A stretch of DNA of 46,274 bases from an uncultured Myxococcales bacterium (GTDB lineage: Bacteria > Myxococcota_A > UBA9042), in contig CALENB010000524.1 of NCBI GenBank assembly GCA_937910235.1, forward strand, positions 1-46,274, given 5' to 3'. How positions within the stretch are numbered: the first letter of the stretch is position 1; every line of letters begins with the position of its first letter. This document shows positions 1 through 46,274 of the stretch, one piece after another. Made by a program: the position numbers and the translations under genes. The notes under the pieces are model-generated. The model was given only the letters and a program-made list of their open reading frames with translations, did no database searches and was not told the origin of the DNA.

Positions 1-1121
1 CGCCAGTGCCAGCTCGAGTTCATGACGATGGCGTCGAACTTCCGCTGCGGGTGGGCGAGCATCCAGCGGCGACCGTCGTCGATGACGATGGTCACTTTCG
101 GGTGCTTCAGCAGGCTCGCCACCGCCGGATAGCGGGGGATAATCTCCAGATAACCCGGGTTGATCTCGACGATCGTCAGCCTCTCCACGCCAGGAAGGTT
201 CGCGATGACCTGCGCCCAGGAGCCGCTAGAGAGGCCGATCATCAACACGTCTTTGGGGGCGGGATGATAGCCCGCGAGCGCGTAGGCCCGAAACACCATG
301 TTCTGATCGTTGACCAACGAGGTTGAAAATACGCCGTCATAGATGCCGCCGCCGAAGATCTTGTCGTCGCCCTGCACGGTGATGACGCCGCTCTTGTTCT
401 CGACGATGTACTTGAAGTGGCCACCCTTGTAGTGGGCGCGGAACTGCAGCTTCTCCCACACGTGGTTGTAGGCCCGGGGCGCGCCGAGACCTATCGCGAG
501 GCCGCAGAGCAGCAACGCCGTCAGCCAGACGCCGCGCCGCCTGGGCGTCGGCTGGGAGGCGAGCACGAGCAGCGCCGCCGCGGACACGCCGACCAGCGCC
601 AACGCCATCGAGGCGTCTCGCACGCCGAGCGAGTCGAGCAGCACAAAGCCCGTCAGCAGCGATCCCACCGTGGAACCCGCGATATTCGCCATGTAGAGCC
701 AGCTCATGCGCGTGCCGGCCCGCGCGTCTGGGGTGATGCCGAGGTGGCTCACAAGCGGCAACACCGCGCCGAGCGTGCCGGCGAGCAGCACGACGCCGAG
801 CAGGCTCCAGGCCCACGTCGTGAGCGTGACCGACCACGCGATGATCGGCACGAGCAGGAATCCACCGACGCTCGCGACGGTCAGGAGCGCGGCGGGCACA
901 CGCAGCAGGCCGCGATCGCCCCAGGCGACGCGGTCGGTGCACCAGCGCCGCGTCGCGATAGAACCCAGCGCGATGCCGAGCAAGTAGCCGCCAAGGACGA
1001 CGCCGAAGGCTGGCGCGGTGCCGCCGGACACGAAGCCGTACACACGGAACCACAGGATCTCGAACGAGAGCGCGATAAAGCCGCCGATAAAGGCGACGAG
1101 CGCGGCCAGACGGAAACTCAT
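1..1121 (-). CDS. Membrane-fused spermidine-synthase-like protein, C-terminus beyond window
   Basis: The reading frame is open from an ATG at 1121 to the window edge (373 codons visible), so the C-terminus is missing. A strong GGAGGAG ribosome site lies at about 1129-1135. The first half (residues about 1-215) is a run of hydrophobic helices opening with MSFRLAALVAFIGGFIAL and ALSFEILWFRVYG, the usual start of the multi-spanning proteins fused to spermidine-synthase-like domains. The second half shows a SAM-binding-fold strand (VLMIGLSSGS, then LTIVEINPGYLEII) and the DDGRRW motif. Where aminopropyltransferases carry the catalytic Asp, the sequence reads FDAIVMNSSWHWR, with Asn instead. True polyamine synthesis is therefore doubtful; the fold assignment is firm, the reaction unknown. 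The lipoprotein gene 46 bases upstream on the same strand probably shares its transcript. Confidence 0.85.
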   Translation of the reverse strand, partial: MSFRLAALVAFIGGFIALSFEILWFRVYGFVSGGTAPAFGVVLGGYLLGIALGSIATRRWCTDRVAWGDRGLLRVPAALLTVASVGGFLLVPIIAWSVTLTTWAWSLLGVVLLAGTLGAVLPLVSHLGITPDARAGTRMSWLYMANIAGSTVGSLLTGFVLLDSLGVRDASMALALVGVSAAALLVLASQPTPRRRGVWLTALLLCGLAIGLGAPRAYNHVWEKLQFRAHYKGGHFKYIVENKSGVITVQGDDKIFGGGIYDGVFSTSLVNDQNMVFRAYALAGYHPAPKDVLMIGLSSGSWAQVIANLPGVERLTIVEINPGYLEIIPRYPAVASLLKHPKVTIVIDDGRRWMLAHPQRKFDAIVMNSSWHW

Positions 1122-1167
1122 GAAGCGCGCTCCTCCATCGCCGACAGGTGGCACATCCGCGGGGCGG

Positions 1168-3051
1168 CTAGAGCTTGCAGGCGGCCTCGGTGAGCTGGCT
1201 GAAGACGTGCTGGGGCTGCTCGTCGCCGCCGCCGGTCGTTCCACCGGCGGGGGCCTTCGGCTTCTCGCCGATGCACATGCCGGCTTTGATCGTCACCAAC
1301 ACGTCCGCCATGCCGGTGGGCAGGCCGACGGCCTTCAGGGTCAGCAGACCAGCGAGCACCTTCATGTGGGCCATCTCGTCGCCCTTACCGTCGGAGCCGC
1401 CGCTGCCGGGATCCGGCGTGCCGCCAGGGCCAGGCTTGGGTGCTGGAATGGGCTCGGTGGTGGACTCAGCGGGGGTGTCGAACTCAAAGGTGGGGACGGT
1501 CGCGCCGTCGAACTTCACCGATGAGGTGCCGGCGTGGAGAAACGCGGGGATGTCACCGTCGAACTGCGGGGCCAGCACAGCCAGGGTGTGGCCGACCACG
1601 ACGTCGAGCTTCGGCGTCGTCTCAAGCTTGATGCGGCTGCCGTCATACGTCGCTTTCAGGTCCATTTTTCGGGCAGGCGTGGCGTCGCCGTTGAGATCGA
1701 GGCTGAGCAGCGCGTGGCTCTTGCTCCCGTCGTCGAAGCTGACGGTCGAGGTCTTTGGGCCAAAGCTGAGCCCCGCCACCGTGACGCTGTCGACCTTCTC
1801 GCCGGCGGTGAAGGTCAGGTCCATCTGCAGGCCCGCGAGCGCCGCGAACAGCGTGCCGGTCAGCGGTTTGGGCGCGGGCTCGTTGCCGCAGGGATCGCCG
1901 GAGCCGCCGCCGCCGCTGCCGCTGCCGCTGCCGCTGCCGCTGGAACCGGAGCTGCAATCAGCCTCCGACCGTCCAAACATGAGATCGAGCGCGACGCCAA
2001 CATCGATGGCGCCAAGGCCGACCGAGGCGGTGACGGCGCTCTTGTCGGCGCCAAAGAGCACCTTCAACGCCTGAGCGGCGGCGGCGACCTTGACGTCGTA
2101 GAAGCGTGCGTCGGTCTTGTCGAACGCGCTGACGTGCGCGGCTGTGTCGATGGCCAACACAGCTGAGAGCACTGAACTTGCGGCGTCGCGGGACAACACG
2201 ACCCGCAGCGTTCCAGTCGCGACCGCTGGGAACCCCTCAGGCAGCTTCTCGTCCATCGCCTTGTTTACCCGCGTCGCGGCCTCCAGCAGCTTGGCGAGAT
2301 CGGCGCTCACGCTGATCTGCGCAGGATTGAGCGTGAACGTCGCGGGCACGATCGTCGGCGCAGCGCCGATGCGCAGCTCGCCGCTGATGAGCTGTTCGCC
2401 GTGATGGGTCATCGCGACGCAGACCGGCTCTTTGGCCACGCCCGCCGCACACTTGGCGTCGGTCGTCTCGTTGCCCTGCGAATCCGTCGACGTGCCGCAG
2501 AGGCTCTCGGCGGTCATGCACACCACCACGGACGTGTCGGTGCTCGCCTTGGAGTCGACGAACTTCTCGGCGAGCAGGTGGTCTACAAACCAGGACTTGA
2601 TGTCTTTGGCGCTGGCGGCCGGGTCATACTTCTCGTTGCCGCAGTCGCCGCCGCCATTGCCACCGGGCGCTTCGACGCTGCAATCCTGGGGCAGAAGCTC
2701 TTTGCCGGACTTCGACTCCGGCATGAACGCGACACGTTTGGTGCCATCGTCGGCCCACAACGCGATGGACGTGTTGGCGATGAGGAGAATGTTGGCGGGG
2801 GTGGTGACCTGGGCGTCGGGCAGGGGCGCTCCAGCGTCCGCGCTGCCGCTTGCGTCCACGCCCGCGCCCGCGCCTGCATCGACAGCCGCGGTGTCGCCGG
2901 TCGTCGCGCCGCCGCCATTGCCCGCGTCGGCACCGCACCCCACGGCGGCGCTGGCCAGCGCGATGGTCAGCGCCGTGACAGTCAGCGCCGTGACAGTCAG
3001 TGAACGGGTGCTTGCGCCAAGGATTCCATGGTCTCGATTGTAGATTCGCAT
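1168..3051 (-). CDS. Secreted lipoprotein of unknown function, 627 aa
   Basis: I do not recognise the family. The start is ATG 3051, supported by an AGGAGAG site at about 3055-3060; longer readings of this frame run into the neighbouring plus-strand gene. The N-terminus has Arg residues, a hydrophobic stretch (TIALASAAV) and a lipobox-like AVGC, followed by an Ala/Gly/Asp linker typical of exported lipoproteins in this window. The body is soluble and of mixed strand and helix character. It contains a Cys-flanked Ser/Gly tract in the middle (CSSGSSGSGSGSG then GDPC), a Pro/Gly-rich linker near residue 535, and a terminal ACKL. Several Cys residues imply periplasmic disulfides. It is followed 46 bases later by the membrane-fused SAM-domain protein and is probably co-transcribed. 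Lipidation is inferred; export is likely. Confidence 0.8.
   Translation of the reverse strand: MRIYNRDHGILGASTRSLTVTALTVTALTIALASAAVGCGADAGNGGGATTGDTAAVDAGAGAGVDASGSADAGAPLPDAQVTTPANILLIANTSIALWADDGTKRVAFMPESKSGKELLPQDCSVEAPGGNGGGDCGNEKYDPAASAKDIKSWFVDHLLAEKFVDSKASTDTSVVVCMTAESLCGTSTDSQGNETTDAKCAAGVAKEPVCVAMTHHGEQLISGELRIGAAPTIVPATFTLNPAQISVSADLAKLLEAATRVNKAMDEKLPEGFPAVATGTLRVVLSRDAASSVLSAVLAIDTAAHVSAFDKTDARFYDVKVAAAAQALKVLFGADKSAVTASVGLGAIDVGVALDLMFGRSEADCSSGSSGSGSGSGSGGGGSGDPCGNEPAPKPLTGTLFAALAGLQMDLTFTAGEKVDSVTVAGLSFGPKTSTVSFDDGSKSHALLSLDLNGDATPARKMDLKATYDGSRIKLETTPKLDVVVGHTLAVLAPQFDGDIPAFLHAGTSSVKFDGATVPTFEFDTPAESTTEPIPAPKPGPGGTPDPGSGGSDGKGDEMAHMKVLAGLLTLKAVGLPTGMADVLVTIKAGMCIGEKPKAPAGGTTGGGDEQPQHVFSQLTEAACKL
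1913..1942. repeat. Hexanucleotide microsatellite (CCGCTG) x5
   Basis: Five perfect CCGCTG units lie inside the minus-strand lipoprotein gene and encode alternating Gly/Ser between two Cys residues. The unit is a multiple of three, so slippage would change linker length without breaking the frame. Confidence 0.85.
2966..3000. repeat. 15-bp tandem duplication in a signal peptide
   Basis: Two perfect copies of GTCAGCGCCGTGACA plus the first five bases of a third. They encode the TVTAL-TVTAL duplication at the start of the hydrophobic core of the lipoprotein signal peptide. Confidence 0.85.
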
Positions 3052-3312
3052 CAGCTCTCCTGCTGGGTCGTGGCCGCCCGGAACCAAGCCAGCGCTCTGG
3101 CATGTGCAGCGCTGACGGTATCGAACACCCGCAAGATAGCGCTGTCTCGCAGGAACGCCAATCCGCGCCCTCGGGTGGTGTAGGTGTACGCCGACGAGTT
3201 GCGTCCTCATGCCGGCCGTGATGCACTCGGCCGTTCCCGGCAGCTGCGCGTGGCCCAGCTGCCGCTCCCGCCGGCGCTCGGCGGCGACACCCTGGCGCAA
3301 CGTAGGACGGCC

Positions 3313-4128
3313 ATGCTCGAACCACCTACCCCTGTAGCGGCGCCACCACACTGGTGGGGACACGTTGAGGTGGCCGACGAGACGACGGCGCACTGGCACG
3401 TTGGCTCGCTGCGCCTGTGGGCGAGTCGCCTCGGCGGCCGCTGGCGCATCTCGAGCCTGCAGGATGACGACCCGCTCGTCGCGACGCTGACGCTGGCGGT
3501 GCCCTGCCCGATTGGCGAGGTGCCGGCGGTCGCCACGACGCAGGTCTTCGCCACATCGCGGGTCTACACCGCGATCAACCTCCGGCCCTGCTTGGCGACG
3601 CGACCGGTCGTCGCGCGACCGCTGGATTCTCTCGTGGTGCAGCCTGACGACGAGACCACCCTCTTCGTGTCCTCGTCCCTGTGGCTGCAGATGAGCTGGT
3701 CCGACGTCGCCACGCCGCTGGTTGATCTGCCGATCTTTCGCCCCTCTGACACGTGGTTTGGTCCTAGCCGCGCTGAAGGTGAGCTGTGTTACGTGACCCG
3801 TACGCGGGCGTTGGCGTCGGCGGACGACCTGACGTGGCTGCCTGGTCGCGCCGTGACCCGCGTTCAGATCCGCAACCGCAGCCGCGTCGGTCTCGCCGTT
3901 GAGCGTATCAAGCTGCCCGTCACACGGTTGGCGCTGCACGCCGACGCCGCAGGGCGGTTGTGGACCGATCCGCTGACGTACATCGTCTCGGGCGCTGGCG
4001 CGGACGCCGACGTCGAGCGCAGCGCCACCGCCCCAGCTGAAGCTGGACCGTGCACCTTGGTGAGCCCACCGCGCGCGGAGGGACACCTGATGAACTGGAA
4101 GCGGACACTTTCAGCCCTACTTGGGTGA
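3313..4128 (+). CDS. DUF432-like protein, 271 aa, paired with MscS
   Basis: The start at ATG 3313 is preceded by AGGA at about six bases; an upstream in-frame GTG (3184) would add a poorly structured Arg-rich leader. The protein opens with MLEPPTPVAAPPHWWGHVEV and continues as a mostly beta, soluble protein with no signal peptide or membrane segment. The WWG start, the overall length and the position immediately upstream of a MscS gene fit the DUF432 family as I remember it, but I could not run a profile. Only 13 bases separate its stop from the mscS start, so the two are very likely co-transcribed and perhaps work together on channel gating or membrane stress. No catalytic motif is visible. 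Confidence 0.7.
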   Translation: MLEPPTPVAAPPHWWGHVEVADETTAHWHVGSLRLWASRLGGRWRISSLQDDDPLVATLTLAVPCPIGEVPAVATTQVFATSRVYTAINLRPCLATRPVVARPLDSLVVQPDDETTLFVSSSLWLQMSWSDVATPLVDLPIFRPSDTWFGPSRAEGELCYVTRTRALASADDLTWLPGRAVTRVQIRNRSRVGLAVERIKLPVTRLALHADAAGRLWTDPLTYIVSGAGADADVERSATAPAEAGPCTLVSPPRAEGHLMNWKRTLSALLG

Positions 4129-4141
4129 TCCGAGGGTAGTG

Positions 4142-5032
4142 ATGGACCGCATCTGGTTGGAGCTCATCGCGATCGCGTCCCATCCCCGCGCGGCCGCCGC
4201 CTTGCGCGCCATGCTCATTTTTGTTGTGGGCCTGGGGCTGGCTCGCTTTGTCGCAGCGGCGCTGTTGCGCGCGTTTGGTCGCCACACGTCCCCCCAGCAG
4301 CAGATGATGGTCCGCCGCCTGTCGAGCTACACCATCATCACGCTGACGCTGCTGGCGACCATGCGAGAGCTTGGCTTCGATCTGTCGGTGCTCATGGGCG
4401 CGGCCGGCATCCTCACGGTGGCCATCGGTTTTGCCTCGCAGGCCTCTGCCAGCAACATCATCAGCGGGCTCTTCCTCATCGGCGAGCGCCCCTTCGAGCT
4501 CGGAGACCTTGTGCAGGTCGGCGCGTCGGAGGGCGAGGTGATCTCGATCGATCTGCTCAGCGTCAAGCTGCGCACGCACGACAACCGGATGGTGCGGATC
4601 CCAAATGAGACGCTGCTGAAGACGGACATCGTCAACCTGTCGCGCCTGCCCATTCGGCGCTTTGATCTCAAGGTCGGTGTCGCCTACAGCAGCGACTTGG
4701 CGACCATGAAGGCGGCGCTGCTGGCCGCCGCCGAGCAGGACCCGCGGGCGCTCGACGAACCTGCGCCGTGGTTTGTTTTTGAAGATTTTGGCGACTCCGC
4801 GCTGGAGTGCCGGTTCTCGGTCTGGAGCGCGACGACCGGATTTTTCGAGTGGCGCTCCAGCTTCCGCCTGAAGGCGCTCGCGGCGCTCAGGGCGGCCAAC
4901 ATCGAGGTCGCCTTCCCCCATCGGACGTTGGTGCTCGGCGGCCAGTCGAGCCCGTTGGCGGTGACGGTTGTGGCGCCGGCGGTGGACGTTGCGACAGACG
5001 ACCGCGTGGCCGAGGCGCCGGCCGCGCCCTGA
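4142..5032 (+). CDS. mscS: Small-conductance mechanosensitive channel, MscS family, 296 aa
   Basis: ATG 4142 has a GAGGGTAG site just upstream; a TTG at 4121 in frame would overlap the preceding gene and is less likely. The N-terminal half has three hydrophobic segments. The pore-lining helix is recognisable as the Gly/Ala-rich LTVAIGFASQASASNIISG, followed by the conserved LFLIGERPFELGD that begins the beta domain and then VRIPNETLLKTDIVN. The C-terminal alpha/beta domain (VAYSSDLATMKAALL) is typical of the family. It acts as an inner-membrane tension-gated release valve during hypo-osmotic shock. The C-terminus ends in an Ala/Val-rich tail. It lies 13 bases downstream of the DUF432-like gene and converges with the bestrophin gene across a tandem-repeat tract. 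Confidence 0.93.
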   Translation: MDRIWLELIAIASHPRAAAALRAMLIFVVGLGLARFVAAALLRAFGRHTSPQQQMMVRRLSSYTIITLTLLATMRELGFDLSVLMGAAGILTVAIGFASQASASNIISGLFLIGERPFELGDLVQVGASEGEVISIDLLSVKLRTHDNRMVRIPNETLLKTDIVNLSRLPIRRFDLKVGVAYSSDLATMKAALLAAAEQDPRALDEPAPWFVFEDFGDSALECRFSVWSATTGFFEWRSSFRLKALAALRAANIEVAFPHRTLVLGGQSSPLAVTVVAPAVDVATDDRVAEAPAAP

Positions 5033-5060
5033 GCCACCGCGCGTCCGGCGACGCTCAGGC

Positions 5061-5145
5061 GGTCACTGCAACGGGCGGGCACTGCAGCAGGTGGTCACTG
5101 CAACAGGTGGTCACTGCAACAGGTGGTCACTGCAACAGGTGGTCA
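5061..5145. repeat. 16-bp tandem repeat at a convergent gene junction
   Basis: Unit GGTCACTGCAACAGGT. There are three perfect copies (5093-5140), two diverged copies before them (5061, 5077) and a five-base partial after (5141-5145). The period is not a multiple of three. The tract fills the gap between the mscS stop (5032) and the bestrophin stop (5127-5129), and runs past it so that the last bestrophin codons (D-H-L-L-Q-stop) lie inside a repeat copy. Confidence 0.95.
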
Positions 5146-6065
5146 ACCGGAGCGAGCAACGGTGGCAGATCCGTGTCACCGAGGCGCTTGCGTGCGTCCA
5201 CCTCGATCATGCGGGACAACGTGCTCAGCGGCAGGTCGTTGTCGTCCAACCCGAAGGGATCCTCGATCTCTTCGCCGACCGCGTCGAGCCCGTAGAACGC
5301 GTAGGCGACCATCGCCACCACAAGCGGCGTCCAGACGCCAGTGGTCGTGAGGAGACCAAAGGGCAGGCCGAAGCAGTAAAACCCGACGATTCGGTGAATC
5401 AGCACCGTGTAGGAGAACGGGATGGGCGTCGCCTTGATGCGCTCGCAGCCGCCCTGGATCTCGGTGAGTCGGCTCAGCCCCGCTTGCAGCGCTGGCAGGT
5501 GCAGATCGTGTACCCAGCCTGCATCCCACGCCGCTCTGAAGTCGTCGCCCATCCAGTGCAGCAAGGCGATCGGGCGGTTGTGCTCGTCGTCGAGCGCCGC
5601 GAGACGGTCCGCTGAGAGCAGATGGGCGAGGCCCGTGTGATCACGCTGATCACGCAGGCGCATCCGCAGCAGGTGGGCGTAGGCCGCGACACTCCGGACC
5701 TGACGCGCCCGCATGGCCAGCGCTTCAGCCCCGTTTTCCTCGCCTTTTGGCCGCACGTACGTGAGCGTGTCGCGGGCGAGGTCCCGGGACACGTTGACCA
5801 GCGCCCCCCACAGCTTGCGGCCCTCCCAGAAGCGGTCGTAGCTCGTGTTGTTGCGAAAACCGAGGAAGATCGAGATGGCTAGGCCGACCAACGTGAACGG
5901 GATGGTCGTGACATTCGGGACCCAGACCCCAAAGTGCTCGTGAAGCACCGTCACCACAGCGGCGACGCCGATCGTCCAGGCGAGGCGCGGCCACATCGCG
6001 AGTACGATGGTGCCGCGCACCGTCGTCATGGCCTGCCACCACGTAAAACGAGGTTTGACGATCAT
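5127..6065 (-). CDS. Bestrophin-family anion channel-like protein, 312 aa
   Basis: The sequence has the bestrophin hallmark segment GLAISIFLGFRNNTSYDRFW followed by EGRKLWGALVNVSRDLAR, with hydrophobic helices before it (residues about 28-65) and two more near residues 215-260 (PFSYTVLIHRIVGFYCFGLP, then VVAMVAYAFYGLDAVGEEI). The C-terminal LDDNDLPLSTLSRMIEVDAR is the usual family ending. The length is normal for bacterial members (about 300 aa), which form pentameric ion channels in the inner membrane; ion selectivity cannot be read from sequence. No good Shine-Dalgarno site precedes ATG 6065, so the start is the least certain part. The stop codon sits inside the 16-bp tandem repeat, so the extreme C-terminus may have been altered by repeat expansion. 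Confidence 0.92.
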   Translation of the reverse strand: MIVKPRFTWWQAMTTVRGTIVLAMWPRLAWTIGVAAVVTVLHEHFGVWVPNVTTIPFTLVGLAISIFLGFRNNTSYDRFWEGRKLWGALVNVSRDLARDTLTYVRPKGEENGAEALAMRARQVRSVAAYAHLLRMRLRDQRDHTGLAHLLSADRLAALDDEHNRPIALLHWMGDDFRAAWDAGWVHDLHLPALQAGLSRLTEIQGGCERIKATPIPFSYTVLIHRIVGFYCFGLPFGLLTTTGVWTPLVVAMVAYAFYGLDAVGEEIEDPFGLDDNDLPLSTLSRMIEVDARKRLGDTDLPPLLAPVDHLLQ

Positions 6066-6156
6066 GAGAGGCTGCGCGACATGGTGCGCTCCGGCCCTGA
6101 GTTCGGGCGGTAGGGGTTCACAGAGACGTGCTGCGGCTCAACGCGCTGATCACGCC

Positions 6157-6216
6157 GCGGCCGACTTTGGCGCGGCCGGCTTTGGCGCGGCCGGCTTTGG
6201 CGCGGCCAGGTTCGGT
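6157..6216. repeat. 15-bp tandem repeat between phyH-like and bestrophin genes
   Basis: Unit GCGGCCGGCTTTGGC: one near-perfect copy (6157), two perfect copies (6172, 6187) and one degenerate copy (6202-6216). It is non-coding in the assigned annotation and lies in the 251-base gap between two minus-strand genes. Confidence 0.85.
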
Positions 6217-6316
6217 GGCATTCAAATCATGCGCGGAGCCACAGAGCAACCCCCAAAGCACCGCGGTGTGTGGCCACAGGGCGCGGCAGGCGACAGCTTG
6301 AGGCGGAGCGTAGGAC

Positions 6317-7084
6317 TCAGTCGGGGACGCGCAGACGCCGACCCGCGCCGTCGCCCGGATAAACCCGGCGATTGGCGCCGGGACTCGCGTAGCCATTGAT
6401 GAGCACACGCCGAGGTCGGTCGCTGGTGTTGGCGCCGCTGCCGTGGATCGTATACGGCCCAAACAGCACGACGTCGCCGGCGGACAGCGTCGGCGCGATC
6501 GCGGTCGCGGGGTCGAAGCTGTCCGGCGGCAGCGAGCCGTCTTCGCGCGGTGGGATGTGGCCCTGCAGGTGACTGCCCGGGATGAAGGCGAGCGGGCCAT
6601 TCTCGGCCGCCACCGAATCGAGGGCGATCGCGACCTGAACGTAGCTGCCCGAGCCGTCGACGTCGGTCCACATGGGCGTGCCGTACCGACGGTGGACGCT
6701 GTCTTGGTGCCAGGGGAACTGCACGGTGTCGCCCGGCAGCTTATAGTGCGCTTGGTTGATGAGGTGGTCGAACTCGCGGTGACCCAGCGCCTCGGCGGCG
6801 AGGTTCAGCAGCCGGGGGTCCGCGCCGACGTCGAGGAGCGTCCGGTCGGCGGCGCCACACCAAACGACCCGATGAATCCGGGTGTTCAGCCCGGCGCGCG
6901 CGATCACGAACTGCGCGCCGCGGTGCATGCAGGCCGTGGGCGGGCCGTCGTCGGGCAGCGCTTGCGCGAGCGCCTTGGCCATGGCGGCGACGCGATCGAA
7001 CGCAGCGCGCAGGTCCGCGACCTCTGCGGCTGAGAACGCGCCGCGAACCACGTCGAATCCTAGCCTTGCATAGTCTGGGGTCAC
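6317..7084 (-). CDS. Phytanoyl-CoA dioxygenase (PhyH)-like Fe(II)/2-oxoglutarate oxygenase, 255 aa
   Basis: The start is GTG 7084, with an AGGAG site six bases upstream (7091-7095); a longer ATG form (7141) would place this site inside the gene. The protein opens with VTPDYARLGFDVVRGAFSAA, the usual PhyH N-terminus. The iron-binding facial triad is visible: H126-x-D128 in FPWHQDSVHRRYG and H214 in PYTIHGSGANTS, with Arg in PRRVLINGYASPG suited to bind 2-oxoglutarate. IALDSVAAENGPLAFIPGSH is the characteristic core strand and loop. The enzyme is cytosolic and hydroxylates a small organic substrate that cannot be named from sequence. The bestrophin gene lies 251 bases downstream on the same strand, probably too far for tight coupling. 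Confidence 0.9.
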   Translation of the reverse strand: MTPDYARLGFDVVRGAFSAAEVADLRAAFDRVAAMAKALAQALPDDGPPTACMHRGAQFVIARAGLNTRIHRVVWCGAADRTLLDVGADPRLLNLAAEALGHREFDHLINQAHYKLPGDTVQFPWHQDSVHRRYGTPMWTDVDGSGSYVQVAIALDSVAAENGPLAFIPGSHLQGHIPPREDGSLPPDSFDPATAIAPTLSAGDVVLFGPYTIHGSGANTSDRPRRVLINGYASPGANRRVYPGDGAGRRLRVPD

Positions 7085-7183
7085 GTCGTGCTCCTGCGGC
7101 GGGTACAAGGATGCGTACCTGACCCTTGGCGCGAAGAGCAAGCCGCGTCACACTGGCCGGCCCGTACCGAACTTGGAGCATGC

Positions 7184-7504
7184 ATGATCGGCACAGTTGA
7201 AGAGCGAAAGCTGTACCTAGAGGTGCTCGCGCACCTGCTGGTCGCGGACTTTCACGTCACGGAAGAGGAGCACCTGTTCCTCGCCGAGGTCGGCGCGCGG
7301 CTGCGGCTGTCGGACGAGGACCTGACGTCTGTGATCGCGCGAGTCGACATGGCCACAGACGTGACGCCCATCGCGGCGGCGGTGCCCGCGTCGCTGCACG
7401 CGGCGTTGCTCCGCGACCTGGAGCACGCGGCGGTCTGCGACGGCGAGCTTGCGGCCCGCGAACAGGCCGTGCTGGACGCCGTTCGCGCAGCGCTGCGCGG
7501 CTAG
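7184..7504 (+). CDS. TerB-like single-domain protein, 106 aa
   Basis: The start ATG 7184 follows TTGGAGC; the frame is open further upstream but without a convincing site. The protein is all helical and acidic. It carries two TerB/DjlA-like half-repeats: LVADFHVTEEEHLFLAEVG near residues 17-35 and EHAAVCDGELAAREQAVLDA near residues 81-100. Each has the (A/V)D-G-x-(V/L)-x(3)-E pattern in which acidic residues bind metal in tellurite-resistance TerB proteins. It has no signal peptide or membrane helix. Stand-alone TerB-like proteins are common and mostly uncharacterised, so no role in tellurite resistance is claimed. It converges with pepN across a 30-base gap. Confidence 0.75.
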   Translation: MIGTVEERKLYLEVLAHLLVADFHVTEEEHLFLAEVGARLRLSDEDLTSVIARVDMATDVTPIAAAVPASLHAALLRDLEHAAVCDGELAAREQAVLDAVRAALRG

Positions 7505-7540
7505 CTGGACGGCGGCCCGAGCTGGACGACGGCCCTAGCT
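7503..7540. repeat. 17-bp tandem repeat spanning two convergent stop codons
   Basis: AGCTGGACGGCGGCCCG (7503-7519) is followed by AGCTGGACGACGGCCCT (7520-7536) and AGCT (7537-7540). The tract exactly covers the gap between the TerB-like stop TAG (7502-7504) and the pepN stop (7535-7537). Confidence 0.85.
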
Positions 7541-10210
7541 CAACGTCTTCGATACGATCTCGAACGTATTGCGCGACAGCCCCTCTGTGCTGAGGATCTG
7601 GCGCAAGGCCACCTCACACGTCGCGCGACGCCCCGCGTCGTGCTGGCGCCACGCGTTGAAGTGGCGCGCCAAGCGCCCGGCGAGGATGGGATTGCCCTTG
7701 TCGACGGCGATGACACGCGCGGCGAGCAGGTCGTAGCCGGACCCATCCGCGGCGTGAAAATGCAGCGGATTCTGGGCAAAAGCGCCGTACAGCGCACGGA
7801 TCTTGTTCGGGTTGCTCGCATCGAAGGCGGGATGTGAGGCGAGCGCGCGCACATCGGCCACCGTGGATGCCCGAGAGGACGAGGCCTGAGCGGAGAACCA
7901 CGCGTTCATGACGAGCGGATCGGCCCGCCAGCGGGTCAGAAAACGGTCGAGCGCCAGCTCTCGCTCGGCGCAATCCACGTCGCTGAGCAGGGAGAGGGAA
8001 GTCAGCTCGTCCGTCATGTTGTCGGCGGCCTGCATCTGCTGCCAGACGAGCGCTGTGTCGCCGGCGGCAGCGAGGAACGCGAGCGCGACGTTCTTCAGCG
8101 CGCGGTGACCCGCGTCGGTCGCGTTAAAGGCGTATGGCACGCCCGCCGTGGCGGTCTGTTCGCGCTGCCACACCGTGCGCCAGGTGTCCCCGAGGGCTTG
8201 ACCCAAATGGCGACGGGCATGCTCGCGGGCGTGGTGGATGGCGACCACATCGACGACGGTCATCTCAACCGCGAGCAGCGCCTCGGAGGGCAGCCTCACC
8301 GCTTCAGCCACCAACGCGGGCTCGAGCCCAGGGTCGGCCAGGACGGCGGCGATGGTCTCGGTGAACACCGGATCGCATACCAGCGGCTCACCGGCCTGCG
8401 ACGCCGCGATCAGGCGCAGCAGCTCGCGCGTGCCGAGCAGCTGCACCGACTCCCAACGATTGAACGCGTCGGTGTCGTGACGCGCCAGATGTCGCAGATC
8501 GTCGCCGCCGAGGTCCGACGTCAACTTCACGGGCGCCGAGAACCCGCGCAGCAGCGAGGGGACGGCTTGGGCCGTGACGCCGATAAACTGCCAAGTCTGG
8601 CGCTCCGACAACAGACTCAAGACCCGCTCAGAGGTCGTACAATCAAGGTTTTCACCCGCTAAACGAAGCGGTATCGGCGCGCCGTCGGGTCCGATGAGGG
8701 CCATGCGCACGGGGATGTGCGTCGGTTGCTTCGTGGGTTGCTCCGGCGTCGCTGGGAGGTGCTGACTGAGCGTGAGGTCGAACGTCGCGGCGGCAGGATC
8801 CCACGCCCACGTCGCCGTCACGTGCGGCGTGCCAGCCTGACTGTACCAACGCTCGAAGTTGGCGAGGTCATGCCCGCCACCGTCGCGCATCGCGGCGAGG
8901 AAGTCGTCGCACGTCACCGCCTGACCGTCGTGGCGATCGAAGTACAGATCTGTGCCTTGGCGGAACGCATCTTTCCCGAGCAGCGTGTGCATCATCCGGA
9001 TAACTTCCGCGCCCTTCTCGTAGATCGTTGTGGTGTAGAAGTTGTTGATCTCAATGTAGCTCGCCGGGCGAACCGGGTGCGCCATCGGGCCGGCGTCTTC
9101 GATGAACTGCGTGCCGCGTAGATGCCGCACAGCGTTGATGCGCTCGACGCCACGGTGGTTCATGTCGGCCGAGAACTCCTGGTCGCGGAAGACGGTCAGC
9201 CCCTCCTTCAGACTCAGCTGAAACCAGTCGCGACAGGTGATCCGGTTGCCGGTCCAGTTGTGAAAGTACTCGTGGGCGACCACCCCCTCGATGCGGGCGA
9301 AGCGGTCGTCGGTCGCGGTGTCAGCCTTGGCCAGCACGGCGGCGGAGTTGAAGAGGTTTAGACTCTTATTTTCCATCGCGCCCATGTTGAAATCAGCGAC
9401 CGCGACGATGTGAAAGATGTCGAGATCATACTCGCGGCCATAGACCTGCTCGTCCCAGCGCATCGACTTTTTGAGGGACGCCATCGCGTGGTGGCTCTGG
9501 TCGACGTTGCCCTTGTCGACGAAGACTCGCAGCTTCACCTCGCGACCGCCCATAGTCACAAACGTGTCGTCGGTGACGTCTAAATCCCCGGCAACCAGGG
9601 CAAATAGGTAGCTCGGCTTGGCGAAAGGATCGTGCCAGCGGGTGAGCTTGCGCGGCCGGCCCAGCGCGTCACGACCCAAATCGCGCGTCTCGACCAAGTT
9701 GCCGTTGCTCAGCGTGACGGGGTAGGTCTGGGCGTCCGCCTCAATCGTCACGGTCCAAATCGCGAGCACGTCGGGTCGGTCCTGAAACCACGTCACACGG
9801 CGAAAACCCTCGGCCTCCATCTGCGTGCAGAACATGGATCCCGAGCGATACAGCCCCTCCATGGTGGTGTTCTTCTGCGGCTCGATGCGGGTGACGATCT
9901 CAAGCGAGAACGCCTGATCGGGTGTCGCCACCGTCAGGCTGCTGCCATCGCCCGAAGGTCGGATGTCGTAGTTGACGTCCATGTGGTCGATACGCACGGA
10001 CTCGGTGACCAGATCGATGCCGTCGAGGACCAACGGGTCAAAGCCGCCTGTGTGCGCCGGGTTGGGCACGTACTGCACGATCGAGGTGACCCGCGCGTGG
10101 GACTCATGCAGCTCGAAGCGGAGCTCGACGCTCTCGGCCTCCCACGCGACGGGACGATAGTCACGGAGGCTGATGGCGCCTGGGCCCGCGGCTGAGATGG
10201 CGTCTTGCAT
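7535..10210 (-). CDS. pepN: Aminopeptidase N, M1 family zinc peptidase, 891 aa
   Basis: This is a full-length gluzincin aminopeptidase of the gamma-proteobacterial PepN type (E. coli PepN is 870 aa). The exopeptidase motif GAMEN is at residues 277-281. The zinc site HEYFH is at 313-317, with the third ligand E336 in LKEGLTVFRDQEFSAD, giving the expected HExxH-x18-E spacing. WTGNRITCRDWFQL is typical of PepN. The N-terminal beta domain begins ISLRDYRPVAWEAESVELRF and the C-terminal helical domain ends LSTEGLSRNTFEIVSKTLS. It has no signal peptide and so is cytosolic, trimming N-terminal residues from peptides in the last step of protein turnover. ATG 10210 is preceded by AGGA. It lies 239 bases downstream of the symporter gene on the same strand and probably has its own promoter. 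Confidence 0.97.
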   Translation of the reverse strand: MQDAISAAGPGAISLRDYRPVAWEAESVELRFELHESHARVTSIVQYVPNPAHTGGFDPLVLDGIDLVTESVRIDHMDVNYDIRPSGDGSSLTVATPDQAFSLEIVTRIEPQKNTTMEGLYRSGSMFCTQMEAEGFRRVTWFQDRPDVLAIWTVTIEADAQTYPVTLSNGNLVETRDLGRDALGRPRKLTRWHDPFAKPSYLFALVAGDLDVTDDTFVTMGGREVKLRVFVDKGNVDQSHHAMASLKKSMRWDEQVYGREYDLDIFHIVAVADFNMGAMENKSLNLFNSAAVLAKADTATDDRFARIEGVVAHEYFHNWTGNRITCRDWFQLSLKEGLTVFRDQEFSADMNHRGVERINAVRHLRGTQFIEDAGPMAHPVRPASYIEINNFYTTTIYEKGAEVIRMMHTLLGKDAFRQGTDLYFDRHDGQAVTCDDFLAAMRDGGGHDLANFERWYSQAGTPHVTATWAWDPAAATFDLTLSQHLPATPEQPTKQPTHIPVRMALIGPDGAPIPLRLAGENLDCTTSERVLSLLSERQTWQFIGVTAQAVPSLLRGFSAPVKLTSDLGGDDLRHLARHDTDAFNRWESVQLLGTRELLRLIAASQAGEPLVCDPVFTETIAAVLADPGLEPALVAEAVRLPSEALLAVEMTVVDVVAIHHAREHARRHLGQALGDTWRTVWQREQTATAGVPYAFNATDAGHRALKNVALAFLAAAGDTALVWQQMQAADNMTDELTSLSLLSDVDCAERELALDRFLTRWRADPLVMNAWFSAQASSSRASTVADVRALASHPAFDASNPNKIRALYGAFAQNPLHFHAADGSGYDLLAARVIAVDKGNPILAGRLARHFNAWRQHDAGRRATCEVALRQILSTEGLSRNTFEIVSKTLS

Positions 10211-10449
10211 GGTGCGTCCTAGGCCGTGGGCGTCGCGCAGCCACGGTGCAGCGATTGGGGAGCGGGCGGGGAACGGCCGCGGCGCAGGGTACGGCTCGCG
10301 ACGTGTTGTGACAAAGGCTGTCGCTGAAACGACGGCGTTCTTTGCGCAATGTCGCGTTTACGCCAGCTCAATTAAACCGAAATACCGGGCCGTGGCGCGT
10401 TTTTTTGTGTGACGCGGCGCGCGCCGGTGGGCGGCGTCCGCAGCGGCGC
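10211..10449. other. Intergenic between symporter gene and pepN
   Basis: This gap should hold the end of the symporter transcript and the pepN promoter. It contains a T7 run on the plus strand (10400-10406) and a distant inverted repeat GGCGCG/CGCGCC (10394-10399 and 10420-10425). On the minus strand, where both genes are read, the hairpin is not followed by T residues, so it is not a convincing intrinsic terminator. A TTTAATTGAGC stretch reading toward pepN is AT-rich for this genome, but no clear -35/-10 pair is visible. Confidence 0.3.
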
Positions 10450-12027
10450 TCAGCGGGTGGCCCACGCTGGCACCACGCCCAAGTCGATGCCCAGCGCGGG
10501 ACCGGCCAGGAGCCCAAACAGGCCGACCACGACCACCACGCCGACGACGTTGAGCCAAACGCCGGCGCGCACCATGTCCTTGATGCGCACGTGGCCGGAC
10601 CCGAACACGATCGCCTGCGTTGGGGAGCTGACCGGCATCATGAACGCGCAGGAGGCCGACAACGTCGCCGGGATCATCAACGCGCGCGGATCGATGCCGA
10701 GCCCGGGGGCGGCGTTGGCCAGGATCGGCAGCAGGAGGGTCGCCGTCGCCGTGTTGGAGGTCAGCTCGGTCAAGAACGTGAGCGCGACACACACCAAGAT
10801 GATGACCGCGATGGGCGCGACCCCGACCAAGCCGCTGACGCCGCCGCCGATCGCGGCGGACAAGCCTGACGACTTGAAGCCACCCGCCAGCGCGAATCCG
10901 CCGCCAAATAGCAGCAGCAGCGCCCAAGGCGTGCGGTGCTGGGCCGTGCCCCAATCGAGGAGCGTCTCGCCCGGGCGGTCGGCCGATGGCACGAGAAACA
11001 GCGCGATGGCGCAGCCCACCGCCACGGACGCGTCGCCGACCTGCTGCAACCCGAGCCAGCCGCGCCAGCCTGTGATGGTGAGGCTGCCGAGCTGTAAGTC
11101 CGCGCCCGTGACCCACAGGCCCGCGGCGAGCGCGAAGATCCCGCCCGCGACCCACTCGTCGCGGCGCATGGGTCCGAGCGCCTGGTAGGCCGCCTGCACG
11201 GTGTTGCTGGGGTCACTCGACCCAGCGCGACTCGCCGCTGGGGCGTCAACCGAGGTGGCGGGCAGGTCGAACACCACCCAGCCGAGCACCCACCAAGCTA
11301 GGACGACAAACGTCACAGCGACGGGGAGGCCGATGGTCATCCACTGCGCAAAACCAACCTCTGGCGCGGCGGGAAAGAGCTTTCGGTAGACTTCCAAGAA
11401 GACAAGATTAGGCGGTGTCCCGACCGGCGTGGCCATGCCGCCGATGTTCGCGGCGTAGGCGATCCCCAACATCAAGGCCGTCTTGAAGCCGCGGCGCTGC
11501 GCTTCTGACCCGCCGCTGCCCTCGGCCTGGCCAATCACGCTCAGCCCGATGGGCAGCATGACCATGACCGACGCGGTGTTGCTGATCCACATGCTGAGAA
11601 ACGAGCTCGCCACCATGAACCCGAGCAGCAAGCGCCGCGGCTGGCTGCCGATCGTACGAACGATGTTCAACGCGATCCTGCGATGCAGGTTGCTGCGCTC
11701 CAGCGCCAGGGCCAGCATGAAGCCGCCGAGAAAGAGGAAGATGATGGGCTTGCCGTAGTTCGCCGACACCGCCTTCAGCGGCGCGATCCCGGACATTGGC
11801 AGCACCAACAGCGGCAGCATCGCCGTCACGGGGATCGGCACCACCTCAAAGACCCACCAGATCGCCATCCAGACCGCGACGCCCGCCATGGCCGGCACCA
11901 GCGGTCGATCCACGGTCGTCGGCAGCAGCTGCCACACCAGCAGGGCCAGCCCTAGGCCTAGCGCGCCGGCAGCGTAGCGGTTGCGCCACCACGGTCGCGG
12001 CTCCTGGCCCGGATTGACGGCGCTCAT
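10450..12027 (-). CDS. DASS (SLC13/CitT-type) Na+-coupled dicarboxylate or sulfate symporter, 525 aa
   Basis: This is a polytopic inner-membrane transporter with an internal two-fold repeat. The paired SNT motifs that form the Na+ and substrate sites of DASS carriers are both present: WISNTASVMVMLPIG in the first half and LTSNTATATLLLPIL in the second. Other family signatures are WWVFEVVPIPVTAMLPLLVL, IFLFLGGFMLALALE and GGMATPVGTPPNL. The substrate (succinate, malate, sulfate or similar) cannot be settled by eye. ATG 12027 overlaps the TGA of the upstream aldolase gene (ATGA, 12024-12027), so translation is probably coupled to it. A longer open frame exists upstream but is a shadow of the aldolase gene. 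Confidence 0.93.
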   Translation of the reverse strand: MSAVNPGQEPRPWWRNRYAAGALGLGLALLVWQLLPTTVDRPLVPAMAGVAVWMAIWWVFEVVPIPVTAMLPLLVLPMSGIAPLKAVSANYGKPIIFLFLGGFMLALALERSNLHRRIALNIVRTIGSQPRRLLLGFMVASSFLSMWISNTASVMVMLPIGLSVIGQAEGSGGSEAQRRGFKTALMLGIAYAANIGGMATPVGTPPNLVFLEVYRKLFPAAPEVGFAQWMTIGLPVAVTFVVLAWWVLGWVVFDLPATSVDAPAASRAGSSDPSNTVQAAYQALGPMRRDEWVAGGIFALAAGLWVTGADLQLGSLTITGWRGWLGLQQVGDASVAVGCAIALFLVPSADRPGETLLDWGTAQHRTPWALLLLFGGGFALAGGFKSSGLSAAIGGGVSGLVGVAPIAVIILVCVALTFLTELTSNTATATLLLPILANAAPGLGIDPRALMIPATLSASCAFMMPVSSPTQAIVFGSGHVRIKDMVRAGVWLNVVGVVVVVGLFGLLAGPALGIDLGVVPAWATR

Positions 12028-13076
12028 GTCGGTGTCGCCCCGCCGGCTGCGCCCGGTTTCGTCGTCGTTGGCCGGGTGGCATCTCGCCGCTGCGCCAACG
12101 CCAGCGCGACGTCGACGATCATATCCTCCTGCCCGCCGACCATGTTGCGCTCGCCCAAGGCCATGAGGATGTCGCGCGAATCGACCCCGAAGCGCTCGGC
12201 GGCGCGCTCTGTGTGGATCAGAAACGACGAGTACACACCCGCATACCCCAACATCAGCGCGCGGCCATCGGTCTGCACCGGGCGCACCTGAATCGGTCGC
12301 ACCAGCTCGTCGGCGGCGTCCAGCAGGGGGTACAGCGCGACGTCCGTCTCGATGCCCATGCGGTCCGTCACAGCGATCAACGCCTCCAGGGGGCAGTTGC
12401 CGGCGCCGGCGCCCATGCCCGCGAGCGAGGCGTCCACCCGGTCCGCGCCAGACTCGATGGCGATGATGGTGTTGGCGACGCCTAGGCTGAGGTTGTTGTG
12501 GTTGTGAAAGCCGACCTGACAATCGAGCGCCTCGCGCAACGCCCCCACTTTCTCGCGGGTATCGGCCATCAGCAAGGCGCCAGCTGAGTCGACGACGTAC
12601 ACGCAGTGCGCGCCGTAGGCCTCCATCTGCCGCGCTTGCGCGACGAGCGCTGGGGTGGAGATCATGTGCGACATCATCAGAAAACCGACGACGTCGAGGT
12701 CCATACTTCGCCCGGCTTCAATGTGCTGCCGGCTGATGTCGGCCTCGGTGCAGTGCGTCGCGATGCGGATGGTGGTCACGCCACAGTCGCGAGCCATGAC
12801 CATGTCGTCGATCGTGCCGATGCCGGGCAAGAGCAGCGCCGCGAGCTTGGCGTTGACGAGCACCTCCTTCACGGCCGTCAGGTACGCCGCTTCGGTGTGT
12901 CGTGAGAAGCCGTAGTTCACCGAGTTGCCGTTGAGGCCGTCGCCGTGGCTGACCTCGATGAGCCCCACATTGGCTTCGTCGAGGCGCTTCGCGATGCCCA
13001 CCATCTGGTCGATTGTGTACTGGTGCGACAGGGCGTGCATGCCGTCGCGAAGGGTGACGTCGTTGATCAGGAGCAT
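12024..13076 (-). CDS. mhpE: 4-hydroxy-2-oxovalerate aldolase, 350 aa
   Basis: This DmpG/BphI/MhpE-type class II pyruvate aldolase splits 4-hydroxy-2-oxopentanoate to pyruvate and acetaldehyde in meta-cleavage pathways. DVTLRDGMHALSHQYT opens the HMGL-like TIM barrel, and metal-binding His residues are seen in GFHNHNNLSLGVANT (H191, H193). EVSHGDGLNGNSVNYG and GAGAGNCPLEALIAV are family signatures. The start is ATG 13076 with GAGAGG upstream. The usual partner, acylating acetaldehyde dehydrogenase (DmpF/MhpF/BphJ), to which acetaldehyde is normally channelled, is not adjacent, and neither is the hydratase. Instead the gene is ATGA-coupled to a dicarboxylate-type symporter. It may be a relocated pathway gene or an aldolase of changed substrate. 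The C-terminal 20 residues are a low-complexity Thr/Pro/Gly tail. Confidence 0.93.
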   Translation of the reverse strand: MLLINDVTLRDGMHALSHQYTIDQMVGIAKRLDEANVGLIEVSHGDGLNGNSVNYGFSRHTEAAYLTAVKEVLVNAKLAALLLPGIGTIDDMVMARDCGVTTIRIATHCTEADISRQHIEAGRSMDLDVVGFLMMSHMISTPALVAQARQMEAYGAHCVYVVDSAGALLMADTREKVGALREALDCQVGFHNHNNLSLGVANTIIAIESGADRVDASLAGMGAGAGNCPLEALIAVTDRMGIETDVALYPLLDAADELVRPIQVRPVQTDGRALMLGYAGVYSSFLIHTERAAERFGVDSRDILMALGERNMVGGQEDMIVDVALALAQRRDATRPTTTKPGAAGGATPT

Positions 13077-13497
13077 CGCGGCCTCTCAGTTTTGGAGCGG
13101 CGGCGAGGATACGACGAACGTGGTGCTTGGTCACCACGACGACGCGACGACGCGGAATTTGATCACGCGCGGCGCGTCTGCCCGGTCGGGTGACCTGCGC
13201 GGCTGCGTGCGGCTAAGTGTGTACAGTTGTTAAGATTGTGAACTACGTTCACAACTCTGCCCACGATGGAACTCGGGGAGGCGCTGGCTAATCCTTCACG
13301 CGAGATGGGATCCAATTGACAAGCGCCCATGGGCCCGGCGAACGTCGGGAGAAGTACACCGCCCCCCCCGCTCAGTACCGAACCGCTGTTCACCCGCAAC
13401 CGGTGCCGTCGCACCGTGTGCATCCACCGAACTGCGCGCTGACCTGCCTAGCCCTTGCGGCATCGGGCGGACGCGCTGCAACTTTCGAGGTCCACTC
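13077..13497. promoter_or_regulatory. Divergent intergenic region upstream of the giant lipoprotein cluster
   Basis: This is the longest non-coding stretch in the window (421 bases). It separates the minus-strand aldolase-symporter operon from the plus-strand giant lipoprotein cluster. It contains an AT-richer patch with an 8-3-8 palindrome (13236-13254). A consensus -35-like TTGACA lies at 13316-13321 without an obvious -10 at 16-18 bases, and a GGAAC (13268-13272) could belong to an ECF-type promoter. There is also a 10-bp palindrome GCCCATGGGC and a run of eight C (about 13363-13370). The GAGG before ATG 13498 is the lipoprotein ribosome site. Promoter position is inference. Confidence 0.5.
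13236..13254. promoter_or_regulatory. Palindromic operator-like site
   Basis: TTGTGAAC-TAC-GTTCACAA is a perfect 8-bp inverted repeat around a three-base centre. It resembles a dimeric-regulator operator. It includes TGTGA and TCACA as in CRP sites, but spaced by seven bases rather than six. It lies 243 bases before the first giant lipoprotein gene and 160 bases from the aldolase start. Confidence 0.55.
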
Positions 13498-16400
13498 ATG
13501 ACCCACCTCGCCTCGCCCCTCGCTGGCCGCGGTTCGCCGCCCGGCGCGACCGCCGCGCTCCTGGTGCTCGCTTTGTTCTCCGTCAGCGCGTGCAGCGGTG
13601 TGGACGACCAAGGTGTGGGCGGCGACGCCTCCGGATCGCTTGTGGACGCCAACACCGGTCTGGATGCGACCGTGGTGACGGACACGGGCCCGATCGACGC
13701 GGCCGCGTGCCCGGGCGCGCTCGGCTGCGGCTGCGCCGCCGACGACGAGTGCGCGAGCGGGGTCTGCGAGGGTGGTGCGTGTGGGGTGCCATGCGCCAAG
13801 GACTGCGACGACAGCAACGCATGCACGGTAGACCTGTGCGTCGCCGCCACGTCGGTCGACGCGAGCGCCACGTGCAGCCACACCGCTGGCGCGGCCGGCG
13901 CGGCCTGTAGCGATGGCACGCTGTGTACGGCGGGTGACGCGTGCGCCTCGGGCGCCTGCGTCGGCAAGGCCGTGGACTGTGACGATGGGAGCCCCTGCAC
14001 GACCGACTGGTGTCATCCGGCCGAGGGTTGCAAGCACGACGTGAGCGACGCGGCCTGCGACGACGGTGACGTCTGCACGGTCGGCGACAGCTGCGTCAAA
14101 GGCGGCTGCGCGCCCGGAAAACCGCAGGATTGTGAGGATGGCAACCCCTGCACAGCGGACACCTGCGACAAGACCAGCGGCTGCAAGCACACGGCCACCA
14201 GCGGCAACAGCTGCGACGACGGCGACGCGTGCACGAGCGGCGACGCCTGCGCCGGGAGCAAGTGCACCGGCGGCGCCAGCGTGCAGTGCGACGATGGTAA
14301 GGCCTGCACGACAGACGTCTGCGATCCGGGTACCGGCAAGGGCGACGGCGGCTGCGTGCACACGGCGATGAACGGCGGCGCGTGTGACGATGGCAGCGTC
14401 TGCACCATCGGAGACGCCTGCAAAGCCGGCGCGTGTGTGAGCGGCAAGGCCCAGCCGTGCGACGACGGCAACCCGTGCACCATGGACGTGTGCGACCCGA
14501 AGCAGGGCTGCAGCTCGACCGCGCTGAAGGCAGGCACGTCCTGTGACGATGGCAACGCGTGCTCGACGGGCGACACCTGCGTGAGCGGCGGCTGCGTCGC
14601 TGGCAAGGCGCTGGCGTGCGACGACGGCAACGTCTGCACCAAGGACAGCTGCGACCTCGCCAAAGGCTGCGTGAACGTCGCCGCAGACGGCGGTAAGTGC
14701 GTGCCCTCGGGCAACAGCTGCACCGTGGGCGGCGTCTGCGCGGCCAGCCTGTGCAAGCCGGTCGCCCAGCTCGGCTGCGACGATGGCCAACCCTGCACCA
14801 AGGACGCCTGCGACCAGGCGAGCGGCAAGTGCGTGTTCACCCCGCTCACGGAGGGCACAGGCTGCAACGACGGCGCCGCGTGCACGATCGGCGACGCGTG
14901 CAAGTCCGGCCTGTGTGTGGGCGGAGACACGACCTGTGACGACAGCAACGTGTGCACGTCCGACAGCTGCGACGGCGTGAAGGGCTGCATCTACGCGGCC
15001 ATTGCAGACGCGGGCTGCACCGACGGCGACGTCTGCACGGTCGGCGACACCTGCGCGGCCGGCAAGTGCGCGCCGGGCGCCCTGCAGAGCTGCGACGACA
15101 ACAACCCCTGCACCGACGATGTGTGCGACGCCAAGCAAGGCTGCGCGCCGAAGAACAACGCGGCGCCCTGCGATGACAACAACGCCTGCACGACCAAGGA
15201 CGCTTGCGCCGGTGGCGCCTGCAAGGGCGGCACCGCGAAGCTCTGCGACGACGGCAACCCGTGCACCATCGACCTCTGCCACCCCGGAGTTACGGGCGCT
15301 AAGACGGGTTGTCAGTTCGTCAACGACGACAAGTCGGGCTGCAGTGATGACAACGTCTGCACAACCGGCGACGCCTGCAGCGCTGGCAAGTGCACGCCCG
15401 GCAAGGTCCAGCTCTGCGACGACCAGAACGTCTGCACGCTGGACGTATGCGACCCGAAGAAGGGCTGTATCGGCACGCCGAACACCGCGAGCTGCAGCGA
15501 CAACGACGTGTGCACCGTCGGAGATGTGTGCAAGTCGGGCAAGTGCGAGGCTGGCGCCTATCAGAACTGCGATGACCAGAACGCCTGCACCGTGGACGCT
15601 TGTGACCCAAAAACCGGCTGCACACACGACCTGACCGAGGCCAAGTGCGACGACGGCAACGCGTGCACGGTCGGCGACACCTGCATCGGCGGCAAATGCA
15701 CGCCCGGCCTGGGGCAGATCTGCGAAGACGCGAACGCGTGCACGAACGACGGCTGCGACATCGTGAAGGGCTGCGTGAACGTGGCCAACAGCGCGCCGTG
15801 CGACGACGGCAATGGCTGCTCGCTCGGCGACGTCTGCAGCAAGGGCAGCTGCATCGCGGGCGACAAGACCAAGGACTGCGACGACCTCGATGTCTGCACC
15901 CAGGACCTGTGCTACCCCGGCAGCGGGTGCAAGCACTTCGCCAACACCGCCGCGTGCGACGACGGCAACACCTGCACCACGAGCGACGCGTGCGCGGACT
16001 TCAAGTGCGCCGCGGGCCCGAAGCTGGACTGCGACGACCAGAACTTGTGCACCAATGACGCCTGCAACCCGAAGACCGGCTGCACGCACGCGCCCAACGG
16101 CAACAAGCCGTTTGGCCCGCTCGTGGACGACGCCTCCAAGAACAGCGGCTTGTGGGAGTTCAAGGCGAGCACCGGGCCCGTGCGGTTCACCCACGCCGGC
16201 ACCGGCTGGTACGCCCTCTCCGCGCCGCAGAACGCCGAGCACACCATGACGCTGCAGGCCAAGGTGGATCTAGCCTGCGCGTTCAACCCGACGCTGTACT
16301 TCGATGAGCGTTTCCAGGGCGGATCGCACTGGGTGGAGATCAGCGACGACGGCGCGAAGACGTGGTCTCCGTCGTTGATCCGTGGCGGCAAGAGCGACTA

Positions 16401-19400
16401 CATCTGGCGGACCCAAGACCTCGACCTGACGGGCTACAAGGGCAAGAAGATCTTGGTTCGCTTCCGCGTCCAGACAACCTCGACCAGCTACTGGTGGAAT
16501 ATCCGAAATATCGCGGTGCGAGAGGCCGATCCCGTGCCCAAGACGGTGAGCTGGGGCGCCGCGATCGACTGCGGCGACTTCGCTACTGAGGGCCCGGGTT
16601 GGGCCTGCAACATTGACGGCGACGGCTACCAGCTCAACTACAAGAGCTACAACTTGGTGCCGAACCCCAACCGCCACATCAACACCGCGCGATTCAACCT
16701 GCGCTTCGACGTCTCTAAGGTCGCAGAGCCCTACTTCACGTTCGAGGAGCGGGCCTACTACGGCATCCTGAAGGTGGAGACGCGGTCCCCTGGCGGCGCC
16801 TGGGCTGAGGCCTTCCTCCGCGGCTGGGCTGTGGACTACGCGTGGCGCCTGCGCGTGGTCGACCTCAGCGACTTCAAGGGCAAGGTCGTGGAGATGCGCT
16901 TCACGGTGCACAACCCCCACAACGACAGCCACTGGGGCGACGTTCGGCGGATCAAGTTTGGCGTCAAACCGAAGCCAAAGTCGGACCTCGCCTACGGCCA
17001 GCCCCTCGCGGCGTGCGCCGACTGGCAGCTCGAGGACGCAGTGTGGGAGTGCGACGCGGCCAGCACCGACTGGCTCCTGCAGGGCACGTCCGACACGGCG
17101 ACGACGAACGCGGCGAATGGGTACTGGCACTACGCGAACTACGAGCGTCAGATCGACCTCTCCAAGGCCAAGGATCCGGCGCTAAAGTTTGAACACAGCT
17201 CCTACTACGGCTCGCGCACCTTCGAGGTCAGCACCGACGGCGGCAGCTGGACCACCGTGTGGAGCGCCGGCAACACGGCCGACACCGTCTGGCGAAAGAT
17301 CGAGGTCGACCTAGGCCAATTCCTTGGCAAAAAGATCTGGGTGCGGATCGGCTACGTGCCCCACTCCACCGACCGTTGGTGGCGCCTAGCCAAGATTCGA
17401 ATCGAGGAGGCCGCCAAGCCCTGGCCTGAGGTCGCCTTCACGACGCCCGCACACGACTGCAACGCGTGGGTCGCCGAGAACGCGACTTGGCAGTGCGACC
17501 CAGCGCAGAGCAGCTATCAGTTCCGCTACGCCGTGCCCGTCGGTCTACCCACGGGATACTGGGTCGCGCTGACCAACGAGCGCGTATACAAGCTCGCCGG
17601 GCAGGCCAATCCGCACGTGCAGGTCCAGTTTCGGCACTACTACGGCTCGCTCAAGGTGCAGGCCAGCCCGGACGGCGTCCAATGGGACGACCTGTATTCG
17701 ATCGGCAACGGCGCCGACCTTGTGTGGCGTACGTTGACCTTGTCGCTCTCAGCCTACAAAAACGGGGGCACAGTCAGGCTGCGCTTCCTGGTGACGCCGC
17801 ACAGCCCGACCTATTGGGGCGAGCTCCGCAACTTCAAGCTCCTCAACGTCGTGGCACCCTCGGTGGTGAAACCAGCGGCCGCCTTCAAGTGCGCCGGTTG
17901 GGCGTTCGAGGGGGGTGCGTGGGACTGCAAGTCGACGAGCGAGGGCACGCTGCTGCGCTACGAGGGCCAGCCGACGGTCGCTAACGTCAGCCCGAACGCT
18001 TACCTCCACTATGCGGAGACGAGCCAACAGATCGACCTCGCCGGCCTCAAAAAGCCGATGCTGCGGACGACGATGCGGCACTACTACGGTGAGCTGCACA
18101 CCTATGTGAGCACGGACGGCCAGAAGTGGCATCTGCTCGACAAGCTCACCAACGTTCAGGATCGAATCTGGCGTAAGCGCACGTTCGACCTGACGACCTG
18201 GCTCGGCAAGAAGGTGTTTGTGCGCTTCGCCTCCAGGCCGAACAGCCCGACGTATTGGGGCGAGGTCAAGGACATCAGCATCGACGAGTACGTCGCGCCC
18301 GCGGTCGCCAAGCTCGGTGACGTCGTGAAGCTCGCCGACCTGGAGATGGAGGGCGGCTGGAGCTACGATTTCGTCGACAAGCGCTTCGAAGGCTCACACG
18401 AGTTCGTGAACCATTATCAATCGTTGATGTTCAAGAAGGTCTATGACCTGTCAGGCGCGACGAAGCCTGTCTTGCGCTTCGAGCATGGCTGGTACAACGG
18501 CTATGGCTACGTTGAGGTGAGCCTCGACGGCGTGACGTGGAAGAGCGTGTGGAGCGACACCTTTCACGGCAAGCGATCCTCCGTGATGCGTCCCGAGTGG
18601 ATCGACCTGTCCAGCGTGAATGGCCAGTCCGACGTGCGCATTCGCTTCCAGCACTACGCCTACAACTACGAGATCGAAACGTCGTCGTACTGGGGCATCA
18701 ACAACATCCAAGTCGTCGAGTACAAACCCACGCCGACGCGCAAGGCGCCGACCAAGCTCGGCTCGACAGACTTCGACAGTCGCGGGCTCTGGACGTACAA
18801 CGCGACGACGGCCGAGTTCTCGCTCAACAAACCGCAGTCTGCGCAGGTCGCGACGTACACGGGCAGCGACCACTTCCTGTGGCCGAATGTCGCCGTGGAT
18901 GTCTCCGCCATGAAGGAGCCGGTGCTGCGCTTTCAGCAGCGCAACTACGCGCTCACACGCTACATCGAGGTCAGTGACGATGACGGTCAGACCTGGCAGC
19001 AGGCCGACCTCGTGTCGCGGAGTTCTCAGGGTGTGTGGCAGTCGGTGCTGGTCGACTTGAGCCCGTGGAAGGCGTCCAAGGCGCTGCTTATTCGACTGCG
19101 TACCAACCTGAACAACGGCACGTACTGGTGGCAAGTCCGGTCGCTTGAGGTGCTCGAGAAACCCGCGCTCAAGTCCGTTCCTGCCGGGTTTACGGCGAAG
19201 ACGTCCGATTGGGCGCTGGAGAGCGGCTGGAATGAGAACGCGGGCCTGAATCTCCTTGAGCGCAAGGCGGACGCCCTCGCTGAGTACTCCGCGGCGGAGT
19301 CGACGTTGACGTGGGACCTATCGCAGGCGACCGCTCCCAAGATCGTCTACGACTCCACCTACTCAAACGCGACGCGGCAGATCTTCGTGAGCGTCGATGG

Positions 19401-19575
19401 TTTCGCCTGGGAGCTGGTGAGCAGCGTCGGTGGCACGCAGCAGACGATGAGCACGCAGACCGTGGATCTCGCCAAATTTGCCGGAGTCAAAGCGCTGCAG
19501 GTGCGGCTCTACTCGCACATCCAGACGATCGATTTCTACTGGCGCGTCAAGAATCTGAAGGTGGTGGCCAAATGA
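13498..19575 (+). CDS. Giant Cys-rich repeat lipoprotein 1 (class I), 2025 aa
   Basis: ATG 13498 follows CGAGG. Residues 1-32 are a lipoprotein signal peptide (hydrophobic LLVLALFSVSAC, lipobox Cys32). An Asp/Gly/Thr tether beginning SGVDDQGVGGDA follows, then a cap with CPGALGCGC (71-102). The stalk (103-864) has 14 bipartite units, each a CDDGNxCTxDxCDxxxGC half and a CDDGxxCTxGDxCxxGxC half, plus one terminal half. It resembles the Dictyostelium CTDC repeat (Pfam Dicty_CTDC, from memory). Eight jelly-roll-like domains follow, starting near 865, 1018, 1165, 1313, 1459, 1606, 1754 and 1895, each ending like DLSxYKGKKxxVRF...YWWxIRNI, reminiscent of MAM or choice-of-anchor-J folds. There is no C-terminal sorting signal. 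It probably stands on the outer surface as a disulfide-rich rod with a binding head; function unknown. Confidence 0.9.
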   Translation: MTHLASPLAGRGSPPGATAALLVLALFSVSACSGVDDQGVGGDASGSLVDANTGLDATVVTDTGPIDAAACPGALGCGCAADDECASGVCEGGACGVPCAKDCDDSNACTVDLCVAATSVDASATCSHTAGAAGAACSDGTLCTAGDACASGACVGKAVDCDDGSPCTTDWCHPAEGCKHDVSDAACDDGDVCTVGDSCVKGGCAPGKPQDCEDGNPCTADTCDKTSGCKHTATSGNSCDDGDACTSGDACAGSKCTGGASVQCDDGKACTTDVCDPGTGKGDGGCVHTAMNGGACDDGSVCTIGDACKAGACVSGKAQPCDDGNPCTMDVCDPKQGCSSTALKAGTSCDDGNACSTGDTCVSGGCVAGKALACDDGNVCTKDSCDLAKGCVNVAADGGKCVPSGNSCTVGGVCAASLCKPVAQLGCDDGQPCTKDACDQASGKCVFTPLTEGTGCNDGAACTIGDACKSGLCVGGDTTCDDSNVCTSDSCDGVKGCIYAAIADAGCTDGDVCTVGDTCAAGKCAPGALQSCDDNNPCTDDVCDAKQGCAPKNNAAPCDDNNACTTKDACAGGACKGGTAKLCDDGNPCTIDLCHPGVTGAKTGCQFVNDDKSGCSDDNVCTTGDACSAGKCTPGKVQLCDDQNVCTLDVCDPKKGCIGTPNTASCSDNDVCTVGDVCKSGKCEAGAYQNCDDQNACTVDACDPKTGCTHDLTEAKCDDGNACTVGDTCIGGKCTPGLGQICEDANACTNDGCDIVKGCVNVANSAPCDDGNGCSLGDVCSKGSCIAGDKTKDCDDLDVCTQDLCYPGSGCKHFANTAACDDGNTCTTSDACADFKCAAGPKLDCDDQNLCTNDACNPKTGCTHAPNGNKPFGPLVDDASKNSGLWEFKASTGPVRFTHAGTGWYALSAPQNAEHTMTLQAKVDLACAFNPTLYFDERFQGGSHWVEISDDGAKTWSPSLIRGGKSDYIWRTQDLDLTGYKGKKILVRFRVQTTSTSYWWNIRNIAVREADPVPKTVSWGAAIDCGDFATEGPGWACNIDGDGYQLNYKSYNLVPNPNRHINTARFNLRFDVSKVAEPYFTFEERAYYGILKVETRSPGGAWAEAFLRGWAVDYAWRLRVVDLSDFKGKVVEMRFTVHNPHNDSHWGDVRRIKFGVKPKPKSDLAYGQPLAACADWQLEDAVWECDAASTDWLLQGTSDTATTNAANGYWHYANYERQIDLSKAKDPALKFEHSSYYGSRTFEVSTDGGSWTTVWSAGNTADTVWRKIEVDLGQFLGKKIWVRIGYVPHSTDRWWRLAKIRIEEAAKPWPEVAFTTPAHDCNAWVAENATWQCDPAQSSYQFRYAVPVGLPTGYWVALTNERVYKLAGQANPHVQVQFRHYYGSLKVQASPDGVQWDDLYSIGNGADLVWRTLTLSLSAYKNGGTVRLRFLVTPHSPTYWGELRNFKLLNVVAPSVVKPAAAFKCAGWAFEGGAWDCKSTSEGTLLRYEGQPTVANVSPNAYLHYAETSQQIDLAGLKKPMLRTTMRHYYGELHTYVSTDGQKWHLLDKLTNVQDRIWRKRTFDLTTWLGKKVFVRFASRPNSPTYWGEVKDISIDEYVAPAVAKLGDVVKLADLEMEGGWSYDFVDKRFEGSHEFVNHYQSLMFKKVYDLSGATKPVLRFEHGWYNGYGYVEVSLDGVTWKSVWSDTFHGKRSSVMRPEWIDLSSVNGQSDVRIRFQHYAYNYEIETSSYWGINNIQVVEYKPTPTRKAPTKLGSTDFDSRGLWTYNATTAEFSLNKPQSAQVATYTGSDHFLWPNVAVDVSAMKEPVLRFQQRNYALTRYIEVSDDDGQTWQQADLVSRSSQGVWQSVLVDLSPWKASKALLIRLRTNLNNGTYWWQVRSLEVLEKPALKSVPAGFTAKTSDWALESGWNENAGLNLLERKADALAEYSAAESTLTWDLSQATAPKIVYDSTYSNATRQIFVSVDGFAWELVSSVGGTQQTMSTQTVDLAKFAGVKALQVRLYSHIQTIDFYWRVKNLKVVAK
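13804..16089 (+). repeat. Cys-rich stalk repeats of lipoprotein 1: 14 units plus a half
   Basis: Degenerate direct repeats of about 150 bp (about 52 aa on average) encoding two four-Cys halves per unit. Unit 6 is atypical: its second half reads CVPSGNSCTVGGVC instead of CDDGxxCTxGDxC. Unit 7 has one extra residue before its fourth Cys (SGKC). Unit 13 has one extra residue in its trailing linker (AGDKTKD). These irregularities recur at the same positions in the three paralogues. Confidence 0.9.
16090..19572 (+). repeat. Eight jelly-roll-like domain repeats of lipoprotein 1
   Basis: Eight domains of about 145 aa that are similar to one another at protein level only. Domains 2-5 each begin with a Cys pair spaced C-x11-C (for example DCGDFATEGPGWAC); domains 6-8 have none. 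Conserved core positions are PxLxFExRxYYG, VSxDGxxW, a WR pair, DLSxYxGKK and YWxxxRN. Confidence 0.8.
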
Positions 19576-22500
19576 ACGGGACGACATCGATGATGAGGAT
19601 GAAGATGAACCAGCGCCTCGTTAGAACACCACCGCTACGCGCCTGCTGGGCGTCTTCCGCGCTGATGGTGGGCCTGTTGGTCGGCCTGCTTGGCTGCGGG
19701 GATGATCTGCCGACCGAGAACACCGAGGACGCCGCCATCGGTGTGGCCGACGGCATCGAAGATGGCAACGTCTTCCCGGATGGCATCGGACCGGGCGGGG
19801 AGGCTTGCCCAGACGGGATCGGCTGCCCTTGTGTGGCCAACGACGACTGCACGAGCGGGCTGTGTTGGGATGCCAGCAAGGGCGTCGAAGCCACCAAGGA
19901 CAACGCCGGCGCCTGCGCGAAACCCTGCGAGACCAACGGCAAGCCGGGTTGTGACGACGGCAGCCCGTGCACCGTCGACAGCTGCACGCCATCGGTCCAC
20001 AAAGACACCGACGCGCAGTGCGGCCACGCGCCGCTGAAGAACGGCACTGGATGCGACGACGGCAACGCCTGCTCGAGCGCCGACCGCTGCGTGGCGGGGG
20101 CATGCACGGGCGACCTGGTCGTCTGCAACGACAACAACCCCTGCACCTCGGATAGCTGCAAGGGAGGCAGCGGCGCCGGTTGTGTGTACGCCAACAACGA
20201 CGGCGCGCCCTGCGACGATGGCAGCGTGTGCACGACCAACGATGCGTGCGGTGGCGGCGCGTGCGTCAGCGGCAAACCGACCGCCTGCGATGATCAGAAC
20301 CCGTGCACGGAAGACGCGTGCGACGGCAAGCTTGGCTGCACCTACAAGGCGACCACGGCGGGCTGTACCGACGGCAACGCGTGCACGGCTGGCGACGCCT
20401 GCAAGGGCGGGGTCTGCGTGCCGGGTCAAGGCGTGCTCTGCGACGACGGCAATCCGTGCACCACCGACGCCTGCCTGCCGGCCGCGGGCTGCACCGTGAC
20501 CAACGATGACGGCGCGACGTGCAGCGACGGGGACGTCTGCACGAAGGGCGACACCTGCGCCGGCGGCACCTGCGCGCCCGCGAAGCAGCAGTCGTGCGAT
20601 GACGGCAACCCCTGCACCATCGACAGCTGCGACAAGGTGAAGGGCTGTCAGCAGACCAAGCTCGACGGCGACGCGTGCGATGACGGCACCGTGTGTACGG
20701 TGGGCGACACGTGTAAGGCGGGCGCCTGCACCCCGGGCGGCGCGCTCGCGTGCAACGACGGCAACCCCTGCACAACGGACGCCTGCGACCCACTCATAGG
20801 CTGCAAAACCAAGCCAGCAGACGGCAAAGTGTGCGTGCCTGCGGGCAACAGCTGCGATGTCGGTGGTGTCTGTGCTGCTGGGGTCTGCAAGACGGTGAAG
20901 CAGTCCGGGTGCAATGACGGCAACCCGTGCACGACCGACACGTGCGATGCCAAGACCGGGGCGTGTAGCTACGAGCCGGTGACGGACGGCGACGCCTGCA
21001 ATGACGGCGACGCCTGCATCGTCAGCGAGACCTGCCAGAAGGGCGCGTGCCTTGGAGCGCCTGCCGATTGCGACGACAACAATGGCTGCACGACGGACGC
21101 TTGCGACGCGGAGACGGGCTGTTCGCATGCTGTCGGCCTCGCCAAGGACGCCACCAAGGGCTGCGACGACGGCAACCTCTGCACGGTGGGCGACGCCTGC
21201 AAATCCGGCGTCTGCCAGCCGGGTCAGCCCCAGAACTGCGGCGACGGCAACCCCTGCACCGACGCGGCCTGCGACCCAGCGAGTGGCTGCAAGCCCGGCG
21301 CAAAGGGTTCGAGCTGCGACGACGGCAACGCCTGTACGACCGGCGACAGCTGCGTGGCCGGCAACTGCGTGCCCGGCAAGCCGCAGAGCTGCGATGACGG
21401 CAACGCCTGCACGCTCGACAGCTGCGACCCCAAGAGCGGCTGCAAAGCCAAGATCGCGGGCCTCTCCTGCTCTGACGGCAACGTCTGCACGGTCGGTGAC
21501 GGTTGCCAGGGCGGCCTCTGTGTCGCAGGCAAGCTGCAGGTCTGCAGCGATGGCAACACCTGCACCAACGACACGTGCGACGCCATCAAGGGCTGCGTCG
21601 CGCTGAACAACACGGCGAGCTGTGACGACGGCGACGTCTGCACCAGCAACGACATCTGCCAGGGCGGCGTCTGCAACTCTGGCGTCGCGCTCTCGTGCGA
21701 CGACAAGAACGGCTGCACGGACGACTTCTGCGAGAAGAAGACGGGCTGTGTGCACTCGCCGACAAACAGCGCGTGTGACGACGGCAACAAGTGCACCGTT
21801 GGCGATGGCTGCAAGACCGGCAAGTGCTTCCCGGGGACCAAGCAGGTCTGCGACGACAAGAATCACTGCACGACGGACAGCTGCCATCCGACCAAGGGCT
21901 GCGTTCAGACCGCCAACACCCTCGGCTGCGACGACGGCAACATCTGCACCGTGGCGGACACGTGCGGCGGCGGGGCCTGCAATCCGGGCTCAAAGCAGCT
22001 GGCGTGCAACGACGGCATCTTCTGCACCGATGACTTCTGCGATCCGAAGACCGGCTGCAACTCGGTGAAGACCGACCGGCTCTGCAACGACGGCGACGCC
22101 TGCACCATCAAAGATGCGTGCAAGCTGGGCGTGTGCGTCGCTGGCGCCGCGAAGAACTGCGACGACCTCAACAAGTGCACGGACGATTTCTGCGACGCGA
22201 CCAAGGGCTGCATCCACGTCGCCAATGGGCCCAACGCGTTCAAGCCCTTCTACGACGCAGCCCAGTACAACAAGGACTACTGGGCGTTCGGCGGCACGAC
22301 GACCATCAAGGCCTTCGGCCACGCTGGGGCGGGCTTTTACCGCATGATCACGGGCGACGCCGGCAGTACGCAGACCATGACGCTGCAAGAGAAGGTGGAT
22401 CTGAAGTGCACGGGCGCGCCGTACCTCTACTGGACGGAGCGCTACGCCGGCGGTCAGCTCTTCGTCGAGGCCAGCAAGGACGGGCTGATCTGGGTTCCGA

Positions 22501-25500
22501 TGGCCAAGCACATCAACATCACAGACCACGTCTGGCGTGAAAACGAAGTCGACCTGTCGCAGTACAAGGGGATCCCGGTGTGGGTCCGCTTCCGCGCGGT
22601 GCCCTCCAACACGAGCCAGTGGTGGGACATCCGCGAGATTCGGCTCTCGGAGAAGGCGAAGGACCTGCCCGTCAAGCCATGGGGCTACGTCAACTCATGC
22701 GCGACCTGGGAAACGGAGGGGCCAGCCTGGAAGTGTGACAAGACCACGTCGCCCTACCAGCTGCGTTACAACGGCGTGACGCAAGTTCCGGATCCGAACA
22801 ACTACGCCAACATCATTCGTCAGAACGTCGTGCTCGACGCGGCCGACGTGAAGAATCCGGCGCTGTCGTTTGAGGAGCGAGCGGGCGGCGGCACGCTGTA
22901 CGTCGACATCCGCAAGCCGGACGGCGTCTGGGAGAACATCTACACCCGCGCCTCGCTGACCGACTACGTGTGGCGGACCCGCGTGCTCTACGTCGGCAAA
23001 TACGCCGGCGCGCAGGCCCAGGTTCGCCTCCGATCCACACAGAGCAACGCTCAGTTCGGCCATGTGCGCAACGTCACCGGCATCGATAAGGCGCCACCGG
23101 GCACGCCGACGACGCAGGGCGTCCCAAGCAAGCTCCAGTCGTGCGGCGATTGGACCTACGACGGCAGCGCGTGGCTCTGCAATCCGAGCGCGAAGGTCTG
23201 GGACCTGGGTTGGGTCGGCGACAGCTCGTCGGAGTACAACACCAACGGGTACCTGCACTACGCGCTGTGGGGCAAGCGGCTCGACCTGACCAAAGCCAAG
23301 GACCCCGTGCTGCGGTTCGACCGACGCTACTACAATGGCTACACCTACCTGCAGATCAGTGAGACCAAGGCGAACTGGACGAACGTATGGACCAACATCA
23401 ACGGCTCGGACTACGTCTGGCGCCCGCAGATCGTGGACCTCAGCAAGTACGTCGGAAAGACGTGGTATGTGCGTTTTGTCGTGCAACCCAACAACGGCGG
23501 CTACTGGTGGCAGCTCCGCAACCTGCGGTTGGACACCAAGCCCGCGGCGCTGTCGGTGAGCAAGTATCCCTTCACGCTGGCGTGCGCGGACTGGACGTTT
23601 GAGGGACCCAGCTGGAAGTGCGACAACGCCAAGAAACCCTGGTTTCTCCGCATGGACGCGGTGGACACGTTGCCAAACCCAGGTGGCTACAGCCAGCCAG
23701 CGCTCCTCGCCCGCTGGGTTGACCTGACGGCTGCGAAGGCCCCCGGGTTCGCCTTTGAGTACCGCCGCCACTACAGCGTCGTGAACTTCGAAGTGAGCGA
23801 GGACGGCAGCGCCTGGCAGACCCTGCACACCTTTGGCTCGGCGATCGACTACGTGTGGCGCAAGGCCCACATCGATCTCGCCAAGTTCAAGGGCAAGAAG
23901 ATTCTCATTCGCATCAATGGGGTGCCGAGCTCGTCCACCTACTGGGGCGAGCTCCGCAACGTGCGGTTCTTGGACGTAGAGCCCGTGGTTACGGTTCCGT
24001 ACCTGAAAGCCACCAGCGCGTGTACAGGCTTCGAGCTGGAAGGCATCGGCTGGCGTTGCGCCGACGCTGGTCAGGACTGGAAACTTCGCTTCGACGGCGT
24101 CTCGACCGAGCCCAATCCCAATGGCTACTACCAGCACGCGCGCAGTACGTGGCTCCTCGATCTGGCCGGAGCTAAGGCGCCGACCCTGTACTTTGACTAC
24201 CGCCACTACTACGGGACGCTGCGGATCAACATCGAAGGCCCGAACGACGTCCCGAAGACCATCTACACCGAGGCCGGCAGCTTCGACACGGTGTGGCACG
24301 ACCGGACCGTCGACCTGAGCGCCTACGCAGGGCACAAGATCTACGTCACCTTCACGGCGGTCCCTGGCGGCGATCCCTACTGGGGCGAGATCCGAAACAT
24401 CGCCTACAAGGAGCGTTTGCCGGTCGTCACCAGCCCGATCGGCTCGACGCTCGGCAAGGATGACTTCGTGCCCCACGGCGGATGGTCCTGGCACGCTAAA
24501 ATCGCGCGTTGGCGGCTCCTCGGCACGCAGATCACGACGTATCACTGGCTCAAAAGCAACAAGGCCTACGACCTGACGCAGGCAAAGAACCCGGTGATCA
24601 TCTATCGGGAAGCGACGTGGGGACCGGCGCGGTATCTCAAGGTCTCCGTCGACGGCGTCAACTGGGAGGACGCCGGGCTGGGGAGCAACATCAACGACCC
24701 CGTCGCGCATCGCCGCGAGATCAGCTTGGACAAATGGATCGGCAAGAAGGTCTACGTCGCGTTTGCTGGATACCCCTACTTGACGACGAACTGGTGGGAG
24801 GTCTTCGACATCCGCATCGTCGAGAAACCGGCCCAGGTGAAGGTCAAAGCGGGGACGCAACTCACCGCGTCGCAGTGGGACGCCGAGGGCAACTGGAGCT
24901 GGACGTCGGGTGCCTTCTGGAGCCTCAACCATGGCGTAAATGGCGGCTCTAACAGCGACGCGCTGCAGCCCTACTGGCAGACCCTGTCCACCAAGGTGGC
25001 GTTCGACGTGAGCAAGCTCAAGAACCCGACGCTGCTGTTCAAGGAGCGCAATCAGTCGAGCACGCTGTACATCGACGTCAGCTCGGATCGTGTCCAGTGG
25101 ACGGAGGTGTGGGTCCACAACAGCTCGAACACCTGGAACACCTACTGGCAGCACCTCGACGTGGATCTGACGGCACACCAGGCGCAAGGTGCGCTGTACG
25201 TCCGCTTCCGCGCGCTGGCCAACAATGCGGCCTACTGGCAGGAGCTCGAAGGCGCCACCATCGTCGAGCGGCCCGTGTTGCCGACGGCGACGAAGGGCTA
25301 CTCCGTGAAGCCGACGGAGTGGTTGGCGTCGGGGCTGTGGCAGTGGGACAGCAACAACAGCTGGTGGCAGGTGAGCGACACGGTCACGTCGCGATACCAC
25401 CGCTACACGCTGCAGCGCACCTACAGCGTCGGCAGCAACAAGAGCGCGAAGCTGGTCCTCGAGGACGCCTACGCCTACGGGTATCGCTTCGTGCAGGTGA

Positions 25501-25700
25501 GCGACAACGGGTCGTCCTGGGTGACGGTGCTGCAGGCGGCGACCAACGCGACGAAGGACCAGACGTTCCATACGACCACGATCGACCTGACCGAGTTCCT
25601 CGCGTCCGTCGGCGCGAACCCGACCGTGCACGTGCGACTGCTGTGGTACGCGCCGCAATCAGGCAACTGGTGGCGTGTCCGTAAGTTGAGTTTCCAGTGA
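19572..25700 (+). CDS. Giant Cys-rich repeat lipoprotein 2 (class II), 2042 aa
   Basis: ATG 19572 overlaps the stop of lipoprotein 1 (ATGA, 19572-19575) and has GAAGGTGG upstream; ATGs at 19590 or 19605 are alternatives. The signal peptide core is ALMVGLLVGLLGC with lipobox Cys42, followed by CGDDLP, a sequence start shared with lipoprotein 4. The tether is Asp/Glu/Gly-rich. The cap has CPDGIGCPC and ends PCETNGKPG. The stalk (127-882) has 14 bipartite four-plus-four-Cys units and a terminal half, exactly as in lipoprotein 1. The eight C-terminal domains start near 883, 1037, 1182, 1331, 1477, 1625, 1762 and 1910. Domains 6 and 7 are visibly closer to those of lipoprotein 4 than of 1 or 3. 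It is probably translated from the same mRNA as lipoprotein 1 and surface-anchored; function unknown. Confidence 0.9.
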   Translation: MNGTTSMMRMKMNQRLVRTPPLRACWASSALMVGLLVGLLGCGDDLPTENTEDAAIGVADGIEDGNVFPDGIGPGGEACPDGIGCPCVANDDCTSGLCWDASKGVEATKDNAGACAKPCETNGKPGCDDGSPCTVDSCTPSVHKDTDAQCGHAPLKNGTGCDDGNACSSADRCVAGACTGDLVVCNDNNPCTSDSCKGGSGAGCVYANNDGAPCDDGSVCTTNDACGGGACVSGKPTACDDQNPCTEDACDGKLGCTYKATTAGCTDGNACTAGDACKGGVCVPGQGVLCDDGNPCTTDACLPAAGCTVTNDDGATCSDGDVCTKGDTCAGGTCAPAKQQSCDDGNPCTIDSCDKVKGCQQTKLDGDACDDGTVCTVGDTCKAGACTPGGALACNDGNPCTTDACDPLIGCKTKPADGKVCVPAGNSCDVGGVCAAGVCKTVKQSGCNDGNPCTTDTCDAKTGACSYEPVTDGDACNDGDACIVSETCQKGACLGAPADCDDNNGCTTDACDAETGCSHAVGLAKDATKGCDDGNLCTVGDACKSGVCQPGQPQNCGDGNPCTDAACDPASGCKPGAKGSSCDDGNACTTGDSCVAGNCVPGKPQSCDDGNACTLDSCDPKSGCKAKIAGLSCSDGNVCTVGDGCQGGLCVAGKLQVCSDGNTCTNDTCDAIKGCVALNNTASCDDGDVCTSNDICQGGVCNSGVALSCDDKNGCTDDFCEKKTGCVHSPTNSACDDGNKCTVGDGCKTGKCFPGTKQVCDDKNHCTTDSCHPTKGCVQTANTLGCDDGNICTVADTCGGGACNPGSKQLACNDGIFCTDDFCDPKTGCNSVKTDRLCNDGDACTIKDACKLGVCVAGAAKNCDDLNKCTDDFCDATKGCIHVANGPNAFKPFYDAAQYNKDYWAFGGTTTIKAFGHAGAGFYRMITGDAGSTQTMTLQEKVDLKCTGAPYLYWTERYAGGQLFVEASKDGLIWVPMAKHINITDHVWRENEVDLSQYKGIPVWVRFRAVPSNTSQWWDIREIRLSEKAKDLPVKPWGYVNSCATWETEGPAWKCDKTTSPYQLRYNGVTQVPDPNNYANIIRQNVVLDAADVKNPALSFEERAGGGTLYVDIRKPDGVWENIYTRASLTDYVWRTRVLYVGKYAGAQAQVRLRSTQSNAQFGHVRNVTGIDKAPPGTPTTQGVPSKLQSCGDWTYDGSAWLCNPSAKVWDLGWVGDSSSEYNTNGYLHYALWGKRLDLTKAKDPVLRFDRRYYNGYTYLQISETKANWTNVWTNINGSDYVWRPQIVDLSKYVGKTWYVRFVVQPNNGGYWWQLRNLRLDTKPAALSVSKYPFTLACADWTFEGPSWKCDNAKKPWFLRMDAVDTLPNPGGYSQPALLARWVDLTAAKAPGFAFEYRRHYSVVNFEVSEDGSAWQTLHTFGSAIDYVWRKAHIDLAKFKGKKILIRINGVPSSSTYWGELRNVRFLDVEPVVTVPYLKATSACTGFELEGIGWRCADAGQDWKLRFDGVSTEPNPNGYYQHARSTWLLDLAGAKAPTLYFDYRHYYGTLRINIEGPNDVPKTIYTEAGSFDTVWHDRTVDLSAYAGHKIYVTFTAVPGGDPYWGEIRNIAYKERLPVVTSPIGSTLGKDDFVPHGGWSWHAKIARWRLLGTQITTYHWLKSNKAYDLTQAKNPVIIYREATWGPARYLKVSVDGVNWEDAGLGSNINDPVAHRREISLDKWIGKKVYVAFAGYPYLTTNWWEVFDIRIVEKPAQVKVKAGTQLTASQWDAEGNWSWTSGAFWSLNHGVNGGSNSDALQPYWQTLSTKVAFDVSKLKNPTLLFKERNQSSTLYIDVSSDRVQWTEVWVHNSSNTWNTYWQHLDVDLTAHQAQGALYVRFRALANNAAYWQELEGATIVERPVLPTATKGYSVKPTEWLASGLWQWDSNNSWWQVSDTVTSRYHRYTLQRTYSVGSNKSAKLVLEDAYAYGYRFVQVSDNGSSWVTVLQAATNATKDQTFHTTTIDLTEFLASVGANPTVHVRLLWYAPQSGNWWRVRKLSFQ
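19950..22217 (+). repeat. Cys-rich stalk repeats of lipoprotein 2: 14 units plus a half
   Basis: Same organisation as lipoprotein 1. The atypical unit is again number 6 (CVPAGNSCDVGGVC), unit 7 again has the extra residue (TGAC), and unit 13 again has a longer trailing linker (PGSKQLA). Unit 8 has a longer link between its halves (GLAKDATKG). Confidence 0.9.
22218..25697 (+). repeat. Eight jelly-roll-like domain repeats of lipoprotein 2
   Basis: Eight domains of about 145 aa with the same core as in lipoprotein 1. Domains 2-5 carry the C-x11-C pair (for example SCATWETEGPAWKC, ACADWTFEGPSWKC); domains 6-8 lack it. Domain 1 reads DLKCTGAP, the class II form. Confidence 0.8.
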
Positions 25701-25798
25701 GCGGGCGTCAGGCGGCGATGCCGACGACACATCGCGATGAGATCTCGCTGCTCGCGGGCAGCGCACAGTCGATGAACGGATTCGAGGCGGAGGAAGAG

Positions 25799-28700
25799 AT
25801 GATGTCCCAGACCATGGCGGACAAGACGCGGCCAGCGGCGGCCCGATGGGCGACCCGATGCGCAACGCGACAAGCGACGGCGGGGCTGATGCTCGCGGGG
25901 TTGCTGGCGTTCGCTGCGCCCGGCTGCGGTGGCACGGACGACGAGGGCGTGGTGGGCGACGCGCTCTCGCTCGATGTTTCCGGGCTCGACAGCAGCGTTG
26001 GCGCCGACGGCACGCAGGGCGACGCGGTGGTGGGCGACGGGCTCAACGCGGACGGCAAGGGGACCGACGCGAGCGGCAACGCCGACGCTGCGGCCGACGC
26101 GGCTCCGGCCGACGCGGGCCCGTGCACCGGCGCGGTGGGATGTCCGTGCGCAACGAAAGACGACTGCGACAGCGCGCTGTGTGTCGGCATCGGCGACGCC
26201 GCGGTGTGCGGCTTGGATTGCAAGGGCGGCTGCGACGACACGAACCCATGCACGGTTGATCTGTGTCAGCCAGCGACGGCGACGGGTGTCGAGCCAGCCT
26301 GTGCGCACGCGGCCGCCGCGGACGGTGGCACCTGCGACGACAGCAACCCGTGCACCGGCGATGGCGCCTGCACAGCGGGAAGCTGCGCCGCTGGCGCGGT
26401 CAAGGACTGCGCCGACACCAACCCCTGCACCACCGACTACTGCGACAAGTCCGGTACCTGCCAGCACGACGGCGTCAGCGGCAAACCTTGCGACGACGGG
26501 GATGTTTGCTCCGTGGGCGACGCCTGCGCGAGCGGCGCGTGCGCCGCTGGCAAGGCGCAGCTCTGCGACGACAGCAACCCGTGCACGGCTGACACGTGTG
26601 ACGCCAAGAAGGGCTGCGTGAGCACCGACGACGACGGCAAATCGTGTGACGACGGTGACGCGTGCACTGGGGACACGGCGACGGCCGACACGTGCAAGGC
26701 TGGCTCGTGCGTCGCGGGCGGCGCCAAGAGCTGCGACGACGACGACCCGTGCACGCTCGACGGCTGCGCGAGCGACAAGGGCTGCACGCACGGCCTGCAA
26801 GCCGGCGCGCCGTGTAGTGATGGGGACGTGTGTACGGTCGGCGATGTCTGCGGCGCCAAGGGCTGCGATGCAGGTAAGGCGCAGCCGTGCGACGACGGTA
26901 ATCCGTGCACCGATAACAGCTGCGACAAGGTCAACGGCTGCGTCAGCCTGCCGAACACGGTGACTTGCACCGACGGCAACGCGTGCACGACGGGCGACGC
27001 CTGCGAGGCTGCGGCCTGCAGCCCCGGGAAACTGACGTCGTGCGACGACAACAACCCCTGCACGACCGACGCGTGCGATCCGGGCGACGGCAAGTCGTCT
27101 GGCGGCTGCGTGAACAGCGCCGCGGACGGCGGCGCGTGTGTGCCACAGGACGACAGCTGCGCCGTGACCGGGATTTGCGCGGCGAAAGCCTGCAAGAAAG
27201 TGGCCGTGACCGGCTGTGACGACGGCAACCCGTGTACGACGGATGCGTGTGACAAGGCGACCGGTACATGCGTCTACAACGCCGGAAAACTCGGCGTGAC
27301 GTGTGACGACGGCAACGTCTGCACCGAGAAAGATGCCTGCGCGACCGGCGGCTGCAAGGGCGCGGCGCGGGGCTGCTCAGATGGCAACGCCTGCACGACC
27401 GACGCCTGCGATCCCAGCGTCACAGGCGGCTGCGTCAACGCCGCGGGGGCTGGCTTGTCGTGTAACGACGGCGACCTCTGCACCGCCAATGACGCCTGCA
27501 AGAACGGCGCGTGCGCCGCCGGCGGCAAGCTGGCGTGCGACGATGGCAACCCCTGCACCGACGACAGCTGCGATGCAAAGAAGGGCTGTGTCAACGCCGC
27601 CAACAGCAAGCCTTGCGACGACAACAACGGCTGCACGGCCGGCGACGTGTGCGGCCAGGGCGCCTCGGGCGTGGCGGTCTGCAAGCCAGGCGCGGCGAAG
27701 ACCTGCGACGACGGCAAGCACTGCACCAAAGACATCTGCGATCCGAAGGCGAGCGGCGGCGCGGGCGGATGCGTCTCGACGCCCGATGACGGGCTCGGCT
27801 GCGACGACGGCGACGTCTGCACCGAGGGCGACGTCTGCAAGAGCAGCACGTGCACCTCGGGCCCCGCGCAGCTGTGCAATGACGACAACGTCTGCACCAA
27901 AGACGCCTGCGACCCGAAGAAGGGCTGTGTCACCACGGCTATCCCTGGCCCATGCAACGACGGCGACATCTGCTCGGTCGGTGACACCTGCAACGCTGGG
28001 AAGTGCGCGCCCGGGAAGCTCACGGTCTGCGACGACAACAACGCCTGCACCTCCGACAGCTGCCACTACCAGAAGGGCTGCGTCTACGCTGCGCTCACGG
28101 GCGCCTGCAACGATGGCGACGCCTGCACCAGCGGGGATGCGTGCCAGGGCGGCAAGTGCGCGGGGGCCAAGCCGACCGTGTGCGATGACGGCAACATCTG
28201 CACCGACGACAGCTGCGACAAGCTGAAGGGTTGCCTGATCAAGCCAAACACCAAGGTGTGCGATGACAACAACGTGTGTTCACTCGGCGACGCGTGCTCG
28301 GGTGGCACCTGCAAGGCGGGGCTCAAGACCAAGGTCTGCACCGACGGCAAGGTCTGCACGGCGGACGAGTGTGACAAGGTCAAGGGTTGCCAGTTTCCGG
28401 CCAACTCCGCGGAGTGCTCCGACGGCAACGCCTGCACCAAGAATGACCAGTGCGACACGTTCAAGTGCATCTCGGGGCCGAAGCTGTCCTGCGATGATCA
28501 CAACCTCTGCACCGACGACAGCTGCAACACGACGACCGGCTGCATCCACGCCAAGAACAGCCACCCGGCGTTCAAAGCCATCGTCGACAACACCACGAAT
28601 GACAGCGGCTTGTGGGCGCTGAGCGCGTCGAACAACAAGGTCAAGTGGACGTTCTCCGGGTCGTACTGGCGCATGCTCGGTTCGCTCTACGCAGCCCAGC

Positions 28701-31700
28701 GGATGACGCTGAAGCCCGTGCTGGACCTCTCCTGTGCGGTTGCGCCGACGTTGTACTTCGAGGAGCGCTACTACGGTGCGCCGCTGTCGGTTGAGGTCAG
28801 CCTGGATAACAACGTCTGGACGGTGGTGCACAACGGCACGTCGGGGTCGGACTACGTCTGGCGTCCGCGAGAGGTCGATCTGAGCGGCTACATCGGCAAG
28901 AAGGTCTATCTTCGCTTCGCCACCGCGCCGTCGAACTCAACGTACTGGTCCAACCTGCGTCTCATCGAGATGCGCGAGAAGAAGCCAGCGCCGAAGTTGG
29001 TCACCTGGGGCGCGGCGATGTCGTGCGGCGACTTCGTGATGGAGGGCCCACTGTTCCAGTGCGTGAAGGACGGCGCCGGCTACCAGCTGCAGACCAAAGG
29101 CGCCGCGATGACGCCCGAGGCCTACAAGTACGCCAACATCGCGCGCTTCAACGTGCGCTTTGACCGCACCAAGGTGAAGCTGCCGCGCCTCGTCCTCGAA
29201 GAGCGACATCGCTACAGCTCGCTCTCGGTCCGAATCCGGCAGGCGGGTGAGTTGAAGTGGCAGACGGTGTGGCAGCGCCCTGGCGGCGGGATCATCGACC
29301 CCATCTGGCGGCAGCATCGCATCGACTTGGGTAACGTGCCTGGAGACGTCTGGGAGGTCGCCATCGCGACCAACTACGGCAACACCGACTTCTGGATGGA
29401 CCTGCGCAACATCGCGTTCACCACAACGCCGGCTGACCTGACCCCGCACAAGGCGCCCTACAAGTGGACGAAGTGCGATGGCCTGGATTTGGAGGGCGAC
29501 GCGCTGACGTGCGATCCGACCAGCAAGGTCTACGACTATCGCTGGGAGACCGGTTCGACGGGCGACAAGGGCACGTACAGCTACTGGCACCGCATCAACG
29601 TGTTGCGCCGGGTCGATCTGACGGCGTTGACGAACCCGATCGTGCGTTACTACCAGCGCTACTACCGTGGCGATGCGCGCATCGAGGCGTCGCTGGATGG
29701 GATTCAGTGGACCAGCCACACGTACCAGAACTACGGCGCGTCCGACTACGTGTGGCGCGAGGTCATCGGCGATCTCAGCCAGTACAAGGGCAAAGTGATC
29801 TGGCTCCGCATGGCCATCAACCCGCGCTACTCATCGAGCGTCTGGGGCGAGATCAAGGGGCTGGAGGTGGCGGATACCCCGAAGGCGTGGCCTGTGGTGA
29901 AGTGGGGACCGCAGACGTTCACCTGCAGCCAGTGGGCCTTCGAGGGCACGGGGTGGACGTGCGACGGCACGACGGGATTGAAGCAGGTCGGCAACAGCGA
30001 CCAGCCCAGCCCGAACGCCTACTACCAGGCCGCGACCTACCAGCGCACGTTCGATCTGACCGGGGTCTCCAACGCGGTCGTCCGCTTCGAGCAGCTCAGC
30101 CGCTACGGCGAGCTGCAGCTTGACGTTCGCAAGAAGGGCGGTGGCTGGCTGACGGTGTGGTCGAGGGGCAACGCGCTCGATCCCATCTTCCGGCACGTCG
30201 AGGTGGATCTCTCCGCCTACAGCAGTCAGCAGATCGAGCTGCGATTCAACGGCCGGCCGCTCTACCCGGAGACCCAGCCGCAGAGTCTGGAGATTCGCAA
30301 CGTCACGCTCGGCACGAAGGCGACGCTGCCCACCATCACGTTCGGCGCGGCGATGACCTGCAACTTGTGGCGCAAGGAAGGGGACGCCTTCACGTGCGAC
30401 CCCAACCTAGCCAAGTGGACCTGGCGTGTGAACATCCCGAAGAACGACGGGACCCAGAGCTACTACCACCACGCCGAGTTGATGGCGTGGGTGGACCTGA
30501 CCAAGGCCGTCGACCCGCAGATCTACTTCGATTACGCCGACTACGGTTCGACGTACTTCTACATGCAGGTGATCACCGAGGGGGGTAAGTGGCTCTCGCT
30601 GAACACCGTCTACAACCTGCCCGACTCGCAGTTCCTGACGGAGATGCGCTACGACTTGTCGCCCTACGTCGGCAAGAAGGTGCGCTTCCGCATGCTCGGC
30701 CGGCCGGCGTCCTCCAGCTACTGGACCGAGCTGCACAACATCTCGCTGCGGGAACGCGACAAGATCACGTCGCTCAAGCCCGGCGCGGCGGTGACGACCA
30801 AGGACTTCCGGGCCGAGGGCTCGTGGGCGTATGACACCAAAGACGCGACGTGGAAGAGCGGAACGGCCTATTTCTCGGCCTATCAGACGCTTCGATTGAA
30901 GTCTGCGTTCGACTTGTCGGGCGCATCGAAGCCGGAGCTGCGCTTCCTGAGCCGGTCCAAACACACCTACCAGCTGGTCGACGTCAGCACAGACGGCGTG
31001 CAGTGGTCGAACGTGTGGCTGCTGCAGACCTCTGGTCAACACGTCCCGGATTTCGAGCCCATCATCATCGACCTCAGCCCGTGGGCCGGCCAGAAGCAGA
31101 TCTTCGTGCGCTTTCAGGCCCACCCCTATGGGTCGGTGGCGGATCTGTCCCATTGGTGGGTCAAGAACGTGACCATCGCTGAGCACGTGTCGCTGCCGGT
31201 GGTCAAGGCGCCGGTGACGCTGACGACCGCGCACCTCAACATGACCGGCGAGTGGAAACAGGACGCGACGACGGGCGCGTTCACGCTGAACTACCCGGCG
31301 TCCGCTGCGATCGACGCGACGTACACGGGCTACCATCAGCTCTGGCCGAAGGTGCGCCTCGACCTGAGCGGGCTCAGCACGCCTGAGCTGACGTTCACGA
31401 CGCGTCGCTACAACGCCCTGCCGTACGTGGATATCAGCGTCGACCAGGGCATCACGTGGCAAACGCTGCAGGTCGTCGGGGTGGAGGATGACGTCGTCTG
31501 GCGCGAGCAGTCCGTGGACCTGGGGGCCTACAAGGGCAACAAGTCGGTGATGATTCGTGTGCGCGCGCGCCCCGGCAACAAGGCGTACTGGTGGCAGGTG
31601 AAGGACCTGCGGGTCGACAATCGATTCGTCTACCCATCGGTCAAGGCGGACACGATCTCGGCGCTGACCGCCTGGAAGCTGGAGCAGCCTGGCTGGTCGG

Positions 31701-32041
31701 TCAACGCGGCCGGGTACCTGGAGCGCAAGGTCGACGCCATCAACAAGTACACCTACGCGACGCTGCTGGTCTCGTTCGATCTGAAGACCGTGCCGAAACC
31801 GGTGCTCCACTTCGAAGAGACGGGGCTCAACGTCTCGCGCTACGTCGAGGTCAGCGATGACAACATCATCTGGCAGACGTTCACCGTGCCAGGCGCCGCT
31901 CCTGGCGCGACCTGGACGGCGAAGAGCATCGATCTCCCGTCATTTGGTGGGAGCCCGACCGTCTACGTGCGGATCCGCGGCCATATCGCCGTGAAGGATC
32001 GCTACTGGCGCGTGCGAAAGCTCACGATCAGCAAGAAGTAG
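25799..32041 (+). CDS. Giant Cys-rich repeat lipoprotein 3 (class I), 2080 aa
   Basis: The frame is open from a GTG at 25697 that overlaps the lipoprotein 2 stop (GTGA), but the best start is ATG 25799, with GGAGG five bases upstream (25789-25793). It places the signal peptide core GLMLAGLLAFAAPGC (Cys43) close to the N-terminus; ATG 25802 is equivalent. After the lipobox comes GGTDDEGVVGDA, matching lipoprotein 1. The cap has CTGAVGCPC. The stalk (145-917) has 14 units plus a half, with the atypical unit at number 6. Unit 3 contains an insertion (CTGDTATADTC) shared with lipoprotein 4. Eight C-terminal domains occupy about 918-2080; domain 7 (YTGYHQLWPKVRLDLSGL) closely follows that of lipoprotein 1. 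The lipobox -3 position is Ala rather than Leu, so lipidation is less certain than in the others. Confidence 0.9.
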   Translation: MMSQTMADKTRPAAARWATRCATRQATAGLMLAGLLAFAAPGCGGTDDEGVVGDALSLDVSGLDSSVGADGTQGDAVVGDGLNADGKGTDASGNADAAADAAPADAGPCTGAVGCPCATKDDCDSALCVGIGDAAVCGLDCKGGCDDTNPCTVDLCQPATATGVEPACAHAAAADGGTCDDSNPCTGDGACTAGSCAAGAVKDCADTNPCTTDYCDKSGTCQHDGVSGKPCDDGDVCSVGDACASGACAAGKAQLCDDSNPCTADTCDAKKGCVSTDDDGKSCDDGDACTGDTATADTCKAGSCVAGGAKSCDDDDPCTLDGCASDKGCTHGLQAGAPCSDGDVCTVGDVCGAKGCDAGKAQPCDDGNPCTDNSCDKVNGCVSLPNTVTCTDGNACTTGDACEAAACSPGKLTSCDDNNPCTTDACDPGDGKSSGGCVNSAADGGACVPQDDSCAVTGICAAKACKKVAVTGCDDGNPCTTDACDKATGTCVYNAGKLGVTCDDGNVCTEKDACATGGCKGAARGCSDGNACTTDACDPSVTGGCVNAAGAGLSCNDGDLCTANDACKNGACAAGGKLACDDGNPCTDDSCDAKKGCVNAANSKPCDDNNGCTAGDVCGQGASGVAVCKPGAAKTCDDGKHCTKDICDPKASGGAGGCVSTPDDGLGCDDGDVCTEGDVCKSSTCTSGPAQLCNDDNVCTKDACDPKKGCVTTAIPGPCNDGDICSVGDTCNAGKCAPGKLTVCDDNNACTSDSCHYQKGCVYAALTGACNDGDACTSGDACQGGKCAGAKPTVCDDGNICTDDSCDKLKGCLIKPNTKVCDDNNVCSLGDACSGGTCKAGLKTKVCTDGKVCTADECDKVKGCQFPANSAECSDGNACTKNDQCDTFKCISGPKLSCDDHNLCTDDSCNTTTGCIHAKNSHPAFKAIVDNTTNDSGLWALSASNNKVKWTFSGSYWRMLGSLYAAQRMTLKPVLDLSCAVAPTLYFEERYYGAPLSVEVSLDNNVWTVVHNGTSGSDYVWRPREVDLSGYIGKKVYLRFATAPSNSTYWSNLRLIEMREKKPAPKLVTWGAAMSCGDFVMEGPLFQCVKDGAGYQLQTKGAAMTPEAYKYANIARFNVRFDRTKVKLPRLVLEERHRYSSLSVRIRQAGELKWQTVWQRPGGGIIDPIWRQHRIDLGNVPGDVWEVAIATNYGNTDFWMDLRNIAFTTTPADLTPHKAPYKWTKCDGLDLEGDALTCDPTSKVYDYRWETGSTGDKGTYSYWHRINVLRRVDLTALTNPIVRYYQRYYRGDARIEASLDGIQWTSHTYQNYGASDYVWREVIGDLSQYKGKVIWLRMAINPRYSSSVWGEIKGLEVADTPKAWPVVKWGPQTFTCSQWAFEGTGWTCDGTTGLKQVGNSDQPSPNAYYQAATYQRTFDLTGVSNAVVRFEQLSRYGELQLDVRKKGGGWLTVWSRGNALDPIFRHVEVDLSAYSSQQIELRFNGRPLYPETQPQSLEIRNVTLGTKATLPTITFGAAMTCNLWRKEGDAFTCDPNLAKWTWRVNIPKNDGTQSYYHHAELMAWVDLTKAVDPQIYFDYADYGSTYFYMQVITEGGKWLSLNTVYNLPDSQFLTEMRYDLSPYVGKKVRFRMLGRPASSSYWTELHNISLRERDKITSLKPGAAVTTKDFRAEGSWAYDTKDATWKSGTAYFSAYQTLRLKSAFDLSGASKPELRFLSRSKHTYQLVDVSTDGVQWSNVWLLQTSGQHVPDFEPIIIDLSPWAGQKQIFVRFQAHPYGSVADLSHWWVKNVTIAEHVSLPVVKAPVTLTTAHLNMTGEWKQDATTGAFTLNYPASAAIDATYTGYHQLWPKVRLDLSGLSTPELTFTTRRYNALPYVDISVDQGITWQTLQVVGVEDDVVWREQSVDLGAYKGNKSVMIRVRARPGNKAYWWQVKDLRVDNRFVYPSVKADTISALTAWKLEQPGWSVNAAGYLERKVDAINKYTYATLLVSFDLKTVPKPVLHFEETGLNVSRYVEVSDDNIIWQTFTVPGAAPGATWTAKSIDLPSFGGSPTVYVRIRGHIAVKDRYWRVRKLTISKK
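26231..28549 (+). repeat. Cys-rich stalk repeats of lipoprotein 3: 14 units plus a half
   Basis: 14 bipartite units and a terminal half. Unit 6 carries the variant CVPQDDSCAVTGIC, unit 7 the extra residue (TGTC) and unit 13 the longer trailing linker (GLKTKV). Units 9 and 10 have private insertions (GQGASGVAVC; PKASGGAGGC). Confidence 0.9.
28550..32038 (+). repeat. Eight jelly-roll-like domain repeats of lipoprotein 3
   Basis: Eight domains of about 145 aa. Domains 2-5 have the Cys pair (SCGDFVMEGPLFQC, KCDGLDLEGDALTC, TCSQWAFEGTGWTC, TCNLWRKEGDAFTC); domains 6-8 do not. Domain 1 reads DLSCAVAPTLYF, the class I form. Confidence 0.8.
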
Positions 32042-32129
32042 ACGAACTCGTTCGAGCGCCAACGCGGCGCACAACCACGCGGAGCCCTCCCGGCTCCAGC
32101 GGCCCCCACCCGGGGCTTTGAGGCCGACC

Positions 32130-35100
32130 ATGAACACGACCTCCCTGAATCTACGCTGGCCGCACGGCCTGCTCGTTCTGGGTCTGATTACCGCGACCAG
32201 CGTTGGGTGCGGCGACAATTTGCCGCGCTTTGACGAGGCGACGGCTGACGCTGCGCCCGACGTCGCGGACGCTGCGGACACGACCGACATCGGTGAAGGC
32301 TGCCCAGGGGCGCTCGGCTGCGCCTGCGCGGCCGATGACACCTGCGACAGCGGCTACTGCCATCCTGCGTCGGGCGACAAGCAGGAGGCGCAGTGCGCGA
32401 CGCCGTGCGAGACGGCCGGCGACAAGGGCTGCAATGACGGCAACCCGTGCACCACCGACCTCTGCGACGCCAGCACCGATTCAGATAAGTCCTCGACATG
32501 TTCCCACACGGCTGTGGCCAACGGTGTGGTGTGCAACGACGGCGACGCCTGCACGACGTCGGATGTGTGCGGCGCTGGCGCCTGCGCGGGCGCGGCTAAG
32601 GATTGCGGCGACGGTGATCCTTGCACCACGGACACATGCGAGAAGGCCACCGGCTGCTCGCACGGCGATGACGACGGCAAGGCGTGTGACGATGGCGACG
32701 CCTGCACCGGTGGCAAGGCCGGCGACGCGTGCAAAGGCGGCAAGTGCGCCGGCGGCGCCGCGGTCGATTGTGATGACGCCAACCCGTGTACGACCGACAG
32801 CTGCGACAAGACGACGGGCTGCGGCCACACGGCGCTGGACGGCGGCGGCTGTGACGACGGCAGCGCCTGCACAGGCACCAAGGCCAAGGCCGACACGTGC
32901 GTGAAGGGCGTCTGCGAGCCCGGCGCGCCGGTCGTGTGTGACGACGCCAACCCCTGCACTACCGACGCGTGCGACGCCGCGGCCGGCTGCACGGTCACGG
33001 ACGCGGACAGCACACCCTGTGACGACGGCAACGCCTGCACGTTGGGTGACACCTGCAAATCGGGCGGATGCATCGGCGGAAAGCCGCTCAGCTGCGACGA
33101 CGGCAACCCCTGCACCACGGACGCCTGCGACCCAGACGGCAAGACCTCCGGTAATCAGGGTTGCGTCAACACGGCGCTCGACGGCACCCCGTGCGACGAT
33201 GGGTCGGCCTGTACGGGCGCAAAGGACGCTGCCGGCGATGACGCGGACCACTGCGTGAAGGGCGCCTGTACGCCGGGCGCGCCGAAGAGCTGTGATGACG
33301 CCAACCCGTGTACGACCGACGCGTGCGAGCCGGCCGCCGGCTGCACCATCACCAATGACGATGGCGCGAAGTGTGTGCCAGGCACCGGCAACAAGTGCGA
33401 CACCGGCGGCCTCTGTGCTGGCGGCGCGTGCAAGGTTGTGCAGCAGGTGGGCTGCGATGACGGCAACCCCTGCACGGCGGACAGCTGCGACCAAACCACT
33501 GGGCTGTGTGTGTACAAGTCCGCGTCGGACGGTGCGCAGTGCAGTGACGGCAACCCGTGCACCGACCAAGACGCCTGCAAATCCGGGGTATGCGCGGCGA
33601 AGCCGAAGGTCTGCGACGACGATAACGTCTGCACCGCCGACGCCTGCGATCCCGCGCCGGCGACGGGCCCTGGCGGCTGCACGACCAAGCCGCTCGACGG
33701 TAAGTCGTGCAGCGACGGGACCGTGTGCACCAGCGGAGACGTCTGCGCGGCGGGCACGTGCAAAGGCGGCAAGGCGCTCTCTTGCGACGACAACAACCCC
33801 TGCACCATCGACCTCTGCGACAAGGCCAAGGGCTGCGCGTCGACGCAGAAGACGGGCGATTGCGACGACGGCAACGCTTGCACCGACAAGGACACCTGCA
33901 AGGCTGGCTGGTGTAACCCAGGTGGCCTCAAGGTCTGCGATGACGCGAACGCCTGCACCACGGACAGCTGTGACCCGAAGCAGGGCTGCAAGAACGACGC
34001 GGTCGCGGCGAGCTGCAACGATGGCAACCTCTGCACCGTGGCCGATACGTGCGACAAGGGCAGCTGCAAGTCCGGCACGACGCAGACCTGTGACGACAAC
34101 AACGACTGCACGGCCGACACCTGCGACCCGAAGATCGGCTGCCAGAGCGTGACGACAAAAGCCCCCTGTAGTGACGGCGACGTCTGCACGGTCGGCGACG
34201 CCTGTAAGGGCGATCTCTGTGTCCCCGGCGCTGGCGTCAAGGACTGCGACGACAAGAACGCCTGCACCGTCGATGTGTGCGACCCGACCAAGGGCTGCGT
34301 CGTGACCGACAGCCTGAACGCGTGCACCGACGGCGACGCGTGCACCGTTGGCGACTCGTGCAAAAGCGGCAAGTGCGTGGCCGGCGCCAGCCAGCTGTGC
34401 AACGACGGCAACCCCTGCAGCGACGACAGCTGCGACGCGAAGAAGGGGTGCATCCAGGTCCCGAACAGCAAGGCCTGCGACGACGGCAACGCCTGCACGC
34501 TCGGCGATGCGTGCAAGGCGGGCTACTGCCAGGGCGGCGGCCAGACCAAGACGTGCGACGACAAGAATCCATGCACAGACGACTTCTGCGACCCCGCCAA
34601 AGGCTGCAGCCAGGTGTTGACGACGAAGCTGTGCAACGACGGCGACGCCTGCACGGTCGACGACGCCTGTGTGTCGGGCAAGTGCAAAGGTGGCAGCCCG
34701 AAGGACTGCAGCGACGACAACACCTGCACCGACGATGTGTGCGACCAGACGACGGGCTGCAAACACACGAACAACACCAAGAACCCGTTCACGCCCATCA
34801 ACGACAGCGGCGCCGAAGACTCCGGCAAGTGGGCCTTCTCAGCGACGAAGGGCGCCGGGGCGTTCACCCACGTTGGCGCTGGCTACTACCGGCTCGCGGC
34901 GGGCGTGGTTGGCGAGACGTACGCGATGACGCTCAAAGCGCCCATCGACTTGGCGTGCACCGGTAAGCCGACCCTGTATATCGTGGACCGCTACGCCGTC
35001 GGCACCGCCGTCGTGGAGACGAGCCTCGACGGCAAGGCGTGGAAGACCCTCGCGACACACACTGGTTCAGACTACGTGTGGCGTCGACGGTACTGGGATC

Positions 35101-38100
35101 TGGGCGCGTTTGTGGGCAAAAAGCTGTATTTGCGGCTCTTGAGCAAGGTCACGTCGGCCGACCAGTGGTGGGACATCCGGGGCATCGAGATCAAGGAGAA
35201 GGAGCCGCTGCCGAAGAAGGTCGCGTGGGGAACGACGTTCGGCTGCAGCGATCTGCGCTACGTCGGTCCAGCGTTCAACTGCGACGCCTCCGAGTCTCCC
35301 TATCAGGTGCGTTACCACGGCGTGGTCCAGGAGCCTGACACCAACCTCCACCCCAACACGGCGGTGCCGAAGATGCTCTTCGACACGAAGGGCGTGACCG
35401 ATCCGGCGGTGAGCTTCGAGGAGCGCAGCTACGCCGGTGGTTTGTGGGTCGACGTGCGCGAGCCTGAGGGCGCGTGGAAGCAGGTCTACGCCCGCGGCGC
35501 CGTCAGCGACTATGTGTGGCGCCCGCGGACCATCTACCTCACCGCCTACAAGGGCAAAGTGCTGGAGTTCCGATTCCGAGCGACGATGGGCACGACGGCT
35601 TGGACGCACATCCGCAGCGTCAAGATGTTTGACGAGGCGCCGCCGACGCTGCCCGCCATCGTCAAGGCGCCGCTGGCGCTGAAGGCCTGCGCAGATTGGC
35701 AGATGGATGGCACGGCGTGGCTGTGTGACAACGCGCAGACGATCTTCAAGCTGGCCTACGTCGGCGACCCGTCGGTGGACTACAACACCAACGGCTACGC
35801 CCACGCCGTTCAGTACGACAAGCGGATCGATCTGAGCGCGATGACCTCGCCGGAGCTGACGTTTGAGCATCGCTACTACTACGGGACGATGTACGTCTAC
35901 CTCTCGACGAACGGCACGAGCTGGACGACGGTGTACTCACACGGCAACGGCTCGGACTACCTGTGGCGGCAACAACGCCTGGATCTGTCGTCCTGGCAGG
36001 CGAAGAAGACGCCGATCTACGTCCGCATCCTCGTCTATCCGTACACGGCCACGGGCTGGGGACACCTGCGCAACATCAAGATCGAGGAGCAGCCCAAAGC
36101 GCTGGACACGGTGGCCTATGGCACCAAGCTCAACAGCTGCGGTTGGTGGAGTTGGGAGGGGCCGAGCTGGAAGTGTGACCCGACGGAGACGAAGTGGTTG
36201 TTCCGCGTCGATGGCGTGGACACCGTCCCGGATCCAGGCGGCTACTGGCAGTACAACACGCTACAGCGCTGGATCGACGTGCCCAACAAGGGCCAGCCGA
36301 GCTTTCAGATCGAGTACCGCCGCAACTACAGCTACATTCAGCTCCAGGTCAGCACCAACGGCACCAGCTGGAGCAACCTCATGGGCAACACGGGCTCAGC
36401 GGCTGACTTTGTATGGCGGCCACTTCGCGCGGACTTGTCCTCCTACAAGGGCAAGAAGATCATGCTCCGCATCGGCGCAATCCCAAGCATCTATGGCCGC
36501 TGGATCGAGCTGCGCAAGCCGGCGTTCCAGGAGTTCAACACGTGGCCAACGGTGAAGTTCGGCGGCATGCCGGTCTGCCAGGACTGGCTGTTCGAGGGCA
36601 CCGCGTGGACGTGTGGCTCAGGCTCCGACGGCTATCAGCTTCGCTACGTGGGGTCTACCGAGCAGCCCTCGCCTGACTACAGCTACCACTACGCGACGCG
36701 CGCGGCGCTGATCGACCTCAAGGATACGAAAAATCCGACGATGTACTTTGAGGCCAGCCGCACGCTGGGCTACCTCAGGATCTTCGTGTGGGGACCGGAA
36801 GACTCGTACCAACAGCTCTTTGACACGAGCAACACGTCGCTGCCCTTCTACCGACGTTATGCGGTGGATCTGACCAAGTTTGCTGGCCGCAAGATCTACG
36901 TCCGCCTCGGCGCGCTGCCCTACGGTGCGACGGCATCCGGCAAGATCCGCAACCTGATCTTCAAGGAGCGCGAGGCGGTGAAGGTGGTCAAGTACACCCA
37001 CGCCATCCAGCCTGACGATTGGTGGATGGAAGGCGGCTGGCACTACGACACGAGCGCGGCCCGGTACGAGCAAGACGGTACGGTCATCAACGTCTACCAC
37101 GACATGTACACCAAGATGAAGATCGACCTGACCGGCCTCACTGCGCCGCAGCTCAGCTTCAAGCAGACCAATAACAACGTGACCCGCTACGTCTATGTGA
37201 GCGAGGACGGCGCAACCTGGCAGAACGCCCAGTACATCGGCGCTGGCTACGACCCGGTCGAGCGTGTCGCCACCGTTGACCTGACAAAGTGGAAGGACAA
37301 GGCCATCTACCTGAGTTTCCGGGGCCACGTCGGCACGACTGACCGCTGGTGGCGTCTCCGAGACTTCGAGTTTCACGAGCCCGTGGTCGTCAACACCGTC
37401 CCCGCCGGCACCACCCTCGCGACCGATCAGTTTACCATCGAGGGCCTTTGGAAGTGGCTGACGCTCGAGAAGGCCTACGGGATGAACTACGGCGTCGGCG
37501 GTTCGACGCAGGACAAGTTGCTCCTGAACACGTACCAGTCGCTGACCGCCACCGCCGCTTGGGATATCACCAAGTTGAAGGCGCCGACGCTCATCTTCGA
37601 CGAGCGCGCTACGGGCAGCTACTCGTACCATCGCCTCGAGTTCAGCTTGGACGGCGCGGATTGGAAACACCTGGGGTATGGCAGCCAGCAGGCCACCGGC
37701 ACGGCGTTCCGGCGCGCGACGTTCGACCTGTCAACGTCAGGCGCCAAGAGCACGATTCGTGTGCGCTTCCGCGGCTACCCGTCCACCAGTGAGTATCACT
37801 GGACCGTCAAGAACGTGCGCCTCGCCGAGCCGCCCATGGTCACCGTCTTGCAGCCCGGCACGACGCTCAAATCCACGGACGTGCAGTACTACGGCGGCTG
37901 GACGTATGGCTCAGGTTACTTCGAGAAAGTGCTCAAGAGCACCAACGAGTACAACTTCCTGGAGATGCGCGACACGGCGTACAACCTGAGCGGCACCTCC
38001 AAGCCGGTCGTCGTGTTCGAAGAGGGCTACCTGCAGTGCAACGTCTATGTGTACTGCAGCCACGACGGCGGCGCCTCCTGGATCTACGTCAACGGGCTGT

Positions 38101-38255
38101 CGCAAAACGGCCAATATCTCGGCTTCAAGCAGCGCACGGTGTCGCTGGCGAGCTGCGCCAACAAGCCACAGGTGCAGCTGAGATTTCACGTGACGCAGCG
38201 CTACTCACCCGGCGAGTACTGGCGCATTCGCAACATCGTCGTCCTCAAGCAGTAG
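32130..38255 (+). CDS. Giant Cys-rich repeat lipoprotein 4 (class II), 2041 aa
   Basis: ATG 32130 follows TTGAGG at a suitable distance; an in-frame TTG at 32118 is less likely. The short signal peptide has core LLVLGLITATSVGC (Cys27), then CGDNLP as in lipoprotein 2, and an Asp/Ala tether. The cap has CPGALGCAC and PCETAGDKG. The stalk (101-879) has 14 bipartite units and a half. Unit 6 is the conserved atypical one, and units 2, 3 and 5 carry insertions after CTG. Eight C-terminal domains fill 880-2041. Domain 6 (RYVYVSEDGATWQNA) and domain 7 (NYGVGGS, WDITKLKAPTLIFDER) match lipoprotein 2. Uniquely, domain 8 contains three Cys residues. It lies 88 bases after lipoprotein 3 and 168 bases before the nSTAND gene; function unknown. 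Confidence 0.9.
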   Translation: MNTTSLNLRWPHGLLVLGLITATSVGCGDNLPRFDEATADAAPDVADAADTTDIGEGCPGALGCACAADDTCDSGYCHPASGDKQEAQCATPCETAGDKGCNDGNPCTTDLCDASTDSDKSSTCSHTAVANGVVCNDGDACTTSDVCGAGACAGAAKDCGDGDPCTTDTCEKATGCSHGDDDGKACDDGDACTGGKAGDACKGGKCAGGAAVDCDDANPCTTDSCDKTTGCGHTALDGGGCDDGSACTGTKAKADTCVKGVCEPGAPVVCDDANPCTTDACDAAAGCTVTDADSTPCDDGNACTLGDTCKSGGCIGGKPLSCDDGNPCTTDACDPDGKTSGNQGCVNTALDGTPCDDGSACTGAKDAAGDDADHCVKGACTPGAPKSCDDANPCTTDACEPAAGCTITNDDGAKCVPGTGNKCDTGGLCAGGACKVVQQVGCDDGNPCTADSCDQTTGLCVYKSASDGAQCSDGNPCTDQDACKSGVCAAKPKVCDDDNVCTADACDPAPATGPGGCTTKPLDGKSCSDGTVCTSGDVCAAGTCKGGKALSCDDNNPCTIDLCDKAKGCASTQKTGDCDDGNACTDKDTCKAGWCNPGGLKVCDDANACTTDSCDPKQGCKNDAVAASCNDGNLCTVADTCDKGSCKSGTTQTCDDNNDCTADTCDPKIGCQSVTTKAPCSDGDVCTVGDACKGDLCVPGAGVKDCDDKNACTVDVCDPTKGCVVTDSLNACTDGDACTVGDSCKSGKCVAGASQLCNDGNPCSDDSCDAKKGCIQVPNSKACDDGNACTLGDACKAGYCQGGGQTKTCDDKNPCTDDFCDPAKGCSQVLTTKLCNDGDACTVDDACVSGKCKGGSPKDCSDDNTCTDDVCDQTTGCKHTNNTKNPFTPINDSGAEDSGKWAFSATKGAGAFTHVGAGYYRLAAGVVGETYAMTLKAPIDLACTGKPTLYIVDRYAVGTAVVETSLDGKAWKTLATHTGSDYVWRRRYWDLGAFVGKKLYLRLLSKVTSADQWWDIRGIEIKEKEPLPKKVAWGTTFGCSDLRYVGPAFNCDASESPYQVRYHGVVQEPDTNLHPNTAVPKMLFDTKGVTDPAVSFEERSYAGGLWVDVREPEGAWKQVYARGAVSDYVWRPRTIYLTAYKGKVLEFRFRATMGTTAWTHIRSVKMFDEAPPTLPAIVKAPLALKACADWQMDGTAWLCDNAQTIFKLAYVGDPSVDYNTNGYAHAVQYDKRIDLSAMTSPELTFEHRYYYGTMYVYLSTNGTSWTTVYSHGNGSDYLWRQQRLDLSSWQAKKTPIYVRILVYPYTATGWGHLRNIKIEEQPKALDTVAYGTKLNSCGWWSWEGPSWKCDPTETKWLFRVDGVDTVPDPGGYWQYNTLQRWIDVPNKGQPSFQIEYRRNYSYIQLQVSTNGTSWSNLMGNTGSAADFVWRPLRADLSSYKGKKIMLRIGAIPSIYGRWIELRKPAFQEFNTWPTVKFGGMPVCQDWLFEGTAWTCGSGSDGYQLRYVGSTEQPSPDYSYHYATRAALIDLKDTKNPTMYFEASRTLGYLRIFVWGPEDSYQQLFDTSNTSLPFYRRYAVDLTKFAGRKIYVRLGALPYGATASGKIRNLIFKEREAVKVVKYTHAIQPDDWWMEGGWHYDTSAARYEQDGTVINVYHDMYTKMKIDLTGLTAPQLSFKQTNNNVTRYVYVSEDGATWQNAQYIGAGYDPVERVATVDLTKWKDKAIYLSFRGHVGTTDRWWRLRDFEFHEPVVVNTVPAGTTLATDQFTIEGLWKWLTLEKAYGMNYGVGGSTQDKLLLNTYQSLTATAAWDITKLKAPTLIFDERATGSYSYHRLEFSLDGADWKHLGYGSQQATGTAFRRATFDLSTSGAKSTIRVRFRGYPSTSEYHWTVKNVRLAEPPMVTVLQPGTTLKSTDVQYYGGWTYGSGYFEKVLKSTNEYNFLEMRDTAYNLSGTSKPVVVFEEGYLQCNVYVYCSHDGGASWIYVNGLSQNGQYLGFKQRTVSLASCANKPQVQLRFHVTQRYSPGEYWRIRNIVVLKQ
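32430..34766 (+). repeat. Cys-rich stalk repeats of lipoprotein 4: 14 units plus a half
   Basis: 14 bipartite units and a terminal half. Unit 6 variant CVPGTGNKCDTGGLC, unit 7 extra residue (TGLC) and unit 13 longer trailing linker (GGQTKT) match the other three. Unit 3 shares the CTGxxxxADTC insertion with unit 3 of lipoprotein 3. Confidence 0.9.
34767..38252 (+). repeat. Eight jelly-roll-like domain repeats of lipoprotein 4
   Basis: Eight domains of about 145 aa. The Cys pair is present in domains 2-5 (GCSDLRYVGPAFNC, ACADWQMDGTAWLC, SCGWWSWEGPSWKC, VCQDWLFEGTAWTC) and absent from 6 and 7. Domain 8 instead has QCNVYVYC and SCANK, three Cys at 38037-38156. Confidence 0.8.
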
Positions 38256-38312
38256 GCGCCCATCGATCGTGACCGCCATGAGCAGCGCGACGCGGGCCTG
38301 AGTCGAGCGGCT

Positions 38313-38350
38313 CACCGCGACCGGCGTTTATCTACCGGTGGCGCGTTCTT
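38313..38350 (+). terminator. Possible hairpin after the giant lipoprotein cluster
   Basis: CGCG-ACCGG (38316-38324) can pair with CCGGT-(GG)-CGCG (38335-38345) around a ten-base loop, and is followed by TTCTTGT. CACCG/CGGTG is an alternative pairing. The stem is imperfect and the T-tract poor, so it could attenuate rather than end transcription into the nSTAND gene. Confidence 0.35.
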
Positions 38351-38423
38351 GTGGCACTTTCGGGCGGGGGCCTAGCGGCGGGTGTACGAGCGCGCGCGGG
38401 TCCTCATCAGCCTTGAGGTGCAC

Positions 38424-40925
38424 GTGACGTTCAAACCTGAGCCCGAGCCGATGGGCCAACCGTCGGATGGCGCCTGCCCTTACGTCGGCTTGGTGGCGTT
38501 CCACGAGAGCGACGCAGCGCGTTTTCACGGCCGCGACACTGAGATCTCCGCGCTGCTCGTGCGTCGGGAAGAGCACGGTGACCGACCGCTCGTGATCATC
38601 GGTCCGAGTGGTTGCGGCAAGTCATCGCTGATCGCCGCTGGACTCATCCCGCAGCTCCGCAAAAACGCCGCAGATCAGGGCGAAGAGCTGCGCACGCACT
38701 CGATGGTGCCGACCCGGTTTCCACTCGAGGCGCTCGCGGTGGCCCTGGGCAGCCGCCAGTCGCAGACCGACGCAGAGTCCTTTGCCCTGAGCACCGAGCA
38801 GGCCGTGCACTTGGGCCGTGTGGAGACAGGGCCGACGCTGCTCGTGGTGGATCAGTTCGAGGAGCTGTTCAGCCTCTGCGCGCGCGTCGACCGACAACAG
38901 GCCTTCGCCGCCGCGCTCGTGGCCCTCGCCGCCGACGCCGAGGCTCGGACGACCGTCGTTATCGCCCTGCGCAGCGAGGCCGAGGACCGCCTCGTGGCGC
39001 TGCCTGAGCTTCAGGAGCTCGTGCGTAGCAACGCGATGCGGGTACCGCCGCTGTCAGCTGTGAACCTGCGCCGCGCCATCGAGCGACCCGCGCACGCGGT
39101 GCGTGTGGGCTTCGAGGAGGGCGTGGTCGAGCGCTTGGTTGACGAGGTGGAGGGCGAGGTCGCCGCCCTGCCCTTGCTGCAGTTCACCCTGTTGGCCCTG
39201 TGGCAGCGACGGCGCGACAGCCTCATCACGATGGCCGCGATGGACGAGATCGGCGGCGCGCGTCGTGCGCTGGAGAAGAGCGCCGAGGCCGTCTACCTCG
39301 CCCTGATCCCTGAGGAGGCGAACTGCGCACGGCGCGTGTTCGGTCGCCTGGTGCGCTGTGCGGAGTCCGGCGAGTTTGTGCGGCGACGCGCGCTCCGGAG
39401 CGAGCTGCGCAGCCTGGAGGATCCGAGCCGTGTGGACCGCGTCATGCAGCCCTTTGTCGCGGCGCGTCTGCTGGTGCAGCGACCGATCGAACGCGACGCC
39501 GTCCTCGAGATCACCCACGAGAGCCTGCTGCGCTCTTGGCCCCGATTTGCGGCCTGGTTGGAAGACAGCCGCCACCTGCTGCGCCAGCACGCCCAGCTAC
39601 AAGAGGCGATGACGCGGTGGCGCGCAGGCAACGGCGACGTAGCGGACCTGCTGAGTCCCGGACGCATCGCGGCGTTCAGCGAGCTCACGGAGCTCGACGG
39701 CGAAGAGAAGCGTTTTCTGAAACAAAGCTCGGAGCATTGGCAGTGGATGGCGCAACGCAGTCTCGGCCGCCGCCGGCTGACGTTCGCGGCGCTTGGGATC
39801 GTCGCGGCGGTCGCAGCGGGCGGTTGGTGGTTTGCGTGGCAGGCCAATCAAGGCGCGCGTGACCTCGCCGCACAGGCGAAGCAGCAGGCCCTGCTCGCAC
39901 ACCAGCAGCGCGACCTGACGCAAGCGGCGAGCGGCCGGGAGTCGGCGCAGCGCAAGGTCGCCGATGGGCAGCGCACCCTGGCCGCCAACGCTCGCAAGGA
40001 GGCCGATCTGCGGACCGCCAAGGCCGTCGAGCTGCAGCAGAAGCTTGAGGTCGCGCGGGATCAGCTGCGCAAGGACCTGAGTACGTCGCGCGGCCGAGAG
40101 GTCGACACCGCGGAAGGCCTCGTGCGCCTGCTCGAGCGCGCGTTGCCGGATCTCGGAACCCTGGCGAGGCCGGCGCCCGACGACACGCGCGATGCCAGTG
40201 ATTTCGATGGCGCGCGACGCGGACTCGTCGAGGTCGGCAAGCTCGCGGCGTATGTGCGCAGCCGGGTGTCGCTGCTCGACGCGGTCGTCAACAGCAAGGA
40301 GCGGCAGCGCGACAAGGAGTCGCTCAAGTCGATGCGGGCCCTTCACCTGCGGGTGAGCAACATGAAGCAGCGGCTGCAGTACTTCGACGCGCAGCTGCAG
40401 ATCAGGCGCAAGCAACTCGAGCTGGCCCAGCGCCGTGACCATCAATGGGCGACCCTCACGCCGGCGACGCGCGCGCGGGCGACGACGTTGTCGGCGGTGC
40501 GGATCAGCTTACAGGCCGAGAAACAGCGCCTGCAGGCGCTCGCCGGCAAACGCACGGTGGCGGCGGACGCAGCGGTGTGGGAGGCGGCGAAGAAGCTGAG
40601 CGCGGCGCGCAAACCAGCCAATGAGCGCGCCCTGGTCATGAACACTGTGGGGCTGGCTTGGTACGGGTCGGGCCGATTTGCAGAAGCGCAGAAGAGCTTC
40701 GCGGCCGCGAGCCGCGCCGCGGTCAGCAACGTGCGGCGGGACCGTTACGTCATCAACCGCGCGTGGGCCGCCTACAGGGAGGCGGTAGGGCGAGAAGGGG
40801 TTGAGCGCGACAAGCTCCTGCTCCGCGCCGACGGGCTCATCCGCGATGCGGAGCGTCGCGACCCGCGGGCCAGCGCGCTGCGCGACCGGCTCCACGTGCT
40901 CAGCTATGCGTTGGAGACCCCCTAG
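38424..40925 (+). CDS. nSTAND1-type NTPase with transmembrane helix and TPR-like tail, 833 aa
   Basis: The start is taken as GTG 38424, five bases after TTGAGG; GTG 38382 and ATG 38451 are in-frame alternatives. The N-terminus CPYVGLVAFHESDAARFHGRD is the standard nSTAND1 opening. Walker A is GPSGCGKSS (residues 60-68) and Walker B TLLVVDQFEELF (about 137-148). LPLLQFTLLALWQRR and ITHESLLRSWPRFAAWLED complete the STAND core. A single transmembrane helix lies near 451-473, then a long Gln/Arg/Ala coiled coil (about 475-560). The tail (about 740-820) looks TPR-like (GLAWYGSGRFAEAQKSFAAAS). The usual WD40 propeller is missing. STAND proteins are signal-driven NTPase switches; this one is membrane-tethered. 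It lies 168 bases after lipoprotein 4, suggesting but not proving a shared role. Confidence 0.88.
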   Translation: MTFKPEPEPMGQPSDGACPYVGLVAFHESDAARFHGRDTEISALLVRREEHGDRPLVIIGPSGCGKSSLIAAGLIPQLRKNAADQGEELRTHSMVPTRFPLEALAVALGSRQSQTDAESFALSTEQAVHLGRVETGPTLLVVDQFEELFSLCARVDRQQAFAAALVALAADAEARTTVVIALRSEAEDRLVALPELQELVRSNAMRVPPLSAVNLRRAIERPAHAVRVGFEEGVVERLVDEVEGEVAALPLLQFTLLALWQRRRDSLITMAAMDEIGGARRALEKSAEAVYLALIPEEANCARRVFGRLVRCAESGEFVRRRALRSELRSLEDPSRVDRVMQPFVAARLLVQRPIERDAVLEITHESLLRSWPRFAAWLEDSRHLLRQHAQLQEAMTRWRAGNGDVADLLSPGRIAAFSELTELDGEEKRFLKQSSEHWQWMAQRSLGRRRLTFAALGIVAAVAAGGWWFAWQANQGARDLAAQAKQQALLAHQQRDLTQAASGRESAQRKVADGQRTLAANARKEADLRTAKAVELQQKLEVARDQLRKDLSTSRGREVDTAEGLVRLLERALPDLGTLARPAPDDTRDASDFDGARRGLVEVGKLAAYVRSRVSLLDAVVNSKERQRDKESLKSMRALHLRVSNMKQRLQYFDAQLQIRRKQLELAQRRDHQWATLTPATRARATTLSAVRISLQAEKQRLQALAGKRTVAADAAVWEAAKKLSAARKPANERALVMNTVGLAWYGSGRFAEAQKSFAAASRAAVSNVRRDRYVINRAWAAYREAVGREGVERDKLLLRADGLIRDAERRDPRASALRDRLHVLSYALETP

Positions 40926-41395
40926 TCCGTCTCCTCAGCGGCGCTCATCTCGCGCGCCGCCAACCCAAGCGCGACCAACAGCGTCAGCGCGCCCGGCGGC
41001 ACCAACAGCGCCGCCGCGATGCCCGGATCGCCGCCGTGTACCCACACGCCGCCCAGCGCAAAACCGCCGGGCAGCAGCACCGTGGCGATGCGCAGCAGCC
41101 TGCCGATCCAGCGCCGCCGTCGCACGTCGCCGCGGCCGAGGACGGCCAGACTCGCGCCCCAGGCGATGTGGATGAGGCTCAACAGCGTCCCGTGCGCGTG
41201 GGCCAGCGTCCACATCAGCCGACGCGTCTCCTGCCCCACATCGAGGTATCCGGCGACTTTGAAGCCGTGCAGCGCTTCGAGGCCCAGCCCCGCCGTCGCG
41301 AACAGCAGCAGGCCCCACCAGCCAAATCGCAGCGCGGCCTGAGCTTGAGATGGCGGTGCGTCGGCCGCGTCCGTCGTGGGGTTACGCGGTGACAA
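40922..41395 (-). CDS. Four-helix integral membrane protein of unknown function, 157 aa
   Basis: I do not recognise the family. The only plausible start is TTG 41395, which lies inside leuS, so the genes overlap by 14 bases in different frames and translation may be coupled to leuS termination. The protein has four hydrophobic segments, near residues 24-44, 66-88, 98-117 and 125-148. Several His residues lie in or beside helices (ALHGFKV, AHAHGTLLSLIHIAWG, GVWVHGGD), which could bind heme or metal, but this is only suggestive. The C-terminus is soluble and acidic (SAAEETD). Its stop (40922-40924) and the nSTAND stop (40923-40925) share CTAG, so the two genes converge with no gap. Confidence 0.75.
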   Translation of the reverse strand: MSPRNPTTDAADAPPSQAQAALRFGWWGLLLFATAGLGLEALHGFKVAGYLDVGQETRRLMWTLAHAHGTLLSLIHIAWGASLAVLGRGDVRRRRWIGRLLRIATVLLPGGFALGGVWVHGGDPGIAAALLVPPGALTLLVALGLAAREMSAAEETD

Positions 41396-43952
41396 TGCTG
41401 ACCATCTTGCCGGGCTTGACGATGATCTTGCGCACCACCTTGCCCTCGGTCCACTTCATGACCCGGTCGTCGGCCAGCGCGACGGTCTCGAGATGGGTCT
41501 CGGCGCTGTCGCTGGGCACCTCGATCTTGGCGCGCACTTTGCCGTTCACCATCACCGGCAGCAGATACGTCGCCCGCACCAGCTTCGCCGAATCAAACGT
41601 CGGCCACGGCTGGTGACTCAGCGACGGTCCATGACCCAAGCGTCGCCACAGCTCCTCGGTGAGGTGGGGCGCATAGGGCGACAACAGCACGAGCAGCTTC
41701 TCAGCGACCTCGCGATACAACACGTCACCGCGCAAGAGCTCATTGAGCGCCTCCATCATCGCCGCGATCGCCGTGTTAAAGCGCAGCTCCGCCGTGTCCT
41801 CGGTCACTTTCTTGATCAGACCGTGGAGCAAGCTGGCCGTCGCTTCCGGCAGCGGCGCGTCGCTCAACGGCTTCTGATACAGGCTCCAGAAGCGATAGGT
41901 GAACCGGCGAGTGCCATGCATGCCCGCGGTCTGCCACGGCTTGACCTTCTCGAGCGGCCCCATGAACAGGATGTAGAGCCGGAACGCGTCGGTGCCGAAC
42001 TCGCGCAGCATGTCGTCAGGATTGACCACGTTGCCACGCGACTTGCTCATCTTCTCGCCGTCTTCGCCCAGGATCATGCCCTGGTTCACCAGCCGCGGGA
42101 ACGGCTCATCGGTCGGCACCACGCCCATGTCGAAGAGCACCTTGTGCCAAAAGCGCGCATACAGCAGGTGCAGCACCGCGTGCTCCGCGCCACCGACGTA
42201 CAGCGTCACGGGGAGCCAGTAGTCGACAGCCTCCGACGAGGCCGGAAAATCAGGGTTTTTCGGGTCCGCGAAGCGCAGGTAGTACCAGCACGAACCGGCC
42301 CACTGCGGCATGGTGTTGGTCTCACGCGCGTACCAATCCCCATCCTGCTCGAAGAAGCGCCAGTCGAGACAGCGGGCCAGCGGCGGCTCGCCAGATTCGT
42401 TGGGTTTGTAGTCGCTCGTCTCCGGCAGGCGCAGCGGCAGCTCGTCCTCGTTCACGGCGATCGGGGTCTGGTAGTCGATGCGCACGTCGTCGCCGCGACG
42501 CGGGTCCCACAGCGCGCGATCGTCCGCGTCGTCGCCCGGAAAACAGGGGTAGTAGACGGGAATGGGCTCGCCCCAGTAGCGCTGCCGGGAGAAGACCCAG
42601 TCGCGGAGCTTGTAGTTGACCTTGGCGTCGCCGAGCCCCTCTTGGGTCAACCACGCGCTGATGCGATCCTTGAAGATGTCCGTCGCCATGCCGTCAAACC
42701 CGGCGGAGTTGCAGGCGACGCCCTTCTCGCAGAAGGCCTCGTCCAGCGGATCGGTCGGGTCGCCATCTTTCGGCATCACCACGCGCAGGATCGGCAGCTC
42801 AAACGCCGTCGCAAACTCAAAGTCGCGCGCGTCGTGGCCGGGCACCGCCATGATCGCGCCGGTGCCGTAGCCACCGAGCACATAGTCCGCCGTCCAGATC
42901 GGGATGCGCGCGCCGTTCACGGGGTTGATCGCATAAGCGCCGGTGAACACCCCGGTCTTCTCAGCGCGTTCATCCTGACGGGCGCGCTCGCTCTTGCGCG
43001 CGGCGTTCGCGGCGTAGGCCTGGACCGTGGAACGCTCAGCATCGGTGGCGATGACGTCGAGCAGGTCATGCTCGGGCGCCAACACCACGTACGTCGCCCC
43101 AAACAGGGTGTCGGGCCGCGTGGTGTAGACCTTGACGCTGAACTCGTGGCCCTCGACCTTGAAATCAACCTCAGCGCCCTCAGATCGGCCGATCCAGTTG
43201 CGCTGCATGGCCTTGATGCCCTCTGCCCAATCCAGATCCTCCACGCCGCGCAGCAGCTCCTCAGCGTAGGCGGTGATGGCGAGCATCCACTGCCGCATCG
43301 GGCGCCGCACCACCGGGTGGCCGCCACGCTCGCTGAGGCCATCGATGACCTCCTCGTTGGCGAGCACGGTGCCCAGGGCCGGACACCAGTTCACCGGCAC
43401 CTCGCTCTGGTAGGCCAACCCGCGCTCAAAGAGCTGCAGGAAGATCCACTGGGTCCACTTGAAGTAGGCGGGATCGGTGGTGTCGACCTCGCGGTCCCAG
43501 TCGTAGGAGAAGCCGAGCGCCTGAATCTGGCGGCGAAAGTTGTCGATGTTCTTCGCCGTGGTGGCGCGCGGGTGCGTGCCGGTCTGGATCGCGTACTGCT
43601 CGGCGGGCAGGCCAAAGGCGTCCCACCCCATCGGGTGCAGCACGTTCACGCCGGTGTGGCGCTGGTATCGACACCAGACATCGGTCGCGGTGTAGCCCTC
43701 TGGGTGGCCGACGTGCAGGCCGGCGCCGGATGGGTAGGGGAACATGTCGAGCACATAGGCGCGCTTGTCGTTGTCGGGGTCGATCTCCGCCTTAAAGGTC
43801 TTGTTCTCAACCCAATAGCGCTGCCAGCGGGCATCGGTCGTGGAGAAATCGAAGCGCTCGTCGGCGGGGACGGCGGCTTGTCCGGCGAGCGGCACGGCAG
43901 CGAGAGGCGCGGTGGCGTGAGGCGGGGCGGGGCTAGTCGAGACGGTGGCCAT
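41382..43952 (-). CDS. leuS: Leucyl-tRNA synthetase, 856 aa
   Basis: This class I aminoacyl-tRNA synthetase charges tRNA-Leu in the cytosol. The HIGH-type motif is HVGH (80-83) in YPSGAGLHVGHPEGYTATD, and KMSKS is at 634-638 in GEKMSKSRGNVVNPDD. The editing domain is intact, with YGTGAIMAVPGHDARDFEFA containing the conserved Asp that aids removal of mischarged amino acids. WAGSCWYYLRFADP and the C-terminal KPGKMVSIV are typical. The start is ATG 43952, preceded by GAAGGAG; ATG 43973 upstream in frame would place that site inside the gene. The protein has an unusual Ala/Pro-rich leader of about 35 residues before the conserved FDFSTTDARWQRYW. It lies 86 bases downstream of the cyclophilin gene and overlaps the next membrane-protein gene. 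Confidence 0.97.
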   Translation of the reverse strand: MATVSTSPAPPHATAPLAAVPLAGQAAVPADERFDFSTTDARWQRYWVENKTFKAEIDPDNDKRAYVLDMFPYPSGAGLHVGHPEGYTATDVWCRYQRHTGVNVLHPMGWDAFGLPAEQYAIQTGTHPRATTAKNIDNFRRQIQALGFSYDWDREVDTTDPAYFKWTQWIFLQLFERGLAYQSEVPVNWCPALGTVLANEEVIDGLSERGGHPVVRRPMRQWMLAITAYAEELLRGVEDLDWAEGIKAMQRNWIGRSEGAEVDFKVEGHEFSVKVYTTRPDTLFGATYVVLAPEHDLLDVIATDAERSTVQAYAANAARKSERARQDERAEKTGVFTGAYAINPVNGARIPIWTADYVLGGYGTGAIMAVPGHDARDFEFATAFELPILRVVMPKDGDPTDPLDEAFCEKGVACNSAGFDGMATDIFKDRISAWLTQEGLGDAKVNYKLRDWVFSRQRYWGEPIPVYYPCFPGDDADDRALWDPRRGDDVRIDYQTPIAVNEDELPLRLPETSDYKPNESGEPPLARCLDWRFFEQDGDWYARETNTMPQWAGSCWYYLRFADPKNPDFPASSEAVDYWLPVTLYVGGAEHAVLHLLYARFWHKVLFDMGVVPTDEPFPRLVNQGMILGEDGEKMSKSRGNVVNPDDMLREFGTDAFRLYILFMGPLEKVKPWQTAGMHGTRRFTYRFWSLYQKPLSDAPLPEATASLLHGLIKKVTEDTAELRFNTAIAAMMEALNELLRGDVLYREVAEKLLVLLSPYAPHLTEELWRRLGHGPSLSHQPWPTFDSAKLVRATYLLPVMVNGKVRAKIEVPSDSAETHLETVALADDRVMKWTEGKVVRKIIVKPGKMVSIVTA

Positions 43953-44038
43953 GGGGCGGGCTCCTTCGGTCATTTAAGGCGCAGACGATGCCGGGTGGCG
44001 CGCGCGGGTTCAAGGCGTTGGCGCCACGCGCTACCAAG

Positions 44039-44593
44039 CTAGGACATGAGCTCTACGCTGATGCGGTCGATGGCGACGTCTTCGAGCGGCCGCTCGCCAC
44101 GTCGTGGCAGCTGGGCGATCGCTGTGAACACCTCGAGACCGTGCTCGACGACGCCAAAAACGCTGTGCCGCCGATCTAGCTCGGGCGCGGCGCGCAGCGT
44201 CACGAAGAACTGCGCGCCGTTGGTGTCGCGGCCGGCGTTGGCCATCGACAGGATTCCGGGGCGATCATGCCGGGCTGCGAGCTCGTCCGCGAAGCGGTAG
44301 CCGGGGTTGCCTAGTCCATCGCCTCGGACGCAGCCGCCCTGCACGATGAAGCCCGGAACGACGCGGTGAAAGACGCGGCCATCGTAGTACGGCACGTCCC
44401 GCTGCTCACGGCCGTTGGCGTCATTCCACGGCTGGCTGCCCTGGGTGAGGTGCACGAAGTTCGCGACCGTCAGCGGCGCCTTGTCGAGAAAGAGGCGGCA
44501 CCAAGCCGTGCCAGCGGAGGTCTCGAGGGTGACGCGTACCTGGTGCACGTCGCGCGGGAGGGGGGTGATGCGACGGAGTGGGGGCAAGGCCAT
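44039..44593 (-). CDS. Cyclophilin-type peptidyl-prolyl cis-trans isomerase, 184 aa
   Basis: It catalyses cis-trans isomerisation of X-Pro bonds. The active-site arginine motif is in YYDGRVFHRVVPGFIVQGG, followed by GDGLGNPGYRFADE and GILSMANAGRDTNGAQFFVT, all diagnostic of cyclophilins. No signal peptide is seen (MALPPLRRITPLPRDVHQVR), so it is probably cytosolic. Near the cyclosporin-binding Trp of eukaryotic enzymes the sequence reads APELDRRHSVFG, so the drug-binding Trp is absent, as in many bacterial members. ATG 44593 has AAGGAGG five bases upstream. It is divergent from the metallophosphoesterase gene, with about 100 bases between starts, and lies 86 bases upstream of leuS on the same strand. 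Confidence 0.95.
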   Translation of the reverse strand: MALPPLRRITPLPRDVHQVRVTLETSAGTAWCRLFLDKAPLTVANFVHLTQGSQPWNDANGREQRDVPYYDGRVFHRVVPGFIVQGGCVRGDGLGNPGYRFADELAARHDRPGILSMANAGRDTNGAQFFVTLRAAPELDRRHSVFGVVEHGLEVFTAIAQLPRRGERPLEDVAIDRISVELMS

Positions 44594-44697
44594 GGAGCCT
44601 CCTTCGGTGGGCGTCTCAGCGGCGCGCCGCGAGCGTGCCCGATCGGGTGCTTTACTGCGAGGTGTCGGCGCGCGACGATGGGGCGAGGGAGTTCACC

Positions 44698-46224
44698 ATG
44701 CGATCGCACCCACCAAAGACGATGCAGCGCCGCTGGACGGAGCCGGTGGCGCGGTGGCTGCGCGTCGTGGTCTGGGGCCTCTTGGCGGCGCTGGCGATCG
44801 GCTGCAACGCCCCCAAAGCCCGCAAGTCTGGGCCGCAAGCGGACGAAGAGGCGCAGCCGCCGCCACCGATTACGATGGTGCCAACGGCGACCGGGCGACC
44901 GCTCAGGCTGGCCATCGTCGGCGACTACGGCGACCCCAACCCAGCCGCCGATCGGGTCGCTGCGATGGTGCGTGGGTGGCGGCCCGATCTGGTCCTGACG
45001 GTGGGCGACAACAACTACCCAGCCGGCGACGCGGCGACCATCGACGCCAACATCGGCAAGCGCTACGGCGTGTTCATCAAGCCTTACAAGGGGCGCTATG
45101 GGCCCGGATCCACGGACCACAACCGGTTTTTTCCAGCCATGGGCAATCACGACTGGTATGCGGCCAATGGCAGGGCCTACTTCGATTGGTTTGAGCTGCC
45201 TGGCAATGAGCGCTACTACGACGTGCACGCGGGCCCGGTCGACCTGTTCTTCCTCGACAGCTATCGCCGCGAACCCGACGGCGTCGACGCCACGAGCCGC
45301 CAAGCGCACTGGTTGCGCAGCGCGCTGGCGCGATCCAAGTCGCCGTTCCGTTTCGTGCTCTTTCATCATCCGCCCTTCAACTCTGGCCGCCACACGCCGA
45401 GCGTTTGGATGCGGTGGCCCTTCCGTGCGTGGGGCGCGTCGATGACGTTCGCCGGCCATGACCACCATTACGAGCGCATTCGGAGCCGCGGCATGTGGCA
45501 TATCGTGACGGGCCACGGTGGCCGCAGGCTGTATCCGATGACCGGTCCTGTCGCTGAGGGCTCGCAAGTTCGGGCGTACGGCGTCTTCGGCGCGATGCGG
45601 GCGACGGTGACGCGGGGCTACGCGCGGTTTGAGTCCATCACCCCAGATGGCATCCTGGTCGACAGTTTTGGCCTGCCGCCGAGCCACGGTCCGGACGCGC
45701 CCAAGGGCAAACCACAGCAGCTCCGTGGCTTCGGTCAGGCTTGGTACGTGCTCGAAGCCGGTGTGGCGCCCGCGGATGATTGGGCCACCGCCGCGCCCGT
45801 GACGCCGTGGCGCAAGGGCCTCGCGCCGATGGGACACGGCACGTCGGGCCTCAAGACCGAGCTGAAGGAGGGCGCCGACAACGCCCCAAAAACCGTGCAT
45901 TTCCGGGCTACGGTCGATCTCAAGGCCGGCCCTGGCGGTCAACTGCCCAAGTGGCTGCGGCTGCGGTTGGTGCGGGATGACGGGGCGCGCGTGCTGATCA
46001 ACGGCGTCGAGGTGTGGCGACTGAATCTGCCGATGGGTCCGATCAGCGCCGAGACTGACGCGGGGTACAACCTGCGCTGGAACAACGAGACCGATGTGGT
46101 CGAGACGTGGATCTTGGCGTCGATGCTCCACGCCGGACACAACGAGCTCGCGGTGAGCCTGCATCAAGCGCGCGGCGCCGCCCATGACTCCAGGTTCGAC
46201 TTGGCGTTGGACACGTGGGACTAG
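44698..46224 (+). CDS. Metallophosphoesterase lipoprotein, calcineurin-like, 508 aa
   Basis: ATG 44698 follows GAGGGAG; longer in-frame starts run into the divergent cyclophilin gene. The signal peptide has core VVVWGLLAALAIGC (lipobox Cys), then a Pro/Gln linker. The five metallophosphoesterase motifs are complete: GDYGD (75-79), GDNNY (103-107), GNHD (149-152), HH in FHHPPFN (223-224) and GHDHHYER (from 253). The layout resembles purple-acid-phosphatase-like or alkaline phosphatase-type secreted enzymes with two metal ions. After residue about 400 a separate beta domain follows (ATVDLKAGPGGQLPKW, then RDDGARVLINGVEVWR and AGHNELAVSLHQ), a galactose-binding-like jelly roll often attached to such enzymes. 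It acts in the periplasm or on the outer surface; substrate unknown. Confidence 0.92.
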   Translation: MRSHPPKTMQRRWTEPVARWLRVVVWGLLAALAIGCNAPKARKSGPQADEEAQPPPPITMVPTATGRPLRLAIVGDYGDPNPAADRVAAMVRGWRPDLVLTVGDNNYPAGDAATIDANIGKRYGVFIKPYKGRYGPGSTDHNRFFPAMGNHDWYAANGRAYFDWFELPGNERYYDVHAGPVDLFFLDSYRREPDGVDATSRQAHWLRSALARSKSPFRFVLFHHPPFNSGRHTPSVWMRWPFRAWGASMTFAGHDHHYERIRSRGMWHIVTGHGGRRLYPMTGPVAEGSQVRAYGVFGAMRATVTRGYARFESITPDGILVDSFGLPPSHGPDAPKGKPQQLRGFGQAWYVLEAGVAPADDWATAAPVTPWRKGLAPMGHGTSGLKTELKEGADNAPKTVHFRATVDLKAGPGGQLPKWLRLRLVRDDGARVLINGVEVWRLNLPMGPISAETDAGYNLRWNNETDVVETWILASMLHAGHNELAVSLHQARGAAHDSRFDLALDTWD

Positions 46225-46247
46225 TACCATCGATCCAAAGTCACTTC

Positions 46248-46274
46248 CGGGTTCTTACCCGCTTTATGATTTAT
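46248..46274 (+). terminator. Possible short hairpin after the metallophosphoesterase gene
   Basis: CGGGT-TCTT-ACCCG (46248-46261) is a 5-bp stem with a four-base loop, followed by AT-rich CTTTATGATTTAT to the window edge. The stem is short and the T-tract interrupted. Confidence 0.35.

Follow-up and report, generated by a model that had tools for sequence, protein, structure and literature searches.

Four adjacent genes in an uncultured myxococcote encode giant predicted lipoproteins with a fixed-number CTDC stalk and an eight-domain head

A 46,274-nucleotide stretch of DNA from an uncultured Myxococcales bacterium (assembly GCA_937910235.1, contig CALENB010000524.1; the window) contains four consecutive genes, here termed A to D, whose giant products all combine a stalk of CTDC repeats with a head of eight jelly-roll domains. 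We think it probable that A–D form a single inherited and probably co-regulated surface set, in which a stiff CTDC stalk presents an eight-domain binding head. The four-gene set is restricted to one genus and is a real variant of Cys-rich-stalk surface proteins.

All four genes lie on the plus strand between positions 13498 and 38255, where a first-pass annotation, made from the sequence without database searches, had placed adjacent genes for proteins of 2025–2080 residues; each open reading frame was found at those positions. Gene A (13498–19575) encodes 2025 residues, gene B (19572–25700) 2042, gene C (25799–32041) 2080, and gene D (32130–38255) 2041. The likely start of A is at 13498, that of B is an ATG at 19572 that overlaps the stop codon of A, and that of D is an ATG at 32130. 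For C, the likely start is the ATG at 25799, downstream of a GGAGG, while the frame itself opens at a GTG at 25697. Co-transcription of the four genes appears likely. When recounted, each protein displays the 23-module architecture first described for it, with 14 full stalk units, one half unit, and eight head domains. Full-length alignment of A–D gives 37–43% identity with 133 invariant Cys columns.

Each protein begins with the expected lipoprotein signal, called here by pattern and by eye: a hydrophobic stretch leads to a lipobox-type Cys followed by Ser or Gly in all four genes, the codons for the putative lipidated Cys lying at 13591–13593 (A), 19695–19697 (B), 25925–25927 (C), and 32208–32210 (D). 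The same signal and lipobox Cys are present in those sister-species genes whose start is available. An Asp-rich tether and a small Cys-rich cap, both also claimed at first pass, occur in every protein, the tether being 30–65 residues long and the cap having exactly seven Cys (plus-strand caps at 13708–13803 in A, 19806–19949 in B, 26123–26230 in C, and 32301–32429 in D). Together, the lipobox and tether suggest that A–D are lipidated and exposed at the cell surface, a periplasmic location being the less likely alternative.

The stalks span 13804–16095 (A), 19950–22223 (B), 26231–28555 (C), and 32430–34772 (D) on the plus strand, and each consists of 14 units with eight Cys apiece and a half unit with four (14.5 CTDC units, 116 Cys), precisely the four-plus-four pattern originally proposed. 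Their likeness to the Dictyostelium CTDC repeat is strong: the tandem CDDGNxCTxDxC repeats of A and C, the two proteins scanned, match the Dicty_CTDC profile (PF00526) over 14–15 stretches with scores of 190.5 and 167.9 bits (E = 2.8e-57 and 3.3e-50), against a curated cut-off of 27 bits. An AlphaFold2 model of three units (D units 9–11, 33783–34244) has a pLDDT of 95.0, and short regular strand pairs appear in every unit; its pTM is 0.64, which would not be surprising for a chain this long and thin. We infer that the cysteines pair into disulfides and that the stalk is extended, with a guessed length of a few tens of nanometers. Sequence matching returned no solved relative of the stalk, and the Entamoeba Gal/GalNAc lectin was set aside as a relative, its match being a weak one by fold only (E = 6e-3).

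The heads occupy 16096–19572 (A), 22224–25697 (B), 28556–32038 (C), and 34773–38252 (D), again on the plus strand, and the final strand region of domain 8 forms the C-terminus of all four chains. A C-x11-C pair is limited to domains 2–5; of the others, domain 1 contains one Cys, domains 6 and 7 are free of Cys, and domain 8 of D contains three. The AlphaFold2 model of a two-domain segment (D domains 3–4, 35685–36542) reaches a pLDDT of 96.3 and a pTM of 0.88, and both domains adopt the same predicted fold type. All eight head segments are repeats of a single domain family, as expected at first pass. At E values from 1e-8 to 1e-5, Foldseek pairs this model with proteins that contain jelly-roll binding modules: Vip3 and Cry proteins, reelin repeats, surface glycan-binding protein B, a CBM22 tandem, and the MAM-containing PTPRK. 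EngBF and GH101 enzymes are also listed by the fold search. TM-scores against known structures are low (about 0.2–0.43), so the fold is assigned at the level of superfamily.

In profile searches the heads mostly miss the curated cut-offs. The first-pass annotation had likened them to MAM or choice-of-anchor-J folds, and the predicted fold does resemble these; the profiles of this β-sandwich type, however, match many head domains only weakly and below their curated cut-offs, with choice_anch_J (NF038128, cut-off 30 bits) reaching 28.3 bits for the best whole protein and 26 bits for the domain pair listed, and InhA-like MAM (PF20773) reaching 20.8 against 26.9. No classical MAM profile was listed, and the likeness to MAM comes through fold matches to MAM-containing chains. 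The sole accepted curated match among the heads is Reelin_subrepeat-B (PF21471), at a single domain (D domain 8, 39.6 bits against a cut-off of 27), while the other domain pairs scanned score 17–23 bits. Reelin (PF21471; PDB 7lyu, 2ddu, and 6a48) likewise carries tandem jelly-roll modules and is among the best fold matches, but the A–D heads lack both its interdomain EGF modules and its alternation of A and B subrepeats, and most of their domains fall below the cut-off. PDB sequence matches of the heads to a flagellin hook motif and tubulin chaperone C were weak and scattered, and were set aside.

The paralogues share 49–54% identity in their stalks and 28–36% in their heads. Head domains at matching positions are the most alike between paralogues (25–40% identity, against 18–31% off the diagonal), and for non-matching domains likeness within a protein does not exceed that between proteins. 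All 32 orthologous domain pairs are recovered. A tree of 64 domains yields exact clades only for positions 1, 2, and, weakly, 7, and gives no firm order for the deeper branches. Since position-matched domains are most alike, domains within a protein are no closer to each other than to those of its paralogues, and every orthologous pair is recovered, both independent origins for the four genes and concerted repeat evolution were rejected.

The mechanism put forward at first pass, in which the head is held off the outer membrane, is still the best reading of this architecture. An N-terminal lipid would anchor each of the four proteins, and the 14.5 CTDC units, as a stiff ladder held by disulfides, would set the eight jelly-roll domains far from the outer membrane. 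A string of eight domains could offer many weak binding sites per chain and hence avidity, and the four heads, which have diverged on a stalk that stays nearly constant, could provide four different binding ranges. The likeliest targets would be glycans or glycoproteins on other cells, on prey or particles, or in matrix; a glycan or protein ligand and an adhesive role for A–D are suggested. Adhesion, predation, and kin recognition, the roles put forward at first pass, are candidate functions. Because four heads share a stalk of fixed unit number, each part can be produced and assayed on its own, and the set offers a clean test case for the ways in which predatory or social bacteria might hold binding domains at a great distance from the membrane. 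The same long reach might instead serve feeding, with the lipoproteins acting as antennae that retain polysaccharide or material from prey so that it can be taken up, akin to the surface glycan-binding proteins of Bacteroides. The fold matches to surface glycan-binding protein B, the CBM22 tandem, EngBF, and GH101 enzymes are consistent with this idea, but no glycoside hydrolase, TonB-type transporter, or SusC/D-like gene was recognized in the window, and we consider glycan capture rather unlikely.

A search for the cluster in related genomes, proposed as a check at first pass, finds it in one sister species, which carries A-B-C-D in the same order as 1:1 orthologues at a different locus. The two genomes show reciprocal empty sites, each having the other's site without the cluster. 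As the set forms one block at two loci in two sister species, it is probably one inherited toolkit, and probably one for gripping something outside the cell. Head segments that are not repeated, or homologous genes scattered through related genomes, had been named beforehand as outcomes that would speak against the reading; instead, the head domains are repeated and the cluster is kept together in the sister species. Two sister-species fragments of D were rejected as separate genes: each sits at the end of a contig, and the outer flanks of these two contigs adjoin on one contig of the window's genome. The family is present in 2 of the 52 genomes of the class examined, and the set is absent from two of the four genomes of the genus examined, one of which is only 67% complete. 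Between species, with one genome compared for each, orthologous stalks are 73–81% identical and heads 60–70%, with dN/dS of 0.12–0.14 in stalks and 0.20–0.30 in heads, the values often being highest in domains 5–8. All four genes are under purifying selection, which is stricter on stalks than on heads. The heads show this constraint too, and lack the hypervariability that an allele-recognition receptor should display.

One of the nearest known counterparts is TraA, the outer membrane exchange receptor (PMC3325183, PMC12045341, PMC13184517), which, as predicted here for A–D, displays a recognition domain on a long, predicted disulfide-stiffened Cys-rich stalk at the myxococcote surface. The Cys-rich repeat region of Myxococcus TraA was proposed to act as a rigid stalk that presents the recognition domain, and the TraA authors remarked that the repeat resembles Dictyostelium Pfam00526 (PMC3325183, PMC12045341). 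In TraA, one variable (PA14-like) domain stands at the N-terminus, the repeats are TIGR04201, the anchor is a MYXO-CTERM at the C-terminus, and TraB serves as partner, whereas A–D are four tandem paralogues with an N-terminal anchor, CTDC repeats, and eight C-terminal jelly rolls. TraA receptors are also polymorphic within a species, and these differences determine which partners they accept. By analogy, each head could bind the same head on a sister cell, the four paralogues forming a code for kin or self-recognition. That general plan of a binding domain upon a Cys-rich stalk would fit, as would heads that diverge more than stalks both between paralogues and between species; set against this are the purifying selection on all genes, the lack of a hypervariable domain, and the absence of the set from two genomes of the genus. 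Moreover, the NCBIfam scan lists TIGR04201 for none of A–D at E ≤ 1, a MYXO-CTERM-type C-terminal anchor is absent from all four, and no TraB-like (OmpA-domain) gene was recognized among the neighbors scanned in the window. We therefore consider kin recognition distinctly improbable.

The genes around the cluster encode leuS, an aldolase, a symporter, aminopeptidase N, and an nSTAND1 NTPase, and no matrix or adhesion partner was recognized beside it. The nSTAND1 frame is on the same strand and opens at 38382, shortly after D ends at 38255, which could imply that A–D and the NTPase form a functional system, for instance in sensing and defense. We give this very little credence. Three sister species carry an nSTAND1 gene at the same site with the four lipoprotein genes absent from it, so synteny has already largely refuted the idea; PADLOC finds no anti-phage defense family in A or D and only marginal matches for the NTPase. 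On synteny and PADLOC together, the nSTAND1 link and phage defense were rejected. The cluster was also rejected as a mobile element, as no transposase or integrase was recognized among its neighbors and no tRNA in the window; no convincing repeats were found at its edges.

CTDC repeats saturate the class to which this genome belongs and are sparse across most of the phylum Myxococcota. As estimated from a 422-kb sample, CTDC genes make up about 10% of the sampled DNA of the window's genome, with 11 open reading frames carrying two CTDC motifs against none after shuffling; genomes of the class mostly give hundreds of candidate repeats each. We found no published report of this expansion, and nothing on bacterial CTDC repeats apart from the remark of the TraA authors. 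Across an entire bacterial class, a repeat named for slime molds is thus extremely abundant among large proteins of secreted type. This is relevant to the question of whether amoebae and bacteria hold this matrix module in common or arrived at it by convergence. The initial remark that some 25 kb of one architecture is unusual accordingly stands for the strict four-gene set but not for the stalk, since CTDC giants are routine in the class. Other such giants (L086, L088, and L090–L093) also carry CTDC arrays and, where visible, a lipoprotein-type N-terminus, often with choice-of-anchor-J-like or β-propeller (RCC1-like, NHL-like) domains as judged by eye; unlike in A–D, their binding domains are of different types or are scattered among the blocks of repeats, and none matches the full length of the eight-domain head.

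In dictyostelids, whose genomes encode 6–15 CTDC proteins each, these are eukaryotic matrix or signal proteins (PMC4931340). EcmA/B, PsiA, and PsiF belong to the same repeat family (PF00526; PMC4931340), and some add a separate binding domain (PA14), but A–D differ in being predicted lipoproteins with eight reelin/CBM-like domains. The stalk could accordingly be the working part, building a disulfide-rich extracellular coat as in Dictyostelium, and the matrix role of CTDC proteins there (PMC4931340) and their great abundance in this class would both suit such a structural protein. Each of A–D, however, has its own lipid anchor signal and eight-domain head, and the unit number is exactly conserved where matrix fibers typically vary in repeat number, making a purely structural role quite unlikely in our estimation.

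Upstream of gene A lies a perfect dyad, TTGTGAAC-TAC-GTTCACAA (13236–13254, no strand assigned; 262 bp upstream), which is a candidate operator. A σ70 promoter scan of the region returned no match. As a tentative suggestion, which we would sooner doubt than accept, the whole surface of this uncultured class may be built on CTDC, with the operator and four interchangeable-stalk receptors forming a transferable surface organelle, a cassette that moves between genomic sites; if true, the set would be a bacterial counterpart of the amoeba extracellular matrix and recognition proteins. The dyad is the single perfect match in the whole 7.1-Mb genome, with 0 expected within the window. In the sister species, ATGTGAATGTCGTTCACGA is located 261 bp upstream of its own gene A in a region that is otherwise unalignable, and the dyad core was present in 5 of 20000 shuffles.

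Four consecutive genes, A-B-C-D, occupy positions 13498-38255 on the + strand of the window, itself one contig (C524) of a 7.1-Mb assembly in 593 contigs. There is a four-base overlap between A and B, and gaps of ~100 bp and ~90 bp separate B from C and C from D. The encoded proteins (2025, 2042, 2080, and 2041 residues, respectively) align end to end; paralogues are 49-54% identical along their stalks and 28-36% along their heads. Each contains a lipobox cysteine, an Asp-rich tether of 30-65 residues, a cap with exactly 7 cysteines, a stalk of 14 eight-Cys CTDC units plus a four-Cys half unit (116 cysteines), and a head whose eight domains carry 1, 2, 2, 2, 2, 0, 0, and 0 cysteines, except for three in domain 8 of D. 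Irregular stalk spacings, such as a CVPxxxxxC unit mid-stalk, recur at identical places in all four proteins. The first-pass annotation had described four genes sharing one architecture, with a lipoprotein signal, Asp-rich tether, Cys-rich cap, 14 bipartite units and one half unit, and eight head domains; this proved correct in essentially every detail. A-D constitute a real, precisely built four-gene system, predicted to act at the cell surface, that is restricted to one genus among the genomes searched.

The three cysteines in domain 8 of D (37419-38252) are extra relative to its A-C counterparts in the window, which have none; the sister species' C and D copies of this domain also contain some. 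A mature lipoprotein start resembling C-G-D-x-(L/F), often followed by P, recurs in B, D, and three other CTDC giants of the class (L086, L088, and L093), and may serve in sorting, much like the lipoprotein export signals of Bacteroidota.

Structure prediction yielded a fold for three stalk units with a mean pLDDT of 95.0 and for two head domains with a mean pLDDT of 96.3 (pTM 0.88). Sequence and fold searches returned no convincing solved relative of the stalk. Its top fold hit, which is weak, is an amoebozoan adhesin, the Entamoeba Gal/GalNAc lectin (heavy subunit). In every protein checked, the number of cysteines is odd both in the cap and in head domain 1, so that a disulfide ladder would have to continue from cap through stalk into the first head domain, provided that all cysteines pair within one chain. 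Fold hits of the heads are to proteins that carry jelly-roll binding modules, namely Vip3, Cry, reelin repeats, a surface glycan-binding protein, CBM22, and MAM-containing chains. The earlier likening of the heads to MAM or choice-of-anchor-J folds holds in part: MAM-containing chains are among these matches, but profile scores for choice-of-anchor J, InhA-like MAM, and F5/8 type C lie under the cut-offs. Domain 8 of D is the one head domain found to score above the Reelin_subrepeat-B cut-off. Profile and fold evidence agree at the superfamily level.

The A-D proteins are best read as a display device, in which a lipid anchor followed by the tether would form the base, a rigid disulfide ladder would serve as the stalk, and a binding string of eight domains would make up the outer end. 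The closest working precedent is Myxococcus TraA, whose Cys-rich repeat region has been proposed as a rigid presentation stalk (PMC3325183) and whose repeats have been modelled as disulfide-stiffened hairpins (PMC12045341). Both follow the same plan of a Cys-rich stalk presenting a domain; however, the A-D set is not a TraA, having another repeat, another anchor end, and another head, with no TraB seen. Adhesion to or capture of external glycoconjugates is the most likely role of this display device, with glycan feeding the next candidate; kin recognition and a pure matrix function both rank lower.

Position-matched head domains of different paralogues share 25-40% identity, versus 18-31% off the diagonal, and pairs of different head domains show no greater similarity within one protein than across proteins, so the module string predates gene multiplication. 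A whole-protein tree groups A with C and B with D, both pairings being fully supported. Together with the gene order, this pairing suggests, as the simplest history, that one gene became two and the pair was then doubled.

Among 52 genomes of the class searched, one other carries the family, the MAG Myxococcales bacterium GY13CH_bin.24 from the same genus; a wider phylum sample yielded no end-to-end member. The first-pass annotation had suggested looking for the same cluster in related genomes, and in this sister species all four genes are present as 1:1 orthologues in identical order at another site, with D split by a contig end. Orthologue identity is 60-70% in heads and 73-81% in stalks, with leuS and aldolase at 82-83% for reference. 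In the window, the set has an aldolase gene on one side and an nSTAND1-leuS pair on the other; in the sister genome, these flanks adjoin across a 2.4-kb gap without the set. The sister's own set is bordered by a methyltransferase-like/rhomboid-like side and by amtB-glnB. The methyltransferase-like and amtB-glnB homologues in the window's genome sit together without the set, and the rhomboid-like gene is missing there as well. Because the set occupies a different site in each of the two genomes and the other's site lacks it, the four genes appear to behave as one block. No mobile-element gene was recognised near the set. In another species of the genus (G003), the aldolase-nSTAND1 gap holds a different 13-kb insert, and a different Cys-rich giant lies beside leuS.

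Within the genus, the stretch running from the DmpG-type aldolase up to leuS (13077-44000; L082-L085 in the genomes compared) varies in content, with four giants in the window, almost nothing in the sister genome and G002, and, in G003, a 2664-aa ORF with 50 cysteines and a 2112-aa CTDC ORF with 129. All four species compared have the nSTAND1 NTPase (38382-40925) here, but in poorly conserved form (31-53% identity versus 76-84% for leuS and aldolase).

In the comparison of the two species, stalks show a dN/dS of 0.12-0.14 and whole heads one of 0.20-0.30; these ratios are approximate, with dS at ~0.9-1.6 and synonymous sites near saturation. Several of domains 5-8 are the fastest-evolving head parts. 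These values indicate that all four genes are maintained as functional and that the head is freer to vary than the stalk. Upstream, a perfect dyad, TTGTGAACTACGTTCACAA, at 13236-13254 (262 bp before gene A) is a candidate operator that occurs once in the whole genome. On the sister contig (C147), ATGTGAATGTCGTTCACGA precedes gene A by 261 bp; the dyad GTGAA-N5-TTCAC is thereby conserved at near-equal distance in both species, and the remaining upstream DNA is unalignable save for the last ~20 bases. The core of the dyad arose in 5 of 20000 shuffles of this upstream DNA, a figure that serves only as a guide since the core was picked after sight. The dyad is a candidate regulatory site that may travel with the set.

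What is new in A-D is a variant of Cys-rich-stalk display, the stalk module itself being everywhere in the class. CTDC repeats score above cut-off in 36 of 36 class genomes examined, mostly with at least 120-150 repeats (12 in one genome); the rest of the phylum sample mostly has 0-39 (88 in one genome). We found no description of this class-wide abundance in the open-access literature. In 40 evenly sampled contig stretches (L030-L069) covering 422 kb of the window's genome, 11 ORFs contain at least two strict CTDC motifs and account for 10.5% of bases, counted by slightly generous stop-to-stop lengths. Extrapolation from this small sample gives an estimate of roughly 185 such ORFs per genome; dictyostelid genomes encode 6-15 CTDC proteins (PMC4931340). 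Other giants of the class (L086-L093) bear CTDC arrays, often with domains judged by eye to be choice-of-anchor-J-like or RCC1-like or NHL-like propellers.

Follow-up and report, generated by a model that had tools for sequence, protein, structure and literature searches.

The NTPases of the nSTAND1 clade, named in PMC8195603, are sometimes present in EACC1 systems according to the same paper. In EAD-coupled and EACC1 conflict systems, a modular effector is recruited to an NTPase or core component, and in the two-gene EACC1 system the EACC1 domain gene lies 5′ of a caspase gene (PMC7159879). STAND targets with C-terminal lectin sensors have already been described, one of them predicted to be periplasmic (PMC10907252). 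Our analyses centered on an nSTAND1 NTPase encoded on the forward strand of a 46,274-nucleotide contig from an uncultured Myxococcales bacterium (CALENB010000524.1; the whole stretch is termed the window). This protein shares with nSTAND1 (PF20703) proteins the core, the Walker motifs, the His-Glu motif and a membrane helix ∼400 residues past Walker A. However, it contains neither WD40 repeats nor an N-terminal effector or adaptor domain, and its tail is TPR-like. Unlike the EAD-coupled and EACC1 systems, it harbors no EAD or effector.

The NTPase gene (38424..40925, + strand) is an intact, stop-free ORF of 833 codons that begins with GTG at 38424, immediately preceded by GAGGT; the first in-frame start downstream of the previous stop is a GTG at 38382. 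The nSTAND1 core spans residues 19 to 403 (38478..39632), which match PF20703 with an E value of 9e-103 and 345.2 bits against a cut-off of 27.1, covering model positions 1 to 375 of 379. Both Walker A (GPSGCGKSS, residues 60 to 68, 38601..38627) and Walker B (LLVVDQFEEL, residues 139 to 148, 38838..38867) are intact and lie at conserved alignment positions. Motif and alignment checks showed that the conserved residues G60 to S68, D143/E146/E147 and the His-Glu motif H365/E366 are all kept, and that the protein departs from the family at two nearly invariant positions, with Glu in place of D185 and Ala in place of F186. A single hydrophobic helix is formed by residues 452 to 470 (39777..39833), with an N-in/C-out orientation predicted by charge. 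Pfam gave no WD40 match up to E 1, and a TPR_2 match that was weak (E 0.15). The genome of the window is a 7.1-Mb draft in 593 contigs, in which this protein is the sole nSTAND1 above the Pfam cut-off.

Sequence searches for a solved structural relative of nSTAND1 returned P-loop matches only. The AlphaFold model of the full protein, built on an alignment of 42 sequences (mean pLDDT 87, pTM 0.57), contains a compact core, a long helix (residues 426 to 499) within which the membrane segment lies, additional long helices and, at the end, helical repeats. By VIA-align, the core, a STAND/ORC-type AAA+ domain that is presumably cytoplasmic, is closest to the ORC/Cdc6 structure 1w5t (Z 17.7, 259 aligned residues, rmsd 3.1). 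It also aligns with Apaf-1 (3shf; Z 15.1, 300 aligned residues, rmsd 5.8) and, over a Z range of 13.7 to 15.1, with Apaf-1, NLR and MalT-type chains, MalT being the name that we take to apply to a matched entry titled maltose-system regulation. Despite this likeness in fold, the window protein differs from those STAND proteins in having a membrane helix and in having no CARD, LRR, WD40 or DNA-binding output. Past the membrane helix, the models place a long-helix/coiled-coil region at about residues 476 to 677 (39849..40454) and a TPR-like tail, a candidate periplasmic sensor, at about residues 684 to 833 (40473..40922). Modeled alone, from four sequences only, the tail is all-helical (mean pLDDT 82), and its last ∼150 residues align mostly with TPR chains (VIA-align Z 10.9 to 13.2). 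Because helical repeats score easily, and because Foldseek with the tail model alone gave no match at E ≤ 0.001, the TPR-like label is likely but not proven. Six of the 50 tail structure-alignment rows are CorA/ZntB/MRS2-type chains on the coiled-coil part, which we take as the common resemblance of long helices. The architecture given in a preliminary description, namely an intact nSTAND1 core with Walker A and B, one transmembrane helix and a coiled coil, with no WD40 propeller, is thus borne out, and its TPR-like tail is retained as the likely assignment.

The membrane helix was compared across 94 nSTAND1 proteins, comprising 90 motif-chosen proteins, the window protein and its three congeners (genomes G001, G002 and G003); since the 90 were chosen by a motif regular expression from loci resembling the window protein, the proportions are no survey of the nSTAND1 family. 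An alignment-based contig scan gave 214 relatives, and the 80 best entered the analysis; a single-protein scan of genome contigs gave no match. A hydrophobic helix was found in 91 of the 94 proteins, at a median of 401 residues past Walker A. The N-terminal side of the helix is richer in Lys and Arg in 84 of these 91, equal in 7 and reversed in none. For this charge count the helix cut-off was 1.35, lowered from an initial 1.6, at which the G003 protein shows none, so as to include that protein; the same three of the 90 motif-chosen proteins were without a helix at both cut-offs. The helix of the window NTPase is therefore an ordinary nSTAND1 feature and not a special one. The charge bias would place the C-terminal modules of these proteins outside the cytoplasm, which agrees with the earlier suggestion that the part after the helix may be periplasmic; the variable sensors of the nSTAND1 proteins compared are thus probably exposed outside the cytoplasm. 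WD40 repeats occupy the C-terminal module in 28 of 37 proteins sampled (every second of the 74 plus-strand proteins). Other modules are FGE-sulfatase or SH3 domains in some proteins and, by eye, pentapeptide-like repeats in one. Two loci from genomes of the same class or family (L011 and L013) encode a Ser/Thr kinase fused to nSTAND1 and a transmembrane helix, with a coiled-coil tail in L011 and an FGE-sulfatase tail in L013.

A core tree was calculated with IQ-TREE from 94 rows; it is unrooted and was drawn with a midpoint root. In it the window protein groups with G001 (support 100/90), then with G003 (100/92) and then with G002 (100/98), which sits on a long branch. By raw core identity the window protein is nearer G003 (64 to 65%) than G001 (59%), against the sister pair in the tree. 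The four proteins of the genus fall in a group of nine (100/98) with those of Leptolyngbya (L052), Stenomitos (L056), Caldilineaceae (L055) and Roseiflexus (L053 and L054). An HMM of an N-terminal domain of ∼100 residues, here termed the adaptor, was seeded with G003, G002, L052, L055 and L056 and further matched L053 and L054, so that it hits 7 of the 94 proteins. These are the other seven of the group of nine; neither the NTPase of the window nor that of G001 matched, and none of the remaining 85 did. Six-frame scans of the window and of the G001 contig revealed no adaptor and no partner (see below) above noise, the one partner-profile match (E 0.61), which crosses lipoprotein 2 of the window in a different frame, being treated as noise. 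A wrongly placed start as the explanation for the absent N terminus was rejected, since the frame closes just 5′ of 38382 and the six-frame HMM scan contained neither adaptor nor partner. A single loss of the adaptor before the window and G001 lineages split would be the parsimonious reading.

The relatives that carry the adaptor are mostly encoded as the second gene of a pair. The gene directly upstream encodes a TIR domain in G003 (3-base gap), a CHAT domain in L052, L053, L054 and L055, and EAD10 in L056, and all six partner genes abut or overlap the NTPase gene within 4 bases. The pairing is not absolute, as G002 has the adaptor with no TIR, CHAT or EAD10 gene upstream. The six partners have in common a helical C-terminal domain of ∼320 residues (A2), four copies of which are 23 to 27% identical to that of G003. 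No Pfam family matched A2 at E 0.01 in the six partners, and none lies above its cut-off in any of the seven copies; in the seventh, from genome G350, a spectrin-like model touches the domain at 20.6 bits against a cut-off of 33.2. The best sequence match of the partner domain to a solved structure, one toxin-named chain at E 0.018, was treated as chance. A held-out search for A2 in genomes of the phylum, in which five candidates per genome were scored, found it in at least 2 of 377 (G003 and G350), a lower bound. In G350 the protein with TIR_2 and A2 overlaps an adaptor–nSTAND1–WD40 gene by 8 bases. Thus, all seven A2 partners seen lie directly 5′ of an adaptor–nSTAND1 gene, and seven of the eight loci checked with an adaptor-bearing NTPase have a partner (the exception being G002), one of the seven as a held-out prediction. 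The A2 copies are at L050:8639-9688, L052:8742-9689, L053:8748-9713, L055:967-1923, L056:8754-9722 and L138:8322-9743, with another in L054.

The set can accordingly be described as a gene for TIR, CHAT or EAD10 plus the ∼320-residue helical domain, followed by a gene for the ∼100-residue N-terminal domain, nSTAND1, a transmembrane helix and a variable sensor, as found in G003, G350, L052, L053/L054, L055 and L056. We found no description of it in the STAND literature consulted. Its members have the cores closest to the window protein in the tree (G350 is not in the tree), and the G003 orthologue lies at the same locus. The L052 and L056 proteins, like that of the window, have a transmembrane helix and a coiled coil and lack WD40. 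Their helical tails look TPR-like by eye (with no Pfam TPR match); homology between these tails and that of the window was not demonstrable (hhalign probability 0.1). In contrast, the window gene has neither the N-terminal domain nor a partner, and the sensors of L053 and G350 end in WD40 and that of L055 in SH3. The gene upstream of the window NTPase is lipoprotein 4 rather than a partner, and profile and single-protein searches of the draft MAGs detected no partner domain in the window genome, G001 or the 67% complete G002. This compact effector/NTPase family is a better lead than the orphan in the window that exposed it.

The NTPase lies between an HMGL-like/DmpG aldolase gene (12024..13076, − strand) and a leucyl-tRNA synthetase (LeuRS) gene (41382..43973, − strand), both conserved flanks. 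A small membrane protein, 67% identical to its G003 homolog, is encoded between NTPase and LeuRS (40922..41395, − strand). In a search of 52 genomes, the three congeners alone had full-length NTPase orthologs, and four genomes, all of one genus, matched the tail (window 39630-40922). The order aldolase, NTPase, LeuRS is kept in the window genome, G001 and G002; in G003 the aldolase side and the small-membrane-protein side are kept. In the window, the interval between aldolase and NTPase is occupied by four giant CTDC-repeat lipoproteins (13498..38255, + strand), neighbors that our analysis places outside the NTPase system. The repeats were identified by Pfam in two of the ORFs and by motif count in all four, and lipobox-like N termini by regular expression in the first three; the fourth reads SVGC. 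Lipoprotein 4 and the NTPase are on the same strand, separated by exactly 168 bases (38256..38423), as first described. Of the co-transcription check proposed for this gap, a simple scan of 37900-38700 found neither of the elements that would break the link, a sigma-70 promoter or an intrinsic terminator; read-through is neither shown nor excluded.

The array adjoins the NTPase in only one of the four genomes of the genus, that of the window; judged by the criterion set in the preliminary description, the orthologs are thus situated mostly apart from such lipoproteins. In G001 (L036), LeuRS and the HMGL-like aldolase flank the NTPase and no giant lipoprotein intervenes; a 417-residue lipoprotein-like gene lies ∼840 bp upstream on the same strand, and two Cys-rich ORFs (808 and >620 residues) lie 13 and 27 kb off on the 37-kb contig. 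In G002, where a contig of 11.3 kb carries the locus (L040), the NTPase has a small gene on one side and LeuRS on the other, with no giant lipoprotein nearby on that locus. In G003 (L038), a 2636-residue lipoprotein of another type (Laminin_G_3) and then the TIR gene are upstream on the same strand, and a CTDC lipoprotein is ∼12.7 kb downstream. Congener neighbors labeled PPIase, AhpC-like or lipoprotein are readings of the sequence unless a Pfam family is named. The G001 array itself is elsewhere: contig C147 carries three genes (the first cut in the fetched stretch) and the start of a fourth, in window order as judged by their ends, and the end of contig C52 carries the remainder of this gene (70% identity to lipoprotein 4 across 977 residues), after which come an ammonium transporter and P-II. 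As the fourth gene is split between them, the two contigs presumably adjoin in G001. The C-terminal half of lipoprotein 4 had no match in G003 or in the 67% complete G002. The order of the four-lipoprotein array is thus conserved between the window genome and G001 (L136, L135) at different chromosomal sites.

Our preferred reading, to which we give a probability of about 0.5, is that the window protein is a membrane-anchored STAND switch with a periplasmic sensor that descends from a two-gene conflict pair, has lost its adaptor and partner, and acquired the lipoproteins as later neighbors. The nSTAND1 core would be cytoplasmic, one N-in/C-out helix would cross the inner membrane, and the coiled coil and TPR-like domain would be periplasmic. 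The ancestral pair would have combined a TIR-, CHAT- or EAD10-bearing partner with an adaptor–nSTAND1–transmembrane–sensor protein; adaptor and partner gene would have been lost in both sister genomes, that of the window and G001, leaving the NTPase at its ancestral locus between aldolase and LeuRS, and a later rearrangement would have brought in the giant lipoproteins. By analogy with the STAND class, a ligand at the periplasmic tail might shift the ADP/ATP state, upon which the core would oligomerize; output might then pass across the membrane or go to a protein acting in trans. The preliminary description proposed instead that the NTPase reads the state of the adjoining surface appendages. 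The shared strand, the 168-bp gap with no terminator found and the probably periplasmic tail agree with such a role, and the presence of an upstream lipoprotein in three of four genomes, those of G001 and G003 being unrelated and likewise on the NTPase strand, is mild evidence for it. However, these three lipoproteins differ in kind, G001 has both NTPase and array but apart, which argues that the two move independently, and the G002 NTPase has no giant lipoproteins at its locus. Furthermore, CTDC-repeat proteins are abundant in all 19 genomes searched, that of the window included, where 37 clusters in the first 100 of 325 motif matches extrapolate to ∼116, so that an adjoining CTDC gene is a ∼2% event if the genome holds an assumed ∼5,500 genes. 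Gene order thus largely refutes the role as a lipoprotein sensor, which we consider very improbable; the position beside the giant lipoproteins looks accidental, and an appealing but weak connection of a STAND switch with the array is removed. The other option originally offered, an unrelated defense or signaling gene, fits better, as the clade is mostly paired with TIR, CHAT or EAD10 genes. That the protein still acts as a defense switch, recruiting via another interface an effector whose gene lies elsewhere in the genome, would accord with this pairing and with one weak TIR-like gene in the window genome. However, this gene falls short of its cut-off (27.1 versus 28) and lies on another contig (C200), the domain presumed to meet the partner is absent, and PADLOC-DB 2.0 offered no system protein family beyond the P-loop (mad3/mad8 only, E 0.001 to 0.004), making a surviving defense switch unlikely.

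Whether the gene is functional or decaying bears on two further readings. The NTPase is 53, 49 and 32% identical to its orthologs in G001, G003 and G002, compared to 76 to 86% for LeuRS and aldolase; toward G001 alone the values are 52.9% versus 77.5 to 82.4% for LeuRS, aldolase, symporter and a PPIase-like gene, and the symporter drops to 63% toward G002. This fast divergence, the missing adaptor and partner, and loss of the His-Glu motif near residue 365 in the G002 protein are what a decaying relic of an effector/NTPase pair, drifting toward disappearance, would present, and the changed D185 and F186 also lean to decay. Against this, the reading frame and Walker motifs are intact in all four congeners. 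Moreover, the codon positions match between window and G001 at 65, 70 and 43% (first, second and third), so that third positions have changed far more than the others, and this bias, together with retention of the gene in both sister genomes, leans to function. Identity between window and G001 is 59% in the core and 44 to 49% in the coiled coil, middle and tail; toward G003 the core remains at 65% but the tail regions fall to 23 to 24%, with almost no codon-position bias (e.g., 40/44/44) in an alignment that is unsure at 23% identity, which would suit a tail that evolved fast, was exchanged or is misaligned. The missing bias toward G003 would suit a relic, whereas the better conservation of the tail toward G001 would not. 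Retained function and slow decay both fit these sequences, and the best reading is that the NTPase is either kept for some output or decaying after losing its effector arm. A relic we regard as possible, though doubtful. Equally tentative is a domesticated transmembrane STAND switch from an immune-type pair, which, having lost its effector-recruiting domain and its TIR/CHAT-type partner, would have been kept as an ATPase receptor with a new output, either sensing the envelope on its own or damping systems of this type. A functional orphan would amount to a natural experiment on a STAND core deprived of its effector.

The G003 locus contains a run of three genes (L038:15178-19623 and L039:82-1827; NTPase and TIR gene also in L050), encoding a TIR protein, an adaptor–nSTAND1–transmembrane protein and a channel-like protein with TrkA_N and RyR domains and two hydrophobic helices, the last following the NTPase gene after 24 bases. 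Phage RyR-domain proteins that cleave or sequester cADPR immune signals have been reported (PMC13232231). Taken with this report, the gene run raises the idea of a TIR/nSTAND1/RyR-channel signaling trio and suggests that a TIR signal may be read by the RyR-domain channel in G003; a RyR domain was found in one of 19 genomes searched. The G003 partner also matches the PADLOC TIR models (SAVED_TIR, E 1e-16). A TIR-like membrane protein with the motif FIIHHPD is encoded both on contig C200 of the window genome (L134) and in G001 (contig C18, L037:13174-14775), where it shares a contig with the NTPase, ∼24 kb apart.
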